Positions 1 through 64,000 of a stretch of DNA of 64,000 nucleotides are shown in pieces (the stretch's first letter is position 1; the number at the start of each line of letters is the position of its first letter). A program made the position numbers and the translations under genes. The notes under the pieces are model-generated. The model saw only the letters and a program-made list of their open reading frames with translations. It searched no databases and was not told the DNA's origin. This DNA is from Rhodopseudomonas palustris (GTDB taxonomy: Bacteria > Pseudomonadota > Alphaproteobacteria > Rhizobiales > Xanthobacteraceae): the NCBI RefSeq assembly GCF_003591005.1, contig NZ_QYYD01000002.1, positions 124,001 to 188,000 of the forward strand. The letters run 5' to 3'.

Positions 1-410
1 GGCACCACCAGCACGCCGCCGATCGGGATGGCGTTCTGCGACAGCAGGAACGGAAACGGCCAGGCGTTCGGCCCCATATAGGCGCGGACGAATTCGCGCA
101 GCACGGTGCCGAGCGCCAGGCTGGCAATAATTTGGGCGAGCAGCGAGGCGCGCCGCAGCGGCCACATGAAGCCGCCATAGATCAGCGCGCCGAGCAGCGC
201 CGACAGCAGCAGTGCGCAGGCGACGGCGGGCCAGAACGGCAGCCCGACCGTCATCTGGGCGATCAGCACCAGGTAGGCCCCGAAGGTGACCTGGTCGCCG
301 TATCCGAAATGGACGACGCCGGTGCCCTTGTGGATCAGCACGAAGCCGAGCGCGATCAGCGCGTAGACCGCGCCGGCCGTGATCGAACTGACGAGGACCT
401 GTGCCAGCAT
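1..410 (-). CDS. Branched-chain amino acid-type ABC permease (LivH family), 3' part outside window
   Basis: Inner-membrane permease subunit of a HAAT-type ABC importer. The visible 136 residues, read on the minus strand, are the N-terminal part. A first hydrophobic helix begins at residue 3, followed by the motif VHFGYGDQVTFGAY, which corresponds to the LivH signature usually written NFAHGxxxxxGAY. Further hydrophobic segments follow. The ATG at 410-408 lies 4 bases after the stop of the RidA-like gene, so it belongs to the leftward operon driven from about 4145. The binding protein of the same family at 2916-4145 is probably its partner. The C-terminus is cut by the window edge. Family assignment is firm; the substrate is unknown, and the operon enzymes suggest an organic acid. 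Confidence 0.85.
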   Translation of the reverse strand, partial: MLAQVLVSSITAGAVYALIALGFVLIHKGTGVVHFGYGDQVTFGAYLVLIAQMTVGLPFWPAVACALLLSALLGALIYGGFMWPLRRASLLAQIIASLALGTVLREFVRAYMGPNAWPFPFLLSQNAIPIGGVLVV

Positions 411-414
411 GGGA

Positions 415-804
415 TCAGAGTGCCGCGATGCCCTTGATTTCGATCAGCGCGTCGGGGCGGATCAGCCCGCTGACGACAACGCCAGTGGCGGCCGGCCAGG
501 GCGGACCCTTGAACAGCTCGCGGCGCAGCTCGGCGGTCTTGTTGTAGTCCTCGAGCGACAGGAAGTAATCGGTGGTCTCGACGATGTTGCTGAGGTCGCC
601 GCCGACGCTCTTGAGGATGATCTCGAACTTTTCGAAGATCCGCCGGGTCTGGGTGACGATATCGCCGGGGCCGATGATCTTGCCCTTGTCGTCGGTAGCG
701 GTGGTGCCCGACAGGAACACGAGATTGCCGACGCGCACTGCGGGCGAGAACGTGAAGCGGGCAGGCCAGCTGCTGTTCGGGAGGATCGGTTGATAGCTCG
801 ACAT
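415..804 (-). CDS. RidA family (YjgF/YER057c/UK114) protein lacking the usual catalytic arginine
   Basis: 129 residues, the normal length for the trimeric RidA fold. The C-terminal signature ALIEIKGIAAL matches the family. True RidA enzymes hydrolyse 2-imino acids with an arginine in a PAR-S/T-x-V-E-V context. Here that stretch reads PAATGVVV, so the arginine is replaced by alanine, and imine deaminase activity is doubtful. It more likely belongs to one of the arginine-less Rid subfamilies found in catabolic operons. The ATG at 804 was chosen over the much longer open frame because the conserved domain begins there. It sits between an acyl-CoA ligase gene and an ABC permease gene. Confidence 0.85.
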   Translation of the reverse strand: MSSYQPILPNSSWPARFTFSPAVRVGNLVFLSGTTATDDKGKIIGPGDIVTQTRRIFEKFEIILKSVGGDLSNIVETTDYFLSLEDYNKTAELRRELFKGPPWPAATGVVVSGLIRPDALIEIKGIAAL

Positions 805-818
805 AGGGGCTCCTGTCG

Positions 819-2441
819 TCAGCGTTGCCGCAAGGCGAAGCGTTGGATCTTGCCGGTCTCGGTCTTCGGAAGCGCGGCGACGTATTCGATCAGCCGCGGA
901 TATTGATGCCGGCCGACTGTGGACTTGACTGTGGTCACCAGTTCGCCGGACAGCTCCTCGCTGCCGGTGAAGCCGGGGCGCAGCACTACGAAGGCCTTGA
1001 CGATCTGGCCGCGCATGTCGTCGGGCGTGCCGATCACGGCGGCTTCGGCGACTGCCGGATGCTTGAGCAATGCGCTTTCGACCTCGAACGGACCGATGCG
1101 ATAGCCGGCGCTCTTGATCATGTCGTCGGCGCGGCCTTCGAACCAGAAGTAGCCGTCGTCGTCGCGGCGGCCGAGATCGCCGGTGACGATCCAGCCGTTG
1201 CGCAGCAGGCCGCGGGTCGCGGCCGGGTCGTTCCAATATTCGAGCCAGTAGCGGCAATCCGGATTGGCCTGCTTGGCGATCAGCCCGGTCTCGCCGGCGG
1301 GCAGTTCGCGGCCGTCATCGTCCACGATCGCCATCCGATAGCCCGGCGCCGGCAACCCCATCGACCCCGGCTTCACCGCCATGGCGATGGCGTTGTGATT
1401 GCCGATCGGCAGCGCGTATTCGGTGGCGCCGAAATGATCCATCGGCGTCAGGCCCCAGATCCGCTGGAAGGACTCGACGACCTTGGAATTGAGCGGCTCG
1501 CCGCAGCTCGAGATCGCGTGCAGCCGGATCTGCCGCGCCTTCAGTTCGGCCTCGTCCATCACCAGCACGCCGCGCAGCAGCGTGGGCGTGGTGGCGAGGT
1601 TAGTGACTCCGTAGCGCTCCAGGATCGACAGGAACACTTCAGGCGTCGGGTTGGATTCGACCGTCACCACGGTGCCGCCGATCGCGAGCGCGCCGAGATA
1701 GCAGACGAAGCCGTAACCCCAGCCGGGATCGCCGGTCGGCCACAGCACATCGTCGGATCGCAGATCGAGCCCATAGCTGATGTAAGGCGAGATCGCCGCG
1801 AGGAAGTTCACCGCGATCGCGCCGCCTTTCGGCTGGCCGGTCGAGCCCGAGGTGTAGATCAGCGCCGCCGGATCGTCGCGGTCGCGGCTCACGGACGCGA
1901 ACGACGTCGATTGCTGCGCCAGTTCCGGCGCCAGATCGATCCAGCCGCTGCGCAGTACGCGCCCCGGCTGCGTCACGCACAGCACGGTGGCCGTCGTATC
2001 AGCCGGCACCTGCGCCGCGACGGCGGCGTGAGTCACCAGCACCTTGGCGCCGCAATGATCGAGCCGGAATTTGACGGCATCGGGTCCGAAGCCGGTGAAC
2101 ACCGGCACATAAACCGCTCCGACTTTCAGCGCGCCGAGGATCGCGATGACGACATCGGGACCGCGCGGCATCAGGCCGGCCACGCGGTCGCCCGGGACGA
2201 CGCCGAAATTGCGCAGCAGGTTGGCGAAGCGGTTGCTCGCTTCCGACAACTCGCGATAGCCGAAGCGGCGCTCGCCGCCGGCGGCATCGATGGCGATCAG
2301 CGCGACGCGGTCGCTGCCGATGTGGCGGTCGACGATGGCGTGGCCGAGCGACACCGGGCCCTCGTCGACCCAGCCGAGCGCTGCCCGCACTTTGCCCCAA
2401 TCGAAATTCGCCACGGCGTGCTGATAGGTCTCAGCCGGCAT
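819..2441 (-). CDS. Acyl-CoA ligase/synthetase (ANL superfamily)
   Basis: 540-residue adenylate-forming enzyme that would activate a carboxylic acid with ATP and CoA. The phosphate-binding loop YTSGSTGQPKG is at residues 196-206. The ATP/hinge region reads TGDLGRRDDDGYFWFEGRADD, and the C-terminal catalytic lysine lies in PKTETGKIQR near the end. The overall style (WNDPAATRG, KSAGYRIGPFEVE) is that of acetate/medium-chain or aryl-CoA ligases rather than FadD. The start overlaps the end of the upstream MaoC gene by 11 bases, so translation is probably coupled. With an importer in the same operon, it probably activates the imported acid. The substrate cannot be read from the sequence. Confidence 0.88.
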   Translation of the reverse strand: MPAETYQHAVANFDWGKVRAALGWVDEGPVSLGHAIVDRHIGSDRVALIAIDAAGGERRFGYRELSEASNRFANLLRNFGVVPGDRVAGLMPRGPDVVIAILGALKVGAVYVPVFTGFGPDAVKFRLDHCGAKVLVTHAAVAAQVPADTTATVLCVTQPGRVLRSGWIDLAPELAQQSTSFASVSRDRDDPAALIYTSGSTGQPKGGAIAVNFLAAISPYISYGLDLRSDDVLWPTGDPGWGYGFVCYLGALAIGGTVVTVESNPTPEVFLSILERYGVTNLATTPTLLRGVLVMDEAELKARQIRLHAISSCGEPLNSKVVESFQRIWGLTPMDHFGATEYALPIGNHNAIAMAVKPGSMGLPAPGYRMAIVDDDGRELPAGETGLIAKQANPDCRYWLEYWNDPAATRGLLRNGWIVTGDLGRRDDDGYFWFEGRADDMIKSAGYRIGPFEVESALLKHPAVAEAAVIGTPDDMRGQIVKAFVVLRPGFTGSEELSGELVTTVKSTVGRHQYPRLIEYVAALPKTETGKIQRFALRQR

Positions 2442-2919
2442 TGGAGGTCCCTTGCGCGCCGGCCTTGCACAGCAGCAGATAGCGATGGTGACCGCTCAGC
2501 ACGGCGTCGCCGGCGCTGTTGATGAGTTCGACGTCGAACTGCACCACAGCCGTCTTCCCGCCGGGCTTCGGTTCGACCGACGAGACGGTGAAGCGGCTGG
2601 TCAGGACATCGCCGACGAACACCGGCTTGAGGAATTTGGCGTCCTGGCCGAGGAACGCGACCATGCAATCGGCGAAGCGGCGCGACATCGCGGTGGCGCC
2701 GAACGCCGTCATCGCCATCAGCAGCAGCCCGTGCGCCAGCCGCTTTCCGAACCGCGTCTTTGCCGCATAGGCATCGTCGTAGTGAATCGGATGGTGATCG
2801 CCAGTGAGCTCGGCGAACGCCTTGAAGGCGGCGTCGCCGATCTCGCGCGGCTCGCCGCCGAAGCTCTGACCGACGGTCAGATCATCAGCGAACAGCTGCG
2901 TGTTGGAGTCGTGGCTCAC
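2431..2919 (-). CDS. MaoC-like (R)-specific enoyl-CoA hydratase
   Basis: 162-residue hot-dog-fold protein. The hydratase-2 motif is visible as ELTGDHHPIHYDDAYAAKTRFGKRLAHG, with the catalytic Asp and His in GDHHPIH and the following hydrophobic LLLMAM strand. It would hydrate 2-enoyl-CoA to (R)-3-hydroxyacyl-CoA. It starts at GTG 2919, which overlaps the stop codon of the upstream binding-protein gene by four bases (GTGA), and its own end overlaps the ligase start. The operon therefore imports, activates and hydrates an acyl chain. A MaoC protein not on a beta-oxidation route is also possible. Confidence 0.85.
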   Translation of the reverse strand: MSHDSNTQLFADDLTVGQSFGGEPREIGDAAFKAFAELTGDHHPIHYDDAYAAKTRFGKRLAHGLLLMAMTAFGATAMSRRFADCMVAFLGQDAKFLKPVFVGDVLTSRFTVSSVEPKPGGKTAVVQFDVELINSAGDAVLSGHHRYLLLCKAGAQGTSNAG

Positions 2920-4145
2920 TTGGCGGTCTCACCGTCCGCGCTGACCACTACCGGCAGCAGCTTGCGGCTGAGGTCGGGCTGGATCTCGACGATCCTGGCG
3001 GCCTGGTTACCCTCTCGTTCGGTCGCGCTGAACGTCGTCGGCAGCGTCAGCTCAGTCTCGAAGTTCTTCAGCGACTCGAGCGCCTTGATGAAGCCGGCCT
3101 GAGTCGGCGCGGCACCGGTTCGCTTCAGGCCTTCGATGAACACTTGCGCACCGCCATAGCCGAGCACGTCGCCGAGATCCGGCCGGCCCTGGCGGGCGAG
3201 GTCGGGGAAGCGCTTTTCGAACGCCGCGCGGAACTTCACGGCGGCGGGATCGTCGCCCTCCGGCAGCACCTTGAGGGTGACGATGTTCTGCGTGCCGGCG
3301 GCGGCTTCGCCGACGATCTCCGGATATTTACGGCTGCCCGCGGAGTTGGCGCCCATCACCGTGGCCTTGAGGCCGAGCTGCTTGGCCTGCCGCGTGATGA
3401 TCGCCGACGGGTTCGGATAGCCATAGACGATCAGCACGTCCGGCGCCGCCTGATTGATGCGCGACAGCTGCGCGGTGAAGTCGGTGTCGGCGATGTTGAA
3501 GCTCTCGTCGGCCACGAGGCTGAGCTTGCGTTCGGTCAGGCGGGCGCTGACGCTCTCGCCGCCGCGCTTGCCGTATTCGTCCGACTGCCGGATGAGCGCG
3601 ATCTTCTTGGCCTTGAGATGATCGACCACGTAGTTGGCGATCGCTGTGCCCTGCTGGCGATCGTTCATCGGTCCGGTGCGAAACACCACCGGGATCGGCG
3701 GCTCGGTGACGGCGGGAGTCGAGAACACCGAGATAAACGTTGGAGTCTTTGATTGCTTGAAGGTCGGCACCAGCGCCTGGCCGACCGCGCTGGCGGCGGG
3801 GCCGAACACGGCGAAAACCTGCTCCTGATCGACCAGCTTCTTATAAGCGGCGATGCCCTTGGGCGGTGAGGATTCGTCATCGAGCGAGACCCACTCGATG
3901 GTGCGGCCGTTGATGCCGCCGGCTGCATTGGCCTCTTCGAACGCCATGGTGGCGCCGGCCAGATTGCCGGTGCCGAACACGGCGAGCGGTCCGGTGAGGC
4001 TGCCGAGCACGCCGATCTTGATGGTCTTCTCCGCCACGCCGGGCTCGGCGGCTCGGGCCGGATTGGCCACGGCCAGCAGCGCAAGACTACAGGTGGCGAA
4101 GATGGCCCCCTTCATGACGTGGCGGCGAGTGCTCGAGACGCTCAT
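2916..4145 (-). CDS. ABC transporter periplasmic binding protein, branched-chain amino acid type (Peripla_BP_6)
   Basis: 409 residues. The N-terminus carries a twin-arginine-like signal (TRRHVMK) followed by a hydrophobic stretch ending in ARAAEPG, so export could be Tat-dependent. The mature part starts with IKIGVLGSLTGPLAVFGTG, the classic LivJ/LivK-type first strand, and ends with KLLPVVVSADG. The start at ATG 4145 is preceded by an excellent GGAGG ribosome site. An upstream in-frame codon at 4223 would overlap the divergent regulator gene and is rejected. It heads the leftward operon containing MaoC, ligase, RidA-like and permease genes. The ligand is unknown. Confidence 0.9.
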   Translation of the reverse strand: MSVSSTRRHVMKGAIFATCSLALLAVANPARAAEPGVAEKTIKIGVLGSLTGPLAVFGTGNLAGATMAFEEANAAGGINGRTIEWVSLDDESSPPKGIAAYKKLVDQEQVFAVFGPAASAVGQALVPTFKQSKTPTFISVFSTPAVTEPPIPVVFRTGPMNDRQQGTAIANYVVDHLKAKKIALIRQSDEYGKRGGESVSARLTERKLSLVADESFNIADTDFTAQLSRINQAAPDVLIVYGYPNPSAIITRQAKQLGLKATVMGANSAGSRKYPEIVGEAAAGTQNIVTLKVLPEGDDPAAVKFRAAFEKRFPDLARQGRPDLGDVLGYGGAQVFIEGLKRTGAAPTQAGFIKALESLKNFETELTLPTTFSATEREGNQAARIVEIQPDLSRKLLPVVVSADGETAK

Positions 4146-4158
4146 CAACTCCTCCATA

Positions 4159-4195
4159 TTTCCAATAATCGGAAAGAAATCTTGATTATCGAAAA
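4159..4195. promoter_or_regulatory. Inverted-repeat operator candidate between binding-protein and IclR genes
   Basis: The divergent spacer holds TTTCC-N7-GGAAA at 4159-4175. Overlapping it is a second symmetry, ATAATC at 4165-4170 facing GATTAT at 4184-4189. The two half-sites TTTCCAATAATC and, on the other strand, TTTTCGATAATC are very alike. This is a plausible binding site for the adjacent IclR-family regulator, controlling both directions. Seen in sequence only; binding is inferred. Confidence 0.45.
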
Positions 4196-4243
4196 GGCTA
4201 TGAGTAGTAATTTGCAAAGTCAATGCGACAAGGCAGGCAAATC

Positions 4244-5032
4244 ATGACGAAAACTTCGGCACAGCCCGCGGACGACTCGCCGTTGGAGCGCTACTTCAAA
4301 GTGCTGGAGTCGGTGGCGATTTCCGGCGAGGGCGCCATCGTCACGGAGATTGCAACGAACTGCCAGTTGCCGCTGGGCACGGCGCACCGGCTGCTGCAGA
4401 ACCTGCTTCGCACCGGGCTGCTCACCAACAAAGAGGGCCGCCGCAAGGACTACCAACTCGGCGAGCGACTGTTGCGGCTGCTGCATGCCGGCACCGACTC
4501 GGCGCGGCTGGCGATTGCAGTGCAGCCGATTCTCGACCAGCTCGCCAATCAGTTCGACGAAACCTGTTATCTTGCACGCCTTGTCGGCCACCAGGTCGTC
4601 TCGGTGGCGTGGGCGGCGCCGAACGGCGGACTGCGCGGTCACGTCGTGCCCGGTCATATCCTGGCGCCCCATGTCGCCGCGTCCGCCAAGGCGATCCTGG
4701 CGTTTCAGTCCGACGTGCTGATCGACCGCATTCTGTCGGAGCCGCTGCCGCAACTCACGCCGGAGACGAAGGTGGCGCGCGGCGATGTCGAACGCGACTA
4801 CGCGCAGGTCCGCGACAATCAGTTCGCGACCTGCTGGAACGAAATGGAAGTCGGCTTCGGCGCCATCGCGGTGCCGATTCCAATTCCGGACATTGGGGTG
4901 ATCTACAGCGTCGGCACTGCCGGCTTCACCGAGCGCCTGAGCCGGCGGCCGGTCGCCGACTTCGTCGGGCAGTTGCAGAAGGCGGTCGAGCCGCTGGTGC
5001 GGGCGCTGCGCGAGCCGTCGGCACAGCGATAG
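4244..5032 (+). CDS. IclR-family transcriptional regulator
   Basis: 262 residues. An N-terminal winged helix (residues about 15-80, with the recognition-helix stretch LPLGTAHRLLQNLLRTGLL) is followed by an IclR effector domain with the characteristic GFGAIAVPIP segment. The start at ATG 4244 is preferred over ATG 4223 because AAGGCAGG lies at the right distance. The gene is divergent from the binding-protein operon, the standard arrangement for a local regulator. The effector is probably the transported acid or its CoA ester (inference). Confidence 0.87.
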   Translation: MTKTSAQPADDSPLERYFKVLESVAISGEGAIVTEIATNCQLPLGTAHRLLQNLLRTGLLTNKEGRRKDYQLGERLLRLLHAGTDSARLAIAVQPILDQLANQFDETCYLARLVGHQVVSVAWAAPNGGLRGHVVPGHILAPHVAASAKAILAFQSDVLIDRILSEPLPQLTPETKVARGDVERDYAQVRDNQFATCWNEMEVGFGAIAVPIPIPDIGVIYSVGTAGFTERLSRRPVADFVGQLQKAVEPLVRALREPSAQR

Positions 5033-5298
5033 GACAACGTCGTCGAGCCCGGTCACTTGTGGCAAACCGTGACCTCTCGCGGCGAGACTTCCGGCTCCCT
5101 GCAACTTCAATCGTCGCGACATTGATCACCAGCGGCTGCAGCCGGACTGTTCGATCGCGAACCGCGTCGACGCCGGCACATTGGGTGCATCAGACCCAAG
5201 CCCGATAGGAACGCGGCGGCCAGCCGACGATTACGTGCTCAAACGGGTGGCGACCGCGGTCGTTCACCACCGTGCTGCTTTGGTCAACGAGGTCTCCG

Positions 5299-5487
5299 AT
5301 GTTGTTCGTCTCGATTGCGATCTGGGCGTCTTTGTCGTTCTGGTTGATGAGTATCCAATATACGTCGCAGCTCACCTGGGTCGTAGCGCTGGCGCTGGGG
5401 GCAGGACTGTTCGCCTTGGTGGTGCGCCGGCTGACGGGAGAGCTTCGCGCGTTCCGGGAATCGCGCAATCATCCGAGGCCCTGGTAG
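5299..5487 (+). CDS. Small two-helix membrane protein
   Basis: 62 residues starting MLFVSIAIWASLSFWLMSIQ. Two hydrophobic segments (about residues 1-18 and 24-42) are separated by a short QYTSQLTW loop and followed by a basic tail RRLTGELRAFRESR. GAGG lies six bases before the ATG. No family was recognised. It sits alone between the IclR and TetR genes. The amphipathic, membrane-like composition argues for a real gene, but nothing shows a function. Confidence 0.45.
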   Translation: MLFVSIAIWASLSFWLMSIQYTSQLTWVVALALGAGLFALVVRRLTGELRAFRESRNHPRPW

Positions 5488-5593
5488 CTGCGGCAAGCGC
5501 GACAGGACACCACGACGTCGATCCGGTTTGCAGGACCCGCGCGGCGTGATAGATCGCCGAAGCCGCGATGGGCGGCGCAGGTGGACCGGCGAA

Positions 5594-6331
5594 TTGGCCA
5601 AGGCGAAGACAACGAAGCGGGCCGTGAAGACAACGAAGCGGGCCGTCACGTGGCAGCGCGATCCGGAAGGAATGCGGCTGCGCATCCTCGAGGCCGCCAA
5701 GAAGGAGTTTGCGGCTCACGGGCTTGCGGGCGCGCGCGTCGATCGCATTGCCGCCGCTGCCGGCGCCAACAAGCGCATGTTGTACTACCACGTCGGCAAC
5801 AAGGACGATCTCTATCTCGCCGTGCTCGAAGGCGCCTATGAGAAGATCAGGACCGAAGAGCGCGGGCTCGAGCTCGAGCATCTCGAGCCGTGTGCGGCCA
5901 TCGAGCGATTGATCGAATTCACCTGGCACTACTTCATTCGCAATCCCGAGTTCCTGGCTCTGCTCAACACCGAGAACGTCGCCGGCGCCAAGAACCTGAA
6001 GCGATCGACAAAGGTGAAGTCGATGCACTCGCCGTTCGTCGAGATGATCCGGACGGTGGTGGATCGCGGCGTCAAGCGCGGTGATTTCCCGGTCGCGGTC
6101 GATCCGGTGCAACTCTACATCTCGATTGCCGGCATGAGCTTCTTCTATCTCGGTAACAGCGCCACGCTCAGCGTCATTTTCGGCCGTGACCTCTTGAAGA
6201 AAGACGCCCGCGACGCGCGGCTGTCCCACATGGTGGCGCTGGTGTTGGCGGCGCTGACCGGGCGCTCGGTCGCCGATTTTGCCGCGGGCGCGACGTCCCG
6301 CAGCGCAGCAGCTGAAATTCGCACAATCTGA
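5594..6331 (+). CDS. TetR-family transcriptional regulator
   Basis: About 245 residues. The helix-turn-helix is clear: RILEAAKKEFAAHG, AGARVDRIAAAAG, and ANKRMLYYHVGNKDDLY. The ligand domain contains VDPVQLYISIAGMSFFYLGN and IFGRDL, almost the same as in the second TetR at 15040-15714, so the two are paralogues. No ATG fits the start. TTG 5594 is the most reasonable choice, and an earlier TTG at 5528 is possible. The N-terminal tail carries an exact tandem repeat of KTTKRAV. It precedes the ABC/enzyme operon that starts at 6420, which it probably represses. Confidence 0.82.
   Translation: MAKAKTTKRAVKTTKRAVTWQRDPEGMRLRILEAAKKEFAAHGLAGARVDRIAAAAGANKRMLYYHVGNKDDLYLAVLEGAYEKIRTEERGLELEHLEPCAAIERLIEFTWHYFIRNPEFLALLNTENVAGAKNLKRSTKVKSMHSPFVEMIRTVVDRGVKRGDFPVAVDPVQLYISIAGMSFFYLGNSATLSVIFGRDLLKKDARDARLSHMVALVLAALTGRSVADFAAGATSRSAAAEIRTI
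5605..5646 (+). repeat. Perfect 21-bp tandem duplication inside the TetR N-terminus
   Basis: Two consecutive copies of a 21-bp unit (5605-5625 and 5626-5646) encode KTTKRAV twice in the basic tail before the DNA-binding domain. The copies are identical, which points to a recent slippage or a copy-number-variable stretch. Confidence 0.85.
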
Positions 6332-6370
6332 ATCCGCGGAAATTCCGTAAGGCGGGGGGCTGGACAGTAT

Positions 6371-6386
6371 TTATCCAACGGGTTAA
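6371..6386. promoter_or_regulatory. TetR operator candidate upstream of the ABC/enzyme operon
   Basis: TTATCCAACGGGTTAA is an imperfect 6-4-6 palindrome, 34 bases before the permease start. It has the same geometry and the same CC/GG core as the perfect TCAACC-N4-GGTTGA sites at 15022 and 15952 next to the paralogous TetR gene. This supports it as the operator of the TetR encoded at 5594. Confidence 0.45.
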
Positions 6387-6419
6387 TTTCGACGCCAACA
6401 ATCGTTTGGGAGAGAGCGC

Positions 6420-7229
6420 GTGACGGAGAAGGTCGAGGGCAGCGCCATGTCGCGCATGCTCAATGCCGCATGGCTGCGGCCGCTGTTGTTCCTCGTCATG
6501 ATCATCGCGGCGTGGGATCTGGCGATCCGGATCTTTCAGATTCCCGCCTATCAGGTGCCGTCGCCCGGCGAGGTCATCGTGGTGCTGTGGCAATCGTGGC
6601 CGGAACTGCTGAGTCAGACCTGGCCGACGACCTACGCGACCGTCGCGGGCTTCCTGCTGTCGGCGCTGTTCGGCATTCCGGTGGCGATGCTGATCGCCGG
6701 CTCCAAGACAATCGAGAGCTACGTCTATCCGCTGCTGGTGTTTTCGCAGTCGATCCCCAAAGTGGCGATCGCACCGCTGTTTGTGGTGTGGTTTGGCTTC
6801 GGTCTGCTGCCGAAAGTGATCTCGGCATTTCTGCTCGGGTTCTTCCCGGTCGTGGTCTCGGCCGTGCAGGGCTTCAAGTCGGTCGATCCCGACATGGTCG
6901 ATCTGGCGCGGGCCATGAAGGGAAGCCGCTTTCAGGTGTTTTGCGCCGTAAATCTGCCGCATGCGCTGCCGGCGATCTTCTCCGGTCTCAAGGTTTCGGT
7001 GACGCTCGCCGTGGTGGGCGCAGTGGTGGGCGAATTCGTCGGCTCCAATTCCGGCATCGGCTACGTGCTGCAGCGCTCGATCGGCACGTTCGATCTGCCG
7101 ACCATGTTCGCCGCGCTGGTGATCCTGGCGCTGCTCGGCGTCGTGCTGTTCTGGATCGTCGACCGTATCGAACGGCTGGTGATCCCGTGGCACGTCAGCC
7201 AGCGCAGCGACATCGTCGTCGCGGCCTGA
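6420..7229 (+). CDS. NitT/TauT-type ABC transporter permease
   Basis: 269 residues with about six hydrophobic helices. The start is GTG 6420 after GGGAGAGAG; an internal ATG at 6447 is an alternative. It has the BPD_transp_1 layout. The cytoplasmic EAA-like loop is around LARAMKGSRFQVFCAVNLPHALPAIFSGLK, followed by VGAVVGEFVGSNSGIGY, typical of SsuC/TauC-class permeases. It forms an importer with the binding protein (7291) and ATPase (8277), which follow directly in the same operon. The substrate is unknown. Confidence 0.9.
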   Translation: MTEKVEGSAMSRMLNAAWLRPLLFLVMIIAAWDLAIRIFQIPAYQVPSPGEVIVVLWQSWPELLSQTWPTTYATVAGFLLSALFGIPVAMLIAGSKTIESYVYPLLVFSQSIPKVAIAPLFVVWFGFGLLPKVISAFLLGFFPVVVSAVQGFKSVDPDMVDLARAMKGSRFQVFCAVNLPHALPAIFSGLKVSVTLAVVGAVVGEFVGSNSGIGYVLQRSIGTFDLPTMFAALVILALLGVVLFWIVDRIERLVIPWHVSQRSDIVVAA

Positions 7230-7290
7230 TTGCGACAATCCAACAGCGGCCGACACAAGGCCGCGGCAACTTGAGCGGAGGAAGCTTGAT

Positions 7291-8280
7291 ATGATGCGGT
7301 TTGTGACGGCGCTATCGGCGGTGGTGGTGTGGAGCGCGATGGCGGTGCTGCCGGCGTCGGCGGCCGACAAGGTCGTGCTGATGCTTAACTGGTACGTCTA
7401 TGGCGAGCACGCGCCGTTCTACTACGGCAAGGCCAAGGGCATCTACGCAGCCGAAGGCATCGATCTCGACATTCAGGAAGGCCGCGGTTCGGCCGCGACC
7501 ACGCAGGCTGTCGCCGCCAAGACGGCGAATTTCGGTTATGTCGACGTGCCGACCATGATGCGCGCCGCCGTCAAGGGCGCGCCCGTCATTTCGACAGGGG
7601 TGCTGCTGCAGACCACCGCGATGTCGGCGATGGGCTTCGCCGACAAGAACATCCGCAAGCCGGAGGACATCAAGGGCAAGACCGTGGCGATCACGCCGGC
7701 GGATTCGATCACCCAGATCTGGCCGCTGTTCCTGAAGAAGACCGGCCTGAAGGAAAGCGACTTCAAGACCGTGCAGGGGGATGCCCAGACCAAGCTTAAC
7801 GCGGTGATCAACGGGCAGGCTGATCTGCTACTCGGCTATGTGATGGACCAGTCGATGAAGATCAAGGATGCGACCGGCAAGGACGTTTATCCGATCAAGT
7901 TCGCCGATTCCGGCATTCACTTGGTGTCGTCCGGCATCATCGCCAACACCGACTACATCAAGGCCAATGAGGATCTGGTGAAGCGCTTCATGTCGGCGAC
8001 CACCAAGGCCGTCGAAGCTGCTACCAAGGATCCCAAGGGCGTGGCGCAGGCGATCCTCGACGCCAACCCGAAGGGCGGCAAGATCGACACGCTGACCCAG
8101 GGCTTCGAACTCACCATTCCGTTCTACACCACGCCCGAGACCAAGGATAAGCGCCCCTTCCAGGTCACCGATCAGAACATGAAGGAGAGCGTCGAGCTGA
8201 TGGTCGAATATGGCGGCCTCGACGCCAAGGCCAAGGACAATCCGAAGGCGTTCTACACCAACGACTATCTGCCGAAATGA
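7291..8280 (+). CDS. NMT1/THI5-like periplasmic substrate-binding protein
   Basis: 329 residues. The signal peptide ends at ASA before DKVVLMLNWY. The mature N-terminus LNWYVYGEHAPFYYGKAKGIYAAEGIDLDI is the NMT1/THI5 (SsuA/ThiY-like) signature, followed by GRGSAATTQAVAAK. GGAGGA precedes the ATG pair at 7291/7294. The gene's stop overlaps the ATPase start (ATGA). Family members bind thiamine precursors, taurine, sulfonates or pyrimidine-like ligands. The enzymes downstream point here to a sugar-like or hydroxy-acid ligand (inference). Confidence 0.9.
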   Translation: MMRFVTALSAVVVWSAMAVLPASAADKVVLMLNWYVYGEHAPFYYGKAKGIYAAEGIDLDIQEGRGSAATTQAVAAKTANFGYVDVPTMMRAAVKGAPVISTGVLLQTTAMSAMGFADKNIRKPEDIKGKTVAITPADSITQIWPLFLKKTGLKESDFKTVQGDAQTKLNAVINGQADLLLGYVMDQSMKIKDATGKDVYPIKFADSGIHLVSSGIIANTDYIKANEDLVKRFMSATTKAVEAATKDPKGVAQAILDANPKGGKIDTLTQGFELTIPFYTTPETKDKRPFQVTDQNMKESVELMVEYGGLDAKAKDNPKAFYTNDYLPK

Positions 8281-9134
8281 GGGGCGGGCCGGCTTTGAGC
8301 ATCGTGTCGAACAGCGCCGACGCGCCGGACAGCCACCTCCGGGTGGTGTCCGAGGCGCCGGCCGCGGCGTCGGGCATCCGGTTGTCGGGCGTGTCGAAGA
8401 CCTATCGGACGCGCGAGGGCGATGTGCCCTCGCTGCGCCCGCTCGACTTCCAGATCAACGACGGCGAATTCTTCGTCGTTGTCGGCCCGTCCGGCTGCGG
8501 CAAGTCCACGTTGCTCAAGATGATCTCGGGCCTGCTGCCGCCATCGACCGGCGAGATTTTCGTCGACGGCGAAAAGGTCACCGAGCCGCACGGCAACGCC
8601 GGCATCGTGTTCCAGCACGCGCTGCTGCTGCCGTGGCGCACGGTGCTCGGCAACGTGATGCTGCCGATCGAGATGAAGAAACTGCCGCGCGCCGAGTATT
8701 TGCCGCGCGCCAAAAAGCTGCTCGAAATGGTCGGGCTCGGCGGGTTCGAGAACAAGCTTCCATGGCAGTTGTCGGGCGGCATGCAGCAGCGCGCGTCGAT
8801 CTGCCGGGCGCTGGTGCACGATCCCAAGATCATGATGATGGACGAGCCGTTCGGCGCGCTCGACGCGATGACGCGCGAGCGCATGAACGTCGAGCTGCGC
8901 CGGATCCAGCGCGCAACCGGCAAGACCATTCTGCTGATCACCCACTCGATCCCCGAAGCGGTGTTCCTCGCCGACCGCGTGCTGGTGATGACCGAACGCC
9001 CCGGTTCGATCGCGGCGATCTACGACGTGCCGCTCGGCGCGGATCGAACGCTCGACATGATGGCCGGGCCGGTGTTCGCCGAATTGGTGGCGCGGATCCG
9101 CAAGCATTTCTCCACTCAAAGCGCGCTCGATTGA
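8277..9134 (+). CDS. NitT/TauT-type ABC transporter ATPase
   Basis: 285 residues. Walker A GPSGCGKST follows FFVVV, the Q-loop is FQHALLLPWRTV, the signature is LSGGMQQRASICRAL and Walker B is IMMMDEPFGALD. The switch histidine is in LLITHSIPEAVFLADRV, all as in SsuB/TauB. About 40 extra N-terminal residues (MRGGPALSIVSNS...) precede the domain. A start inside this stretch is possible, but ATG 8277 gives the usual four-base overlap with the binding-protein gene. It energises the importer of this operon. Confidence 0.92.
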   Translation: MRGGPALSIVSNSADAPDSHLRVVSEAPAAASGIRLSGVSKTYRTREGDVPSLRPLDFQINDGEFFVVVGPSGCGKSTLLKMISGLLPPSTGEIFVDGEKVTEPHGNAGIVFQHALLLPWRTVLGNVMLPIEMKKLPRAEYLPRAKKLLEMVGLGGFENKLPWQLSGGMQQRASICRALVHDPKIMMMDEPFGALDAMTRERMNVELRRIQRATGKTILLITHSIPEAVFLADRVLVMTERPGSIAAIYDVPLGADRTLDMMAGPVFAELVARIRKHFSTQSALD

Positions 9135-9141
9135 GATCACG

Positions 9142-10542
9142 ATGACGCCGCGCATCGCCGTCCGCGACATAGCGCTGTTCGAACGGCGCATCCCGTTCGC
9201 GCGGCCGTTCCGGTTCGGCGCGGTGACGATCGAGGCGGCGGGGCAGGCCTTCGTGCGGGTCGAGATCGCGTTCGAGAACGGCGAGACGGCGATCGGCGCC
9301 AGCGCCGAGATGATCGTGCCGAAATGGTTCGACAAACGTCCGGACCGCACGCCGGAACGCACCGCCGACGATCTGCGGCGCTCGCTGGCGATCGCGCGCG
9401 ACTTGTATTTGTCCGCCGTCGGCTTCGACACCGCGTTCGGCCTGCACGCGTCGCGCTACGCCGCACAACTCGAGGCCTGCGCGCGCGAAGACATCCCGCC
9501 ACTGGCGGCCGGATATGGACCGGCCGAGATCGACAAGGCGATCTTCGACGCGGTGCTGTGCGGCTCGGACCGCAACGTCTTCGACGGTCTGGCAGCGAAC
9601 ATCGTCGGGCTCGACGCCCGCCTGACGCCGGACCTGACGGACGACGCGATCACGCGCTTTCTGTCGGCACGGCGTCGCGGCAAGCACGTCGCGATCCGCC
9701 ATACGGTGGGCATGGACGACAAGGTTGATGGCGAGGGCGGCATTGCCGATCCGCGCGAGACCTCCGGCGCGCGTTACTACAAGCTCAAGCTCGGCGGTGA
9801 TCCGGACAAGGATGCGGCGCGGCTGATCACGATCGGTCGCGAACTGCAGAAGCTGCCGACCGTGGACGGCATCTCGCTCGACGCCAACGAACAATATGCC
9901 GACCCGGCCGCGCTGCAGGCGCTGTGCGAGCGACTCGACCGCGACCCGGCGCTGGCGTCAATTTCCGGCAAGCTGCTCTACATCGAGCAGCCGATGCCGC
10001 GCGAGCGCACCATGCAGACGCCGCTCGGCGCGCTGGCGTCCCGCGATTTCATCATCGACGAAGCCGACGACGGCTACGACGCGTTCCCCGCTGCGCGAAG
10101 CCTCGGCTATCGGGGCGTGTCACTGAAATCGTGCAAGGGCATCTACAAGGCGCTGCTCAACGCCGCGCGCGCGGCGCAGGCCACAGCGAATGACGAACGC
10201 TGCTTCGTCACCGCCGAGGATCTAACGTGTCAGGCCGGGCTTGGCGTGCAGCAGGATCTGGCGCTCGGCGCCTTCGTCGGCGTCACCCATGCCGAGCGCA
10301 ACGGGCATCACTACGTCGACGGCTTTTCCTCCGCGCCGGTCCACGAGGCGCGGGCTTTCCTCGCCGCGCATCCTGATCTCTACCGCAGCGACGACGGCGC
10401 CATCCGCCTCGCCATTCACGACGGCGCGTTGTCGACCGCGTCGCTGGGCGCGCCCGGCTTTGCTGCCGCGGCGCAGCCGGATTGGGCGTCGCTGTCGCCG
10501 CTCGTCCTTCCAACACCCGATCTCACCAAGGAGCATACGTAA
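9142..10542 (+). CDS. Enolase-superfamily enzyme (mandelate racemase/muconate lactonizing-like)
   Basis: 466 residues, longer than the usual 370-400. The barrel shows the superfamily catalytic set: the lysine pair in YKLKLGG (K214, K216), then Asp247 in LDANEQY, Glu282 in YIEQP, Asp306/Glu307 in IDEADD and Lys329 in SLKSCKG. Such enzymes abstract the alpha proton of a carboxylate and act as dehydratases, epimerases or cycloisomerases. It is cotranscribed with the transporter, and its stop overlaps the next ATG (TAATG). The substrate is probably a sugar acid or similar hydroxy-acid taken up by the transporter, but this is inference. Confidence 0.8.
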   Translation: MTPRIAVRDIALFERRIPFARPFRFGAVTIEAAGQAFVRVEIAFENGETAIGASAEMIVPKWFDKRPDRTPERTADDLRRSLAIARDLYLSAVGFDTAFGLHASRYAAQLEACAREDIPPLAAGYGPAEIDKAIFDAVLCGSDRNVFDGLAANIVGLDARLTPDLTDDAITRFLSARRRGKHVAIRHTVGMDDKVDGEGGIADPRETSGARYYKLKLGGDPDKDAARLITIGRELQKLPTVDGISLDANEQYADPAALQALCERLDRDPALASISGKLLYIEQPMPRERTMQTPLGALASRDFIIDEADDGYDAFPAARSLGYRGVSLKSCKGIYKALLNAARAAQATANDERCFVTAEDLTCQAGLGVQQDLALGAFVGVTHAERNGHHYVDGFSSAPVHEARAFLAAHPDLYRSDDGAIRLAIHDGALSTASLGAPGFAAAAQPDWASLSPLVLPTPDLTKEHT

Positions 10543-11693
10543 TGGCCACCAAACGCCTCGGCGTCATCATGAACGGCGTCACCGGACGCATGGGGCTCAA
10601 TCAGCATCTGATCCGCTCGATCATCGCGATCCGAAATCAGGGCGGCGTGGTGCTGAAGAACGGCGACCGCATGCTGCCGGATCCGATCCTGGTCGGCCGC
10701 AGCGCCGACAAGATCGAGCGCCTCGCCAAGCAGTTCGGCATCGAGCGCTGGACCACCGATCTCGACAAGGCGATGGAGAACAAGGACGACGACATCTTCT
10801 TCGACGCCGCGACCACGCAGGCGCGGCCCGGGCTGTTGAGCAAGGCGGTGGACGCCGGCAAGCACATCTATTGCGAGAAGCCGATCGCCACCAACCTCAA
10901 GGAAGCCGTCGAGGTGGTGAAGCGCGCCAATGCCAAGGGCATCAAGCACGGCACCGTGCAGGACAAGCTGTTCCTGCCCGGCCTGAAGAAGTTGGCGATG
11001 CTGCGTGACTCGGGCTTCTTCGGCCGCATGCTGTCGGTGCGCGGCGAGTTTGGCTACTGGGTGTTCGAAGGCGACTGGCAGGAGGCGCAGCGCCCTTCTT
11101 GGAATTATCGCAGCGAAGACGGCGGCGGCATCATCCTCGACATGGTCTGCCACTGGCGCTACGTGCTCGACAATCTGTTCGGCGAGGTCGAGAGCCTGAC
11201 TTGCATGGGCAGCACGGACATCCCGGAGCGTTGGGACGAACAGGGCAAGAAGTACAAGGCGACCGCCGATGATTCCGCCTACGCGACCTTCAAGCTGAAG
11301 GGCGGCGTGATCGCCCACATGAACATGTCGTGGGTGACGCGGGTGTATCGCGACGACCTCGTCACCTTCCAGGTCGACGGCACCCACGGTTCGGCAGTCG
11401 CCGGCCTCACCGAGTGCATGATCCAGGCGCGCCAGGCGACGCCGCGGCCGGTGTGGAATCCGGATGAGAAGCGCACCCACGATTTCTACGCCGACTGGCA
11501 GAAGGTGCCGGACAACGTCTCCTACGACAACGGCTTCAAGGAACAATGGGAGATGTTCATCCGCCACGTCTATGAAGACGCGCCCTACAAGTACACGCTG
11601 CTCGAAGGCGCCAAGGGCGTGCAGTTGGTCGAATGCGCGCTGCAGAGCTGGAAGGAGCGCCGCTGGATCGACGTTCCCGCCATTCAGGTGTGA
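10542..11693 (+). CDS. Gfo/Idh/MocA-family NAD(P)-dependent oxidoreductase
   Basis: 383 residues. The Rossmann start is GVIMNGVTGRMGLNQHLIRS, and the EKP motif is in HIYCEKPIATNLKEAVE, the family's conserved Lys-Pro. AAGGAG lies eight bases before ATG 10542, which overlaps the previous stop by one base. The family oxidises sugars, inositols and related polyols, or acts as a dehydrogenase after epimerisation. Together with the DUF993 and TIM-barrel isomerase genes that follow, it looks like one pathway for a cyclic or open polyol. The exact reaction is unknown. Confidence 0.87.
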   Translation: MATKRLGVIMNGVTGRMGLNQHLIRSIIAIRNQGGVVLKNGDRMLPDPILVGRSADKIERLAKQFGIERWTTDLDKAMENKDDDIFFDAATTQARPGLLSKAVDAGKHIYCEKPIATNLKEAVEVVKRANAKGIKHGTVQDKLFLPGLKKLAMLRDSGFFGRMLSVRGEFGYWVFEGDWQEAQRPSWNYRSEDGGGIILDMVCHWRYVLDNLFGEVESLTCMGSTDIPERWDEQGKKYKATADDSAYATFKLKGGVIAHMNMSWVTRVYRDDLVTFQVDGTHGSAVAGLTECMIQARQATPRPVWNPDEKRTHDFYADWQKVPDNVSYDNGFKEQWEMFIRHVYEDAPYKYTLLEGAKGVQLVECALQSWKERRWIDVPAIQV

Positions 11694-11700
11694 GGACCCC

Positions 11701-12894
11701 ATGAACAAACCAGTCCTGTCCCTGTCGTCGCAGACGCTGCGGCTGCCCAAGGCCGATCGGTCGATCGAGACCTATCGGCTCGCCGCCTCGCGCAGCTTTC
11801 CCGCCAAGCTGAGCGGCACGCTGAACCGTGTCGCGTTCTCGGCCGCGCATGTCGTGGTCGATCCGTTCGCGGACGTCGATCCGTGGCTGTCGACGGCGAT
11901 CGATTGGGATCGCACCATTGCATTCCGCGAGCACATCTGGGACCTCGGTCTCGGCGTCGCCGAGGCGATGGACACGGCGCAGCGCGGCATGGGGCTGGAC
12001 TGGCCGACCTCGCTCGAACTGATCCAGCGCTCCGTCGCCGCCGCGAAGGCGCGCGGCGGAGCGCTGGTGTTCTCCGGCGCCGGCACGGATCATCTGCCTG
12101 TCGAAGATGCCAGATCGCTGGACGACGTGATCGCCGCCTATGAGCAGCAGATCGAAGCAATCGAACAGGCCGGCGGCCGCATCATCCTGATGGCGTCGCG
12201 CGCGCTCGCCAAGCTTGGTAAGTCTCCGGACGACTACGCCAAGGTGTATGACCGCGTGCTCGGCCAGGTGCGCGAGCCGGTGATCATCCATTGGCTCGGT
12301 GACATGTTCGATCCGGCGCTGGCCGGCTATTGGGGCGCGTCCAATCTCGATACTGCGATGGACGTCGCGGTCGACATCGTCAACCGCGACGCCGCCAAGA
12401 TCGACGGCATCAAGATCTCGCTGCTCGACAAGCAGCGCGAGATCGACATGCGCCGCCGGCTCGATCCAAAGGTGAAGATGTACACCGGCGACGACTTCAA
12501 TTACGCCGAACTGATCGCCGGCGACGCGCAGGGCTATTCGCATGCGCTGCTCGGCATTTTCGACGCCATCGCGCCGGCCGCGTCCTACGCGCTGTCGCGG
12601 CTCGCCGCCGGCGATGAGGCCGGCTTCCACGACGTGCTCGGCCCGACCGTGCCGCTGTCCCGGCACATCTTCAAGGCGCCAACGCGGTTCTACAAGACCG
12701 GCATCGTGTTCATGGCCTGGCTCAACGGCCATCAGGATCACTTCACCATGGTGGGCGGGCAAGAAAGCACGCGCTCGACGCTGCATTTCGCCGAGCTGTT
12801 CCGGCTCGCCGACAAGGCCGGGCTGCTTGCGAATCCGGAGCTCGCGACGCAGCGCATGAAATCACTGCTCGCTACCCGCGGCATCGAAGCCTGA
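11701..12894 (+). CDS. DUF993 protein (dihydrodipicolinate synthase-like aldolase family)
   Basis: 397 residues. Recognisable as the DUF993 relative of the DHDPS/NAL aldolases. The central GIKISLLDKQREIDMRRRL segment contains the candidate Schiff-base lysine, and GDDFNYAELIAGDAQGYSHALLGIFDAIAPAA follows. It lies seven bases after the oxidoreductase gene and one base before the next. The family usually occurs with a Gfo/Idh/MocA dehydrogenase and a sugar phosphate isomerase-like gene, as here. A retro-aldol or dehydration step is likely. No substrate is known to me. Confidence 0.8.
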   Translation: MNKPVLSLSSQTLRLPKADRSIETYRLAASRSFPAKLSGTLNRVAFSAAHVVVDPFADVDPWLSTAIDWDRTIAFREHIWDLGLGVAEAMDTAQRGMGLDWPTSLELIQRSVAAAKARGGALVFSGAGTDHLPVEDARSLDDVIAAYEQQIEAIEQAGGRIILMASRALAKLGKSPDDYAKVYDRVLGQVREPVIIHWLGDMFDPALAGYWGASNLDTAMDVAVDIVNRDAAKIDGIKISLLDKQREIDMRRRLDPKVKMYTGDDFNYAELIAGDAQGYSHALLGIFDAIAPAASYALSRLAAGDEAGFHDVLGPTVPLSRHIFKAPTRFYKTGIVFMAWLNGHQDHFTMVGGQESTRSTLHFAELFRLADKAGLLANPELATQRMKSLLATRGIEA

Positions 12895-12895
12895 G

Positions 12896-13759
12896 ATGCG
12901 CGACTTCTCGAATGATCATCGCTGGCTGTCGCTGAATACGGCCACGGTCCGCAAGCAGGGCGATCTCGCCGCGATCATCGACGCCTGCGCTCGCGCCGGC
13001 ATCCGCGCCATCGATCCGTGGCGCGATCAGGTGGCGGCGATCGGCCTCGACCGCGCGGTGCGGCTGGTCAAGGATGCCGGGCTCGAGCTGTCGGGCTATT
13101 GCCGCGGCGGCATGTTCACCGCCGACGAGGCGCATCGCCCTGCAATGCGCGACGACAACCGCCGAGCGGTCGACGAGGCGGCTGCGCTCGGCGCGTCGTG
13201 CCTGGTGCTGGTGGTCGGCGGTCTGCCGCAATATTCGCGGCCCGGCAGCGCCGCGTCGAAGGACATCATCGCGGCCCGCGCGCAAGTGCACGATGCACTG
13301 GCCGATCTGCTGGACTACGCCAGGCAGGCGAAGATGCCGCTGGCGATCGAGCCGCTGCATCCGGCCTATGCGGCCGACCGCGCCTGCGTCAACACGACGA
13401 AGCAGGCGCTGGACCTCTGCGACGCGCTCGACCCATCACGCAGCGGCGCGCTCGGCGTGGCGCTTGACGTCTATCACATCTGGTGGGACCCGGAGCTACT
13501 GCCGCAGATCGCCCGCGCCGGGCAGGACCGCCTGATGGCGTTCCATGTCTGCGACTGGCTGGTGCCGACCAAAGACCTGCTCAACGACCGCGGCATGATG
13601 GGCGACGGCGTCATCGACATCCGCAGCATCCGTGCCGCCGTCGAAGCCCAGGGCTTCGCCGGCTACTCGGAGATCGAGATCTTCTCCGAAGACTGGTGGG
13701 GGCGCTCGATGGACGAGGTGATCGCCACCTGCATCGACCGGCATCGCAGCGTGGTGTGA
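12896..13759 (+). CDS. Sugar phosphate isomerase/epimerase-like TIM-barrel protein (AP endonuclease 2 family)
   Basis: 287 residues. It has a xylose isomerase-like barrel with metal-ligand positions in LAIEPLHP (Glu), ALDVYHIWWDP (Asp, His), AFHVCDW (His) and YSEIEIFS (Glu). The start is one base after the previous stop (TGAGATG), so it is tightly coupled to DUF993. As last gene of the operon it probably isomerises or epimerises a keto-sugar intermediate. It is followed by a strong hairpin element before the convergent binding-protein gene. Confidence 0.85.
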   Translation: MRDFSNDHRWLSLNTATVRKQGDLAAIIDACARAGIRAIDPWRDQVAAIGLDRAVRLVKDAGLELSGYCRGGMFTADEAHRPAMRDDNRRAVDEAAALGASCLVLVVGGLPQYSRPGSAASKDIIAARAQVHDALADLLDYARQAKMPLAIEPLHPAYAADRACVNTTKQALDLCDALDPSRSGALGVALDVYHIWWDPELLPQIARAGQDRLMAFHVCDWLVPTKDLLNDRGMMGDGVIDIRSIRAAVEAQGFAGYSEIEIFSEDWWGRSMDEVIATCIDRHRSVV

Positions 13760-13791
13760 CGGTCTGTTTGTCCGGCCACATCAGCCCCATC

Positions 13792-13866
13792 GTCATTGCG
13801 AGCGAAGCGAAGCAATCCAGCGCCCTGCACTGAGCCTCTGGATTGCTTCGCTTCGCTCGCAATGAC
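13792..13866. repeat. 29-bp perfect inverted repeat (REP-like hairpin)
   Basis: The arm GTCATTGCGAGCGAAGCG... (13792-13820) is exactly complementary to 13838-13866, with a 17-base loop. It lies between two convergent genes and can fold in either transcript, so it may end or protect both. The GCGAGCGAAGCGAAGCAA core is a known type of dispersed palindrome in Nitrobacteraceae genomes (from memory). It is different from the other palindromic family in this window. Confidence 0.85.
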
Positions 13867-13914
13867 GGGGAGAGGTCGGGGAGCAAAGCGATGCAAAATG
13901 CCGCCGCCTCCCGC

Positions 13915-14931
13915 CTACTTCTTCACCGTCACCTTGGTGGCGTCCATCTTGATCGCGGTATCGAGCATCTTGGTCGAGAACGCGGTGTCGACCTCGAACG
14001 GCTTTTCCATGCCGAGATAAGTCTGGACCAGCTCGTAGTCCTTCTTCATCCGTTCGCCGTCGATCCAGCCCAGCGCCTTGGTGGTGGTGAACTCGTCGGT
14101 CATCAAGTACTTGATGCGCTCCCACTGCCGCTGCTGGTTTTCCTTGTCGAGGCCGGAGGCATTGTCGAGCAGCGCCTTGAGGCAGGGATCGACATCGGCG
14201 ACGCAGGCCGCGAATGCTTTCTGGCTGACGGTGACGAAGTCGTGCGCCAGCTTCGGGTTCTTGGCCAGATAGGCGCCGTTGACGATCAGCGAGTTGCCGT
14301 AGGGATTGAGGCCGATGTCCTTCCAGTTGACGTAGCCGAGGTCGTCGCCGAACTCGATCACCTTGCGGTCGTGCTCGTTGTAGAAGTCGCTGATGATATC
14401 GACGCTGTGGCCCTTCAGCGCCGCGATCTTGGCGGTCGGGCCGACATTGACGAAGTTCACCGAGTCGGCCGCAATACCAGCCGCCTTGGCGAAGGCCGGC
14501 CACATCACGCGCGACGCGTCGCCGGGCGGATTGCCGATCTTGTGACTCGGGAAATCCTTCGGCCCGTTCACCCCGTAGCTCTTCAGCCAGTAGAAGGTCT
14601 GCCCGGTGTTGGCGTAGATGCTCATCAGCGCGACGACATCGGCACCCTTGCTTTTGGACACCAGCATGGTGCCGAGATCGGCGATGCCGAACGCCGAGCC
14701 GCCCGAGCCGACCTTGAGCGACGACACGCCCGAGCCCTTGCCGGATTCGATGGTGAGGTCGATGCCGGCCTTCTCGTACCAGCCCTGCGCCTTGGCGTAG
14801 TAGAACGGCGAATGGTCGGCGGTCGGCGTCCAGTTCAGGATCAGGTTCACCGCTTCGGCGGCGCTCGCCGGAAGGGAAGGGCTCGCCAGCGCCATCGCGA
14901 CACCCGCTGCGGCAAGACGGAAGTAGTTCAT
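13915..14931 (-). CDS. NMT1/THI5-like periplasmic substrate-binding protein (second module)
   Basis: 338 residues from ATG 14931, which follows a GGAGAG site. The signal peptide ends near ASAAEA. The mature start NLILNWTPTADHSPFYYAKAQGWYEKAGIDLTIESGKGSG is the NMT1/THI5 signature. It is divergent from the TetR gene at 15040 and transcribed away from its permease and ATPase, an unusual split. The shared palindrome at 15022-15037 ties it to them. It is distantly similar to the binding protein at 7291. Ligand unknown. Confidence 0.9.
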   Translation of the reverse strand: MNYFRLAAAGVAMALASPSLPASAAEAVNLILNWTPTADHSPFYYAKAQGWYEKAGIDLTIESGKGSGVSSLKVGSGGSAFGIADLGTMLVSKSKGADVVALMSIYANTGQTFYWLKSYGVNGPKDFPSHKIGNPPGDASRVMWPAFAKAAGIAADSVNFVNVGPTAKIAALKGHSVDIISDFYNEHDRKVIEFGDDLGYVNWKDIGLNPYGNSLIVNGAYLAKNPKLAHDFVTVSQKAFAACVADVDPCLKALLDNASGLDKENQQRQWERIKYLMTDEFTTTKALGWIDGERMKKDYELVQTYLGMEKPFEVDTAFSTKMLDTAIKMDATKVTVKK

Positions 14932-15021
14932 CGAACAGCTCTCCTGTTGTCGCGAGGCGTCGGTGCACCCGCAGGCTTGCAATTCCGGCGCCCGCCATGC
15001 AACAGATCGTCATCCGAATTG

Positions 15022-15037
15022 TCAACCATCTGGTTGA
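15022..15037. promoter_or_regulatory. Perfect TetR operator candidate (copy 1)
   Basis: TCAACCATCTGGTTGA has perfect 6-bp arms around a 4-base centre. It ends two bases before the TetR ATG at 15040 and lies 91 bases from the binding-protein start. The identical 16 bp in reverse orientation recurs at 15952-15967 before the permease operon. Two identical copies flanking a TetR gene are strong evidence for an autoregulated operator. Confidence 0.7.
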
Positions 15038-15039
15038 AA

Positions 15040-15714
15040 ATGAGCAGAGCCAAGGCTGACCTTACGAAGAGCGATCCTACCAAGCGCGACGACGCCAAGC
15101 AGCGGCGCGATCCCGCGGCGACCCGGCAGAAGCTGCTCAGCGCGGCGCGCCAAGAATTCGCGGCGCGCGGGCTTGCCGGAGCACGGGTCGACGAGATCGC
15201 GGCCCGCGCCGGCGTCAACAAGCAGCTGGTCTATCACTATTTCGGCGACAAGGACGCGCTGTATCTCGGCGTGCTCGAATGGGTCTATGAGGAACTGCGC
15301 AGCCACGAGCGCAGCCTGAACCTCGACGGCCTGCCGCCGGAGCGGGCGATCCGCAAGCTGATCGAATTCTCGTTCGATCATCTCGCCGGTCACCCGGACT
15401 TTATCGTCCTGCTGAATGACGAGAACCGCGGCGGTGCGTCACACGTGCGCGGTTCCGGCCGGCTCGAGGCGATGCATTCGCCGCTCGTCAGCCTGGTGTC
15501 GAAGATTCTCAAGGAGGGCATCGCCGAGGGCGTTTTCCGCAAGGGCGTCAACCCGGTGCAATTGTACATCTCGATCGCCGGGCTGAGCTACTTCTACTTC
15601 TCCAACAACCCGACGCTGTCGGCGATCTTCGGCCGCGACCTCAACACCCCCCGCGAGCGCGCCGCCCGCCGCCGTCACGTCGTCGACCTGGTATTGCGTT
15701 CGCTGCGGCCGTAA
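15040..15714 (+). CDS. TetR-family transcriptional regulator (second module)
   Basis: 224 residues starting MSRAKADLTKSD. The helix-turn-helix is RQKLLSAARQEFAARG, AGARVDEIAARAG, NKQLVYHYFGDKDALY. The C-terminal domain has NPVQLYISIAGLSYFYFSNNPTLSAIFGRDL, paralogous to the regulator at 5594. The operator-like palindrome ends two bases before ATG 15040, leaving no room for a ribosome site. The mRNA may be leaderless, or a start further in could be used. It probably represses itself, the divergent binding protein and the permease operon. Confidence 0.87.
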   Translation: MSRAKADLTKSDPTKRDDAKQRRDPAATRQKLLSAARQEFAARGLAGARVDEIAARAGVNKQLVYHYFGDKDALYLGVLEWVYEELRSHERSLNLDGLPPERAIRKLIEFSFDHLAGHPDFIVLLNDENRGGASHVRGSGRLEAMHSPLVSLVSKILKEGIAEGVFRKGVNPVQLYISIAGLSYFYFSNNPTLSAIFGRDLNTPRERAARRRHVVDLVLRSLRP

Positions 15715-15760
15715 TTCGATTTTTGGCAACATCCCGAACGCTCGCCATGTCCGAGACCTC

Positions 15761-15910
15761 CGTCATGGCCGGGCTTGTCCCGGCCATCCACGCCTTTGCT
15801 TGCGGTGAGGACGGAAGGCGTGGATGCCCGGCACAGGGCCGGGCATGACGCGCGGATAGGAAAGTGCCTGATTTGAAGTGGCGCATTTCCGGCCAGGCTT
15901 TCAGGATGAC
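15761..15910 (+). repeat. Palindromic repeat, copy 1, with about 60-bp extension
   Basis: Core 15761-15850 runs from CGTCATGGCCGGGCTTGTCC through ATCCACGCC and its complement to GCCGGGCATGACG: two half-palindromes around a GGCGTGGAT-type stem. Bases 15851-15909 (GATAGGAAAGTGCCTGATTT... to CTTTCAGGATGA) match, inverted, the stretch 20543-20600 beside copy 2, so the mobile unit is about 150 bp. It fills most of the 310-base gap between the TetR and permease genes. Confidence 0.8.
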
Positions 15911-15951
15911 GGGCAGTGCCTGTAGAAGCACCGCCCTAGCCCGCACCTTAA

Positions 15952-15967
15952 TCAACCAGATGGTTGA
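15952..15967. promoter_or_regulatory. Perfect TetR operator candidate (copy 2)
   Basis: TCAACCAGATGGTTGA is the exact reverse complement of the site at 15022-15037. It lies 57 bases before the GTG of the permease gene at 16025, in the promoter position of the permease-epimerase-GNAT-DHDPS-ATPase operon. Confidence 0.7.
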
Positions 15968-16024
15968 AACATAGCTCGCCGCGGTCTAGGCTGCGGCATC
16001 GCTAACCGGGTTCCAGGAACGCTC

Positions 16025-16795
16025 GTGTCGGAAGCAACTCGCCAATCGGTGCGGTCGGCCGCGATCATCGTGCTGGTGCACGCCGCGGTGATCGTGCTGT
16101 GGCAGGTGCTGGTCGACGTCTTCCAGGTGCCGAAATTCGTGCTGCCGTCGCCGCTCGACACCATCAAGACGCTCGGTTCGGCGCAATACGCCTGGGTGTC
16201 GAATTCGCTGGTGACGGCCGCCGAGATCCTCGGCGGCTTCGCGCTGGGCTCGGTCGTCGGCGTCGCGCTCGCGGTGATGTTCACCTGGTCGCCGCTGGTC
16301 AGCGCGATCCTGCTGCCCTTGTTCGTCACCCTTAACATGATCCCCAAGGTGGCGCTCGGGCCGCTGATCATCGTGTGGTTCTCCTACGGCATCGTGCCGA
16401 ACATCCTGATCGCCTTCAGCATCTGCTTCTTTCCGATTCTGCTGACGACGGCGCGAGGGCTCAGCGAAGTCGAGCCGGATCTACTCGATCTCGTCAAATC
16501 GCTGCGCGGCTCGCGCTGGACGCTGTTCCGCAAGATCCAGCTGCCGGGCTCGCTGCCTTACGTGTTCTCCGGCATGAAGGTCGGCGCCATTCTGGCCGTC
16601 GCCGGCGCCATCGTTGGCGAGTTCATCGCCTCCGAGCGCGGGCTCGGCTATCTGATGATCCAGGTGCAGTCCGCGCTCGACACGCCCGCGATGGTGATGG
16701 CGGTGGTGCTGCTGACGCTGCTCGGCGTGCTGCTGTATGGCCTGGTGCTGCTGCTCGAACGCCTCGTCGTTGTGCGCGACGTCAGGCAGACCTAA
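16025..16795 (+). CDS. NitT/TauT-type ABC transporter permease (second module)
   Basis: 256 residues from GTG 16025 with several hydrophobic helices. The coupling loop is LVKSLRGSRWTLFRKIQLPGSLPYVFSGMKVG, followed by AVAGAIVGEFIASERGLGYL, the SsuC/TauC pattern. It shares layout with the permease at 6420. First gene of a rightward operon whose last gene (19723) is the matching ATPase. The binding protein is transcribed divergently at 13915. Confidence 0.9.
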   Translation: MSEATRQSVRSAAIIVLVHAAVIVLWQVLVDVFQVPKFVLPSPLDTIKTLGSAQYAWVSNSLVTAAEILGGFALGSVVGVALAVMFTWSPLVSAILLPLFVTLNMIPKVALGPLIIVWFSYGIVPNILIAFSICFFPILLTTARGLSEVEPDLLDLVKSLRGSRWTLFRKIQLPGSLPYVFSGMKVGAILAVAGAIVGEFIASERGLGYLMIQVQSALDTPAMVMAVVLLTLLGVLLYGLVLLLERLVVVRDVRQT

Positions 16796-16809
16796 TCAAT
16801 CAAGGATCC

Positions 16810-17850
16810 ATGATGCTGCTCAGCCGCGACACGCTGCCCAAGACCATTCCCGACATCGCCGCGCTCGATGACCTGTTGTGCCGGCCGACTCAGGCGCTGA
16901 TCGACGATCTCGCCAAGGTCGACGGCGACCTGATGGTGCTGGGCGTCGCCGGCAAGATGGGGCCGACGCTCGCCGGACTTGCCAAAGCGGCGTCGCCGAA
17001 CCGCCGCGTCATCGGCGTCGCGCGGTTCAGCGATCCGGCGTCGAAGGCCGCGCTGGAAGCGCGCGGCGTCGAGACCATCGCGTGCGATTTACTTGACGAG
17101 GCGCAGATCGCCAAGCTGCCGAAATCGCCCAACGTCGTGTTCATGGCGGGCCGCAAGTTCGGCGCCGAGGGCGATCTGGCGCTGACCTGGGCGATGAATG
17201 CCTACGTCCCGGCGATGATCGCGCAGGAATTCCGGCAGTCGCGCATCGTGGCGTTCTCGACCGGCTGCGTTTATCCGTTCGTGCCGGTGGACAGCGGCGG
17301 TTCGCCGGAAGAGATGCCGCCGGACCCGCCCGGCGAATACGCGCAGTCCTGCGTGGGGCGCGAGCGGCTGCTCGAATATTTCTCGGCCAAGTATCAGACG
17401 CCGGGCCGGCTGTTCCGGCTCAACTACGCGATCGATATGCGCTACGGGGTACTCTACGACATCGCCAGCAAGGTGTGGCAGGGCAAGCCAATCGACGTCG
17501 GCATCGGCCACGTCAATTTCCTGTGGCAGGGCGATGCCTCGGCGCAGGCGCTGCGTTGCCTCGCGCATTGCACCACGCCGACCACGCCGATCAACGTCTC
17601 CGGCCACGAGACGCTGCTGGTGCGCGATCTCGCCGCCCGATTCGGCAAGCTGTTCGGCCGCGAGCCGGTGATCGTCGGCGAGGAGCAGCCGACCGCGTGG
17701 CTGACTGACACCAGCCAGGCCGTGAAGCTGTTCGGCCACGCCGTGGTCGACACCGATCAGCTGGTGGCGTGGACCGCCGACTGGGTCGCGCGCGAAATGC
17801 CGAACATCGGCAAGCCGACCAAATACGAGGTGCGCGATGGCCGTTACTGA
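16810..17850 (+). CDS. NAD-dependent epimerase/dehydratase family protein (extended SDR)
   Basis: 346 residues from ATG 16810. The Rossmann motif is LMVLGVAGKMGPTLAGLA, with VVFMAGRKFG and FSTGCVYPFVPVDSGGSPE later. In place of the usual YxxxK the candidate is YAQSCVGRERLLEYF, so the catalytic lysine is not obvious. It may modify a sugar-like substrate with NAD(P), or only bind a nucleotide. It lies between permease and GNAT genes and overlaps the latter by 14 bases. Confidence 0.75.
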   Translation: MMLLSRDTLPKTIPDIAALDDLLCRPTQALIDDLAKVDGDLMVLGVAGKMGPTLAGLAKAASPNRRVIGVARFSDPASKAALEARGVETIACDLLDEAQIAKLPKSPNVVFMAGRKFGAEGDLALTWAMNAYVPAMIAQEFRQSRIVAFSTGCVYPFVPVDSGGSPEEMPPDPPGEYAQSCVGRERLLEYFSAKYQTPGRLFRLNYAIDMRYGVLYDIASKVWQGKPIDVGIGHVNFLWQGDASAQALRCLAHCTTPTTPINVSGHETLLVRDLAARFGKLFGREPVIVGEEQPTAWLTDTSQAVKLFGHAVVDTDQLVAWTADWVAREMPNIGKPTKYEVRDGRY

Positions 17851-18661
17851 GGCGGACAACGTGGTCCGGCTCGGTGACGATGACGCCGCCGCCGGTCTCA
17901 CATTGTCCACCGAAGCGCATTGGAACCAGAGCGAGGCCGATTGGCGGTTCTTCCTCCGCCGTGGTCAGACCTTCGGCGTGCGCGAAGACTGCCAGCTGGT
18001 GGCGACCGCGGCGCTGCTGCCGCACGATGCGACTAACGCCTGGATCAGCATGGTGCTGGTGACGCAAAGCTGCCGCCGCCGCGGCTTGGCGACGCGGCTG
18101 GTCGATCGCTGCCTCGCCGAGGCGGGCAGACTGAAGCTGACGACCTGGCTCGACGCCACGCCCGACGGAGCGAGGGTCTACGAGCCGCTGGGCTTTTCCG
18201 GCGTGCTCGAACTCCGCCGGCTGCGGCTCACCGAGCGCGCTCCCGATGCGAAAGCTGCGCCGCTGAACGCGGGCCAACTGACCGACCTGATCGCCAGCGA
18301 CCGCGCTGCGCTCGGTTTCGATCGCACCGATCTGCTCACCGAACTCAGCACCCGCGAAGGAACGCGCCTGCTTGAATCGAACGGCGCCATTGCGCTGGTG
18401 CGCAGTGGTCGCGTCGCGCAGCATATCGGGCCGCTGTACGCGCCGGACGTATCGTCCGCGCTGGCGCTGGTCGATGCCATTGTAGCTCGTGAGACGGCGC
18501 CGATCCTGCTCGATGCCGTCGCGGGCCCCTCGGGCTTCGTCGACGCGCTGCAGCAACGCGGCTGGGCGATCGAGCGGCCATTCCTGCGCATGCGCCACGG
18601 CGCGGCCGCGCGGCCGCCCGGCGCATTGCCGTTCGCCGTCGCCGGCCCGGAATACGGTTAG
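17837..18661 (+). CDS. GNAT-family N-acetyltransferase-like protein
   Basis: 274 residues. The acetyl-CoA binding signature QSCRRRGLATRLVDRCLAEA is near residue 75-95, with the downstream YEPLGFSGVLELRRLRL strand. The second half (about residues 135-270) looks like a second, degenerate GNAT-type domain without the signature. It overlaps the epimerase gene by 14 bases and precedes the DHDPS-like gene. The substrate is unknown; acetylation of an imported amine or sugar is possible. Confidence 0.7.
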   Translation: MAVTEADNVVRLGDDDAAAGLTLSTEAHWNQSEADWRFFLRRGQTFGVREDCQLVATAALLPHDATNAWISMVLVTQSCRRRGLATRLVDRCLAEAGRLKLTTWLDATPDGARVYEPLGFSGVLELRRLRLTERAPDAKAAPLNAGQLTDLIASDRAALGFDRTDLLTELSTREGTRLLESNGAIALVRSGRVAQHIGPLYAPDVSSALALVDAIVARETAPILLDAVAGPSGFVDALQQRGWAIERPFLRMRHGAAARPPGALPFAVAGPEYG

Positions 18662-18670
18662 GACCACACC

Positions 18671-19726
18671 ATGCACCACAGCGACATGAACTCCGACGTC
18701 CGCCGCCTGATCGCAGGCGGCACCGTCATCCCGGCGCATCCGCTGGCGCTCGATGCGGCCCGCAAGCTCGACCCGCGGCATCAGCGCGCGCTGACGCGCT
18801 ACTACATCGACGCCGGCGCCGGCGGGCTCGCGGTCGGTGTCCACACCACGCAATTCGCGATCCGCGACGTCGGGCTGTATCGGCCGGTGCTGGAATCGGC
18901 GGCGGAGACGGCTGCCGCGTGGACCAAACGTCCGCTCGCATTAGTGGCCGGCCTTGCCGGCCCCACCAGGCAGGCGATCGGCGAGGCGCAGACCGCGCGG
19001 TCGATCGGCTACCACGCCGGGCTGCTCAGCCTCGCGGCGATGAAGGCATCGTCCGAAGCGGAGATCCTGGAGCACTGCCGGGCGGTGGCGCAGGAGATTC
19101 CGCTGGTCGGCTTCTATCTGCAGCCGGCGGTCGGCGGCCTGGCGCTGAGCTCGAATTTCTGGCGCGACTTCGCCTCCATCGACAACGTCGTCGCCATCAA
19201 GGTGGCGCCGTTCAACCGCTATCGCACGCTCGACGTGCTACGCGGCGTCGCGTCCGCCGGCGCGCTCGACCGGGTGGCGCTGTACACCGGCAACGACGAC
19301 CACATTCTGCTCGACCTGATGCTGCCGTTCGATCTGCGCGACCAGGGTGTCACCACCCGCGCTTACTTCAAAGGCGGGTTGCTCGGCCACTGGTCGGTGT
19401 GGACGCAAGCCGCCATCAAGCAGTTCGAGGGCTGCAAGGCCGCGCGCGGCCAGGACAGGCTGCCGGCGGATCTGCTGGCGCTCGACGCCCGCGTCACCGA
19501 TTGCAACAGCGCGTTCTTCGACGTCGCCAACAATTTCCACGGCTGCATCGCCGGCTGCCACGAAGTGTTGCGCCGTCAGGGCCTGCTGCAAGGCATCTGG
19601 TGCCTCGATCCGAACGAAGGATTGAGTAACGGGCAGGGCGCCGAGATCGACCGCGTTTGCCGCGAGCATGCCGACCTCAGCGACGACGCCTTCGTCGCCG
19701 CCAATCTGGAGCGCTGGCTGGCATGA
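18671..19726 (+). CDS. Dihydrodipicolinate synthase/N-acetylneuraminate lyase-family protein
   Basis: 351 residues. The class I aldolase barrel features include GAGGLAVGVHTTQFAIRD near the N-terminus and VVAIKVAPFNRY, where the lysine is the likely Schiff-base residue. An aldol or retro-aldol reaction on a 2-keto acid is expected. An alternative start is ATG 18686. It sits directly before the ATPase gene with an ATGA overlap. It fills the aldolase role in this operon that the DUF993 gene fills in the first module. Confidence 0.82.
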   Translation: MHHSDMNSDVRRLIAGGTVIPAHPLALDAARKLDPRHQRALTRYYIDAGAGGLAVGVHTTQFAIRDVGLYRPVLESAAETAAAWTKRPLALVAGLAGPTRQAIGEAQTARSIGYHAGLLSLAAMKASSEAEILEHCRAVAQEIPLVGFYLQPAVGGLALSSNFWRDFASIDNVVAIKVAPFNRYRTLDVLRGVASAGALDRVALYTGNDDHILLDLMLPFDLRDQGVTTRAYFKGGLLGHWSVWTQAAIKQFEGCKAARGQDRLPADLLALDARVTDCNSAFFDVANNFHGCIAGCHEVLRRQGLLQGIWCLDPNEGLSNGQGAEIDRVCREHADLSDDAFVAANLERWLA

Positions 19727-20517
19727 GCGACACCGCGCCGTTCATCAGCCTGCGCAACGTCCGCAAAGTGTATCGCAGCGGCGGCAGCGAGTTTCTTGCG
19801 GTGTCCGACGTCACGATGGACGTGCAGGAAGGTGAACTGGTGGCGCTGGTCGGCCCGTCCGGCTGCGGCAAGACCACGGTACTGAAAATCCTCGCCGGCC
19901 TGCACGGCGCCGATGGCGGCACGGTCAGTATCGGCAATGCGACCACGCCATTCGATCCGGCGCGCGACGTCGGCATGGTGTTCCAGCAGGCGCTGCTGCT
20001 GAAATGGCGGACCATTCTGGAGAACGTGCTGCTGCCGGCCGAGATCGTCGGCCTGCCGATGAAAGCCGCGCGGTCGCGTGCGCGTGACCTGTTGGCGCTG
20101 GTCGGGCTCGCCGGCTACGAGGACAAGTATCCGCAGCAACTCTCCGGCGGCATGCAGCAGCGCGCCGCGATCGCCCGCGCCTTCGTCCACGACCCCAAGC
20201 TGATCCTGATGGACGAGCCGTTCGGCGCGCTCGATGCGTTGACGCGCGAGCAAATGAACCTGGAGATGCTGCGGATCTGGCGCGAGAGCGCCAAGACCAT
20301 CCTGTTCGTCACCCACAGCATCCAGGAAGCGGTGTTCCTCGGCTCGCATTGCGCGGTGCTGACGGCGCGGCCGGCGCGGATGGCCGAGTACTTCCCGATC
20401 GACCTGCCGATGCCGCGCGATCTCGCGATCAAGACCGACGACGCCTTCGGTGCCTATGTGCGGCGGATTTATGCGGGACTCGGCATGGCGGGGCCGGGTG
20501 GGGCGGCGCGGGAGTAG
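19723..20517 (+). CDS. NitT/TauT-type ABC transporter ATPase (second module)
   Basis: 264 residues. Walker A is GPSGCGKTT, the Q-loop MVFQQALLLKWRT, the signature QLSGGMQQRAAIARAF, Walker B LILMDEPFGALD and the switch LFVTHSIQEAVFLG. It is the last gene of the operon and closes the importer formed with the permease at 16025 and the binding protein at 13915. The palindromic repeat copy 2 follows 25 bases after the stop. Confidence 0.92.
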   Translation: MSDTAPFISLRNVRKVYRSGGSEFLAVSDVTMDVQEGELVALVGPSGCGKTTVLKILAGLHGADGGTVSIGNATTPFDPARDVGMVFQQALLLKWRTILENVLLPAEIVGLPMKAARSRARDLLALVGLAGYEDKYPQQLSGGMQQRAAIARAFVHDPKLILMDEPFGALDALTREQMNLEMLRIWRESAKTILFVTHSIQEAVFLGSHCAVLTARPARMAEYFPIDLPMPRDLAIKTDDAFGAYVRRIYAGLGMAGPGGAARE

Positions 20518-20542
20518 CAGCGGCTTTCCAAGGCACTTCGCC

Positions 20543-20691
20543 TCATCCTGAAAGCCTGGCCGAAAATGCGGCCTTTGAAATTAGGCACTCTCCTATCCAA
20601 GCGTCATGCCCGGCCTTGTGCCGGGCATCCACGCCTTGCTGAAGGAAATGCAGAAAAGGCGTGGATGGCCGGGACGAGCCCGGCCATAACG
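20543..20691 (-). repeat. Palindromic repeat, copy 2, with about 60-bp extension
   Basis: Same composite unit as at 15761-15910 but inverted: the extension (TCATCCTGAAAGCCTGGCCG ... CACTCTCCTATCC) comes first, followed by the core from CGTCATGCCCGG to CGGCCATAACG at 20602-20691. It fills the spacer between the convergent ATPase and MarR genes, where it may also act as a bidirectional stop. Confidence 0.8.
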
Positions 20692-20710
20692 GAGCGGGTG
20701 TGGTTGACGC

Positions 20711-21184
20711 TTACTTCAGCCGCTCCAGCAGCGCCAGAAACTGCACGCGTTCGTCTTTCGCCAGCGGCGACAGCGTTTCCTTGGTGACGTCGTGCGCCAC
20801 TGGGATCGAGCGCTCGGTCAGCGCCTTGCCGTCGGGCGTCAGCGACACCACCAGTCGGCGGCCGTCTTCCGGATCGGCGGCGGTCTCGACCAGGCCGCGC
20901 TTCACCAGGCGCTCCACCACGCCCTTGATGGTGGCCGCGTCCATCGCGGTGGCGCGGCCGAGGAGGTTTTGGGAGCAGGGGCCCTTCTCGAACAGTTTCG
21001 CCAGCGCGGCCCATTGCGTCATCGTCAAATCTTCGCCCATGCGGCTGACGAAAATCGTGGCGTGACGCTGCAGCACCTGGCGCAGCGTGAAACCGACCTG
21101 CGCGTCCAGCAGATAGGATGGGGCGCTCTTGGTCTTGCGGCGCGGCTTGTCCAACACTTTGCTCTTACCCGAATCTGAAGCCAA
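20711..21184 (-). CDS. MarR-family regulator, probable regulator of the nicotinate locus
   Basis: 157 residues from a TTG start. The winged helix lies in MTQWAALAKLFEKGPCSQNLLGRATAMDAATIKGVVERLVKRGLV, and the wing is DPEDGRRLVVSLT. It is the last gene of the leftward run that begins with 6-hydroxynicotinate reductase, six bases after livF. Nicotinate degradation in Pseudomonas putida is controlled by a MarR protein, NicR. This one is a candidate counterpart because of its position and the operator-like sites at 29508, 29613 and 33934. The effector would be 6-hydroxynicotinate if it is NicR-like. Not proven. Confidence 0.8.
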   Translation of the reverse strand: MASDSGKSKVLDKPRRKTKSAPSYLLDAQVGFTLRQVLQRHATIFVSRMGEDLTMTQWAALAKLFEKGPCSQNLLGRATAMDAATIKGVVERLVKRGLVETAADPEDGRRLVVSLTPDGKALTERSIPVAHDVTKETLSPLAKDERVQFLALLERLK

Positions 21185-21190
21185 TTTGCG

Positions 21191-21895
21191 TCACACCGCG
21201 AGGTAAGCGTCCCGGATTTCCGGATGCGCCTCGAGTTCGTCGATCGTGCCGGAGAAACGCATGCGGCCCTTCTCGATGATATAGGCGCGATCGCAGATCA
21301 GCTTGGCGAAATGCAAATTCTGCTCCGAAATGATGATGCCGAGCCCCTCGCGCTTCATCGCCAGGATGGCATCGGCCATTTGCTCTACGATCTTCGGCGC
21401 CAGCCCTTCGGACGGCTCATCGAGGAGTACGAGTGACGGGTTGCCCATCAGGGTGCGGCCGATGCTCAGCATCTGCTGCTCGCCGCCGCTCATGTCGCCG
21501 CCGAGCCGCTTTCGCATCTCGCCGAGGTTCGGAAACAGCTTGTAGATCCGGTCCGGCGTCCATTCGGCGACGCCGGGGCGCGGCTTCTGCTTTCCGACCT
21601 CGAAGTTTTCCTCGACGGTCAGCTCGGTGAAGATCCGCCGGTCCTCCGGCACGTAGCCGAGGCCGCGGCGCACGATCTCGTAGGACGGTAGCCGCGAAAT
21701 GTCCTCGCCCTCGAACGTCACCTTGCCGCTGCGCCGCTGTACCAGCCCGACCACCGAGCGGAAGCTGGTGCTCTTGCCGGCGCCGTTGCGGCCCAGCATG
21801 GCGACCACTTCGCCTTCGCCGACCGCGAAGCCGACGTCGAACAGGATGTGGGCCGGGCCGTAGTGGCTGTTCAGTTCGGAGACTTCGAGCTTCAT
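21191..21895 (-). CDS. livF: Branched-chain amino acid-type ABC transporter ATPase LivF
   Basis: 234 residues. Walker A is GRNGAGKST, with LGYVPEDRRIFTELTVEENFEVG, signature MSGGEQQMLSIGRTL, Walker B LVLLDEPSEGLAP and EQNLHFAKLICDRAYIIEKG, all typical LivF features. The ATG at 21895 overlaps the livG stop by four bases. It partners LivG, the fused LivHM and LivK in a HAAT importer. In this locus the ligand is more likely nicotinate or a pyridine intermediate than an amino acid (inference from context). Confidence 0.93.
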   Translation of the reverse strand: MKLEVSELNSHYGPAHILFDVGFAVGEGEVVAMLGRNGAGKSTSFRSVVGLVQRRSGKVTFEGEDISRLPSYEIVRRGLGYVPEDRRIFTELTVEENFEVGKQKPRPGVAEWTPDRIYKLFPNLGEMRKRLGGDMSGGEQQMLSIGRTLMGNPSLVLLDEPSEGLAPKIVEQMADAILAMKREGLGIIISEQNLHFAKLICDRAYIIEKGRMRFSGTIDELEAHPEIRDAYLAV

Positions 21896-22674
21896 GACAG
21901 CGCCTCCGCGCGGTGCTTGGCGTCGTAGAGCAGGCCTTCGCCGAGATAGATCGCCTGCACCTGACGGTCCTGGCGGACCTGCTGGGGCGTGCCGCGCGCG
22001 ATCAGCTGGCCGCGGTTCAACACCATCACCTCGTCGGCATGTTCGAACACCACGTCCATGTCGTGCTCGGTGAACAGCACGCCGATGTTTTTCGCTCGTG
22101 CGATGCCGGCGGTCAGCCGCATCAACTCGACGCGTTCCTTCGGCGCCATGCCGGCGGTCGGCTCGTCCATCAGCAGCAGCCGCGGCTGGTTGGCGAGCGC
22201 GATCGCCAGCTCGAGCCGCTTGAGGTCGCCATAAGCCAGCTCGCCGCACGGCCGCTCGGCCTGTTCGCTCATGCCGACCAGCGCGAGCAGCTCATCGGCC
22301 TCGGCGCGGTGTTGCGCGCCAGCATAGCCGATCATCGACCACAGCCGGTGATGAAACGACAGCAGCGCCACCTGCACGTTCTCGCGCACCGTCATCGACG
22401 CGAAGGTCGCGGTGATCTGGAAGGTTCGGCCGACGCCGCGGCGCCACACCGTGCGCGGCGGCAGGCCGACAATCTCGTCGCCGGCGAGCTTGATCGAGCC
22501 CGCGTCGGGCTTGATCTGGCCGTTGAGCATGTTGAAGCAGGTGCTCTTGCCGGCGCCGTTGGGTCCGATCAGGGCCAGGATCTCGCCGGCTTTCACCGTG
22601 AAGCTGACGTCACGCACCGCGTGGACGCCCGCATAGGACTTCACCAGCCCCTGGACTTCGAGCAGCGTGGTCAT
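21892..22674 (-). CDS. livG: Branched-chain amino acid-type ABC transporter ATPase LivG
   Basis: 260 residues from ATG 22674. Walker A is GPNGAGKST, with VGRTFQITATFASMTVRENV, an atypical signature LAYGDLKRLELAIALA, Walker B LLLMDEPTAGMAP and FTEHDMDVVFEHADEVMVLNRG, the standard LivG set. The signature SGG of most ABC proteins is replaced by AYG, which is usual for LivG. The start overlaps the permease stop (ATGA), so the three transporter genes livHM-livG-livF are translationally coupled. Confidence 0.93.
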   Translation of the reverse strand: MTTLLEVQGLVKSYAGVHAVRDVSFTVKAGEILALIGPNGAGKSTCFNMLNGQIKPDAGSIKLAGDEIVGLPPRTVWRRGVGRTFQITATFASMTVRENVQVALLSFHHRLWSMIGYAGAQHRAEADELLALVGMSEQAERPCGELAYGDLKRLELAIALANQPRLLLMDEPTAGMAPKERVELMRLTAGIARAKNIGVLFTEHDMDVVFEHADEVMVLNRGQLIARGTPQQVRQDRQVQAIYLGEGLLYDAKHRAEALS

Positions 22675-24563
22675 TCCGCGGCCTCCATCTTGGCGACAGC
22701 GAGGGCATCGGGTTTGCCGTTCTTCGGCCGTGGCCCGCGGTGGCGCCAATCTTCGATGAAGCCGACGATGCCCTTGGGCGCCGCCACCACCAGCAGCACG
22801 ATGATCGCGCCGAGTACCAGCTTGGAGAGGTCGGTCTGGCTCATCAGCCAGATCGCCAGCGCCTTGTAGACGATGGCGCCAATCACCGCGCCCGACACCG
22901 TCTCGATGCCGCCGAGCAGCACCATCACCAGGCCGTCGACCGAGATCGGGATGGCAAGTGACTCCGGAAACACCGAGCCCTTGAGGAAGGCGAACAGCGC
23001 GCCCGCGACGCCCGCGAACGTGCCGGCGACCAGCAGCGCCGCCCATTGCGTGGATTTGCGGTCGATGCCGATCGCATCGGCGCGCAGCGTGTTGTCGCGG
23101 GTGGCGCGGAGGCCGAAGCCGTAGGGCGAGAACACCAGCATGCGCAGCAGCGCGACGCCGACCACCGCGACGCCGAGCGTCAGCCAGAAGAAGCCCTGCG
23201 GACTGGAGGCCCAGGCCGATGGCCAGATGCCCAAAATGCCGTTGTCACCGCCGGTGACCTCGACCCACTGGAACGCCACCGACCAGATGATCTGCGCGAA
23301 CGCCAGCGTCAGCATGGCGAAGTACACGCCCGACAGCCGCACGCAGAACCAGCCAGCGACCAGCGCGCCCATCAGGCCGAACGCCGGGCCGACCAAGAGC
23401 GCCAATTCCATCGGCGCGCCGAGAAACTTCACCGCGAATGCCGCGCCGTAAGCGCCGAGGCCGAAATACGCGGCGTGGCCGAACGAGGCGAGGCCGCCGA
23501 CCGTCATCATGAAATGCAGGCTGGCGGCGAACAGCACGAACACCAGGATCTCGGAGCCGACGCTGAGCAGATAGTTGCCGGCGAACAGCGGGAGCAGCGC
23601 CGCGATCACCACCAGCGCGGCGACGCCGCCGCGCTCCAGCAGCGTCATCGGCTTCCACGGCCGGAACGAGATGCCGGTGCTGGACCGCGTGCCGCGCTCC
23701 GCCTTGCCGAGCAGCCCATAGGGCCGCACCACCAGCACCACCGCCATCACCAGGAACACGGCGATCAGCGAAATCTTCGGCAGCACCAGAATGCCGAGCG
23801 CGTTGAGCTCGGAGACCAGCACCGCCGCGATGAAGGCGCCGGTCACCGAGCCGAGCCCGCCGATCACCACCACGACGAACACTTCGACGATGATCGACAG
23901 GTCCATCGCGTGCGACACCGTGGTGCGCGGGATCTGCAGCGCGCCGCCGAGCGCAGCGAGGAACACGCCGAGCGCGAACACGCTGGTGAATAGCCATTTC
24001 TGATTGACACCGAGGCAGGCGACCATGTCGCGGTCCTGCGTCGCGGCGCGTACCAGCACGCCCCAGCGGGTGCCGTGAAACAGCAGCCAGAGCAGGCCGA
24101 GCACCGCTGGGCCGAGCACGATCAGCAGCAGGTCATAGGTCGGGATCATTCGGCCGAACAGGCTGAAGGCGCCGCTGAAGCCGGGTGCGCGCGGGCCCAT
24201 CAGATCGTCCGGGCCCCAGATCAGCACCACGAGATCCTGCACCATCAGCGTCACGCCGAAGGTGGCGAGCAGCTGGAACAACTCTGGCGCCTGATAGATC
24301 CGGCGCAGCAGCACCATCTCCATCAGCGCGCCGAGCACCGCGACGATCAGGCTGGCGACGAGCAGGCCGCCCCAGAACCCGAAGGCGCCGCTGAACCGGT
24401 CGGTCAACGTGAATGCCATGTAGGCGCCCAGCATGTAGAACGCGCCGTGAGCGAAGTTCACGATGCGGGTGACGCCGAAGATGATCGACAGGCCCGACGC
24501 GACCAGAAACAGCGACGCGGCGCTGGCGAGACCACTGAGAGCCTGGACTACGATCAGTTCCAC
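22671..24563 (-). CDS. Fused LivH-LivM branched-chain amino acid-type ABC permease
   Basis: 630 residues with two permease units in one chain. Residues 1-290 are LivH-like (IVNFAHGAFYMLGAYMAF, IGGLGSVTGAFIAAVLV). Residues about 310-600 are LivM-like (FGHAAYFGLGAYGAAF, GLRATRDNTLRADAIGID, LLGGIETVSGAVIGAI). In most systems these are two genes; fusions are known. The intact LivH and LivM signatures indicate both halves function. The C-terminal tail is Lys/Arg-rich. It lies in the nicotinate operon between livK and livG. Confidence 0.92.
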   Translation of the reverse strand: MELIVVQALSGLASAASLFLVASGLSIIFGVTRIVNFAHGAFYMLGAYMAFTLTDRFSGAFGFWGGLLVASLIVAVLGALMEMVLLRRIYQAPELFQLLATFGVTLMVQDLVVLIWGPDDLMGPRAPGFSGAFSLFGRMIPTYDLLLIVLGPAVLGLLWLLFHGTRWGVLVRAATQDRDMVACLGVNQKWLFTSVFALGVFLAALGGALQIPRTTVSHAMDLSIIVEVFVVVVIGGLGSVTGAFIAAVLVSELNALGILVLPKISLIAVFLVMAVVLVVRPYGLLGKAERGTRSSTGISFRPWKPMTLLERGGVAALVVIAALLPLFAGNYLLSVGSEILVFVLFAASLHFMMTVGGLASFGHAAYFGLGAYGAAFAVKFLGAPMELALLVGPAFGLMGALVAGWFCVRLSGVYFAMLTLAFAQIIWSVAFQWVEVTGGDNGILGIWPSAWASSPQGFFWLTLGVAVVGVALLRMLVFSPYGFGLRATRDNTLRADAIGIDRKSTQWAALLVAGTFAGVAGALFAFLKGSVFPESLAIPISVDGLVMVLLGGIETVSGAVIGAIVYKALAIWLMSQTDLSKLVLGAIIVLLVVAAPKGIVGFIEDWRHRGPRPKNGKPDALAVAKMEAAE

Positions 24564-24611
24564 GGCGGCGCCTTTCGTTCAGGTTGCAAGTCGTCGAAGA
24601 GCTGGGAGGAT

Positions 24612-24635
24612 GCCGCCGCTGAGATCAGCGGCGGC
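24612..24635 (-). promoter_or_regulatory. GC-rich hairpin between livK and livHM
   Basis: GCCGCCGCTGA at 24612-24622 is complementary to 24625-24635 with almost no loop, in the 90-base gap after the livK stop. No T-run follows on the minus strand, so it is more likely an mRNA-protecting or partial-stop hairpin that favours binding-protein expression than a full terminator. Confidence 0.55.
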
Positions 24636-24653
24636 GATTGTCGAAAAAGGAAC

Positions 24654-25850
24654 TCAGTTCGCCGGACGAAGCTTGGCGGCTTCGGCCTCGGGCGGCAGAT
24701 AGTCGGCGCCCTTCTTGAACTTGACGTCGACCATGATGCCCTTGCCGTCCTTCTGGGTGGTCTTGCCGACGAAGGCGCCCATCGTCGACTGATGGTCGCC
24801 GGCGCGGTACACGACCGGTCCAAACGGGGTGTCGACCTTGAGGTTCTTCATCGCCTTCATCAGGCTCTCGGTCGAGGTGTCGTCAGCAGCGTTCAGCACG
24901 GCGGCGACGCTCTTGACGGTCGAGTAACCGACCACCGAGCCGAGCCGCGGGTAGTCATTGTTCGCCGCCTGATAGGCGTCGAGGAAGGCTTTGTGCTCCG
25001 GTGTATCGATCGAGTACCAGGGATAGCCGGTGACGATCCAGCCTTCCGGCGTCTCGGTCTTCAGCGGATCGAGATATTCGGGTTCACCAGTCAAATACGA
25101 CACCACGACGCGGTCCTTGAACACACCGCGGGTGTTGCCCTCGCGCACCAGCTTCACGAGGTCGCCCGCGAAGGTGGCGTTGAGGATGGCGTCGGGCTTG
25201 GCGGCGTCGATCGCCTGCAGCACCGGGCCGGCGTCGATCTTGCCCAGCGGCGGCCACTGCTCGGCGACGAATTCGACGTCGGGCCGCTTCTTGGTGAGGA
25301 TCTCCTTGAACGCGGCGACGAAGGACTGGCCGTATTCGTAGTTCGGCGCGATTGTCGCCCACTTCTTGGCCGGCAGCTTGGCGGCTTCTTCGGCCAGCAT
25401 CGAGGCCTGCATGAAGTTCGAGGCGCGCAGCCGGAAGGTGTAGTCGTTGCCCTTCGACCAGACGATGGCGTCGGTCAACGGCTCGGCGGCGATGTACAGC
25501 ACCTTCTTCTGCTTGGCGAAGTCGGACAGCGCCAGACCGATATTGGACAGGAAGCCGCCGGCAATCATCACCACGCCGTCGCGCGCCACCAGCTCGTTGG
25601 CGGCGGTCAGCGCGTCGCCGGGCTTGCCGCCGTCGTCCTTGGTGATGACCACCAGCTTCTTGCCCTTGATGCCGCCGGCATCGTTGATCTGCTTGACGGC
25701 GAGCTCCAGGCCCTTCCGATAAGGCTCGGTGAAGCCGGGCAGGGACGAATAGGAGTTGATCTCGCCCACCTTGATTTCGCCCTGCTGGGCGTATGCCGCC
25801 CCGGACGTCAACAACAATGCCGTCAATGCCAGTCTTGCTATCTGCTTCAT
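24654..25850 (-). CDS. Periplasmic binding protein of the HAAT transporter (LivK-like)
   Basis: 398 residues. The signal peptide MKQIARLALTALLLTSGAAYA is followed by QQGEIKVGEINSYSSLPGF. The Peripla_BP_6 fold features include VVITKDDGGKPGDALTAANELV and NYEYGQSFVAAFKEIL. It follows the AA_synth gene with 36 bases between. The ligand is probably an acid of the nicotinate pathway given the surrounding operon, but family members bind many amino acids and aromatic acids. Confidence 0.92.
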   Translation of the reverse strand: MKQIARLALTALLLTSGAAYAQQGEIKVGEINSYSSLPGFTEPYRKGLELAVKQINDAGGIKGKKLVVITKDDGGKPGDALTAANELVARDGVVMIAGGFLSNIGLALSDFAKQKKVLYIAAEPLTDAIVWSKGNDYTFRLRASNFMQASMLAEEAAKLPAKKWATIAPNYEYGQSFVAAFKEILTKKRPDVEFVAEQWPPLGKIDAGPVLQAIDAAKPDAILNATFAGDLVKLVREGNTRGVFKDRVVVSYLTGEPEYLDPLKTETPEGWIVTGYPWYSIDTPEHKAFLDAYQAANNDYPRLGSVVGYSTVKSVAAVLNAADDTSTESLMKAMKNLKVDTPFGPVVYRAGDHQSTMGAFVGKTTQKDGKGIMVDVKFKKGADYLPPEAEAAKLRPAN

Positions 25851-25886
25851 ACGCTCTTGCCCTCTTCTGGTGATACTCAGCCTGGT

Positions 25887-26471
25887 TCAGCGTAGTCCGT
25901 CTTCGCCCTTGATCTCGGCGGTCGTCAGCCCGCCCACCCGCGGCAGCGGGCGGCCGGAATCCGTCACCGCCACAGCGACGACGATCTCATTGGCGCGTGG
26001 CGCATCGCCGACGCTCACCTGCATGCCGTCGAAATGGCTGCGTACGAAGGCGGCGTCCTTGTGGCCGAGCGGAATGTCGACCTCGGCGCCGAGCCCGCCG
26101 CGGCGCTTCGACGACGGGATCAGCGCCGCGCCCTTGCCCAGCACCTTGCGCACTGGCGCGCCCATCTTCGGATGCAGCAGCGCGGCGGCGTGTTCGAGTT
26201 CGCCGTTCTCGCCGACCAAAGCGGCCTTGCCGTAGCTCTCCGCCTTGCTGCCTTCGATGCCGAGCGCCGCCACGGCCTTCTCGGTCAAGACGCCGCCGAG
26301 TTCCTCGCCGATCGCGATAAGTTCGGACAGATCCTCGACATAGCGGCCGGCGAACGGATTCTCGATCACCGCGATCGCGGCGGCCCGGCGGGTGGCCGGG
26401 CTGACCGGCCGGCCCATCTCGGTCACCGTCTCTTCGACGACGACGACGATCTTGCGGATCTTGGCGCTCAT
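25887..26471 (-). CDS. AA_synth (amino acid synthesis, DUF1185) family protein, paralogue A
   Basis: 194 residues. Conserved blocks shared with the neighbour at 26468: IAVIENPFAGRY, GELEHAA, FVRSHFDGMQV, DAPRANEIV and a C-terminal RVGGL...IKGEDGLR. The family name is historical and no reaction is established to my knowledge. It starts with an ATGA overlap on the upstream paralogue. Two adjacent, equal-length paralogues in a nicotinate operon suggest two subunits of one enzyme, or sequential steps after enamidase (inference). Confidence 0.8.
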   Translation of the reverse strand: MSAKIRKIVVVVEETVTEMGRPVSPATRRAAAIAVIENPFAGRYVEDLSELIAIGEELGGVLTEKAVAALGIEGSKAESYGKAALVGENGELEHAAALLHPKMGAPVRKVLGKGAALIPSSKRRGGLGAEVDIPLGHKDAAFVRSHFDGMQVSVGDAPRANEIVVAVAVTDSGRPLPRVGGLTTAEIKGEDGLR

Positions 26472-27052
26472 CGCAGTCCGTCCTCGCCCTTGATGTCCTT
26501 GGCGGCAAGCCCGCCGACGCGCGCATGAATGCGCGGGCCGCAGCTCATCACCAGCACCAGCGCGATCTCATTGGCCTTTGGCGCGTCGGTGACGCCGACT
26601 TCCATCGCGTCGAAATGGCTGCGCACGTAGGAGGCGTTGACGTGGGTGACAGGCACGTCGAGCTTGGTGCCCGGGCCGCCGACCTTCTTGGTCGAGGGCA
26701 CGATCGCCTTGGCGTCGCCGAGGATTTCGCGCATCGCATAGCCGCCGGGCACGTGCCACAGCGCGCCGTGTTCGAGTTCGCCGGCGGCGCCGACGATCGC
26801 GCCCTTGCCGTAGCCGTCGATCGCCTTGGCGTCGCCGCCGAGCGCCTGCAGCAGTTCGCCCGCCAGCGCGACGCCGAGCGGCGTCAGATCGTCCATGAAG
26901 CCGGCGATCTCCGGCTCGTAGCGGCCGGCGAACGGGTTCTCGATCACGGCGATGATGGCGCCGCGCTTGCGCGGAGTCGCCGCCACCGGGCCGCCTTCGT
27001 GGAAGACCTCCTCGGTGATCAGCAGCTTCTTGCGGACTTTGACCTCAGGCAT
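26468..27052 (-). CDS. AA_synth (amino acid synthesis, DUF1185) family protein, paralogue B
   Basis: 194 residues from ATG 27052. It has the same blocks as paralogue A: IAVIENPFAGRYEPEI, GYGKGAIVGAAGELEHGALW, SYVRSHFDAMEVGV, DAPKANEIALVLVMSCGPRIHARVGGL. The start overlaps the UPF0280 gene end by eight bases. The two copies have diverged in the middle while keeping the ends, which suits subfunctionalised partners. Its function is unknown; it is placed in nicotinate use only by operon context. Confidence 0.8.
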   Translation of the reverse strand: MPEVKVRKKLLITEEVFHEGGPVAATPRKRGAIIAVIENPFAGRYEPEIAGFMDDLTPLGVALAGELLQALGGDAKAIDGYGKGAIVGAAGELEHGALWHVPGGYAMREILGDAKAIVPSTKKVGGPGTKLDVPVTHVNASYVRSHFDAMEVGVTDAPKANEIALVLVMSCGPRIHARVGGLAAKDIKGEDGLR

Positions 27053-27959
27053 TGGGACGCTCTTGTTGTGAGTGCGAGGAAAGAAGGGCGGCATCGCCGG
27101 TGCTGACGGTCTCACCCTGCAAATGCAGCGCCGCGGACGCGACCAAGCCACGCGACATCAGGTCGCGCGCGACGGCGAGGCCGGCAGACAGCGCCTGCGC
27201 GCGCTCGGCGGCGGACAGCAACGGCACGTCACGCGTGACGCGACGATCGCCGAGATCGTTGTCGGGCTGAATGTCGCGCGCGGCGACGCGGACGACGCCG
27301 CGACTGTCCGGCAGATCGACCGCATTGGCGACGACGGTCGCCGCCGCATCCGCCATCGCGGAGGTCGGCGCCAGGATCGTGACTGCATCCGCAATGCCAA
27401 GCGAGAAGCTGCGCCCGCGCCAGCCGCTGGTGGCGACGCCGCGGATCGGACTATCGGCGGGGATTTCGGCCGAGCCGATCAGCCGCGGCCGGTCGGGGCG
27501 ATCGACCAGTCCGACCGTATAGGTCGCGCCCTGCGCCAGATGCAGCGCGATGTCGCCGCCATTGTTGACATAGGCGCGGGTGATGCCGGGGCAGAGCAGC
27601 GCCTTCAGTATCTCATCCGCCACCGCGCCTGCGACCGCCGCCATCGGCGTGATGAACATCGCATCGGCGAACGGCGCCACTGCCGCGGCCATGCGCTGCG
27701 CGACCGGATGAATCAGCGCCGGCGCGTTGCCGCCTGTCGGCGCACGCAGCGCTGATAGTTCTGCGCACAGCGCGTCGAGCAAGCCGGTGAAGCGCCGCAC
27801 GGCAGCGTCGTAGGCGTGGCGCACCGCCTCGGGTTCGCCGGTCGCCTCGATGATCAGGTCGATCGGGCCGTCCTGCAGATGCAGGCGGCGGCCATCGGCC
27901 AGCAGCGCCGCCTGGATGGGCCGTCCTCGAACCGGCGAGATGGGTTGCGGGGCGGCCAT
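27045..27959 (-). CDS. UPF0280 family protein (ApbE superfamily), candidate flavin transferase
   Basis: 304 residues from ATG 27959, four bases after the reductase gene. UPF0280 proteins are distant members of the ApbE superfamily; ApbE moves FMN from FAD onto Ser/Thr of target proteins. Visible features are FITPMAAVAGAVADEILKALL, AYVNNGGDIALHLAQG (an ApbE-like NGGD loop) and GRSFSLGIADAVTILAPTSAMADAAATVVANAV (ApbE-like C-terminal metal/FAD region). The reductase upstream is of a type known to carry covalent flavin, so flavinylation is a reasonable hypothesis. Not shown experimentally as far as I know. Confidence 0.82.
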   Translation of the reverse strand: MAAPQPISPVRGRPIQAALLADGRRLHLQDGPIDLIIEATGEPEAVRHAYDAAVRRFTGLLDALCAELSALRAPTGGNAPALIHPVAQRMAAAVAPFADAMFITPMAAVAGAVADEILKALLCPGITRAYVNNGGDIALHLAQGATYTVGLVDRPDRPRLIGSAEIPADSPIRGVATSGWRGRSFSLGIADAVTILAPTSAMADAAATVVANAVDLPDSRGVVRVAARDIQPDNDLGDRRVTRDVPLLSAAERAQALSAGLAVARDLMSRGLVASAALHLQGETVSTGDAALLSSHSQQERPNA

Positions 27960-27963
27960 GCGA

Positions 27964-29457
27964 TCAGCCGAAGTAACGTTTGACGGCGTTGGGCGCCAGC
28001 GGCCACGGATTGTCCGCATGCGGCGCGACCGGGCGCCGCCCGTCGTCGAGCGTGATCGACGACACCGGGCGAACCTCCGCCATGTGGCCTCCGAGTTCCT
28101 GATAGTCCGACAGCCGCAGCGTAAATTCGATCGGCGCCACCAGCGCCGGCGTCGGTACATAGCCGAACGCATTCTCCGGCATCTTGGTAACGTCCACCAT
28201 GATGGTGATGCCACCACCCGGATAGACATAGACCGGCGCGCCGCCGCAGGTGACGTAGGTCAGCGCGTCCTTGACCGAATCGGTGAGGCGCACCGGATTT
28301 TCCGTCACGCCGGCGCGCAGCGAACCGCCGGCGCCCGCCATGAACAGCACGGTCGACAGCGCCGGTTCGCAATTGTCCTTCACCCGCTGCGACAGCATCG
28401 CCAGCTCCGCCGGCATCTCCTTCTCGCGCGGGATGAGCCCGTCGTCGAGTTCGAAGTACGCGGCGTGCTCGCCGGTGGTCGAGATAAAATACAGCCGCAG
28501 CCCGGGCCAGGCGACCTTGCGGTCGAACGGGCCGAGGATCGACAGCGGGTCGGAAATATTGGTGCCGCCCCAGCCGGTGCCGGGCTCGGCGACCTGGAAG
28601 TAGCGGCCCGGCGTCGAGCGCCGGCCCTTGATCTTGATGCCGGTGTCGGGAATGCCCAGAACCTTGCCGGCCTGATGTTCCGACAGCACGCCGGTGATGT
28701 GATCGTCGACCACCACGACGTCGTCAACCAAACCCAGCCACTGCTTGGCGAACATGCCGATCGTCGCCGAGCCGCAGCCGACGCGCATCCGCTCTTCCTT
28801 GACGCCGTTGACGATGGGCGCCTGGCCGGCCTGCACCATCACGGTGGAGCCGCCGTCGATCGTCAGTTCGACCGGCTTGCCGTTGCATAGATCGAGCAGC
28901 GCCTCGCAGGTGATGCGGCCTTCCTTCTTGCTGCCGCCGGTGAGGTGATGCACGCCGCCGAGCGACAGCATCTGCGAGCCGTATTCGGAGGTGGTGACAT
29001 GGCCGATCGCTTCGCCGCCGGCCCGCACGGTTGCCTGCTCGGGGCCGAGGAAGCGGTCGGTGTCGATCTTCACCTTGACGCCGCAGTAGCTGAAGATGCC
29101 CTCGGTGACGACCGTGACCATGTCGACGCCGCCCACTTCGGACGACACGATGAACGGCGCAGGCTTGTAGTCCGGATAGGTGGTGCCGGCGCCGATCGCG
29201 GTGATGAACGTCTCGGGTGGAGAAATCAGCGTCCCGTCCCACGAGCCGTCGCGATGGAACGGCACTACCGCGGCGCCATGCGCCAGCGCGCGGTCGAGCA
29301 CGACATGCGGATCGACGCGGACCAGTTCGCCGTTATGGTTGGCGTAGCGATCGCAAGCGCCGCTGGCGCCCGGCTTGATGTAGCACATCACCGGGCACGC
29401 ATCGCAGCGGATCTTGTCGTCGCTCGGCGTCTGCGCCGCAGGATTGCTGTCGCTCAT
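27964..29457 (-). CDS. hnr: 6-Hydroxynicotinate reductase
   Basis: 497 residues from ATG 29457. By family it reduces 6-hydroxynicotinate to 1,4,5,6-tetrahydro-6-oxonicotinate; the Eubacterium barkeri enzyme contains covalent flavin and Fe-S clusters. The N-terminal cysteines C18, C21, C25 and C35 (CDACPVMC...C) form a ferredoxin-like cluster site. Further cysteines lie at C125, C184, C191 and C228. A GCGSAT segment at 227-232 is the closest match to an ApbE target motif, but weak. It heads the leftward operon and is divergent from nicA. The enamidase at 34901 supports the assignment. Confidence 0.85.
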   Translation of the reverse strand: MSDSNPAAQTPSDDKIRCDACPVMCYIKPGASGACDRYANHNGELVRVDPHVVLDRALAHGAAVVPFHRDGSWDGTLISPPETFITAIGAGTTYPDYKPAPFIVSSEVGGVDMVTVVTEGIFSYCGVKVKIDTDRFLGPEQATVRAGGEAIGHVTTSEYGSQMLSLGGVHHLTGGSKKEGRITCEALLDLCNGKPVELTIDGGSTVMVQAGQAPIVNGVKEERMRVGCGSATIGMFAKQWLGLVDDVVVVDDHITGVLSEHQAGKVLGIPDTGIKIKGRRSTPGRYFQVAEPGTGWGGTNISDPLSILGPFDRKVAWPGLRLYFISTTGEHAAYFELDDGLIPREKEMPAELAMLSQRVKDNCEPALSTVLFMAGAGGSLRAGVTENPVRLTDSVKDALTYVTCGGAPVYVYPGGGITIMVDVTKMPENAFGYVPTPALVAPIEFTLRLSDYQELGGHMAEVRPVSSITLDDGRRPVAPHADNPWPLAPNAVKRYFG

Positions 29458-29507
29458 GGGACTGATGGCTCCAGGCCGTCGGCGCGTGGCGATCCGGCGC
29501 TGCCTCA

Positions 29508-29529
29508 TTTCATATGTATACTAATGAAA
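29508..29529. promoter_or_regulatory. 22-bp operator-like palindrome upstream of hnr
   Basis: TTTCAT, two bases, GTATAC, two bases, ATGAAA: 18 of 22 positions are symmetric. It lies 51 bases before the hnr ATG in the divergent hnr/nicA spacer. The pattern of a TATAC core with flanking half-sites is typical for MarR-type dimers. A candidate site for the MarR protein encoded at 20711. Confidence 0.6.
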
Positions 29530-29612
29530 AAGGAGGGCTGCCTTGAAGTCAAGCATAAGGAATGGGCAGCACATGCACAAACATTGTCGCAGTGCACACG
29601 CGCTTGACGGAA

Positions 29613-29633
29613 TTCATTGGTGTAGAAACAATC
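29613..29633 (+). promoter_or_regulatory. Repeated operator-like motif upstream of nicA
   Basis: TTCATT, G, GTGTA, G, AAACAATC. It matches the site at 33934-33954 upstream of the ferredoxin reductase gene at 19 of 21 positions. TTGACG at 29604-29609 and AACAAT at 29627-29632, 17 bases apart, form a plausible promoter that the motif overlaps. The left part TTCATT plus GTGTA resembles half of the 29508 palindrome. Confidence 0.6.
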
Positions 29634-29758
29634 GTCCGAGCAACTTGCAACGGCGGTGGAGCCCGAATGCCCGCTACTCATCACAGTGCAGCGTCGTTTA
29701 TTGCGGTGCACGCTCCGCGTTGCTTGCGGTGCAAGGCCGCATCTGCAAGGCGGCGCCG

Positions 29759-30262
29759 ATGAGTTCGGCGGGGCCCGTCAATTTGATCGTCAACGGAACC
29801 GAGCACGTCTTCGACCTGCCGCGCGACACCAAATTGATCTACGTGCTGCGCAACGATCTCGGCCTCAACGGCCCGAAGTTCGGCTGCGGCCTCGGCGAGT
29901 GCGGGACCTGCACGGTTCTGATCGACGGCGTCCCGGCGCGGTCGTGTGTGGTGACGCTGAAGACGGCCGAGGGCCGAACTGTTACCACGCTGGAAGGGCT
30001 CGGCACCCGCGATGCGCTGCACCCGGTGCAGGCCGCGTTCATCGACGCACAGGCGGCGCAATGCGGTTACTGCCTCAACGGCATGATCATGTCGGCGACC
30101 GCGCTGCTGGCGCGCAACCCGACGCCCAGCGTCAGCGAGATCCGAGAGGCGCTGCGCTACAATTTGTGCCGCTGCGGCACGCATGTGGAAATCGTCCGTG
30201 CCGTGATGATCGCGGCGGGCGTAGCCCCGGAGGCGACGCTCGCTGAGGCGGCCCCGTCATGA
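29759..30262 (+). CDS. nicA: Nicotinate hydroxylase small [2Fe-2S] subunit (NicA-like)
   Basis: 167 residues from ATG 29759. It carries two [2Fe-2S] sites: a plant-type motif GCGLGECGTCTV with a fourth cysteine in ARSCVVT, and the xanthine dehydrogenase-type helical motif CGYCLNG ... LCRCGTH. P. putida NicA has a similar size and pairs with a large molybdenum-cytochrome subunit. The next gene starts inside its stop (ATGA) and is exactly that subunit. No FAD subunit gene is present, consistent with the NicAB type. It hydroxylates nicotinate at C6. Confidence 0.88.
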   Translation: MSSAGPVNLIVNGTEHVFDLPRDTKLIYVLRNDLGLNGPKFGCGLGECGTCTVLIDGVPARSCVVTLKTAEGRTVTTLEGLGTRDALHPVQAAFIDAQAAQCGYCLNGMIMSATALLARNPTPSVSEIREALRYNLCRCGTHVEIVRAVMIAAGVAPEATLAEAAPS

Positions 30263-33200
30263 GCGAGCGCCAAGTGACCGAGCCGACGCCGGACACAGCG
30301 GATCTGCTGACTCGTGCCGGCACGCTCGCGGTGCTGCGGCCGTCGCAGCATGTGAAGGGATTAGTTGCCACCGCGCCGCCGCCCGACGGCGCGCTCGATC
30401 TATTTCTGTTTGTCGACGATAGCGGGCAGGCGCTCGCTTTCAGCGGCCACGTCGATCTCGGCACCGGCATTCGCACCGCGCTGGCCCAGATCGTCGCCGA
30501 AGAACTCGACGTGCCGTTCGGTGCCGTCACCATGGTGATGGGCCACACCTCGGGCACGCCCAATCAGGGCGCCACCATCGCCAGCGACAGCATTCAGGTC
30601 AGCGCCGTGCCGCTGCGCAAGGCGGCGGCGCAGGCGCGGCATCATCTCGTCGCGCTCGCCGCGCAGGAGCTGGAGTTGCCGGCCGATCAACTCGCCGTCA
30701 CCGACGGCATCGTGCATCCGCGCGATGCCTCCAATCGCGGCGTCTCCTTCGCATCGCTGCTGCGTGGCCGCAGCGATCGGCTGATGCTGGCCGACGATGT
30801 CGCGATCAAGCCGGTCAGCGAGCATCGCATCGTCGGCCGCCGCGTTGCGCGCGCGGATATTCCGGCGAAGGCCACCGGCGATTTCGTCTATGTGCACGAT
30901 GTCCGCGTGCCCGGCATGCTGCATGGCCGCGTGGTGCGGCCGCCTTATGCGGGCATCGACGCCGGCGATTTCATCGGCAACAGCCTGCTTGGCGTCGATG
31001 AGTCCTCGATCGCGCATCTTCCAGGCGTGGTGGCGGTCGTCACCATGGGCGATTTCGTCGGTGTGGTCGCCGAACGCGAGGAGCAGGCCATCGAAGCCGC
31101 GCGTGTGCTCGACGTTCAATGGAAGCCGCCACCGCCGCTGCCGAAGCTCGACGATCTCGCCACTGCGCTGCGCGCCAATCCGGCGACGACGCGCACGCTG
31201 CTCGACAAGGGCGACGTCGAAGCCGCGCGTAGTTCTGCGACTGTGCCGATGGATCGCACCTACGTCTGGCCGTATCAGATGCACGGCTCGATCGGCCCGT
31301 CCTGCGGCGTTGCCGATGTCAGTAACGGCTTCGCGCGGATCTGGTCCGGTACGCAGAACCCGTATCCGCTGCGGCTGGATATTTCGATCCTGCTTGGCAT
31401 CCCTGAAGCCGACGTCGAAATCCTCCGCTTCGAGGCCGCCGGCTGCTACGGCCGCAATTGCGCCGACGATGTCTGTGCCGACGCCGCATTGTTATCACGT
31501 GCAGTGGGGCGGCCGGTTCGCGTGCAGTTGACGCGCGAGCAGGAGCATGCCTGGGAGCCGAAGGGCGCGGCGCAGCTGATGGAGATCTCCGGTGGGCTCA
31601 CCGCCGACGGCAGCCCGGCCGCCTACGACTTCGCCACGCGCTATCCGTCGAACGCCGCCGTCACGCTGGCGCTGCTGCTGACGGGGCGCGTGCCGGCCAA
31701 CAATCCGGTGTTCGAAATGGGCGATCGCACCGCGATCCCGCCTTACGCCTACGATAACCTCCGCGTCCGCGTGCACGACATGGCGCCGATCGTTCGCGCG
31801 GCCTGGCTGCGCGGCGTTTCGGCGCTGCCGAATTCGTTCGCGCATGAGAGTTACATCGACGAACTTGCCGCCGCGGCCGGTGTCGATCCGCTGGAATATC
31901 GGCTGCGCTATCTGCACGATCCACGCGCCGTCGATCTCGTCAAGGAAGTCGCCGCGCGGGCTAACTGGGCGCATCGCACCGGGCCGCGCCGCGAGATCGT
32001 CGAAGGCGACGTGGTGCGGGGACAGGGGCTCGCCTACGCGCTCTACGTGCACTCCAAATTTCCCGGCTACGGTGCCGCCTGGTCGGCCTGGGTCGCCGAT
32101 GTCGAGGTGAATACCAGGACCGGCGACGTCGCGGTGAAGCGCGTCGTGGTCGGCCAGGACTCCGGGCTCATGATCAACCCGGCCGGGATCGAGCATCAGA
32201 TCCACGGCAACGTCATCCAGTCGACCAGCCGCGCGCTGAAGGAGAGCGTCAGCTTTACCGACACCGCGGTCGCCGACAAGGAGTGGGGCGCCTATCCGAT
32301 CCTCACTTTCCCCGAAGTGCCGGTGATCGACGTGGTGTTGATGCCGCGGCCGAACGATCCGCCGCTCGGCAGCGGCGAGTCCGCCTCCGTGCCGTCCGCC
32401 GCGGCGATCGCCAACGCCATTTTCGACGCGACCGGGGTGCGGCTGCGCGAGCCGCCGTTCACGCCGGACCGCGTCCGCGCTGCCTTGGGTTTGCCACAGC
32501 CCGAGCAGCCCGCCGCGCCGCCGCCGCGGAAGCGCTCATGGTTTGCAATGGCGGGCGCTGCGTTACTCGGCGCGTTCGGCATGGCGGCGGTGGCGCTGCC
32601 GATCCGCGGCGCGCTCGCCCCGATCACGCCGCCCGATCCCGCGACCTTCTCGGCCGACATGATCGCCCGCGGCCGGCAACTCGCCGCCCTCGGCGGCTGC
32701 GCCACCTGTCACACCGCCCCCGGCGGCATAGCCAATGCCGGCGGCCGCGCGATGCAGACGCCATTCGGCACGGTGTACGCGACCAATCTTACGCCCGATC
32801 CCGAGACCGGCCTCGGCGCGTGGTCCTACGCGGCGTTCGAACGGGCGATGCGCGAAGGCATCGCACGCGACGGCAGCCACCTCTACCCGGCGTTCCCCTA
32901 TACGTCGTTCACCCGTAGCAGCGACACCGACCTGCAGGCGCTGTACGCCTATCTGATGTCGCAGCCGCCGATGAAAGCAGAGACGCCGGTGGCCAAGATG
33001 GCGTTTCCATTCAACATCCGGCCCCTGATGGCCGGCTGGAATCTGCTGTTCCTGCGGCCGGGCCCAATGCAGGCCGATCCGGCCCGCGCCGCGCAATGGA
33101 ACCGCGGCGCCTATCTGGTCGAAAGCCTCGGCCATTGCGGCGCCTGCCATACGCCACGCAATGCGCTGGGCGCCGAGAAGGCCAAGACCGACTATCTTGC

Positions 33201-33825
33201 CGGTGGCGAGGTCGATGGCTGGCACGCCCCGGCGCTGACCGCGCTGTCGCGCGCGCCGATCCCGTGGACCGAGGCCGAACTGTTCGCCTATCTGCGCAGC
33301 GGCTTCTCGCGCTTCCACGGCACGGCGGCGGGGCCGATGGCCGCGGTGGTCGAACAACTTGGACCGCTGCCCGACGCCGATATCCGCGCGATGGCGACCT
33401 ATCTGGCCTCATTGGCACCGGCGGCCGAGCCCGATCCGGAGCAACGCGCCGCGGCGCTGCAGGCCGAGGCGGCATCTGCACTTCGACCGCTCGATACACT
33501 TGGCGGCCGGCTCTACGAAGGGGCCTGTGCGTCCTGCCACGCCGAGAGCGGCCCGACGCTATTCGGGGTCCGCCCGGCGCTGGCGCTCAACACCAATGTC
33601 CACGCCGACAACCCAGACAACCTGATTAGGGTCATTCTAGACGGAATACCTAGTCCGGCAGCGGCCGAACTGGGCGATATGCCCGGGTTCCGCCACAGTT
33701 TCGACGATAACCAGATCGCGGCGCTGGTGAAATATCTGCGCGCCTCCTTCGCCCCGCAGGCGCCCGCCTGGGGCGGCGTGGAACAAGCGGTGGCGCGCCT
33801 GCGCGCCCACCAAGGCTCCCACTGA
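30259..33825 (+). CDS. nicB: Nicotinate hydroxylase large subunit: molybdopterin domain fused to triheme cytochrome c (NicB-like)
   Basis: 1188 residues, essentially the length of P. putida NicB. Residues about 20-745 are a xanthine dehydrogenase-type molybdopterin domain (GHVDLGTGIRTALAQIVAEELDV, GSIGPSCGVADV, LGSGESASVPSAAAIANAI). A hydrophobic helix, about residues 757-780, follows. Then come three heme c motifs: CATCH at 814, CGACH at 960 and CASCH at 1090. Electrons from hydroxylation can thus pass to the respiratory chain rather than to NAD. The helix probably anchors the cytochrome part in the membrane. It starts with an ATGA overlap on nicA. Confidence 0.9.
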   Translation: MSERQVTEPTPDTADLLTRAGTLAVLRPSQHVKGLVATAPPPDGALDLFLFVDDSGQALAFSGHVDLGTGIRTALAQIVAEELDVPFGAVTMVMGHTSGTPNQGATIASDSIQVSAVPLRKAAAQARHHLVALAAQELELPADQLAVTDGIVHPRDASNRGVSFASLLRGRSDRLMLADDVAIKPVSEHRIVGRRVARADIPAKATGDFVYVHDVRVPGMLHGRVVRPPYAGIDAGDFIGNSLLGVDESSIAHLPGVVAVVTMGDFVGVVAEREEQAIEAARVLDVQWKPPPPLPKLDDLATALRANPATTRTLLDKGDVEAARSSATVPMDRTYVWPYQMHGSIGPSCGVADVSNGFARIWSGTQNPYPLRLDISILLGIPEADVEILRFEAAGCYGRNCADDVCADAALLSRAVGRPVRVQLTREQEHAWEPKGAAQLMEISGGLTADGSPAAYDFATRYPSNAAVTLALLLTGRVPANNPVFEMGDRTAIPPYAYDNLRVRVHDMAPIVRAAWLRGVSALPNSFAHESYIDELAAAAGVDPLEYRLRYLHDPRAVDLVKEVAARANWAHRTGPRREIVEGDVVRGQGLAYALYVHSKFPGYGAAWSAWVADVEVNTRTGDVAVKRVVVGQDSGLMINPAGIEHQIHGNVIQSTSRALKESVSFTDTAVADKEWGAYPILTFPEVPVIDVVLMPRPNDPPLGSGESASVPSAAAIANAIFDATGVRLREPPFTPDRVRAALGLPQPEQPAAPPPRKRSWFAMAGAALLGAFGMAAVALPIRGALAPITPPDPATFSADMIARGRQLAALGGCATCHTAPGGIANAGGRAMQTPFGTVYATNLTPDPETGLGAWSYAAFERAMREGIARDGSHLYPAFPYTSFTRSSDTDLQALYAYLMSQPPMKAETPVAKMAFPFNIRPLMAGWNLLFLRPGPMQADPARAAQWNRGAYLVESLGHCGACHTPRNALGAEKAKTDYLAGGEVDGWHAPALTALSRAPIPWTEAELFAYLRSGFSRFHGTAAGPMAAVVEQLGPLPDADIRAMATYLASLAPAAEPDPEQRAAALQAEAASALRPLDTLGGRLYEGACASCHAESGPTLFGVRPALALNTNVHADNPDNLIRVILDGIPSPAAAELGDMPGFRHSFDDNQIAALVKYLRASFAPQAPAWGGVEQAVARLRAHQGSH

Positions 33826-33905
33826 TCGATGCCTTTCCCTTCAGGTTGCCCGATAAATCGGCGCGCGATGCCTGAAATGTCCGCGCGGCACGGGCGTTCG
33901 CCGCG

Positions 33906-33934
33906 TTGACAGGGGGCGGGGTGCGATCTTATTT
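33906..33934 (+). promoter_or_regulatory. Sigma-70-like promoter of the fpr/enamidase unit
   Basis: TTGACA at 33906-33911, 17-base spacer, TTATTT at 33929-33934. It lies about 85 bases before the fpr start. The repeated operator motif begins at the last -10 base and would cover the transcription start, a repressing position. Confidence 0.55.
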
Positions 33935-33954
33935 TCATTCGTGTACAAACAATC
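33934..33954 (+). promoter_or_regulatory. Repeated operator-like motif upstream of ferredoxin reductase
   Basis: TTCATT, C, GTGTA, C, AAACAATC: identical to the nicA-upstream site at 29613-29633 except for two variable bases. Presence before both nicA and fpr argues that these genes share a regulator. Confidence 0.6.
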
Positions 33955-34017
33955 TGTCGGGCTGACGCCTCATGCCATCGCGTCCCGGCCGATCAACACC
34001 AACTCCGGAGTTCTGCC

Positions 34018-34791
34018 GTGAGCAATCTGATGGAAGAGCGCGTTCTCTCCGTTCGTCATTGGACCGATCGTTTGTTCAGCTTCACCACCACTCGCGATTC
34101 CGGCTTCCGGTTCCGCAATGGTGAGTTCACCATGACGGGCATCAAGGTCGACGGCAAACCGCTGCTGCGCGCCTACTCGGTCGCCAGCCCGAACTACGAA
34201 GAGACGCTGGAGTTCTACTCCATCAAGGTGCCGTACGGCCCGCTGACCTCGCGGATGCAGCACCTCAAGGAGGGCGACACCATCATCGTCGGCCGCAAGG
34301 CGACCGGCACGCTGGTGATCGACAATCTGCGCGAGGGCAAGAATCTGTACTTGCTCGCGACCGGCACCGGCGTCGCGCCGTTCCTGTCGATCATCCGCGA
34401 TCCCGAGACCTACGAGCGGTTCGAGAAGATTGTGCTGGTTCACGGCTGCCGGCAGATTGCCGAGCTAGCGTACGGCGAGTCGATGGTGACGGCGCTGCAG
34501 GAGCACGAATTCCTCGCCGACGAGGTCAAGGACAAGCTGATCTACTACCCGACCGTGACCCGCGAGCCGTTCGTCCACGAAGGCCGGATTTCGAAGCTGA
34601 TCGACAATGGCCAGCTGTTCTCCGACATCGGCCTGCCGCCGCTCGACAAGGTGCAGGACCGCGTGATGCTGTGCGGCTCGACCCAGATGATGGTGGACCT
34701 CAAGAGCCGGCTCGTTGCTCTCGGCTTCGAGGAAGGTAATCACGGCGAAGCCGGTGACTTCGTGCTCGAGAAAGCTTTCGCCGAAAGGTGA
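34018..34791 (+). CDS. fpr: Ferredoxin/flavodoxin-NADP+ reductase
   Basis: 257 residues. The FAD-binding motif is RAYSVASPN, the NADP-binding region LATGTGVAPFLSIIRDP, with the late MLCGSTQMM strand and C-terminal VLEKAFAER, close to E. coli Fpr in size. The start is GTG 34018, with GGAG upstream. It exchanges electrons between NADPH and ferredoxin. Lying between nicAB and enamidase under the same operator motif, it may supply reduced ferredoxin to 6-hydroxynicotinate reductase (inference). A general stress or housekeeping role is the alternative. Confidence 0.9.
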   Translation: MSNLMEERVLSVRHWTDRLFSFTTTRDSGFRFRNGEFTMTGIKVDGKPLLRAYSVASPNYEETLEFYSIKVPYGPLTSRMQHLKEGDTIIVGRKATGTLVIDNLREGKNLYLLATGTGVAPFLSIIRDPETYERFEKIVLVHGCRQIAELAYGESMVTALQEHEFLADEVKDKLIYYPTVTREPFVHEGRISKLIDNGQLFSDIGLPPLDKVQDRVMLCGSTQMMVDLKSRLVALGFEEGNHGEAGDFVLEKAFAER

Positions 34792-34900
34792 CCTGCGTTC
34801 GCCGCGTAGCAATCATCGTTGCGCGGCGCCGCCGAGTTCGTATGCTGACAAACAAACAGCCGCTCGGCCCCGTGGGTCGATGAGTGAGGGAGAGAGCTAG

Positions 34901-36097
34901 ATGGCCCATGACGCGCCCGCCCCGCAGGGGCCCACCAAGCTGGTGGTCCGCAACATCGGGCTGATGCTCAGCGGCGATCTCAATCAGCCGATCCTCGAAG
35001 CCGATACGATCGTGGCCGAGAACGGCCGCATCACAGCGATCGGCCGGCTCAAGGATGTCGACACCGAAGGCGCGACGACGACCGTCGACGCCGGTGGGGC
35101 GGCAGTAACTCCCGGCCTGATCGACAGCCACGTGCATCCGGTCGCCGGCGACTGGACGCCGCGGCAGAGCCAGCTCAACTGGATCGACTCGTCGCTGCAC
35201 GGCGGCGTCACTACGATGATTTCGGCCGGCGAAGTGCACTATCCGGGCCGGCCGCGCGACGTCATCGGCATCAAGGCGCTGGCGATCACGGCGCAGCGCA
35301 GCTTCTCGGCGTTCCGCGCCAGCGGCGTCAAGATGCATGCCGGCGCGCCGGTGATCGAACACGAGATGGAAGAGAACGACTTCAAAGAGCTCGCCGCCGC
35401 CGGCGTCAAGCTGCTCGGCGAGATCGGTCTCGGCGGGGTCAAGGACGGCCCCACCGCCAGGAAGATGGTGGAGTGGGCGCGCAAATACGGGATCCAGTCG
35501 ACCATCCACACCGGCGGTCCGTCGATCGCCGGCTCCGGGTTGATCGACAAGGACGTCGTGCTCGAAGCCGGCACCGACGTGGTCGGTCACATCAACGGCG
35601 GCCACACCGCGCTGCCCGATGATCAGATCCGCTGTATCTGCGAAGGCTGCAAGGCCGGGCTCGAACTCGTCCACAATGGCAACGAGCGTTCGGCGCTGTA
35701 CACGCTGCGCATCGCGCGCGAGATGGGCGATCTCCATCGCGTCATTCTCGGTACCGACGGTCCCGCCGGCTCCGGCGTGCAGCCGCTCGGCATTCTGCGC
35801 ATGGTGTCGCTGCTGTCGTCGCTCGGCGATCTGCCGGCAGAGCAGGCGTTCTGCCTCGCCACCGGCAACACCGCGCGGATGCGCGAGCTCGACTGCGGCC
35901 TGATCGAAGTCGGCCGCGCCGCCGATCTCGTCATCATGGACGTGGCGCAGCACTCCGGCGGCGCGACGCTGCTCGAGAGCGTGCGGCTTGGCGACCTGCC
36001 GGGCATCGGCATGACCATCATCGACGGCATCGTCCGTTCCGAACGCTCGCGCAACACGCCGCCGGCGAAGCGCGTCCCCTCGATCGTCAAGAGCTGA
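34901..36097 (+). CDS. ena: Enamidase (1,4,5,6-tetrahydro-6-oxonicotinate hydrolase), amidohydrolase superfamily
   Basis: 398 residues, preceded by GGGAGAGAG. The amidohydrolase metal centre shows HVH (H77, H79), a bridging-position glutamate in LLGEIGLGG, His in STIHTGG, His in VGHINGGH and Asp in LGTDGPAG. In E. barkeri, enamidase is a Fe-Zn enzyme of this family; it hydrolyses tetrahydro-oxonicotinate to 2-formylglutarate and ammonia. Co-occurrence with hnr in the same locus makes the assignment strong. It probably shares the fpr transcript. The following gene is convergent, 16 bases away. Confidence 0.87.
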   Translation: MAHDAPAPQGPTKLVVRNIGLMLSGDLNQPILEADTIVAENGRITAIGRLKDVDTEGATTTVDAGGAAVTPGLIDSHVHPVAGDWTPRQSQLNWIDSSLHGGVTTMISAGEVHYPGRPRDVIGIKALAITAQRSFSAFRASGVKMHAGAPVIEHEMEENDFKELAAAGVKLLGEIGLGGVKDGPTARKMVEWARKYGIQSTIHTGGPSIAGSGLIDKDVVLEAGTDVVGHINGGHTALPDDQIRCICEGCKAGLELVHNGNERSALYTLRIAREMGDLHRVILGTDGPAGSGVQPLGILRMVSLLSSLGDLPAEQAFCLATGNTARMRELDCGLIEVGRAADLVIMDVAQHSGGATLLESVRLGDLPGIGMTIIDGIVRSERSRNTPPAKRVPSIVKS

Positions 36098-36113
36098 AGT
36101 CAGCGCCCGGCGC

Positions 36114-36731
36114 TTACCACATCGTCTCGGCGGCGCGCTGCGGCCAGGCGCGGTCGTAGTCGTCGCCGCCGACCCGACCTTCCGTCATCGACGCCAGGAT
36201 CTGGCCGGGCGTCGGCAGGGTCGCAGGATCAACCTGCTTGGCGGGATTCCACAGCTCGGAGCGGATCAGTGCCCGGCCACACTGGAAGTAGATCTCCTCC
36301 ACCGTCATCACCATCACGCTGCGCGGCGCCTTGCCCTCGACGCGAAACGTCTCCAGCAGCCCTGCATCGGCGCTGATGATGGCGCGGCCGTTGATGCGCA
36401 GCGCGTTGAGTGAGCCGGGGATCAGCAGCATCAAGGCGACGCGCGGATCGCGCACGATGTTGCGCAGCGAGTCGATGCGGTTGTTGCCGCGCCGGTCGGG
36501 CAGCATCAGCGTCGTGTCGTCGTGGATATGGATGAAGCCCGGAAGGTCGCCGCGCGGCGAGCAGTCGATGCCCTCCGGGCCGACGGTGGCCAGCGCCGCG
36601 AACGGTGAGCGTTCGATCAGCGTGCGATAGGCCGAGGTGATTTGGTGCGCGACCTTCTCGGTCGAGGCATCGTTCGGCACGCCGTAGAACTGCTCGAGTT
36701 CGGCGACGGACGTAATCGATGAAATTGTCAT
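36114..36731 (-). CDS. Pyridoxamine 5'-phosphate oxidase-family (split-barrel flavin) protein in the phn operon
   Basis: 205 residues of the MSMEG_1061-like PPOX group: ERSPFAALATVGPEGIDCSPRGDLPGF, followed by MLPDRRGNNRIDSLRNIVRDPRVALMLLIPG, the FMN-binding split barrel. Its start overlaps the phnN stop by four bases (ATGA), so it is the last cistron of the C-P lyase operon. Members bind FMN or F420 or degrade heme; the role here is unknown. It could be a flavin-linked redox helper or a detoxifying enzyme. Confidence 0.82.
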   Translation of the reverse strand: MTISSITSVAELEQFYGVPNDASTEKVAHQITSAYRTLIERSPFAALATVGPEGIDCSPRGDLPGFIHIHDDTTLMLPDRRGNNRIDSLRNIVRDPRVALMLLIPGSLNALRINGRAIISADAGLLETFRVEGKAPRSVMVMTVEEIYFQCGRALIRSELWNPAKQVDPATLPTPGQILASMTEGRVGGDDYDRAWPQRAAETMW

Positions 36732-37330
36732 CGCGCTGTGCTCCTGGAGGCGGCCGGCTCATGACGGATGATCGCCAGCAATTCGCGGGCGTGATCCTCG
36801 GGATTGGCCACGTTCATGATCGTGAAATCAGCCTCGCTGCCGTTCACGGCGCGATTGACGCGGTCCGAACTCATCGCGTCGCTGCTGCGTGCGCGCAGCG
36901 CGATGCGCCGCGCCAGCACATCAGGTGGAGCGGTGATCAGCACCACGTCGACGTTGGCGTATGTGTGTCGGGCCTGCGCGATCACGGTGCGCGACACATT
37001 CGCCACCACCGTGCGGCCGGCGCGGATGTCGGTGTCGATGCTGCGCAGCAGACCGTAGGCGTGGCCGTGCGCCTGCCAGTGCAGCGCGAACTCGTCGGCT
37101 GCGATCATGGCGCGGAACGCCTCGGGCGTGCTCTGCAGATTGTTCTCGGCCGGCGAGGGCTCGCGCGTCACCACACGCCGCGCGAAGGTGACGCTGCTGT
37201 CTCCGAGGCAGGCGGCCTTGGCGATCTCCAGCAGCGTGTCCTTTCCGGCGCCGCTCGGTCCGACGACCAGCACCAGACGGCCCGGTCCGATCCGGCTGTG
37301 CGGTGGGGCGATCGGCGCGGGCTCGGTCAT
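36728..37330 (-). CDS. phnN: Ribose 1,5-bisphosphate phosphokinase PhnN
   Basis: 200 residues. P-loop GPSGAGKDT near residue 24; guanylate kinase-like fold with RRVVTREPSPAEN and FALHWQAHGHAYGL. It phosphorylates ribose 1,5-bisphosphate to PRPP at the end of the C-P lyase pathway. It overlaps phnM by four bases. Its presence implies that ribose 1,5-bisphosphate is made, which normally needs PhnP; no phnP gene is visible in the window. Confidence 0.93.
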   Translation of the reverse strand: MTEPAPIAPPHSRIGPGRLVLVVGPSGAGKDTLLEIAKAACLGDSSVTFARRVVTREPSPAENNLQSTPEAFRAMIAADEFALHWQAHGHAYGLLRSIDTDIRAGRTVVANVSRTVIAQARHTYANVDVVLITAPPDVLARRIALRARSSDAMSSDRVNRAVNGSEADFTIMNVANPEDHARELLAIIRHEPAASRSTAR

Positions 37331-38478
37331 GCCACCCGGTGTCCTTCGCGCCAGACGCTGCGCACCGCCGGCACGTCGTGCGCGACATGCACGCGGATCA
37401 GATCGGCGCGCTTGCCGACGGCGATCTCGCCGCGGTCGGGAAGACCGACCGCTTCGGCCGGCGCCTTGGTGACGGTGCGCACCGCCGCCGGCAGATCGAT
37501 CGCCGGCGCGCGCAGCGGCAGCTGCAGCGCCGCCATCAGCAGGCTGGACGGGATGTAGTCCGACGACAGGATGTCCAACAGGCCCTCGCGCGCGAGATCG
37601 ATCGCCGCGATATTGCCCGAGTGCGAGCCGCCGCGCACCACGTTCGGCGCGCCCATCAGGATGTCGATGCCGGCCTCGTGCAGGCTGCGCGCGGCTTCCA
37701 GCGTGGTCGGGAATTCGGCGACCGCGACCTTGTCACGGATTGCCTCGACGACGTTCTCCGCGGTGGTGTCGTCGTGGCTCGCCAGGGGGATGGCGTGCTG
37801 ATGCGCCAGCGCGACGATCGCCCGCATATTGGCGTCGGCGTAATTCTCCTTGCAATACAGCCGGCGCGCGAACATCACGTCGAGTTCGGCGTCAGTCATA
37901 CCGGCGCCCTTGCCGCGATAGTAATCGCGCAGCTTGGCCTCGTCGCGGAATTGCCGCTGCCCCGGCGTGTGGTCCATCAGCGACATCAGCCGGATATCGG
38001 GACGGTCGATCAGCTCCTTGGCCTCGTCCACCACATTGGGCATCGGGATTTCGCAGCGCAGATGCAGGAAATGCTCGGCGCGCAGCAGATGGGCATCGCG
38101 CGCCGCCGAGATCGCTTCGGCGAGCACGATCGCCTGGCCGTCGACATCCTCGGCGCCTTCCTCGCGCCACACACGCAGCGAGTCCAGCACGGTGGTGATG
38201 CCGCAGGTGGCGAGTTGGCCGTCGTAGGAAACCACGGCCGCCACCGGATTCCACTGCACTTTGGGGCGCGGCATGTAGTGCGCCTCGAGATGATCGGTGT
38301 GCAGCTCGATCAGGCCGGGGATCAGCAGATCGCCGCCCATGTCGAGAGCGCCGGCGGGTACGCCGCTGTCGCCGATCTCGGCGATGCGGCCATCCGCGAC
38401 CGCCAGCCAGCCGTGCTCGATGACGCGGTCGGCCAGCACGATGCGGGCATTGCGAAGCAGGAAGTCAGAGTCCGTCAT
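37327..38478 (-). CDS. phnM: Alpha-D-ribose 1-methylphosphonate 5-triphosphate diphosphatase PhnM
   Basis: 383 residues from ATG 38478. Amidohydrolase-type metal motif HTDHLEAH in LIPGLIELHTDHLEAHYMPRP, and later LASHDDTTAENV and GAPNVVRGGSHSGN, all characteristic of PhnM. It removes diphosphate from the ribose triphosphate phosphonate before C-P bond cleavage by PhnJ. It lies between phnL and phnN in the usual order. A second PhnM-like gene lies at 48351. Confidence 0.95.
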   Translation of the reverse strand: MTDSDFLLRNARIVLADRVIEHGWLAVADGRIAEIGDSGVPAGALDMGGDLLIPGLIELHTDHLEAHYMPRPKVQWNPVAAVVSYDGQLATCGITTVLDSLRVWREEGAEDVDGQAIVLAEAISAARDAHLLRAEHFLHLRCEIPMPNVVDEAKELIDRPDIRLMSLMDHTPGQRQFRDEAKLRDYYRGKGAGMTDAELDVMFARRLYCKENYADANMRAIVALAHQHAIPLASHDDTTAENVVEAIRDKVAVAEFPTTLEAARSLHEAGIDILMGAPNVVRGGSHSGNIAAIDLAREGLLDILSSDYIPSSLLMAALQLPLRAPAIDLPAAVRTVTKAPAEAVGLPDRGEIAVGKRADLIRVHVAHDVPAVRSVWREGHRVA

Positions 38479-38492
38479 CACTGTCTCTCTCG

Positions 38493-39203
38493 TCAGGCGG
38501 CGGCGGCGAAGCTGGTGACGTCGATCAGCCGGTCGGCAATCCGGGCGCGCACCTCGTCGTCGTGCACGATGGCGATCATCGCCACGCCGTCGCGTTTCTT
38601 CTCGGCGACCAGGTCCATCACCACGGCGCGGTTGGCGGCGTCGAGCGACGCGGTCGGCTCGTCCAGCAACAGGATCGGAACATGCGCGATGAAGCCACGC
38701 GCGATATTGACGCGCTGCTGCTCGCCGCCCGAGAAGGTCGCGGGCGGCAGCGTCCACAGCCGCTCGGCGATGTTCAGCCGTCTCAAGAGTTCGCCAGCGC
38801 GCGCGCGGGCTTCATCTTTCGCCACGCCGCTGGCGAGCAGCGGCTCGGCGACGACGTCGATCGCCGCGACGCGCGGTACCGCGCGCAAAAACTGGCTGAC
38901 ATAGCCGAGCGTGAAGCGGCGCAGCTCCAGCACCTGGCGCGGCTCGGCGCTCGCAAGGTCGATCGTCGCGCCGCGATGCAGGATGTCGATCCGGCCGCCG
39001 TCGCAGCGATAATTGCCGAAGATCATCTTCAGGATCGACGACTTGCCGGCGCCCGACGGCCCGGCCAGCACCACGCATTCGCCGGCACCGACCTCGAACG
39101 AGACGCCGCGCACCACCGGCAAGCGGAGGCCGCCCTGCAGGTGCATCACGAACGACTTCTGGGCATTGCTGAGTTGGATCATCGCGGTCATGGGCGGGCT
39201 CAT
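38493..39203 (-). CDS. phnL: C-P lyase complex ATP-binding protein PhnL
   Basis: 236 residues from ATG 39203 (ATGA overlap with phnK); ATG 39191 is the alternative. Walker A is GPSGAGKSS, the signature TFSGGEQQRVNIARGF, Walker B LLLDEPTASLD and the switch MIAIVHDDEVR. It is an ABC-type ATPase without a membrane partner, and associates with the PhnGHIJ core and PhnK. Length and order match the E. coli phn operon. Confidence 0.94.
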   Translation of the reverse strand: MSPPMTAMIQLSNAQKSFVMHLQGGLRLPVVRGVSFEVGAGECVVLAGPSGAGKSSILKMIFGNYRCDGGRIDILHRGATIDLASAEPRQVLELRRFTLGYVSQFLRAVPRVAAIDVVAEPLLASGVAKDEARARAGELLRRLNIAERLWTLPPATFSGGEQQRVNIARGFIAHVPILLLDEPTASLDAANRAVVMDLVAEKKRDGVAMIAIVHDDEVRARIADRLIDVTSFAAAA

Positions 39204-39997
39204 GCGGGCAGGATCGAAGCGACGAGGAGCTGGGTGTAAGGCTCGTGCGGATCGTCGAGCACCTGGTCGGTGAGTCCCGTTTCGATCACGCGGCCACCCT
39301 GCATCACCATCACCCGATGCGACAACAGCCGCGCCACCGCGAGGTCGTGAGTGACGACGACGGCGGCGAGGCCGAGTTCGGTGACGAGGCCGCGCAACAG
39401 ATCGAGCAGCCGTGCCTGCACCGAGACGTCGAGGCCGCCGGTCGGCTCGTCCATGAACATCAGCCGCGGTTCGGTGACGAGATTGCGCGCGATCTGCAGC
39501 CGCTGCCGCATGCCGCCCGAATAGGTGCGCGGCGCATCGTCGATACGATCCTGCGCGATCTCGACGCGGGACAGCCAGGACGACGCGGTGTCGCGGATCT
39601 GGCCGTAGTGATTCCAGCCGACCGCCATCAGCCGCTCGCCGACATTGGCGCCGGCCGACACCGCCATGCGCAGGCCCTGCGCCGGGTCCTGATGCACGTA
39701 GCCCCAATCGGTGCGAAACAGAAAGCGCCGCTCCGCCTCGCCGAGCGCGGCGAGGTCACGCAGCACGCCGTCGCGCATCCGGTAGGAGACGGTGCCGGTG
39801 CTCGGCGCGAGCTGCGCCGACAGCATCTGCAGCAGCGTCGATTTGCCCGAGCCGGACTCACCGACGATCGCCAGCACCTCGCCGGGATACAGCTTGAACG
39901 AGATGTCGCGGCAGGCCTGCAGCCGGCCGTAGGATTTCGACAGATGCTCGGCGACGAGCAGCGGCTGATCGGCCGGGACGGCAGTGCGGTCAAGCAT
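39200..39997 (-). CDS. phnK: C-P lyase complex ATP-binding protein PhnK
   Basis: 265 residues from ATG 39997. Walker A is GESGSGKST, with DWGYVHQDPAQGLRM, signature YSGGMRQRLQIARNL, Walker B LMFMDEPTGGLDVSVQ and the switch VVVTHDLAVARLL. It resembles oligopeptide-type ABC ATPases, as PhnK does, and docks on PhnJ. Both ends overlap their neighbours (eight bases with phnJ, four with phnL), so the operon is tightly packed. Confidence 0.95.
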   Translation of the reverse strand: MLDRTAVPADQPLLVAEHLSKSYGRLQACRDISFKLYPGEVLAIVGESGSGKSTLLQMLSAQLAPSTGTVSYRMRDGVLRDLAALGEAERRFLFRTDWGYVHQDPAQGLRMAVSAGANVGERLMAVGWNHYGQIRDTASSWLSRVEIAQDRIDDAPRTYSGGMRQRLQIARNLVTEPRLMFMDEPTGGLDVSVQARLLDLLRGLVTELGLAAVVVTHDLAVARLLSHRVMVMQGGRVIETGLTDQVLDDPHEPYTQLLVASILPA

Positions 39998-40871
39998 CGG
40001 CGTGCTCCTGATGCGGCGCGCTTTCGCTGCCGCGATGGCCCTGCGCCTGGCGGGTCTCACAATAATCGGTGTCGGAGCAGACGAACATCCGCCCGCCACG
40101 ATCGTCGGTGACGATTTCGTCGAGATAGGATTCAGTCGAGCCGCACAGCGCACACGGCGCATCCTGCCGATAGCGCGTGAACGGGTGGTCCTCGAAATCG
40201 AGCGACACCACCTGCGTGTAGGGCGGGATCGCGTAGATCCGCTTCTCGCGGCCGGCGCCGAACAATTGCAGCGCCGCGCAATCGTCCATCTTCGGGTTGT
40301 CGAATTTCGGCGTAGGCGACGGGTCCATCACGTAGCGCGCATTGACCTTCACCGGATAGGCGTAGGACGTGGCGATGTGGCCGAACTTGGCGATATCCTC
40401 GTACAGCTTGACGTGCATCAGCCCGTATTCGGCGAGCGCGTGCATCCGCCGCGTCTCGGTCTCGCGCGGTTCGAGGAAGCGCAGCGGCTCGGGGATCGGC
40501 ACCTGATACACCAGCACTTGCCCCTCGTGCAGCGGCGCCTCGGGAATGCGATGCCGCGTCTGGATCACGGTTGCGTCGCCCGTATTGGTGGTGGTGGCGA
40601 CGCCGGCGGTCTTGGCGAAGAATTTGCGGATCGAGATCGCGTTGGTGGTGTCGTCGCTACCCTGGTCGATCACCTTGAGCACGTCGGTGCGGCCGAGGAT
40701 CGCGGCCGTCACCTGCACGCCGCCGGTGCCCCAGCCGTAGGGCATCGGCATCTCGCGGCTGGCGAACGGCACCTGATAGCCGGGGATCGCGATGGCTTTC
40801 AGGATGGCGCGGCGGATCATCCGCTTGGTCTGTTCGTCCAAGTAAGCGAAGTTGTAGTCGGGCGCGTTCAT
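39990..40871 (-). CDS. phnJ: C-P lyase PhnJ (radical SAM)
   Basis: 293 residues from ATG 40871. The Fe-S cysteine pattern of PhnJ is visible as CALC followed after 21 residues by CSDTDYC, the non-canonical CX2CX21C radical SAM motif. Upstream are GWGTGGVQVTAAILG and TTNTGDATVIQTRHRIPE. It cleaves the C-P bond of ribose 1-phosphonate 5-phosphate, releasing alkane and the cyclic ribose phosphate. It starts inside the phnI stop. Confidence 0.97.
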   Translation of the reverse strand: MNAPDYNFAYLDEQTKRMIRRAILKAIAIPGYQVPFASREMPMPYGWGTGGVQVTAAILGRTDVLKVIDQGSDDTTNAISIRKFFAKTAGVATTTNTGDATVIQTRHRIPEAPLHEGQVLVYQVPIPEPLRFLEPRETETRRMHALAEYGLMHVKLYEDIAKFGHIATSYAYPVKVNARYVMDPSPTPKFDNPKMDDCAALQLFGAGREKRIYAIPPYTQVVSLDFEDHPFTRYRQDAPCALCGSTESYLDEIVTDDRGGRMFVCSDTDYCETRQAQGHRGSESAPHQEHADA

Positions 40872-41974
40872 TCCGCAGCCTCCGGCAGTGCGTCGGGTTG
40901 TTCGGCGGCATCGGCGAAATCCTGCCGCAGCCGGCGGATCAGCCCGAGTTCGGACTGGAAGTCGACATAGTGCGGCAGCTTCAGATGCTCGACGAAGCCG
41001 GTGGCCTGCACGTTGTCGGAATGCGACAGCACGAACTCCTCGTCCTGCGCCGGCGCCAGCGCTTCCTCGCCGAGTTCGCGCGCCCGCAGCGCACGATCGA
41101 CCAGCGCCATCGCCATGGTCTTGCGTTCGCTCTGGCCGAAGGCGAGGCCGTAGCCGCGGGTGAAGCAGGGCGGCTCGGTAGCCGAGCCCTTGAACTGATT
41201 GACCATCTGGCATTCGGTCAGTGCGATGCTGCCGAGCGGCACCGCGAAGCCGGCATCCTCGGCGACGAACTCGAGTTCGACTTCGCCGAACCGGATTTCG
41301 CCGGCGAACGGATGCGAGCGGCCGTAGCCGCGCTGCGTCGAATAGCCGAGCGCGAGCAGAAAACCCTCATCGCCGCGCGCGAGATTCTGCAGTCGCAAAT
41401 CGCGATCGGCCGGAAAGCTGAGCGGCTCGCGCGTGAGATCGCCGACTGGCGCATCGGGCTCCGGCTTCACGGTCGGCTCGATCAGGCCGTCGCGGCCGAG
41501 GATGTCAGTGACGCGCGGCATCGCTTCGGTGTGTGCAGGCGCGCTCGCCGGCTGCTCAGGCTCGCCGCCGGCGGCGAGTTGCGGGTCGAGCAGGCGATGC
41601 GTGTAGTCGAAGGTCGGGCCGAGAATCTGGCCGCCGGGAATGTCCTTGAAGGTCGACGACACCCGCCGCCGCACCGCCATCACGCCGGTGTCGAGCGGCT
41701 CGGTGGCGCCGAACCGCGGCAGCGTGGCGCGGAACGCGCGCAGCAGGAAGATCGCCTCGATCATATCGCCGCGCGCCTGCTTGATCGCCAGCGCGGCCAG
41801 CTCGCGATCATACAGCGAGCCTTCGGCCATCACCCGATCGACGCCGAGCGCGAGCTGTTCGGAGATTTGCGCCAGCGTGACTTCGGGGACGTCACGATCG
41901 CCGCGGCGTTCGTGGGCCAGCAGCCGGTGAGCATTGTCGATGGCGCGCTCGCCACCTTTGACGGCGACATACAT
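40868..41974 (-). CDS. phnI: C-P lyase core protein PhnI (nucleosidase subunit)
   Basis: 368 residues; E. coli PhnI has 354. Conserved stretches MYVAVKGGERAI, RRVSSTFKDIPGGQILGPTFDYTHRLLDPQ, LGYSTQRGYGRSHPF and HSDNVQATGFVEHLKLPHYVDFQSEL identify it. With PhnGHL it transfers the phosphonate to the ribose of ATP with loss of adenine. A proline/alanine-rich insertion near residue 135-150 (AGGEPEQPASAPAHTEAMP) accounts for the extra length. Confidence 0.96.
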   Translation of the reverse strand: MYVAVKGGERAIDNAHRLLAHERRGDRDVPEVTLAQISEQLALGVDRVMAEGSLYDRELAALAIKQARGDMIEAIFLLRAFRATLPRFGATEPLDTGVMAVRRRVSSTFKDIPGGQILGPTFDYTHRLLDPQLAAGGEPEQPASAPAHTEAMPRVTDILGRDGLIEPTVKPEPDAPVGDLTREPLSFPADRDLRLQNLARGDEGFLLALGYSTQRGYGRSHPFAGEIRFGEVELEFVAEDAGFAVPLGSIALTECQMVNQFKGSATEPPCFTRGYGLAFGQSERKTMAMALVDRALRARELGEEALAPAQDEEFVLSHSDNVQATGFVEHLKLPHYVDFQSELGLIRRLRQDFADAAEQPDALPEAAE

Positions 41975-42582
41975 CAGTTGTCTCCTTGAGCGACGAGCCG
42001 CGTGGTGCGCGGGATCGCGACGATCGCATCGCCGGCCGCGAGGATGAGGTCGAGACCGCGCGGAAACAGCGGCGCCAGCGCGTCGCGCTGCGCCAGCAGG
42101 TCGGCGGGGAGCGGCGCGCGCAGCGTCGTCGTGCCTCGAATGCCGGGGCCGCTCAGGTCGAACGCCGGCCTCTTATCGAGGCTGGCGAGTTGCAGGATCA
42201 GCGTGGTCGAGCGATCCGGATAGTCGTTGCTGCCGAGCGCGAAACCTTGCAGCGACGGCATCGCCTGCGGATCGGCGATCAGCGCGAACGCCGCGGCGTC
42301 CGGCTCATTTACGAGCGGCGCCGAGGTGTGGAAACGCAGCCATTGCGTCACCACCGCGACGTGCGTGGCTTGGTCGAGCCACAGCGGCGTGTCGTGATCG
42401 AACAGCGTCAGCGCGATCGCAGCCGTGGCCGCGGTGAGCGGGGCGGGGACCTGCTGCAAGCCAGTCTCCAGCCGCTGCACCGTGCCGGGCCGCGCCATCG
42501 CCTGCATCACCGCGCGGAAGGTCGTCTGCGCGGAGGTGACCTTGTCGGCGAAGCCGGCGGAGAGTTCGAAAGCCATGCTCAT
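41974..42582 (-). CDS. phnH: C-P lyase core protein PhnH
   Basis: 202 residues. QTTFRAVMQAMARPGTVQRL, TLFDHDTPLWLD, PGIRGTTTLRAPLP and FPRGLDLILAAGDAIVAIPRTTRL are PhnH hallmarks. It forms the (PhnGHIJ)2 core. The stop and the phnI start share one base (TGATG). Two bases separate it from phnG. Confidence 0.96.
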   Translation of the reverse strand: MSMAFELSAGFADKVTSAQTTFRAVMQAMARPGTVQRLETGLQQVPAPLTAATAAIALTLFDHDTPLWLDQATHVAVVTQWLRFHTSAPLVNEPDAAAFALIADPQAMPSLQGFALGSNDYPDRSTTLILQLASLDKRPAFDLSGPGIRGTTTLRAPLPADLLAQRDALAPLFPRGLDLILAAGDAIVAIPRTTRLVAQGDN

Positions 42583-42584
42583 CG

Positions 42585-43043
42585 TCAGCCCTCGCCTCGC
42601 ACCAGCGTGTAGAAATCGACCTTGGTGGCGGCGGTCTGCTCGGCCTTGCGCCGCCGCTCCGCGGCCTGCTCGGCGCGCAGCGGCGCCAGTACGTTCGCTT
42701 CAATCGTTGTTGCGTAGTCGCGGCGTTGGATCAGCGCGTCGCACAGCGCGATCAGCCGGGCCTTTCCCTTGTCACGGCCAAGCGTGTAGCCGAAGCCGCA
42801 TTCGCCGCTGGCGAGCCGCACCGCGGCGCGGGTCACCGTCGCTTCGCCGAGATTGAACGGCGCGCCGTCGCCGCCGACGCGGCCGCGCACCATCACCAGG
42901 CCGTTCTCCGGCGCGCGCAGGGCTTCGCTCGCGGGCAACTCGATAGCGGCGAGCCGCGCCGCGATGTCGTCGGCGTGGGCATGAACCAGCACCGCCATCG
43001 CGGCCTGTCGGGTCTGCGTGCTGGTCTCGAAGGGCGTCGCCAT
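42585..43043 (-). CDS. phnG: C-P lyase core protein PhnG
   Basis: 152 residues. PENGLVMVRGRVGGDGAPFNLGEATVTRAAVRL and SGECGFGYTLGRDKGKARLIALCDAL are the conserved PhnG blocks. It is the first gene of the phnGHIJKLMN-PPOX operon. Upstream on the same strand lie a perfect inverted repeat (43063-43088) and a Pho-box-like repeat (43103-43120), and then the divergent phnF. Confidence 0.95.
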   Translation of the reverse strand: MATPFETSTQTRQAAMAVLVHAHADDIAARLAAIELPASEALRAPENGLVMVRGRVGGDGAPFNLGEATVTRAAVRLASGECGFGYTLGRDKGKARLIALCDALIQRRDYATTIEANVLAPLRAEQAAERRRKAEQTAATKVDFYTLVRGEG

Positions 43044-43062
43044 CTTGCCTCTGGCCTATCTC

Positions 43063-43088
43063 AAGTTGTCTGTGATATTAGACAACTT
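43063..43088. promoter_or_regulatory. Inverted-repeat operator candidate for PhnF
   Basis: AAGTTGTCT at 43063-43071 faces AGACAACTT at 43080-43088, perfect 9-bp arms with an 8-base AT-rich centre. It lies 20 bases before phnG and 80 bases before phnF. GntR/HutC regulators bind such repeats, and PhnF is encoded next to it, so repression of phnG and of phnF itself is likely. Confidence 0.65.
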
Positions 43089-43102
43089 CATATCGGCGCG
43101 CC

Positions 43103-43120
43103 ATGACCTTTTGATGACGA
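43103..43120 (-). promoter_or_regulatory. Pho-box-like direct repeat upstream of phnG
   Basis: Read on the minus strand: TCGTCAT, CAAA, AGGTCAT. The units repeat every 11 bases, as in the PhoB site CTGTCAT-N4-CTGTCAT, and each matches 5 of 7 bases. A weaker unit (ATTTCAC) lies 11 bases further upstream. It is just upstream of the PhnF operator candidate. Confidence 0.5.
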
Positions 43121-43167
43121 GGTCGTGAAATGCTGGACCGGCCGGCGCGGTCGGAGCGAAGGACAAG

Positions 43168-43896
43168 ATGTCGGCACTGCAGTCGGATTCCGGAGTCACG
43201 TTGTGGCGCAAGGTGGCGGACTCGATCGAGCGCGAGATCGCCCAGGGCGGCTATCCGGCGGGCGAAAAGCTGCCGGGCGAGGTCGAACTCGCGACGGCGC
43301 ACCGCGTCAATCGCCACACCGTGCGGCGCGCGTTGGCGGCGCTTGCCGAGCGCGGCCTGGTGCGGGCGGAGCGTGGCAGCGGCACTTATGTGGAGCCTGG
43401 CCGCATCGCCTATCCGCTGCGCTCACGCACGCGGTTTTCCGAAATCGTCGGCGCCGGCGGCCGCGAGCCGCGGGCGCAATTGCTGGGAGCGAGCCGCGAG
43501 GAGGCGACGCGCGAGCTGGCGCGCGAGCTCGATCTGCCGGTCGGCGCGCCGCTGATCCGGATCGACGGGTTGCGGCTGGCCGACCGCGCGCCGATCTGCG
43601 TCGGCAGCACCTGGCTGTCCGCCGAGCGTTTTCCCGACGCGGAGGAGCTGTATCGCCGCTTCGGCTCGATGACCAAGCTGCTGGCGCATCACGGCATCCG
43701 CGACTATCGCCGCGCCTCGACGCGGATCACCGCGGCGATCGCCGACGCCGGCGACGCCGCGCGGCTGGACCTCGGCATCGGCCGCCCGGTGCTGATCGTC
43801 GAAGGCCTCGACGTCGACGCCAAAGGCCGCCCGCTGCTGTCGATCCGCGCGCGATTTGCGGCGGAGCGCGTGCAGTTCGTGGTGGAGACGGAGTAG
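43168..43896 (+). CDS. phnF: GntR-family phosphonate regulator PhnF
   Basis: 242 residues. The GntR winged helix is WRKVADSIEREIAQGGYPAGEKLPGEVELATAHRVNRHTVRRAL, and the effector half is a UTRA domain (HutC subfamily, GLRLADRAPICVGSTWL). E. coli PhnF has 241 residues. It is divergent from phnG across an operator-like repeat and convergent with phnE, eight bases away. Probably a repressor of the C-P lyase operon; the ligand is unknown. Confidence 0.92.
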   Translation: MSALQSDSGVTLWRKVADSIEREIAQGGYPAGEKLPGEVELATAHRVNRHTVRRALAALAERGLVRAERGSGTYVEPGRIAYPLRSRTRFSEIVGAGGREPRAQLLGASREEATRELARELDLPVGAPLIRIDGLRLADRAPICVGSTWLSAERFPDAEELYRRFGSMTKLLAHHGIRDYRRASTRITAAIADAGDAARLDLGIGRPVLIVEGLDVDAKGRPLLSIRARFAAERVQFVVETE

Positions 43897-43904
43897 CCGA
43901 TCCG

Positions 43905-44753
43905 CTATGCGATCGCCCGTTTGCCGATGATCGCGAACCGCAGCCGCGTCGAGATCCAGTCGATCGCCGCGACCGCGACGAGGATCATCAGGATCAGGAA
44001 CGACACCTTCTGCCATTCCAGCACGCGGATCTGCTCGGCGAGTTGCAGGCCGATGCCGCCGGCGCCGACGATGCCGATGATGGTGGCCGAGCGGGTGTTG
44101 GATTCGATGAAGTACAGCACCTGACCGGCGATCACCGGCAGCACCTGCGGCATCAGGCCGAAGCGGATCTCGTGCAGCGGCGAGCCGCCGGAGGCGCGGA
44201 CGCCTTCGACCTGCCTGCGGTCGGCGGTCTCGATCGCCTCGGAGAACAGCTTGCCGAATGCGCCGAAGTCCGACACCGCGATCGCCAGCACGCCGGCGAA
44301 CGGACCGAGCCCGACGACGTTGATCCACACCAGCGCCCAGATCAGCGTATCGATGCCCCGCACCCCGTCGAGAAAGCGCCGCACCGGGAAGCGAATGAAC
44401 TGCGTCGGAATGATGTTGCGCGCGGCGAGCAGGCTGACGGGCAGCGCCATCAGCGCCGCCAGCGTGGTGCCGAGCAGCGCGATCGACAAGGTCTCGCCCA
44501 TCGCGGAGAGATAAGCAGGCAACGACGAGCCTGGGTCCGGCGGGATCATCAGCAGCGCAAACCAACCGAGCTGGCTCAGCCCGGAGATGATCCGCTGCGG
44601 CGAGAAGTCGAGCTCGACCAGGCCGAAGATGAATAGCGCCAGTGCCGCGAGCGCGATCGCGGGGACGCCGAGCCGCGCCGCGGCGGGGCGTTCGAACAAA
44701 TGCGGGTGGCGCGCCTTCAGGTCCGCAAGGTCGGTCTGCGCGTGGGCGGTCAT
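43905..44753 (-). CDS. phnE: Phosphonate ABC transporter permease PhnE (second copy)
   Basis: 282 residues. Membrane helices lie around residues 30-50, 85-110, 135-160, 205-245 and 250-270. PhnE loops: GETLSIALLGTTLAALMALPVSLLAARN, FLDGVRGIDTLIWALVW and GGIGLQLAEQIRVLEWQKVSFLIL. It starts within the stop of the preceding phnE (ATGA). Two different PhnE subunits probably form a heterodimer with the PhnC dimer. Confidence 0.93.
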   Translation of the reverse strand: MTAHAQTDLADLKARHPHLFERPAAARLGVPAIALAALALFIFGLVELDFSPQRIISGLSQLGWFALLMIPPDPGSSLPAYLSAMGETLSIALLGTTLAALMALPVSLLAARNIIPTQFIRFPVRRFLDGVRGIDTLIWALVWINVVGLGPFAGVLAIAVSDFGAFGKLFSEAIETADRRQVEGVRASGGSPLHEIRFGLMPQVLPVIAGQVLYFIESNTRSATIIGIVGAGGIGLQLAEQIRVLEWQKVSFLILMILVAVAAIDWISTRLRFAIIGKRAIA

Positions 44754-45628
44754 GCCCGGCCTCCGGTCAGGCGGCCGCGAATCCAGCCGGTGGAAATGTC
44801 GATGACGAACACGGTGACGATGATCAGCAACAGGATCGCGCTGACGTCCGAATAATAGAACTTGCGGATCGACACGATCAGTTCCTGCCCGATGCCGCCG
44901 GCGCCGACGAAGCCCATCACCGACGCGCCGCGGACGTTGATCTCGAACCGCAGCAGCGCGTAGCTGGCGAAGCCGGACATCACCTGCGGCAGCACGGCGA
45001 AGCGCATGCAGGCGATCCAGCCGGCGCCGGTGGAGCGCACTCCCTCGACCGGCTTCATGTCGATATTTTCGACGATCTCGGAGAACAGCTTGCCGAGCGC
45101 GCCGGTGGAGTGGATCGCGATCGCCAGCACGCCGGCCATCGGGCCGAGCCCGAACGCGATCACGAACACCAGCGCGAACACAATGTCAGGCACCGTGCGG
45201 CAGACTTCCATGAAGCGCCGCGTCACGAACAGCAGCCACGGCTGCGGCGCGGTGTTGCGAGCGGCGAAGAAGTTCAGCGCCACCGCCAGTACGGCGCCGG
45301 CGAGGGTGCCGACATAGCTGATCAGCAGCGTTTCGCCGAGTAGCCCGAGCCATTTATGCCATCCCCAGAACCATTCGGCCGGATCGGTCCACACCCGGGC
45401 GCCGCTGTCGAGCCGGAAGATGCGATCGAAATAGCTGAAGAAATTGCCGATCTTGGCAATGAAGGTGCCGAGATCGACCTCGGCGCCGATCGCCGCGAGG
45501 GCGAGCGCGGCAATCGCGATGGCGAAGCCGACGAGCGTGCGCCAGCGCCGCCGCGCAATCGAGTTCTGATAGGCCGCGTTCAGCGCGTCGAGCTGAGACT
45601 CGGGAAGCAGCGATACGGCCAGGGCCAT
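44750..45628 (-). CDS. phnE: Phosphonate ABC transporter permease PhnE (first copy)
   Basis: 292 residues from ATG 45628. A start further upstream at TTG 45652 is excluded because it falls in the T-run of the terminator-like hairpin. GETLLISYVGTLAGAVLAVALNFFAARN, RRFMEVCRTVPDIVFALVF and GAGGIGQELIVSIRKFYYSDVSAILLL are PhnE signatures. It follows phnD after a terminator-like structure, so it is probably expressed less than the binding protein. Confidence 0.93.
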   Translation of the reverse strand: MALAVSLLPESQLDALNAAYQNSIARRRWRTLVGFAIAIAALALAAIGAEVDLGTFIAKIGNFFSYFDRIFRLDSGARVWTDPAEWFWGWHKWLGLLGETLLISYVGTLAGAVLAVALNFFAARNTAPQPWLLFVTRRFMEVCRTVPDIVFALVFVIAFGLGPMAGVLAIAIHSTGALGKLFSEIVENIDMKPVEGVRSTGAGWIACMRFAVLPQVMSGFASYALLRFEINVRGASVMGFVGAGGIGQELIVSIRKFYYSDVSAILLLIIVTVFVIDISTGWIRGRLTGGRA

Positions 45629-45649
45629 GCGGGGAGGGCTCTCGATGGG

Positions 45650-45683
45650 CAAAAAACAAGGCCGGATCCCGAAGGATCCGGCC
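45650..45683 (-). terminator. Intrinsic terminator between phnD and phnE
   Basis: On the minus strand the stem GGCCGGATCC, loop TTCG, GGATCCGGCC (45660-45683) is followed by CTTGTTTTTTG at 45650-45659. This has all parts of a factor-independent terminator, yet the transporter genes continue downstream. It therefore probably stops only part of the transcripts, giving more PhnD than PhnE. Confidence 0.75.
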
Positions 45684-45701
45684 CGTGGGACGAGATGAAA
45701 C

Positions 45702-46643
45702 TCAGGACGCCTTCTTCTTACGCAGGGCGTCGACGAACTTGATCAGTTCGATCGTGCCGTCCCAATCCTTGGTGGTCGCGGCGTGGAAACCCTTCTTCTG
45801 GCCGTCGGAGAGACGGTCGAACGCCGCCTTGTCCTTGCTCGGCGCATCCATGAAGGCCTTGGCGATCGCCGCCTTGAGGTCTTCCGGCAGGTCGGAGTTG
45901 TACGCATAGGGGCCGTTGATGATCGGCGCCGACTTGTGGACGATGCGGAAGTCTTCCTTCTTCATCGCGCTCCCGTCGGCATTCTTCAGCATGCCCTTAT
46001 GCAGCATCTGCTGCAGCGTCGAGTCGTTGTCGTTGGTCCACTGGTTGGCCGCGACGTCGACCGTGCCCTGCGCCAGCGCCAGGATGGCGTTCTCATGGCT
46101 GCCGGTGAAGACGACCTTGCCGAAATAGCCCTCGGCATCCGAGATGCCGAGCTTGTCGAGTTCGAAGCGCGGCACGTTGTTGCCCGACGTGGAGTTCGGA
46201 TCGACCAGGCCGAGGTTCTTGCCCTTGAGTTCGTCGATCGATTTGTACGGGCTCGCCGCCTTGACGAAGAACACGGAATAGTAGCCGGTCGAGCCGTCGG
46301 CGTTGATGTCGTTGGCGAAGGCGACGGTCTTCACGCCGGTGAGGCGGGCGCGGGCGAACGAGGCCGAGCCGTAGCTGGCGATCTGGATGTTGCCGGCGCG
46401 CTGGCCTTCGATCACAGCCGCGTAGTCGTTGGCGATGCGCAGGTTCACCTTGACGCCGAGTTCCTTCGAAAGATACGCGACGAATGGTGTCCAGCGCTCA
46501 GTGACGCCCGAAGCGTTCTCGGCCGGCACCACGGCGAAGGTCAGCTCCGGATATTTCGTCTTGTAGTCCTGCGCCAGCGCGGTGGACGCCGCGAACGCCA
46601 GCGTGGCAGCGGCGAGCAGAATGGATCGGCGATCGATGGTCAT
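45702..46643 (-). CDS. phnD: Phosphonate-binding periplasmic protein PhnD
   Basis: 313 residues. An export signal with twin arginines (DRRSILLAAATLAFA) ends at ALA before QDYKTKYPELTFAVVPAENASG, so Tat export is possible. PhnD-like blocks: ASYGSASFARARLTG, LVDPNSTSGNNVPRFEL and GSHENAILALAQGTVDVAANQW. It binds phosphonates for import by PhnC and the two PhnE. It lies 71 bases downstream of phnC. Confidence 0.93.
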   Translation of the reverse strand: MTIDRRSILLAAATLAFAASTALAQDYKTKYPELTFAVVPAENASGVTERWTPFVAYLSKELGVKVNLRIANDYAAVIEGQRAGNIQIASYGSASFARARLTGVKTVAFANDINADGSTGYYSVFFVKAASPYKSIDELKGKNLGLVDPNSTSGNNVPRFELDKLGISDAEGYFGKVVFTGSHENAILALAQGTVDVAANQWTNDNDSTLQQMLHKGMLKNADGSAMKKEDFRIVHKSAPIINGPYAYNSDLPEDLKAAIAKAFMDAPSKDKAAFDRLSDGQKKGFHAATTKDWDGTIELIKFVDALRKKKAS

Positions 46644-46714
46644 CGTGACATCCCTGTCGGTTGATGCGGGTTTGGCCCGCGAACGCCGCGGGCTTCAGTG
46701 TCGGGCGCGCGGCG

Positions 46715-47527
46715 TTAGGCTGCGACGGTGCCGAGTTCGGGAACCAGGCCCTTCGCCGGCACGTGCGCCGGCGCGGCGCCCATCACCTCGTTGGCCTCGA
46801 GGTCGTAGAGTTCGCGGGCGATGCCGTCGGTCAGCGCCGCCGGCACGTCGTCGAACACGATGCGGCCGTTCGCCATGCCGATCAGCCGGTCGCAATAGCT
46901 GCGGGCGAGATCGAGCGAGTGCAGATTGCACAGCACGGTGATGCCGAAATGCTTGTTGATCCGCAGCAGGGCGTCCATCACCACCTTGGTGTTGCGCGGG
47001 TCGAGCGAGGCGATCGGCTCGTCGGCGAGGATCAGCTCGGGCTCCTGCACCAGCGCGCGGGCGATGGCGACGCGCTGCTGCTGGCCGCCGGAGAGCTGAT
47101 CGGCGCGCTGCGCGGCGAGCGGCGCGATATCGAATTGATCGAGCGCCGACATCGCCAGCGCGCGGTCCTTCTCCGGCCAGGCCTGCGCCAACGAGCGCCA
47201 GGCCGGAACATGAGCGAGGCGGCCCATCAGGACGTTGGTCATCACATCGAGACGGCCGACGAGGTTGAATTGCTGAAAGATCATCGCCGAGCGGGCCCGC
47301 CATTGCCGCAGTTCGCGGCCCTGCAGCGCGGTGACGTCGGTGCCTTCGAACAGGATGCGTCCCTCGCTCGGATCGGCAAGGCGGTTCAGCATCCGTAGCA
47401 GCGTCGACTTGCCGGCACCGGAGCGGCCGATCACGCCGACGAAACTGCCGCGCTCGACGGAGAACGACGCGTTGTCCACGGCAGCCTTGCTGCCGAAGCA
47501 ACAGGTGAGTCCTTCAACAACCAGCAT
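46715..47527 (-). CDS. phnC: Phosphonate ABC transporter ATPase PhnC
   Basis: 270 residues from ATG 47527, preceded by CGGGAGCGG. Walker A is GRSGAGKST, with [22 protein letters not shown], signature [15 protein letters not shown], Walker [13 protein letters not shown] and [16 protein letters not shown], all PhnC-type. Longer upstream frames are rejected because they would run through the promoter and Pho box. First gene of phnC-phnD-phnE-phnE. Confidence 0.95.
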
Positions 47528-47571
47528 CCGCCGCTCCCGAGAAATGGTTGCTCTATCGCTAACGCTGGTAT

Positions 47572-47589
47572 TTTGCAGGCATATGACAG
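47572..47589 (-). promoter_or_regulatory. Pho box upstream of phnC
   Basis: On the minus strand CTGTCAT, ATGC, CTGCAAA: the first unit is a perfect PhoB half-site, the second matches 4 of 7 at the right 11-base period. It lies 45 bases before the phnC ATG. It indicates induction of phosphonate uptake by phosphate starvation. Confidence 0.6.
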
Positions 47590-47622
47590 TCGCGTAGTTA
47601 TAGACTTGTGCACAGGCGCCGT

Positions 47623-47651
47623 CCGTCATCTGCGCGTCACGACGCCGTCAT
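47623..47651 (+). promoter_or_regulatory. Three-unit Pho-box-like repeat upstream of the hexapeptide transferase gene
   Basis: CCGTCAT (47623), GCGTCAC (47634), CCGTCAT (47645) at exact 11-base spacing, matching CTGTCAT at 6, 4 and 6 of 7 positions. It ends 47 bases before the ATG at 47699. Regular spacing over three units is unlikely by chance and suggests tandem PhoB binding. Confidence 0.6.
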
Positions 47652-47698
47652 CAAGAGTGTCGAAGAACCTCTTCCCCGCTTATCAAGTGACGGAACTC

Positions 47699-48328
47699 AT
47701 GGTCGTAAAATCACTCTCGGTCGAACCCACCGTCGATCCATCCGCCCGCCTGCACGACACCAAGCTCGGTGCCTATTGCGAAGTCGGCGCGCGGACCATT
47801 CTGCACGAAGTGGCGATGGACGATTACTCCTACGTCGTCAACGACTCGCAGATTACCTACACCAGCATCGGCAAATTCTGCTCGATCGCGGCGATGACGC
47901 GTATCAATCCCGGCAACCATCCGATGCAGCGCGCCACCCAGGCGCATTTCACCTATCGGGCCAGCGCTTACTTCCCGGGCGAAGCCGATGATGCCGAGTT
48001 TTTCGACTGGCGCCGCGCGCATCATGTCAACATCGGCCATGACGTCTGGATCGGCCACGGCGCCATCGTGCTGCCGGGTCGCAGCATCGGCACCGGCGCG
48101 GTGATCGCGGCCGGCGCGATCGTGACGCGCGACGTGCCGGACTACACCATCGTGGCGGGCAATCCGGCGCGCGTGATCAAGCGCCGATTTTCCGAGGAGG
48201 TCGCGGGCCGCCTGGTGAATCTGGCATGGTGGGAGTGGGATCACGACACGCTGCGCCGCGCGCTGCCGGATTTCCGCAGGCTGCCGGTCGAGGCGTTTCT
48301 CGACACATACGAAGCCGCACAGGCCTGA
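47699..48328 (+). CDS. Left-handed beta-helix (hexapeptide repeat) acyltransferase-like protein of phosphonate loci
   Basis: 209 residues from ATG 47699. Hexapeptide repeats run from [19 protein letters not shown] to [55 protein letters not shown], the DapD/CysE/CatB-type fold. Such a transferase family is found in phn operons. It may acetylate aminoalkylphosphonates, a job done by the unrelated PhnO in E. coli. It is divergent from phnC and heads a unit with PhnM-like and DUF1045 genes. Confidence 0.85.
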
Positions 48329-48350
48329 CGCGCCGCAACGGGAGAACGAG

Positions 48351-49544
48351 ATGATGGATATCCTGATCGAAGGCGGCCGGGTGCTGCTGCAGGACGAACT
48401 GGCCGAGACGTCGCTGACGGTGGCGGGCGGGGTGATCGACAGCACGGGCGCAAGCGGGGGTCACGGCGCGATGCAGATCAATGCGGCCGGCCTGCTGGTG
48501 CTGCCGGGCATCGTCGATCTGCACGGCGATGCCTTCGAGCGCCAGATGATGCCGCGGCCCGGCGTCGACTTTCCGATCGACGTGGCGCTGGCGGACAGTG
48601 ACCGGCAGGCGATCGCCAACGGCATCACCACGATGTTCCACGCTGTCACCTGGTCGTGGGAGCCTGGCTTGCGCAGCGCTGCGAATGCCCGCCGCATGCT
48701 CGATGCGATCGACCTGACGCGGCCGCGGCTCGCCGTCGATACCCGCATTCATCTGCGCCACGAGACCTTCAATCTCGACGCCGTCGACGAGATTGCGCAA
48801 TGGATCGGCGAGCTCCGCGTCGATCTGTTCGCCTTCAACGATCACATGGATTCGACCCTGCGCGATTTGTCGCGTCCGCACCGCCGCAGCCGCATGGTCG
48901 AGCGCACCGGCTTGTCCGGCGAGGAATTCGACCGCTTGGTCGAGCGCGTCGCCTCGCGGACCGCGGAAGTGCCGGACTCCATCGCGCGGCTCGCCGCCTG
49001 CGCCCGCGATGCCGGGCTGCCGATGCTGTCGCACGACGACGATACGCCACAGATGCGCCAGGGCTATCGGGAACTCGGCGTGCGCATCGCCGAATTCCCC
49101 ACCACCGAGGAAACCGCGCGCGCCGCGGCGGCAGCCGGCGACTTCATCGTGTTCGGCGCGCCCAACGTGGTGCGCGGCGGCAGCCACACCGGCTGGACCA
49201 AGGCGGCCGACATGATCGCCAAGGGCCTGTGTTCGGTGCTGGCGTCGGACTATTACTATCCGGCGCCGCTGCTGGCGGCGTTCCGGCTGGTGCATGACGG
49301 CATCCTGCCGCTGCCGCAGGCCTGGAAGCTCATCTCGGAGGGGCCGGCCCGCGCCGCGGGTCTGTCCGATCGCGGCGTGCTCGGCGCCGGCAAACGCGCC
49401 GACATCCTGATCGTCGACGACCGCGTCGCGCTGCGGCCGCGGCTGGTGGCAGCGATCGCCGGCGGTCGGTTGGTGCATATCGACGAGCCGGAGCGCTTCG
49501 TGATGTCGCACAACGTGCGGCATGCCGCGGTTGCGGCGCCCTGA
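48351..49544 (+). CDS. Second PhnM-like phosphonate metabolism amidohydrolase
   Basis: 397 residues, preceded by GGGAGAACGAG. Metal motif HGDAFERQMMPRPGVDF, later MLSHDDDTPQMR and GAPNVVRGGSHTGW, equivalent to those of the phnM at 37327, but the proteins are clearly diverged. It may hydrolyse the same triphosphate intermediate or a different phosphonate-derived substrate. It lies between the hexapeptide transferase and the 2H phosphoesterase genes, under the Pho-box repeat. Confidence 0.88.
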   Translation: MMDILIEGGRVLLQDELAETSLTVAGGVIDSTGASGGHGAMQINAAGLLVLPGIVDLHGDAFERQMMPRPGVDFPIDVALADSDRQAIANGITTMFHAVTWSWEPGLRSAANARRMLDAIDLTRPRLAVDTRIHLRHETFNLDAVDEIAQWIGELRVDLFAFNDHMDSTLRDLSRPHRRSRMVERTGLSGEEFDRLVERVASRTAEVPDSIARLAACARDAGLPMLSHDDDTPQMRQGYRELGVRIAEFPTTEETARAAAAAGDFIVFGAPNVVRGGSHTGWTKAADMIAKGLCSVLASDYYYPAPLLAAFRLVHDGILPLPQAWKLISEGPARAAGLSDRGVLGAGKRADILIVDDRVALRPRLVAAIAGGRLVHIDEPERFVMSHNVRHAAVAAP

Positions 49545-49553
49545 CACGGGGTT

Positions 49554-50270
49554 ATGCTGCAGACGATGTCGAATTTTCCCCGTTATGCCATCTACTATCT
49601 GCCGCCGCCCGGCAGCGCGCTCGACCAGTTCGGCGCAGCGCTGCTGGGCTACGACGTATTCTCGGGCGAGGACGTGCCGTTTCCGCCCAAAATGCTCGAA
49701 GCCGTTCCGGATTGGGCCGACGTCACCACCGATCCGCGCAAGTATGGCTTCCACGCCACGCTGAAGGCGCCGACTGCGCTCGTGCCCGGGCTCACCGAGG
49801 CCGAGCTGCTGTGGGCTTGCGCGACTTTCGCCGAAACGCCGCGCGCGATTCCGGTGATTGAACCTGTCGTGCAGGCGATCGGCAGCTTCATCGCGCTGAT
49901 GCCGGCGACCGCATCGGCCGAATTGGAGCAGCTCGCCGCCGACTGCGTGCGCAGCTTCGACAATTTCCGCGCCCCGCTGTCGGCCGACGACCGCGCCCGC
50001 CGCAAGCCCGCGCAATTGTCGCCGCGGCAGGTGCAGTACCTCGACCAGTGGGGCTATCCCTACGTCATGGAAGAGTTTCGTTTCCACATGACGCTGACCG
50101 GATCGCTGCCGCGCGGCCGGCAAGACGATCTGCTTGGCCCGCTGCGCGAGCAGTTCGCCGCGCTGGATCTTCAAACGCTGGCGATCGATCGCATCACGGC
50201 GTGCCGGCAGGACGGCCCGGGCGATCGATTCCGCAGCATCGGCCAGTTTCAACTCCGGCCGATGCTGTAA
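49554..50270 (+). CDS. DUF1045 phosphonate-locus protein, 2H phosphoesterase-like
   Basis: 238 residues. Two HxT motifs, YGFHATLKAP near residue 63 and FHMTLTGSLP near 178, are the signature of 2H phosphoesterases, which open cyclic or linear phosphodiesters. The family is regularly found in phosphonate operons. No phnP is visible here, so this protein could open the 5-phosphoribosyl 1,2-cyclic phosphate made by PhnJ. Start ATG 49554; ATG 49566 is also possible. It ends 13 bases before the convergent ligase gene. Confidence 0.85.
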   Translation: MLQTMSNFPRYAIYYLPPPGSALDQFGAALLGYDVFSGEDVPFPPKMLEAVPDWADVTTDPRKYGFHATLKAPTALVPGLTEAELLWACATFAETPRAIPVIEPVVQAIGSFIALMPATASAELEQLAADCVRSFDNFRAPLSADDRARRKPAQLSPRQVQYLDQWGYPYVMEEFRFHMTLTGSLPRGRQDDLLGPLREQFAALDLQTLAIDRITACRQDGPGDRFRSIGQFQLRPML

Positions 50271-50283
50271 ACACGCGCGAGGC

Positions 50284-51840
50284 TCAGCTCACGCGGCGTT
50301 CGCGATTGTCCCAATAGGGCTGGCGCAGCTCGCGTTTCAGGATCTTGCCGGCGCCGGACAGCGGCAGCGGCGTTTCGGTGATCTCGACGCTGCGCGGGCA
50401 CTTGTAGCCGGCGATCAGCGCCTTGCAGTGGGCGATCAGCTCGTCGGCCGTCACGCTGGCGCCGGCCTTGGTGACCACCACGGCGTGGACCTGTTCGCCC
50501 CAGGCGTCGTGCGGAATGCCGATCACGGCGCATTGCGCCACCGCCGGATGCTGCGCCACCGCGTTCTCGACCTCGACCGAGTACACATTCTCGCCGCCCG
50601 AGATGATCATGTCCTTGACGCGGTCAACGACGAAGACAAAACCGTGCTCGTCCATGTAGCCGCCGTCGCCGGTATGCATCCAGCCGCCGGCCAGCGCCCG
50701 CGCGGTTTCTTCGGGCCGCTCCCAATAGCCCATCATCACGTTGTCGCCGCGCACGCAGATCTCGCCGACCGTGCCGTACGGCAGCGGCTTGTCGTCGGCG
50801 TCGACAATGCGCACCTCGCAGCCGAGCGTGGCGCGGCCGGCGGCGCGCTGGCGACCCTTGGCCTTGCCGTCGCCGATATGCTCCTTCCAGTGCAGCAGCG
50901 TGGCGATGGGAGACAGTTCGGTCATGCCGTAGGCCTGGGTGAACTGCACATGCGGCAGCGCGGCGCTGGCGCGCGCCAGCACGGCTTCGCTGATCGGCGA
51001 GGCGCCGTAGACGATGTTCTTCAGCGACGACAGGTCGTAGTTCTTCAGCGCCGGATGATCGACCAGCATCTGGATCATGGTCGGCACCAGCAAAACGTCG
51101 GTGACGCGCTCGGTCTGCATCGCTTGCATCACGCCCTCCGGCGTGAACGACGGGATCATCACGTTGGAGCCGCCGGACAGCAGCAGCGAATACATCGCCG
51201 CGCCGTTGGCGAGGTGGAACATCGGCGCGGCGTGCAGATACACCGAGCTGCCGGGAAACAGGCCTTCGCCGAGCGCATTCAGCGCGTTGGCCATCAGGTT
51301 GCCGTGGCTCAGCATCACGCCCTTGGAGCGGCCGGTGGTGCCGCCGGTGTAGAAGATGCCGGCGAGATCATCGGCCTTCCGCATCGCGTCCGGGATCGGC
51401 TCGTGCGCCGCGATGACGTCTTCGTAGCTCCGCATGCCCTCTGGCACATCGCCGTCGTCGGCATAGATCATCGCCATGCCGGGGATTGCTTTCGCCAGCG
51501 TCACGCCGGTCGCGGCGAACGCCTTGTCGACCACCAGCGCGACGGCGCGGCAGTCTTTCAGCGCGTCCTCGTTCTCAAGCGCGCTCCAGCGGATGTTGAG
51601 CGGCACGATCACGCCGCCGCACCAGCCGGCGGCCAGATACATTTCGAGGTAGCGGTCGGAGTTCATCGCCAGAATAGCGACGCGTTCGCCTTCGCCGACA
51701 CCGAGCGCGCGCAGGCCGCTCGCGAGCCGCGCGACGCGGTCGCCGATTTCGCGCCAGTTGCGCTTGCGGCTGCCAAACACGGTGGCGGGGCCGTCCGCAT
51801 TGATCTGCAGCGCCCGCCGCAGGCCGTGAGTGATGTTCAT
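50284..51840 (-). CDS. Acyl-CoA ligase (ANL superfamily), fatty or aromatic acid
   Basis: 518 residues. P-loop FYTGGTTGRSKGVMLSH near residue 169, TEL motif AYGMTELSP, hinge TGDGGYMDEHGFVFVVDRVKDMIISGGENVYS and catalytic lysine in PLSGAGKILKREL. It is a FadD/long-chain or aryl type. It is transcribed with the TetR gene upstream (51870), which shares the strand. With thiolase, MaoC, SDR, ACAD and ECH genes nearby it probably activates the acid that this cluster degrades. Confidence 0.88.
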   Translation of the reverse strand: MNITHGLRRALQINADGPATVFGSRKRNWREIGDRVARLASGLRALGVGEGERVAILAMNSDRYLEMYLAAGWCGGVIVPLNIRWSALENEDALKDCRAVALVVDKAFAATGVTLAKAIPGMAMIYADDGDVPEGMRSYEDVIAAHEPIPDAMRKADDLAGIFYTGGTTGRSKGVMLSHGNLMANALNALGEGLFPGSSVYLHAAPMFHLANGAAMYSLLLSGGSNVMIPSFTPEGVMQAMQTERVTDVLLVPTMIQMLVDHPALKNYDLSSLKNIVYGASPISEAVLARASAALPHVQFTQAYGMTELSPIATLLHWKEHIGDGKAKGRQRAAGRATLGCEVRIVDADDKPLPYGTVGEICVRGDNVMMGYWERPEETARALAGGWMHTGDGGYMDEHGFVFVVDRVKDMIISGGENVYSVEVENAVAQHPAVAQCAVIGIPHDAWGEQVHAVVVTKAGASVTADELIAHCKALIAGYKCPRSVEITETPLPLSGAGKILKRELRQPYWDNRERRVS

Positions 51841-51869
51841 AAAGTCCTCCCTTGGTCTGTTTCTTGAGA

Positions 51870-52589
51870 TTATTTCTTCTTGCGTGAGGTGGGCGCCTTG
51901 GCGGTGCTCTTCTTGGTCTTGGTAGCAGATGTTCTCCCGGCTGGTCGTTTGCTCGTGGCTGCCGCAAGTCCTTCGGTCAGCCTCTCGGCGAAATCATCGG
52001 CGATCGCATCCGGCGTCAGTTCGCCGCCGCGCTGGTACCAATGCCCGATCCAGTTCAGCGACCCGGCGATGGCGAACGCCGCCATCTTCGGATCGCACGG
52101 CTTGATCGAGCCGTCGGCGATGCCCTCGGTGATGTAGCGGCGGAAGCTCTGGTCGATGCCGCGCTTGGCGGCCCGCACGGTTCTGGCATTGGCGGGGCTG
52201 AGATCGCGCGGATCGAACCGCACCAGGCTGGCGCCGAAATCCGTCGCCATCGTCTCCGCGTAGGAATGCACCAGCGCGCGCAGCTTGCCGAGGCCGTTCT
52301 GCCGGCTGCCGTCGATCGCGGCGATGAAGCCGTCGACCTGCTCCTGCCCCAGCGCCCAGCATTCGAACAGGATGTCCTCCTTGCTGCGAAAGTAGTTGTA
52401 CAGCGCCGGCTTGGTGATGTTCAGCCGCTCGGCGACCTCATTGAGCGTGGCGCGATGATAGCCCTGCTCGAGAAACAATTGCACGGCCGTGCGCAGCACC
52501 GCCTCGCGCTTTTCGTCGCGGGCGCGTCTGCGGTTCTCGAATGTCATCCAGGGAGAGGTCTGATCGTTGGCGGGGCGTCCGTCCATCAT
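51870..52589 (-). CDS. TetR-family regulator of the acyl-CoA cluster
   Basis: 239 residues. Helix-turn-helix AVQLFLEQGYHRATLNEVAERLNITKPALYNYFRSKEDILFE. The C-terminal tail is strongly basic (KRPAGRTSATKTKKSTAKAPTSRKKK-type, Lys/Arg/Thr/Ala), an unusual extension of about 30 residues that may add nonspecific DNA affinity. It is divergent from the thiolase gene and precedes the ligase by 29 bases. It is probably an acyl-CoA-responsive repressor. Confidence 0.87.
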   Translation of the reverse strand: MMDGRPANDQTSPWMTFENRRRARDEKREAVLRTAVQLFLEQGYHRATLNEVAERLNITKPALYNYFRSKEDILFECWALGQEQVDGFIAAIDGSRQNGLGKLRALVHSYAETMATDFGASLVRFDPRDLSPANARTVRAAKRGIDQSFRRYITEGIADGSIKPCDPKMAAFAIAGSLNWIGHWYQRGGELTPDAIADDFAERLTEGLAAATSKRPAGRTSATKTKKSTAKAPTSRKKK

Positions 52590-52636
52590 GCATCCGTCAA
52601 GCGGCCGCCGGTTGACTCCGGCGACGGTGACTTATA

Positions 52637-52670
52637 TTACTCACGGGTAAGAAAAAGTCCAACGAGTAAG
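52637..52670. promoter_or_regulatory. TetR operator candidate in the thiolase promoter
   Basis: TTACTCACGGGTAA at 52637-52650 is an imperfect palindrome in the TetR/thiolase divergent spacer. A further half-site CGAGTAAG follows at 52663-52670, matching the arm CTTACTCG in reverse. It lies about 20-50 bases before the thiolase ATG. Confidence 0.4.
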
Positions 52671-52685
52671 ATTGGGAGAGATCAG

Positions 52686-53870
52686 ATGGCTGCACCCGTC
52701 TATGTCGCCGGCGTCGGCATGATTCCGTTCATGAAGCCGGGCGCCAGCGAGCCCTATCACCTGATGGGTGCCGAGGCGGCGCGCCGCGCGCTCAGCGATG
52801 CTGGTGTCGGTTACGACGCCATCGAGCAGGCCTTCGTCGGCTACGTCTACGGCGACTCTACCTGCGGCCAGCGCGCGCTGTATCAGGTCGGCATGACCGG
52901 CGTGCCGATCGTCAACGTCAACAACAACTGCTCGACCGGCTCCACCGCTTTGTATCTGGCGCGGCAGGCGATCGCATCCGGCGCGGCGGATTGCGTGCTG
53001 GCGCTCGGCTTCGAGCAGATGAAGCCCGGCGCGCTCGGCACCGTGTTCGCCGACCGCCCCAGCGCGTTCGAGGATTTCGACGCTGCCGCCGATCGGCTGA
53101 TCGATGCGCCCGGCATTCCGCTGGCGCTGCGCTACTTCGGCGGCGCCGGCCTCAGCCACATGCAGAAGCACGGCACGCCGCTGTCGTCTTTCGCCAAGGT
53201 GCGCGCCAAGGCGAGCCGCCACGCGGCGAAGAACCCGCTGGCGTTGTTCCGCAAGGAAGTCACCGCCGACGACGTACTCGGCGATCAGGTGATCTGGCCG
53301 GGCGTGATGACACGGCTGATGGCCTGCCCGCCGACCTGCGGCGGCGCCGCCGCGGTGCTGGTGTCGGAAGCCTTCGCCAAGAAGCACGGCCTCGCTACCA
53401 ACGTCCGCATCGCCGCGCAGGCGATGACCACCGATACGTCCTCGACCTTCGATGCGGGCGACATGATGCGGGTGGTCGGCTACGACATGGCGCGCGCCGC
53501 AGCCAACAAGGTCTACGAGCAGGCCGGCGTCGGCCCCAGCGACATCGACGTCGTCGAGCTGCACGATTGCTTCGCGCATAACGAGCTGATCACCTACGAG
53601 GCGCTCGGCCTCTGCCCCGAAGGCGGCGCCGAGAAGTTCATCGACGACGGCGACAACACCTATGGCGGCAAGTTTGTCACCAATCCGTCGGGAGGTCTGC
53701 TGTCGAAGGGGCATCCGCTCGGCGCCACTGGCCTCGCGCAGTGCTACGAATTGACGCGGCAGCTGCGCGGCACCGCGGAAGCCACCCAGGTCGAAGGCGC
53801 CAAGCGCGCCCTGCAGCACAATCTCGGCCTCGGCGGCGCCTGCGTCGTCACGCTGTACGAACGCGCCTGA
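52686..53870 (+). CDS. Thiolase-family acetyl-CoA acyltransferase (SCP-x-like)
   Basis: 394 residues from ATG 52686. The nucleophile cysteine is in NVNNNCSTGSTALYLA. The late motifs VVELHDCFAHNELITYEALGL and NPSGGLLSKGHPLGATGLAQ carry the catalytic His and are typical of the sterol-carrier-protein-x/thiolase type. It would cleave 3-ketoacyl-CoA. First gene of a rightward unit with two MaoC genes. Confidence 0.88.
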   Translation: MAAPVYVAGVGMIPFMKPGASEPYHLMGAEAARRALSDAGVGYDAIEQAFVGYVYGDSTCGQRALYQVGMTGVPIVNVNNNCSTGSTALYLARQAIASGAADCVLALGFEQMKPGALGTVFADRPSAFEDFDAAADRLIDAPGIPLALRYFGGAGLSHMQKHGTPLSSFAKVRAKASRHAAKNPLALFRKEVTADDVLGDQVIWPGVMTRLMACPPTCGGAAAVLVSEAFAKKHGLATNVRIAAQAMTTDTSSTFDAGDMMRVVGYDMARAAANKVYEQAGVGPSDIDVVELHDCFAHNELITYEALGLCPEGGAEKFIDDGDNTYGGKFVTNPSGGLLSKGHPLGATGLAQCYELTRQLRGTAEATQVEGAKRALQHNLGLGGACVVTLYERA

Positions 53871-53878
53871 GCGTCATC

Positions 53879-54325
53879 ATGGTCGATCAATCCGCTGTCG
53901 GTCACCGGTTCACGCCGGTGACCGCCGATGTCGAGCCGGGCCGTCTGCGCTACTTCTTCGAGACGCTCGGCGAGAGCAATTTGGTGTATCGCGACGCCGC
54001 CGCGGCCGAGGCCGCCGGCTACAAGGGCATCCCGATTCCGCCGACCTATCTGTTCTGTCTGGAGATGCTCGACAACGACAAGCCGTTCGAATTCCTGACG
54101 GCGCTCGATATCGATCTCGGCAAGGTGCTGCACGGTGAGCAGAGCTTTACCTATCACGCCCCCGTCGTGGTCGGCGACAAGCTGACCTTTCAGTCGAGCG
54201 TAGCCAGCGTCGCTGACAAGAAAGGCGGCGCCATGACGCTGATCGTGGTCGAGACCGCGGTCACCAATCAGCACGGCGTCCATGTGGCCGACACGGCCCG
54301 GACGATCGTCGTTCGTAACGGGTGA
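53879..54325 (+). CDS. MaoC-type dehydratase N-terminal domain protein (probable non-catalytic partner)
   Basis: 148 residues from ATG 53879. Hot-dog protein of the FAS1-like/HDE group: ESNLVYRDAAAAEAAGYKGIPIPPTYLFCLEM. The D-x-N-P-x-H hydratase motif is absent. The following gene, which starts in its stop, has it. Together they resemble two-subunit enoyl-CoA hydratases where only one partner is catalytic. Confidence 0.8.
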   Translation: MVDQSAVGHRFTPVTADVEPGRLRYFFETLGESNLVYRDAAAAEAAGYKGIPIPPTYLFCLEMLDNDKPFEFLTALDIDLGKVLHGEQSFTYHAPVVVGDKLTFQSSVASVADKKGGAMTLIVVETAVTNQHGVHVADTARTIVVRNG

Positions 54326-54741
54326 ACGCGATGACTGGTACCAACACAGCGGCGGTCGGCGACCGCGTGGTGCACAAGCAGTTTCCGGCGATCAGCCGGC
54401 ATCGGCTGGCGTTGTATTGCGGCGCCTCGGGCGACCACAATCCGATCCATGTCGATATCGACTTCGCCGAGGCGTCTGGGTTTCCCGACGTATTCAGCCA
54501 CGGCATGCTGGTGATGGGCTATCTCGGCCAGTCGCTGAGCGACGCGTTTCCGCCGGACCGGATCCGCGCCTTCTCGACGCGCTTTGCGGCGATCACCCAG
54601 GTCGGGGCCGAGCTGACCTGCGAGGGCACAATCGCTGAGCTGTTCGAAGCCGGCGGCGAACGCCGCGCCCGCATCGCGCTCACTACCAAAGACCAGCACG
54701 GCGAGACCAAGCTCGCCGGCGAGGCCGTGGTGGCTCTTTAG
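54322..54741 (+). CDS. MaoC-like enoyl-CoA hydratase (catalytic partner)
   Basis: 139 residues from GTG 54322 (GTGA overlap) or ATG 54331. Hydratase-2 motif YCGASGDHNPIHVDIDFAEASGFPDVFSHGMLVMGYL with catalytic Asp/His. It would hydrate enoyl-CoA to the (R)-hydroxy form. It probably forms a heterodimer with the preceding protein. Confidence 0.85.
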   Translation: MNAMTGTNTAAVGDRVVHKQFPAISRHRLALYCGASGDHNPIHVDIDFAEASGFPDVFSHGMLVMGYLGQSLSDAFPPDRIRAFSTRFAAITQVGAELTCEGTIAELFEAGGERRARIALTTKDQHGETKLAGEAVVAL

Positions 54742-54752
54742 TACCGATCATC

Positions 54753-54882
54753 CGTCATGGCCGGGCTCGTCCCGGCCATCCACGCCTTCTCTTGTGACAT
54801 CGGCCGCAAGGCGTGGATGCCCGGGCCTTCGCCGCGCCGAAGCGGCTTCGGCCGCGCAGGCGGGACAAGCCCGGCCATGACG
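54753..54882 (+). repeat. Palindromic repeat, copy 3 (variant with longer right half)
   Basis: It starts like copy 1 (CGTCATGGCCGGGCTCGTCC ... ATCCACGCCTT). After AAGGCGTGGATGCCCGGG comes an extra GC-rich stretch (about 54835-54862) containing its own hairpin GCCGAAGC/GCTTCGGC. It ends with GGGACAAGCCCGGCCATGACG, the left-type arm. It fills the gap between the MaoC and SDR genes. Confidence 0.75.
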
Positions 54883-54924
54883 ACACACTCATAAATCCCT
54901 GAACCAGGATCTGAAGGAAATCAG

Positions 54925-55752
54925 ATGTCCAAACTGCAAGGCAAGGTGGCGCTGGTCACCGGATCGGGCCGCGGCATCGGCCGCGCCATTGCGCTCAAGC
55001 TCGCCAGCGAAGGCGCGCGCGTCGTCGTCAACGATCTCGACGATGCGCCGGGCGACGCTGTCGCAGCCGAGATCAAGGCCGCCGCCGGTCAGGCGATCGC
55101 CATCAATGGCAGCGTGTCGGAGCCGGGCTTCGCCGACCGCTTCGTCGGCGCGGCGGTGGAGCAGTTCGGCGGCCTCGACATCATCGTCAACAATGCCGGC
55201 TACACCTGGGACTCGACGATCCAGAAAATGACCGACGAGCAGTTCCAGGCGATGCTCGACGTGCATCTGGTGGCACCGTTCCGCATCCTGCGCGCTGCCG
55301 CGGAGCCGATCCGCATCTTCGCCAAGAAGGAAGCCGAGGCAGGGCAGGAGGTGTTCCGTAAGGTGGTCAACATCTCCTCGATCGCCGGGCTCTACGGCAA
55401 CGCCGGCCAGGCCAGCTACTCGTCGGCGAAAGCGTCGCTGATCGGGCTGACGCGGACGCTGTGCAAGGAGTGGGGCCGCTACAAGGTCAACGTCAATTGC
55501 GTCGCCTTCGGCTTAATCGCCACCCGCCTGACGCAGCCGATCGAAGCGCAGCAGAAGACCATCGACGTCGCCGGCCGCGACATCAAGGTCGGCGTGCAGC
55601 CGCAACTGCTCGACGCCATGGCGCGGATGATCCCGCTCGGCCGCGGCGGTACGCCGGAAGAAGCGGCCGACGCCGTTTATCTGTTCTGCAGCCCGGAATC
55701 GAACTACATCAGTGGGCAGGTCGTCGTCTGTGGCGGCGGACTTATTCTGTAG
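54925..55752 (+). CDS. Short-chain dehydrogenase/reductase, 3-hydroxyacyl-CoA type
   Basis: 275 residues. NAD-binding TGSGRGIG near residue 14, NNAG at IIVNNAGYTWDS, catalytic Ser in VVNISSIAG and Tyr/Lys in YSSAK. A FabG/HSD17B4-like classical SDR. An insertion around residues 128-145 (IRIFAKKEAEAGQEVF) is longer than in FabG. It probably oxidises the hydroxyacyl-CoA formed by the MaoC pair. Confidence 0.87.
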   Translation: MSKLQGKVALVTGSGRGIGRAIALKLASEGARVVVNDLDDAPGDAVAAEIKAAAGQAIAINGSVSEPGFADRFVGAAVEQFGGLDIIVNNAGYTWDSTIQKMTDEQFQAMLDVHLVAPFRILRAAAEPIRIFAKKEAEAGQEVFRKVVNISSIAGLYGNAGQASYSSAKASLIGLTRTLCKEWGRYKVNVNCVAFGLIATRLTQPIEAQQKTIDVAGRDIKVGVQPQLLDAMARMIPLGRGGTPEEAADAVYLFCSPESNYISGQVVVCGGGLIL

Positions 55753-55761
55753 CGAGGAAAA

Positions 55762-56907
55762 ATGCAGTACCGATCGCCCTGGATGACCGAGGAGCTGGAG
55801 GCGTTCCGCCACCAGTTTCGCAAGTTCTTGGAAAAGGACCTGGCGCCGCACGCCGAGAAATGGCGCAAGCAGAAGATGGTCGATCGCTCCGCCTGGCTGA
55901 AGCTCGGCGAGATGGGCGCGCTGGTGCCGAGCGTGCCGGAAGAGTATGGCGGGCTCGGCGCGAGCTTCGCCTATGACGCGGCGATCTTCGAGGACATGGA
56001 GTCGATCGTGCCGGAAGTGCTGTCCGGCGTCACCGTGTCGAGCGGCATCGTCGCGCACTACATCCTGAACTACGGCTCGGAAGCGCAGAAGCAGCGCTGG
56101 CTGCCGGCGATGGCGCGCGGCGAACTGATCGGCGGCATCGCCATGACCGAGCCCGGCACCGGCTCGGACCTGCAGAGCGTGCGCACCACCGCCAAGCTCG
56201 ACGGCGACACTTACGTCATCAACGGCCAGAAGACCTTCATCACCAACGGCCAGAACGCCGATCTGATCATCGTGGTGGCGCGCACCGGCGGGCCGGGCGC
56301 CAAGGGGCTGTCGCTGATCGCGATGGAGACCAAGGACAATCCCGGCTTCAAGCGCGGCCGTAACCTCGACAAGATCGGCCTGCACGCCTCCGACACGTCC
56401 GAGCTGTTCTTCGAAAACGCCGTCGCGCCGAAGGAGAACCTGCTCGGCGGCGAGGAGGGCAAAGGCTTCGTCCAGTTGATGCAGCAACTGCCGCAGGAGC
56501 GGCTGATCATCGCGGTCGGCGCGGTGGCGGCGATGGAGCGCGCGGTCAAGCTGACCACGGACTACACGCGCGAGCGCAAGGCGTTCGGCCAGCCGATCCT
56601 CGACTTCCAGAACACCGCCTTTAAGCTCGCCGAGCGCAAGACCGAAGCGTTCATCGCCCGCGTGTTCGTCGATTTCTGCATCGAGCGACTGATCGCCGGC
56701 GATCTGGATGCAGTGACAGCGTCGATGGCGAAGTGGTGGACGACGCAGAAGCAGGTCGAGACCGTCGACGAATGCCTGCAACTGCATGGCGGCTACGGCT
56801 ACATGCAGGAGTATCCGATCGGCCGGATGTTCGTTGATTCACGCATCCAGAAGATCTACGGCGGCACCAACGAAGTGATGAAGCTGCTGATCGCGCGGTC
56901 GCTGTAA
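55762..56907 (+). CDS. Acyl-CoA dehydrogenase, long-chain (LCAD)-like
   Basis: 381 residues. FAD/substrate motifs IAMTEPGTGSDLQSVRTTA and TFITNGQNADLIIVVAR. The C-terminal loop reads YGGTNEVMK rather than YEGT, so the usual MCAD glutamate is missing. As in LCAD and isovaleryl-CoA dehydrogenase, the base is probably Glu246 in LPQERLIIA. Substrates are likely long or branched acyl-CoAs. Nine bases after the SDR gene. Confidence 0.9.
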   Translation: MQYRSPWMTEELEAFRHQFRKFLEKDLAPHAEKWRKQKMVDRSAWLKLGEMGALVPSVPEEYGGLGASFAYDAAIFEDMESIVPEVLSGVTVSSGIVAHYILNYGSEAQKQRWLPAMARGELIGGIAMTEPGTGSDLQSVRTTAKLDGDTYVINGQKTFITNGQNADLIIVVARTGGPGAKGLSLIAMETKDNPGFKRGRNLDKIGLHASDTSELFFENAVAPKENLLGGEEGKGFVQLMQQLPQERLIIAVGAVAAMERAVKLTTDYTRERKAFGQPILDFQNTAFKLAERKTEAFIARVFVDFCIERLIAGDLDAVTASMAKWWTTQKQVETVDECLQLHGGYGYMQEYPIGRMFVDSRIQKIYGGTNEVMKLLIARSL

Positions 56908-56939
56908 GCAAGCGTGGGCACAGGGCAGGGAGAGACGGC

Positions 56940-57716
56940 ATGGCGTGGGTGAAGTCGGAGACGCGCGGCGCGGTCGCGGTGCTGACGCTCGATAATCCCG
57001 AGCAGTACAACGCGATGCGCCCCGGCCTGCTCGCCGATCTCAACGCGGCGCTGGACGCCGCGCTGGCGGATGCGTCGGTGCGGGCGCTGCTGCTCACCGG
57101 CGCCGGCAAAGGCTTCTGCGCCGGCGCGCAGCTCGGCGGCGAGACCTTCGATGCCGGTGCCAATGTCGCGCCATGGATGCGCGCCGAGCTCAGCCCATTG
57201 CTGGAGAAGATGCGCGGCGCGAACAAGCCGATCGTCGTTGCCGTCAACGGCCCGGCCGCCGGTGCCGGTGTCGGCCTCGCGCTTGCCGGCGATATCGTGC
57301 TGGCGGCGCGGTCGGCGAAGTTTGTGCTCAGCTTCGTCAAGCTCGGCGCTGCGCTCGATGCCGGCACCTCGCTGTTCCTGCAGCGCTCGATCGGTGTGGC
57401 GCGCGCCCGCGCGCTGGCGCTACTCGGTCGGCCGCTGAGCGCCGAGCAGGCGGCGGAGTGGGGGCTGATCTTCCAGACCGTCGATGACGCCGCGCTGATG
57501 ACCGAGGCAATGGCGATCGCCGAGCAACTGGCGAGCGGCCCGCCGATCAGCATCGGCCTGATCAAGGCGCAGATCGAACGCGCCTGGGACGCGTCCTTGG
57601 CGGACACGCTCGACGACGAGGCCGAGCGCCAGGGCCAGGCCTTCGTCACCGCTGACCTCCGCGAAGGCGCCGCCGCCTTCGTCGAAAAACGCGCGGCGCG
57701 GTTCACCGGGCGATAG
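56940..57716 (+). CDS. Enoyl-CoA hydratase/isomerase family protein (PaaG-like)
   Basis: 258 residues. Crotonase-fold oxyanion hole GKGFCAGAQLGG and AGAGVGLALAGDIVLAA. The catalytic loop KLGAALDAGTSLFLQRSIG carries an Asp where PaaG-type isomerases have one, and no second Glu, so isomerisation rather than hydration is possible. Last gene of the rightward acyl-CoA unit. Repeat copy 4 follows. Confidence 0.87.
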   Translation: MAWVKSETRGAVAVLTLDNPEQYNAMRPGLLADLNAALDAALADASVRALLLTGAGKGFCAGAQLGGETFDAGANVAPWMRAELSPLLEKMRGANKPIVVAVNGPAAGAGVGLALAGDIVLAARSAKFVLSFVKLGAALDAGTSLFLQRSIGVARARALALLGRPLSAEQAAEWGLIFQTVDDAALMTEAMAIAEQLASGPPISIGLIKAQIERAWDASLADTLDDEAERQGQAFVTADLREGAAAFVEKRAARFTGR

Positions 57717-57740
57717 CTCGCCCGGCACTTCATCTCCACT

Positions 57741-57830
57741 CGTCATGCCCGGCCTCGTGCCGGGCATCCACGCCTTGCTGACGGAGATGCAACAAAGGCG
57801 TGGATGGCCGGGACAAGCCCGGCCATGACG
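57741..57830 (-). repeat. Palindromic repeat, copy 4
   Basis: 90 bp from CGTCATGCCCGGCCTCGTGC to GGGACAAGCCCGGCCATGACG, in the same orientation as copy 2 and opposite to copies 1, 3 and 5. It lies in the spacer between the convergent ECH and ligase genes and can fold in both transcripts. Confidence 0.8.
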
Positions 57831-57898
57831 GAGTTTGCGGCGAACTAAGCGACCTGAACTGACGCTGCGGATTTGTTCGCTTGCGAAGGAAGACTGCG

Positions 57899-59425
57899 TT
57901 AGGCGTCTGCCGTCTCCCGTGTCAGAAACCGCTCGCGTAGCGTCGGCTTGTGCACCTTGCCGGTGGCGTTGCGGGGCAGGGCTTCGACGAAGATCACGCG
58001 CTGCGGGCATTTGAAGCGCGCCAGCCGCTCGCGGCAATGTGCGTGCAGCGTCGTCTCGGGTAATTCGTGGCCGCTTTTCACCGCGATGATCGCCACGCCG
58101 GTTTCGCCCCATTGCGGATCCGGCGCCCCGATAACAGCCGCTTCGGCGATCTCGGACAGCTGATACAGCACGTCCTCGACCTCGGCCGGATAGACGTTCT
58201 CGCCACCCGAGATGTACATGTCCTTGGTGCGGTCGACGATGTAGTAGAAGCCTTCCTCATCGACGCGCGCCGCGTCGCCGGTGTGCAGCCAGCCGTCGGT
58301 GAAGCTGGTGCGGTTGGCGTCAGGGCGATTCCAATAGCCGGGCGTAATGTTCGGGCCCTTGACCCAGAGTTCGCCCATCTCGCCGGGCGCGACCAACTCA
58401 CCGTCCGGCCCGACAATCTTCAACTCCGCATGGAGCACCGGCTTGCCGGCCGAGCCGGCCTTGCGCGCGGCGTCGTCGGCATCCAGCATCAGCACGGCCG
58501 GGCTGGTCTCGGTCATGCCGTAGCCCTGCATCAGCACGCAGCCGCGGTCTTGCCAGATCTTCAAGAGCGGCACCGGCATCGGCGCGCCGCCGACGCCGGC
58601 AACCTGCAGTCGCGACAAGTCGGTGCTGGCGAACGCCGGATGCTGACACATGAATTGATAGATCGATGGCACGCCGAAGAAATGCGTCAGGCCGATGCTG
58701 GCATCGCCGATCAGTCGCAGCGTTTCGGCGGGATCGAACGCGCGCATCAGCAACACCGTGCCGCCGGCGTGCAGCACCGGATTGGTGTAGCAGTTCAGCC
58801 CGCCGGTGTGGAACAGCGGCATCACGCAGAGAAACACGGTGCGCTGCGAGATGAAGGTCGGGATGCCGAGATTGACCGCGTTGATGAAGGTCATGCCGTG
58901 CGTGATCATGGCGCCCTTCGGTTTGCCGGTGGTACCGGACGTGTACATGATGGTCGAGACGTCATCGAGCGTCACCGCTTCGGTACGAGCGAGCCGGGGC
59001 GAGGCGGCGAGCGCGGCCTCATACGGCGCGCCGAATTGCAGCAGACGCGGAATGCTGCACTTGCCCTGCAGCTCGCCGGCCATCGCGACGAAATCATTGT
59101 CGTGCGCCAGCACGCGCGGCGCGGCATCGCCGACGATGAAAGCGAGTTCGTGCACCGTCAGCCGCACATTCAGCGGCACGAAGATCGCACCTAAGCGGAA
59201 GCAGGCGAACTGCACTTCGAGCGTATCGGAAGTGTTGGCGGCCAGCACCGCGACGCGGTCGCCGCGGCCGACTCCAAGCGTTTGGAGATGCGCAGCGAGC
59301 CGATCGACGCGCTCGTCGAGAGCACCGTAACTGTGCCGGCGCTGCGTCGCCAGATCCACCACAGCGGTGCGATCCGGCCGGACCTCGGCATGGTGAGCGA
59401 TCCAGTCGTAATAGGCGAATGCCAT
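57899..59425 (-). CDS. Acyl-CoA synthetase (FadD-like, ANL superfamily)
   Basis: 508 residues from ATG 59425 after GGGAGGAC. P-loop IMYTSGTTGKPKGAMITHG, YGMTETSP, TGDAARVDEEGFYYIVDRTKDMYISGGENVYP and the catalytic lysine in PRNATGKVHK. Clearly related to the ligase at 50284 but a different enzyme. It is convergent with the ECH unit. It is probably the second activating enzyme of the same catabolic region. Confidence 0.88.
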   Translation of the reverse strand: MAFAYYDWIAHHAEVRPDRTAVVDLATQRRHSYGALDERVDRLAAHLQTLGVGRGDRVAVLAANTSDTLEVQFACFRLGAIFVPLNVRLTVHELAFIVGDAAPRVLAHDNDFVAMAGELQGKCSIPRLLQFGAPYEAALAASPRLARTEAVTLDDVSTIMYTSGTTGKPKGAMITHGMTFINAVNLGIPTFISQRTVFLCVMPLFHTGGLNCYTNPVLHAGGTVLLMRAFDPAETLRLIGDASIGLTHFFGVPSIYQFMCQHPAFASTDLSRLQVAGVGGAPMPVPLLKIWQDRGCVLMQGYGMTETSPAVLMLDADDAARKAGSAGKPVLHAELKIVGPDGELVAPGEMGELWVKGPNITPGYWNRPDANRTSFTDGWLHTGDAARVDEEGFYYIVDRTKDMYISGGENVYPAEVEDVLYQLSEIAEAAVIGAPDPQWGETGVAIIAVKSGHELPETTLHAHCRERLARFKCPQRVIFVEALPRNATGKVHKPTLRERFLTRETADA

Positions 59426-59734
59426 TTCGTGTCCTCCCTCGGCGCCGCCGGCTCTTCTGGCTGGCTGGCTGTTCGCAAGTGAAGTCGGGCGCTTGTGATA
59501 AGTCAATCAGCGCCTCCGTCGCTGCAGTGCGGAAACAGCACCGCAGTGTCGGCACATATACCGTCCCCGACAGCTCATTTGATTCGAATATGTGCAGAAT
59601 GAGTCAGCCACGGCGGTCCGTTCAGTTGCTGATCTGGCGAATAGGCAACGCAAGTTAGTCCGACGTGTGTGGATAAGTGACGGGTGACTGGATTTTGCTG
59701 TAGAACCGCCGATACTTTGCCGAAGTGAGTCGGG
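59426..59734. other. Intergenic region between divergent genes, no gene seen
   Basis: 309 bases, less GC-rich than the surroundings, upstream of both the acyl-CoA synthetase and the hypothetical gene at 59735. It must hold both promoters. No convincing gene, RNA or perfect repeat was found. A weak CTCATT...AATGAG symmetry with an 18-base gap lies near 59573-59603. Confidence 0.4.
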
Positions 59735-60205
59735 GTGTCGGTTGTGTCAGTGCATGTGGCGATCTTGAAGGTCTTATCGACCTATCCTGACGGCCTGGCG
59801 GCACCCGCGGCCTTGAACGCCGATTTGGCGGTGCTGTCCGGGAGTGTCGATTGGACCAGCCGGATGCGTAGCTATGCGGCTCGGATGCCCGGCCTCGACA
59901 TCTTTACGCAAGGGCTGGTGGTGCGAGACGGACGTGGTTGGCAGATCACCGCTGCGGGCCGCGCCGTGCTTGATGAGCTCGAAGGCCGGTATCCGGCCAA
60001 CGCACAGCTCGCTGAGCGAGAGCGGGATCACCAACCGGCGGCCGGGTCCACGCCGCTCGAGCCGGATCAGCACCAGCTCGAATTGGCAGCGGTCACGCAG
60101 CCGCGGCCGCAACTGACGGTCATCCAGGGTGGGCGAGTCCAGCTACGCAAAGATCTGGCTGCCGGAAAAGGCAGCCTGCCGAAGGGGGCTGCGCTGCGGC
60201 CCTAG
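59735..60205 (+). CDS. Hypothetical protein with winged-helix-like N-terminus
   Basis: 156 residues from GTG 59735. Residues 1-85 (VAILKVLSTYPDGLAAPAALNADLAVL... GRGWQITAAGRAVLDELEGRYP) look like a winged-helix domain of the kind found at the N-terminus of small regulators. The rest is a low-complexity, Gln/Pro-rich linker with a basic end (GGRVQLRKDLAAGKG). No named family was recognised. It stands alone. Confidence 0.6.
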   Translation: MSVVSVHVAILKVLSTYPDGLAAPAALNADLAVLSGSVDWTSRMRSYAARMPGLDIFTQGLVVRDGRGWQITAAGRAVLDELEGRYPANAQLAERERDHQPAAGSTPLEPDQHQLELAAVTQPRPQLTVIQGGRVQLRKDLAAGKGSLPKGAALRP

Positions 60206-60333
60206 CTGGATGCAGGCGGTGCGAGGCCGCAGCGTTCTGGCATGAAGATCGCGCCTGCTACTTCCTACGAAGCCTCGACGGCCGGGCAAGCGGACGCGCG
60301 ACGCGGTCCGGGCTGCGTCACCTCGCCGCAGTC

Positions 60334-60606
60334 TCAATCGTCATCGTTAGCCAGATGCGAGCTGAGCTTTTCAATTGCGCTGGTCGTGGGCGGTAAACCC
60401 TGAAATTCACGAATTGCCTGCGCCAACTCGTAGTCCGACATCGGCTTGACCGGCTGTTTGAGCCGGCCCTGCGCCAGGGAATCGGCGATCAGATCGAGAT
60501 GTTCGCTCGGCCCGTCGAACAGGCGGCGAATGCGGTCGAGGAATTGGCGATAGGGCAACGAGCGGTCTCCATCGTGGCGTATGAAAGTCGGCTGTCTCCA
60601 GGCCAA
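60334..60606 (-). CDS. Small hypothetical protein
   Basis: 90 residues, acidic C-terminus (LSSHLANDDD), helical pattern FLDRIRRLFDGPSEHLDLIADSLAQGRLKQPVKPMSDYELAQAIREFQGLPP. The start is uncertain: TTG 60606 or an internal TTG. No family recognised. Codon usage is consistent with coding, but a chance frame cannot be excluded. Confidence 0.4.
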   Translation of the reverse strand: MAWRQPTFIRHDGDRSLPYRQFLDRIRRLFDGPSEHLDLIADSLAQGRLKQPVKPMSDYELAQAIREFQGLPPTTSAIEKLSSHLANDDD

Positions 60607-60718
60607 CTTCTGTTGGCGACAAGCTCGGCCTCATGAAACCCGCTCACGTTCCAGGAGTTTAGTGCTGCAGAGCACTCATCGACGTATCAAATGATACTGT
60701 TCTGCAACGGAGACATGC

Positions 60719-61462
60719 GTGGAGCGCATCCATCGGATCCTGATCGACAAACTCAGGGAGCATAGCCAGATCAGCGACGAGGATGCAGTCGCGATTCAGT
60801 CGCTGAGTTTCACGGTCTGCGAGCTGGGCCGTAACGAAGACTTCATCCACCAGGGTGACGCTGCCAAGGTCTCGGCGCTTGTCGTCGAAGGCATGGTGGC
60901 GCGCTATCACCTGCTGACGAACGGCCGCCGCCAATACCTCTCGTTTCATCTTGCTGGCGACATGCCGGACTCGCAGACGCTATTTCTCGACCGGATGGAT
61001 CACGCCGTATGTTCGATCGGCTCTGCCGTGGTGGCATCGATCCCGCACAAGCAGCTGACGCGACTGTTCGAGACCCACCCTCAGGTCGGTTTCGCGGTGT
61101 GGCGGGAAACGCTGATCGACGCCGCAATCTTCCGCGAGGCCATCACCAACAACAGCTCGCGCGACATGGCCGCCCGAATGGCTCACCTGTTCTGCGAGCT
61201 CTTCTACCGCGCTCAGGCGTCACGGCTGACGCGCGGAAACGTGATGTCGCTGCCGATTGGCCTGGCGCAGCTCGGCGAGACGCTGGGCATGGCGATTGCG
61301 ACGGTCAACCGTACCCTTGCCGAGCTCCGGAACGCTCAGGCGATTGAATTCCGCGGCGGCGAGCTCGAGGTGCTGGACTGGCCCCGTCTGGCGCAGATCG
61401 GCCAGTTCGACCCCAGCTATCTGCATCTGGTGAAAGTGCCGGAGGTGACGACGGACGCTTGA
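60719..61462 (+). CDS. Crp/Fnr-family transcriptional regulator
   Basis: 247 residues from GTG 60719. A cyclic-nucleotide-binding-like beta-roll (residues about 15-130, DFIHQGDAAKVSALVVEGMVARYHLL) and a C-terminal winged helix (SLPIGLAQLGETLGMAIATVNRTLAELRNAQAIEFRGGELEVLD). The N-terminus has no Cys cluster, so it is not a true Fnr. It is one of the many orphan Crp/Fnr proteins of Nitrobacteraceae. Signal and targets are unknown. Confidence 0.87.
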   Translation: MERIHRILIDKLREHSQISDEDAVAIQSLSFTVCELGRNEDFIHQGDAAKVSALVVEGMVARYHLLTNGRRQYLSFHLAGDMPDSQTLFLDRMDHAVCSIGSAVVASIPHKQLTRLFETHPQVGFAVWRETLIDAAIFREAITNNSSRDMAARMAHLFCELFYRAQASRLTRGNVMSLPIGLAQLGETLGMAIATVNRTLAELRNAQAIEFRGGELEVLDWPRLAQIGQFDPSYLHLVKVPEVTTDA

Positions 61463-61647
61463 GGCTAACTCCGCCGTGGTCTGCTGCGATTTCCGCTGCA
61501 GCGCAGCATTGCGCGCAGGCCATTGAGGGGCCGACCGTTCTCAAGTAAGGCTGTTGCCAGATCATCATGGCAACGGTTCGTCCTCTCGGGTGTTGACCGC
61601 AATTGCGGCCCCGAGCTGATGGCGAACATCTCACGGACATTTTTCTC

Positions 61648-63504
61648 ATGCCTGCGTATCGATCCCGAACGACGACCCACGGCCGCAACATGGCCGGCGC
61701 ACGCGGCCTGTGGCGCGCCACCGGCATGAAGGACAGCGATTTCGGCAAGCCGATCATCGCGGTGGTCAATTCGTTCACGCAGTTCGTGCCTGGCCACGTC
61801 CATCTCAAGGACCTTGGCCAGCTGGTCGCGCGCGAGATCGAAGCGGCCGGCGGCGTCGCCAAGGAGTTCAACACCATCGCGGTCGACGACGGCATCGCGA
61901 TGGGCCACGACGGCATGCTGTATTCGCTGCCGTCGCGCGAACTGATCGCCGACAGCGTCGAGTACATGGTCAATGCGCACTGCGCCGACGCGATGGTGTG
62001 CATCTCCAACTGCGACAAGATCACCCCCGGCATGCTGATGGCCGCGATGCGGCTCAACATCCCCGCCGTGTTCGTCTCCGGCGGCCCGATGGAAGCCGGC
62101 AAGGTGGTGCTGAAGGGCAAGACTCATTCGGTCGACCTGATCGACGCCATGGTCGCCGCTGCCGACAGCAGCATGAGCGACGAAGACGTGCAGACGATGG
62201 AGCGCGGGGCGTGCCCGACCTGCGGCTCGTGCTCGGGCATGTTCACCGCCAATTCGATGAACTGCCTCACTGAGGCGCTCGGCCTGTCGCTGCCCGGTAA
62301 CGGTTCGGTGCTCGCCACCCACGCCGACCGCAAGCGGCTGTTCGTCGAGGCCGGCCACACCATCGTCGATCTGGCGCGCCGCTATTACGAGAACGACGAC
62401 GCCTCGGTGCTGCCGCGTAACATCGCGAGCTTCAAGGCGTTCGAGAACGCCATGACGCTCGACATCGCGATGGGCGGCTCGACCAACACGGTGCTGCATC
62501 TGCTCGCCGCGGCGCGCGAGGCCGAACTCGACTTCTCGATGAGCGACATCGACCGGCTGTCGCGCCGGGTGCCGTGTCTGAGCAAGATCGCGCCCTCGGT
62601 GTCCGACGTGCACATGGAAGACGTGCACCGCGCCGGCGGCATCATGGCGATCCTCGGCGAGCTCGACCGCGCCGGCCTGCTCGACACGTCATGCCCGACC
62701 GTGCACAGCGAGACGCTCGGCGCCGCGCTGGCGCGCTGGGACATCCGCCAGAGCAACAGCGAGGCGGTGCGCACCTTCTTCCGCGCCGCGCCGGGCGGCG
62801 TGCCGAGCCAGACCGCGTTCAGCCAGGACCGCCGCTACGACGAGCTCGACCTCGACCGCCAGAACGGCGTGATCCGCGACGCCGAGCACGCCTTCAGCAA
62901 GGACGGCGGTCTCGCGGTGCTGTACGGCAATATCGCGCTCGACGGCTCGATCGTGAAAACGGCCGGCGTCGATGCGTCGGTGCTGGTGTTCTCGGGGCCC
63001 GCCAAGGTGTTCGAAAGCCAGGACGACGCGGTGTCGGCGATCCTGACCAACAAGATCGTTGCCGGCGACGTCGTGGTGATCCGCTACGAAGGTCCGCGTG
63101 GCGGCCCGGGCATGCAGGAGATGCTGTATCCGACCAGCTACCTGAAATCGAAGGGCCTCGGCAAAGCCTGCGCGCTGATCACCGACGGCCGCTTCTCCGG
63201 CGGCACCTCGGGCCTGTCGATCGGCCACGTCTCGCCGGAAGCGGCGGAGGGCGGCCTGATCGGCCTGGTACGCAATGGTGATCGGATCTCGATCGACATC
63301 CCGAACCGCAGCATCTCGCTCGACGTCTCCGACGCCGAGCTCGCTAAGCGCGCCGAGGAAGAGAACGCCCGCGGCGATGCCGCCTGGACGCCGAAGGATC
63401 GCAAGCGCGTCGTCTCCGCCGCGCTGCAGGCCTACGCGGCCCTCACCACCAGCGCCGCCAACGGCGCCGTCCGCGACGTCAGCCGCAGGCTGGGACGGAA
63501 GTAA
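61648..63504 (+). CDS. ilvD: Dihydroxy-acid dehydratase IlvD
   Basis: 618 residues from ATG 61648; E. coli IlvD has 616. Fe-S ligands in [11 protein letters not shown] and [20 protein letters not shown]. Conserved ends [26 protein letters not shown] and [23 protein letters not shown]. It dehydrates 2,3-dihydroxy acids to 2-oxo acids in valine, isoleucine and pantothenate synthesis. It stands alone here. No attenuator-like leader peptide rich in Val/Ile/Leu codons was seen upstream. Confidence 0.97.
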
Positions 63505-63555
63505 CAACGGCCCGAGTTGACGGGCTTTTGCAGTGTTTCAAGTCCTGATGAGTTG

Positions 63556-63645
63556 CGTCATGGCCGGGCTTGTCCCGGCCATCCACGCCTGTTCCGCGTT
63601 CCCCTCAGCAAGGCGTGGATGCCCGGCACGAGGCCGGGCATGACG
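63556..63645 (+). repeat. Palindromic repeat, copy 5
   Basis: 90 bp, CGTCATGGCCGGGCTTGTCC to GCACGAGGCCGGGCATGACG, same orientation as copies 1 and 3. It lies 51 bases after ilvD, between convergent genes. Confidence 0.8.
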
Positions 63646-63740
63646 GGTTGAGGCGTCAGTGTCCCAAGTCAGTGGCCGCAGTGTCGGTCAGACTGTCGGG
63701 ATGACGATGCTGCGCGCGAATCGAAATCGGTGTCGCGAGT

Positions 63741-64000
63741 TCACCCCGACTTCCGCAAACTCACCGGCTGATTGCGGCTCGTCTGATACGCGCGCAGCGC
63801 TTCGCCGAAGGCGAGGAAGATGGCGCGGTTGATCGGGTTGTGCTGCGGATCGTATTCGGCATGCCATTGCACGCCCAGCGCGAAGCCGGGCGCACCCTCG
63901 ATCCGGATCGCCTCGATGGTGCCGTCCTCGGCGATGCCTTCGATCACCACCCGGCCGCCGGGCTCGAGGATGCCCTGGCCGTGCAGGGAATTCACCCGGA
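63741..64000 (-). CDS. Class I glutamine amidotransferase-like (gamma-Glu-GABA hydrolase/PuuD type), C-terminal part
   Basis: The visible last 86 residues start at RVNSLHGQGI and contain FALGVQWHAEYDP, the glutaminase motif with the catalytic His and Glu of C26 peptidases (usually GVQWHPE; here Pro is Ala). The N-terminal part with the nucleophile cysteine lies outside the window. The family hydrolyses gamma-glutamyl-GABA or similar amides in putrescine breakdown. Confidence 0.8.
   Translation of the reverse strand, partial: RVNSLHGQGILEPGGRVVIEGIAEDGTIEAIRIEGAPGFALGVQWHAEYDPQHNPINRAIFLAFGEALRAYQTSRNQPVSLRKSG

Follow-up and report, generated by a model that had tools for sequence, protein, structure and literature searches.

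A probable Azorhizobium-type gene cluster for nicotinate catabolism, with a 6-hydroxynicotinate reductase that is almost always accompanied by a UPF0280/COG2122 protein

The stretch of DNA analysed here (64 kb in all, from a Rhodopseudomonas-like bacterium, hereafter the window) contains an intact divergent gene cluster at 20711-36097 which, judging from its gene content, very probably serves the uptake and front end of nicotinate catabolism in the manner of Azorhizobium (we put this at about 0.85). The reading as a hybrid reductive route is supported in this genome, but the route is already known from relatives; the locus supports, in one further genome, the view that aerobic bacteria can break down the vitamin B3 ring reductively. 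The unexplained and testable points of the cluster are an obligate helper gene, UPF0280/COG2122, and a ring-opening enzyme that is swapped among genomes. With roughly even confidence, we propose that 6-hydroxynicotinate reductase (Hnr) and UPF0280 form an obligate reductase module, in which a relative of ApbE has been re-purposed to mature Hnr, and that the other parts are interchangeable: the preceding hydroxylase is of heme type (NicAB) or flavin type, and the step after Hnr falls either to the hydrolytic enamidase or to HyuAB, a non-homologous, caprolactamase-like lactamase that uses ATP, so that opening of the 1,4,5,6-tetrahydro-6-oxonicotinate (THON) ring would have arisen twice. Neither the UPF0280-Hnr link nor the replacement by HyuA was found in the open-access literature searched.

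All genes of the cluster are uninterrupted frames (Table 1). The minus-strand arm comprises hnr, UPF0280, two DUF1185 genes, an ABC importer and marR; the plus-strand arm comprises nicA, nicB, a ferredoxin-reductase-like gene and the enamidase gene (ena). The arrangement described in the initial annotation, with nicAB-like genes diverging from hnr and an enamidase downstream, is present as intact frames. The LivG gene is shorter than its frame, because the match begins at about residue 126. An in-frame ATG at ~29457 is a possible real start of hnr. The best NCBIfam model for the ferredoxin-reductase-like protein, NF008178, scored 159 bits, under its cut-off of 390. Linkage of genes around hnr exceeds chance: among 80 named hnr loci, many of which end at contig edges, a UPF0280 match occurred in 78, DUF1185 and a NicB-like match (of whatever strength) in 73 each, the importer ATPases in 55, marR in 54, an enamidase in 44 and a reductase of the type found here in 33.

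Table 1 Features of the divergent cluster, with positions in the window and the matches that identify them.
Feature	Position	Strand	Evidence or remark
MarR-family regulator, final gene of the hnr run	20711..21184	-	PF01047, E 3.8e-11
LivF-type ABC ATPase	21191..22249 as called, true start probably further in	-	PF00005, E 8.4e-30
LivG-type ABC ATPase	21892..23046	-	PF00005, PF12399; NCBIfam LivG best, below cut-off
Fused LivH-LivM-type permease	22671..24563	-	PF02653, two stretches, E 1.7e-64
Periplasmic substrate-binding protein of the importer	24654..25850	-	PF13458, E 1.7e-71
DUF1185 / AA_synth, second copy	25887..26471	-	PF06684, E 6.8e-73
DUF1185 / AA_synth, first copy	26468..27052, frame to 27151	-	PF06684, E 1.4e-68
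UPF0280/COG2122 protein	27045..27959	-	NF003322, 404.9 bits, cut-off 290
hnr, 6-hydroxynicotinate reductase	27964..29508	-	annotation of plasmid homologues, conserved Cys
Operator-like palindrome	29508..29529	.	core GTATAC at 29516
nicA, [2Fe-2S] small subunit	29759..30262, frame from 29543	+	PF00111, PF01799 (Fer2 + Fer2_2)
nicB	30259..33825	+	PF02738, PF20256, PF00034, PF13442; three CxxCH
Ferredoxin-NADP reductase-like (FAD/NAD) protein	34018..34791	+	PF00175, PF00970
ena, enamidase	34901..36097	+	2VUN, E 1e-108

The hydroxylase had been described as a small 2Fe-2S subunit plus a 1188-residue molybdopterin-triheme protein, and the Pfam domains and the three CxxCH motifs (residues 814, 960 and 1090 of NicB) agree with this description. 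NicA has the two [2Fe-2S] domains of the Pseudomonas putida-type small subunit, and in NicB, likewise, the molybdopterin domains continue C-terminally into a cytochrome c part with three hemes, which resembles 8GY3 chain A (E 4.2e-105). These features make NicAB a candidate nicotinate C6 hydroxylase. Sequence comparison indicates that similarity of NicB alone does not suffice to fix the downstream route: the protein is 51-58% identical over the aligned stretch to six NicB homologues that adjoin close NicC genes, and a tree built from 26 NicB proteins implies at least four switches of the downstream route between NicC and Hnr. The hydroxylase beside hnr also varies: 26 of the 80 named loci have the flavin-subunit type and nine have neither type; in two B. 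japonicum loci (L037 and L071) it is NicAB.

The product of hnr is supported as a member of the Hnr family, in which it can be placed through its relatives. It is 60-89% identical to 45 of them, and cysteines 35, 38, 42, 52, 245 and 380 are invariant in the 46 aligned rows, with those at 142 and 201 conserved in at least 90%. A homologue is present on 26 plasmid records, of which 17 annotate it as 6-hydroxynicotinate reductase and nine list it as hypothetical or carry no annotation at that place. Pfam and NCBIfam searches at E 0.001 returned no match for Hnr, and a PDB sequence search returned no solved relative. A PDB fold search with its model, also at E 0.001, gave no match either, which is weak evidence because the pLDDT of the model is only 75. 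Alhapel reportedly described Hnr in 2006 as containing a covalent flavin and Fe-S clusters. The Hnr proteins of SG-6C and Eubacterium barkeri share 42% identity, according to PMC3511419.

UPF0280 is a nearly constant partner of Hnr. The two proteins occur in an identical set of 32 of 398 genomes, UPF0280 lies at most 1.5 kb from hnr in all 30 loci sampled, among them that of the window, and both genes are adjacent on one strand in 77 of the 80 named loci. The remaining three are L034, where UPF0280 is elsewhere in the genome, L063, where it is 8.2 kb from hnr, and L067, where the contig ends 130 bases past hnr and UPF0280 was not found in that bin. The window protein passes the curated model (PRK04334.1-2); we read the curated models as UPF0280 because the neighbouring gene on plasmids is annotated as such and because of the match to 2O34. 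This Desulfovibrio vulgaris structure was the best match by both sequence profile and fold, and it headed the Foldseek results for the AF2 model (pLDDT 92), followed by FmnB/ApbE. UPF0280 is a distant relative of ApbE that has lost the ApbE motif. In ApbE, the flavin transferase motif is H-x-[IL]-x-D-P / DP-x-TG; the first part occurred in none of 52 UPF0280 sequences and DP-x-TG in one of the 52. The motif D-x-x-[ST]-G-A-[ST] was equally absent from all 46 Hnr sequences. The lack of both motifs argues against ordinary flavin transfer of the ApbE type, and we disfavour plain ApbE-type flavinylation of Hnr, leaving room for a variant chemistry.

UPF0280 most likely matures Hnr, by flavin attachment or by Fe-S/sulfur handling. 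The missing ApbE motif would also suit a structural subunit or a separate pathway enzyme, a possibility to which we give somewhat less than an even chance. PMC5764234 speaks against it without being decisive, as it reports that COG2122 is required, together with DUF39 and NIL/ferredoxin proteins, in another redox pathway, the synthesis of homocysteine; a shared helper role fits this better than a step specific to nicotinate. The window protein belongs to the same family as the COG2122 proteins of methanogens and Desulfovibrio for which that paper describes this role but, unlike them, is tied to Hnr, and Pfam scans of 30 window proteins showed no DUF39 or NIL domain. The comparison thereby gives COG2122, a family of debated function, an experimentally accessible system in which Hnr is the one obvious candidate client.

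The identity of the enamidase, for which a homology comparison with the E. barkeri enzyme had been proposed, is borne out. The best solved relative of Ena is the E. barkeri enamidase 2VUN, aligned over nearly the full length (residues 12-395) with the HxH motif, two additional His residues and an Asp in register; the runner-up reached only E 5e-08. Every one of the 32 genomes with Hnr has an enamidase or a HyuA-type lactamase, which is presumably ATP-dependent: 16 have only the enamidase, 14 only HyuA and two both, with none having neither. This comparison predicts that Rhizobiaceae and other bacteria have a second ring-opening enzyme, unrelated to Ena.

Taken together with its known relatives, the cluster suggests the following route. 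The ABC importer would take up nicotinate, and NicAB would hydroxylate it to 6-hydroxynicotinate, its three hemes carrying the electrons on to the respiratory chain. Hnr, possibly fed with NAD(P)H electrons by the ferredoxin-reductase-like protein, would reduce the ring to THON, and Ena would hydrolyse its lactam and enamine, yielding ammonia and 2-formylglutarate, which genes elsewhere in the genome may convert toward glutarate. The earlier hybrid interpretation (hydroxylation by NicAB, reduction by Hnr and opening by the enamidase, without NicC) agrees with every sequence test that we ran. We reject its novelty as a pathway, since the route and such clusters already appear in PMC3511419 (2012). 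There, the reductive route is reported for the aerobic Azorhizobium caulinodans (Kitts 1989/1992, as cited), and clusters for it, which a BLAST search with that of E. barkeri as query had located, are given for A. caulinodans ORS571, B. japonicum USDA110, R. palustris HaA2 and SG-6C, the last being assigned by homology to nicotinate use via THON. The window comes from another genome and is likened to them through this textual description; it shares the proposed route via THON and, with the Azorhizobium type, the clustering of hydroxylase, hnr, enamidase and importer. The same paper, citing Kitts 1992, has the Azorhizobium product continue through glutarate and not through the E. barkeri fermentation. 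With that fermentation (Ndh, Hnr, Ena) the window has in common the Ena family, its Ena being closest to 2VUN, and the Hnr family, linked via relatives; its hydroxylase differs, a three-heme enzyme taking the place of the four-subunit Ndh. Pfam scans of 30 window proteins revealed no gene of the fermentation tail.

The variable hydroxylase beside hnr, the broad kinship of molybdenum hydroxylases and the inability of NicB similarity to set the route would be compatible with enzymes whose substrate is some other N-heterocycle (a different pyridine or a substituted one), their 6-hydroxynicotinate names being inherited annotation. We consider this improbable in view of the nearly end-to-end resemblance of Ena to 2VUN and of the assignment of such clusters to nicotinate in PMC3511419. 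A nicotinate phosphoribosyltransferase gene, present in 17 of the 80 named hnr loci, also points to nicotinate as the substrate.

The nic cluster of Pseudomonas putida encodes NicAB, NicC, NicX, NicD-F and NicR. The window shares with it the NicAB architecture and a MarR regulator, and has Hnr and Ena where P. putida has NicC and NicX. As the initial annotation stated, no nicC- or nicX-like gene was recognised in the window. It had named a nicC-type gene elsewhere that alone supports growth as a refuting case; our search of the whole genome (5.62 Mb, 99.96% complete) gave no match to NicX, and its top hit for NicC had 33% identity and 193 bits, whereas the close NicC proteins of five other genomes scored 514-621 bits. 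The NicC and NicX references came from genome G038 and matched 5EOW and 7CN3. In all five genomes that carry full-length NicAB (at least 50%) without Hnr, NicC and NicX share a contig with NicAB and lie no more than ~10 kb from it; these genomes are G038 and four others with NicC at 59-68% and NicX at 43-45%. One genome (G274) holds both routes, on different contigs, and would be a precedent for nicotinate use through NicC-NicX encoded elsewhere, with hnr and ena serving another purpose; with no NicX and only a distant NicC in a nearly complete genome, we reject such a hidden route, as far as sequence can tell, as very unlikely here. Twelve FAD-monooxygenase loci were seen in the genome of the window.

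Finally, the MarR protein would probably act on both transcripts from the palindrome by the hnr-nicA divergent region. Its core, GTATAC, occurs once in the 64 kb window, within this palindrome, and was found in 35 of 42 hnr-nicA regions, against a mean of 2.4 after shuffling.

The cluster lies on contig C22 of its source genome (5.62 Mb, 99.96% complete) and comprises two divergent gene runs in which every frame is intact. As the initial annotation had proposed, nicAB-like genes diverge from a 6-hydroxynicotinate reductase gene (hnr), the sole Hnr match in this genome, and NicB contains molybdopterin domains and three CxxCH motifs. The enamidase-like amidohydrolase, also predicted, matched the Eubacterium barkeri enamidase (2VUN) over residues 12–395 (E 1e-108). 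Neither Pfam nor NCBIfam matched Hnr at E 0.001, and PDB searches gave no convincing solved relative; its identity is backed by 17 of 26 plasmid homologues annotated as 6-hydroxynicotinate reductase. The Azorhizobium hydroxylase is said, in Kitts's 1992 work, to be membrane-bound and coupled to respiration. The locus is of a known kind, since passages of two papers already describe the reductive route in E. barkeri and Azorhizobium (PMC9304392) and clusters of the same kind in Azorhizobium, Bradyrhizobium, R. palustris HaA2 and SG-6C (PMC3511419). The latter paper names tetrahydro-6-oxonicotinate (THON) as intermediate and, citing Kitts 1992, has the tail pass through glutarate.

Features of the cluster, its surroundings and related loci
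Feature	Location	Strand	Remarks
Sugar-type cluster, uncharacterised	window 10482-13759		DUF993 gene flanked by GFO/IDH/MocA and xylose-isomerase-like genes
Nicotinate cluster	window 20711-36097		two divergent runs
Minus-strand run		-	from centre outward: hnr, UPF0280, DUF1185, DUF1185, substrate-binding protein, fused LivHM permease, LivG, LivF, marR
Plus-strand run		+	nicA, nicB, ferredoxin-NADP reductase-like gene, ena
Palindrome	window 29508-29529		touches start of longest hnr frame
GTATAC	window 29516		within palindrome; only copy in window
PNPOx-like gene	window 36114-36731		between enamidase and phn genes
Phosphonate (phn) genes	window 36728-42582		past enamidase; include phnH, phnI, phnJ
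Third DUF1185 gene and enamidase-like gene	C11:389436-391189 (L180:9425-11247)		same genome as window
Protein of ~490-520 aa	L060:4742-6292	-	named hnr locus
Protein of ~490-520 aa	L134:4743-6206	-	Neorhizobium hnr locus
Hnr match in two pieces	G016:C1:2969796-2971258		sampled genome
NicX-like protein	G287:C1:2882843-2883868		sampled Hnr genome

The window had been noted to lack nicC and nicX, and a nicC-type gene elsewhere that alone supports growth had been named as evidence against the reductive route. NicC and NicX were searched in 37 genomes of a 398-genome phylum sample, 32 with Hnr and five that lack Hnr but have NicAB, full-length and at least 50% identical. The references came from the nic cluster of one Hnr-less genome, G038 (NicC to 5EOW, E 1.7e-192; NicX to 7CN3, E 9e-198). 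Throughout the genome carrying the window, NicX had no match and NicC reached only 33%, so NicX and any close NicC are absent genome-wide and, as far as sequence comparison goes, a hidden NicC–NicX route is ruled out. The other four Hnr-less NicAB genomes encode NicC (59–68%) and NicX (43–45%) on the contig of NicAB, within ~10 kb. Among Hnr genomes, G274 alone has close NicC (69%) and NicX (47%) beside NicAB, with hnr on a different contig; no NicC match exceeds 40% in the remaining 31. Nine more Hnr genomes have NicX-like matches of 35–36%, and G287 has one of 54% alongside a best NicC match of 40%.

At E 0.001 the NicB query also matches 244 of 398 genomes by way of its molybdenum or cytochrome portion; a genome was scored as having NicAB only if the match was full-length and reached at least 50%. 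In a tree of 26 hand-picked NicB proteins (20 labelled Hnr and 6 NicC, G274 by its adjoining gene; G167 has NicB and hnr on separate contigs), the route label changes four times, all forced by starred branches, and a single change suffices in 0% of 200 bootstrap trees. The labels are barely more clustered than shuffled ones (shuffled mean 5.5–5.6; a count this low came up in 48 and 29 of 500 shuffles). Judged from these sequences, NicAB is a front end common to the Hnr and NicC routes.

A scan of named genomes gave 589 confirmed hnr stretches, whose best 80 (hereafter the named loci) come largely from Bradyrhizobium and other Alphaproteobacteria, plus some Acidobacteria bins. An R. palustris bin, with Hnr at 89% and the window's gene order, is the closest among the matches listed. 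The hydroxylase beside hnr is of NicAB type in 45/80, judged by a NicB piece with at least 55% identity. In 26/80 it is a molybdenum-iron-sulfur fusion protein (>500 bits) accompanied by a flavin subunit, and in 9/80 neither; contig ends cut many of these loci. Enamidase is present at 44 of these 80 loci, a ferredoxin-NADP reductase-like gene at 33 and a nicotinate phosphoribosyltransferase gene at 17; the last gene is an independent hint of nicotinate. Seven of the 80 carry an uncharacterised protein of ~490–520 aa, with no Pfam or NCBIfam match for the L060 copy and no NCBIfam match for that of L134. In G016 Hnr matched as two pieces that overlap but differ in frame, so the gene is either frameshifted or split.

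Hnr occurs in 32 of the 398 sampled genomes, spanning 16 of 213 genera, and a UPF0280-type protein (COG2122) in those same 32 (both E ≤ 0.001), although counts for this pair are less independent than they appear, given shared ancestry and nine sampled genomes from one genus and eight from another. The two genes lie within 1.5 kb in 30/30 sampled loci, the window's included; at locus L115 a marR match lies between them. Among the named loci (best 80 of 589) they are same-strand neighbours in 77, that is, 71 within the set limits and six whose matches overlap by 51–69 bases, although the L044 match is incomplete and sits where a contig ends. UPF0280 is 8.2 kb from hnr at L063 and on another contig at L034; no match was found in the bin of L067, whose contig stops 130 bases past hnr. 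Our best guess is that UPF0280 is a putative maturation factor of Hnr.

The predicted UPF0280 model (pLDDT 92) is closest in fold to 2O34 (E 3.8e-10, TM 0.55), also the sole solved match of its sequence profile (E 8.2e-12). Next come the flavin transferases FmnB and ApbE (E 3e-6 and weaker, probability ~1, TM 0.3–0.45, large rmsd), and Pfam ApbE scores 26.9 bits, barely over the 25.6 cut-off. E. barkeri Hnr reportedly bears a covalent flavin, in Alhapel's work of 2006. Of the motifs that we take to be of the ApbE flavin-transfer type, H-x-[IL]-x-D-P occurs in 0/52 and DP-x-TG in 1/52 UPF0280 sequences, and D-x-x-[ST]-G-A-[ST] in 0/46 Hnr sequences ([ST]-G-A-[ST] in 1/46). GGD and AD-x-[AL]-A-T are kept in 52/52 UPF0280 sequences. 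Passages on Desulfovibrio state that homocysteine synthesis requires COG2122 with DUF39 and NIL/ferredoxin proteins, and suggest a persulfide role for COG2122 (PMC5764234).

Of the 32 Hnr genomes, 18 have an enamidase at least 60% identical; the next-best matches in the sample reach 40–41% and include a second copy in the window's own genome. HyuA, a caprolactamase-like lactamase subunit, reaches at least 60% in 16/32: all 14 without enamidase and two with it (G123 and G194, neither gene being on hnr's contig); in the remaining 16 and the five Hnr-less NicAB genomes it is 44% at most. For HyuA against enamidase, Fisher p is 5e-7 over genomes and 0.0014 over 16 genera, values to be read with shared ancestry in mind; two families (f2, f17) each include both states. 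The window's own cluster is of the enamidase form (best HyuA match 36%). In eight of the 14 enamidase-less genomes hyuA falls inside the ~20 kb taken on either side of hnr in total; five of these eight also show a hyuB match, and in the others hyuA is close to an end of the stretch. In the remaining six genomes hyuA is elsewhere. At L134 and on a Pleomorphomonas plasmid (L137), hyuA and hyuB follow an hnr-UPF0280-DUF1185 run, and the stretch yielded no enamidase; among the best 80 of 589 loci a single one, L086 (Agrobacterium), also has both genes. These HyuA proteins are nearest caprolactamase subunit alpha at 480–483 bits, below the cut-off of 1000, so we infer their ATP dependence only tentatively. 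The simplest reading is that HyuA replaces enamidase as putative ring-opening enzyme. No earlier report of this exchange or of the Hnr–UPF0280 pairing was found in the open-access literature searched.

GTATAC is present in 35 of 42 hnr-nicA regions (the window and 41 others, the latter with 60 bases of coding sequence each side) and absent from seven, and TTCGTATACGAA is present in 29; 200 base shuffles gave means of 2.4 and 0, respectively. Because the regions are related, this reflects conservation and not independent recurrence. Bordetella BpsR belongs to the MarR family. It regulates nicotinate genes and responds to 6-hydroxynicotinate (PMC6837509).

The cluster contains two copies of DUF1185. 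At 72 of the best 80 of 589 loci a DUF1185 gene is no more than 3.2 kb from hnr, and for five of the other eight the downstream sequence covers <3.2 kb. Part of one paper describes a chorismate-mutase-like fold and importer neighbours (PMC2954203). The third DUF1185 gene of the genome adjoins the second, 41% identical enamidase-like gene on contig C11; ABC transporter genes precede the pair, which may belong to another lactam-opening pathway.
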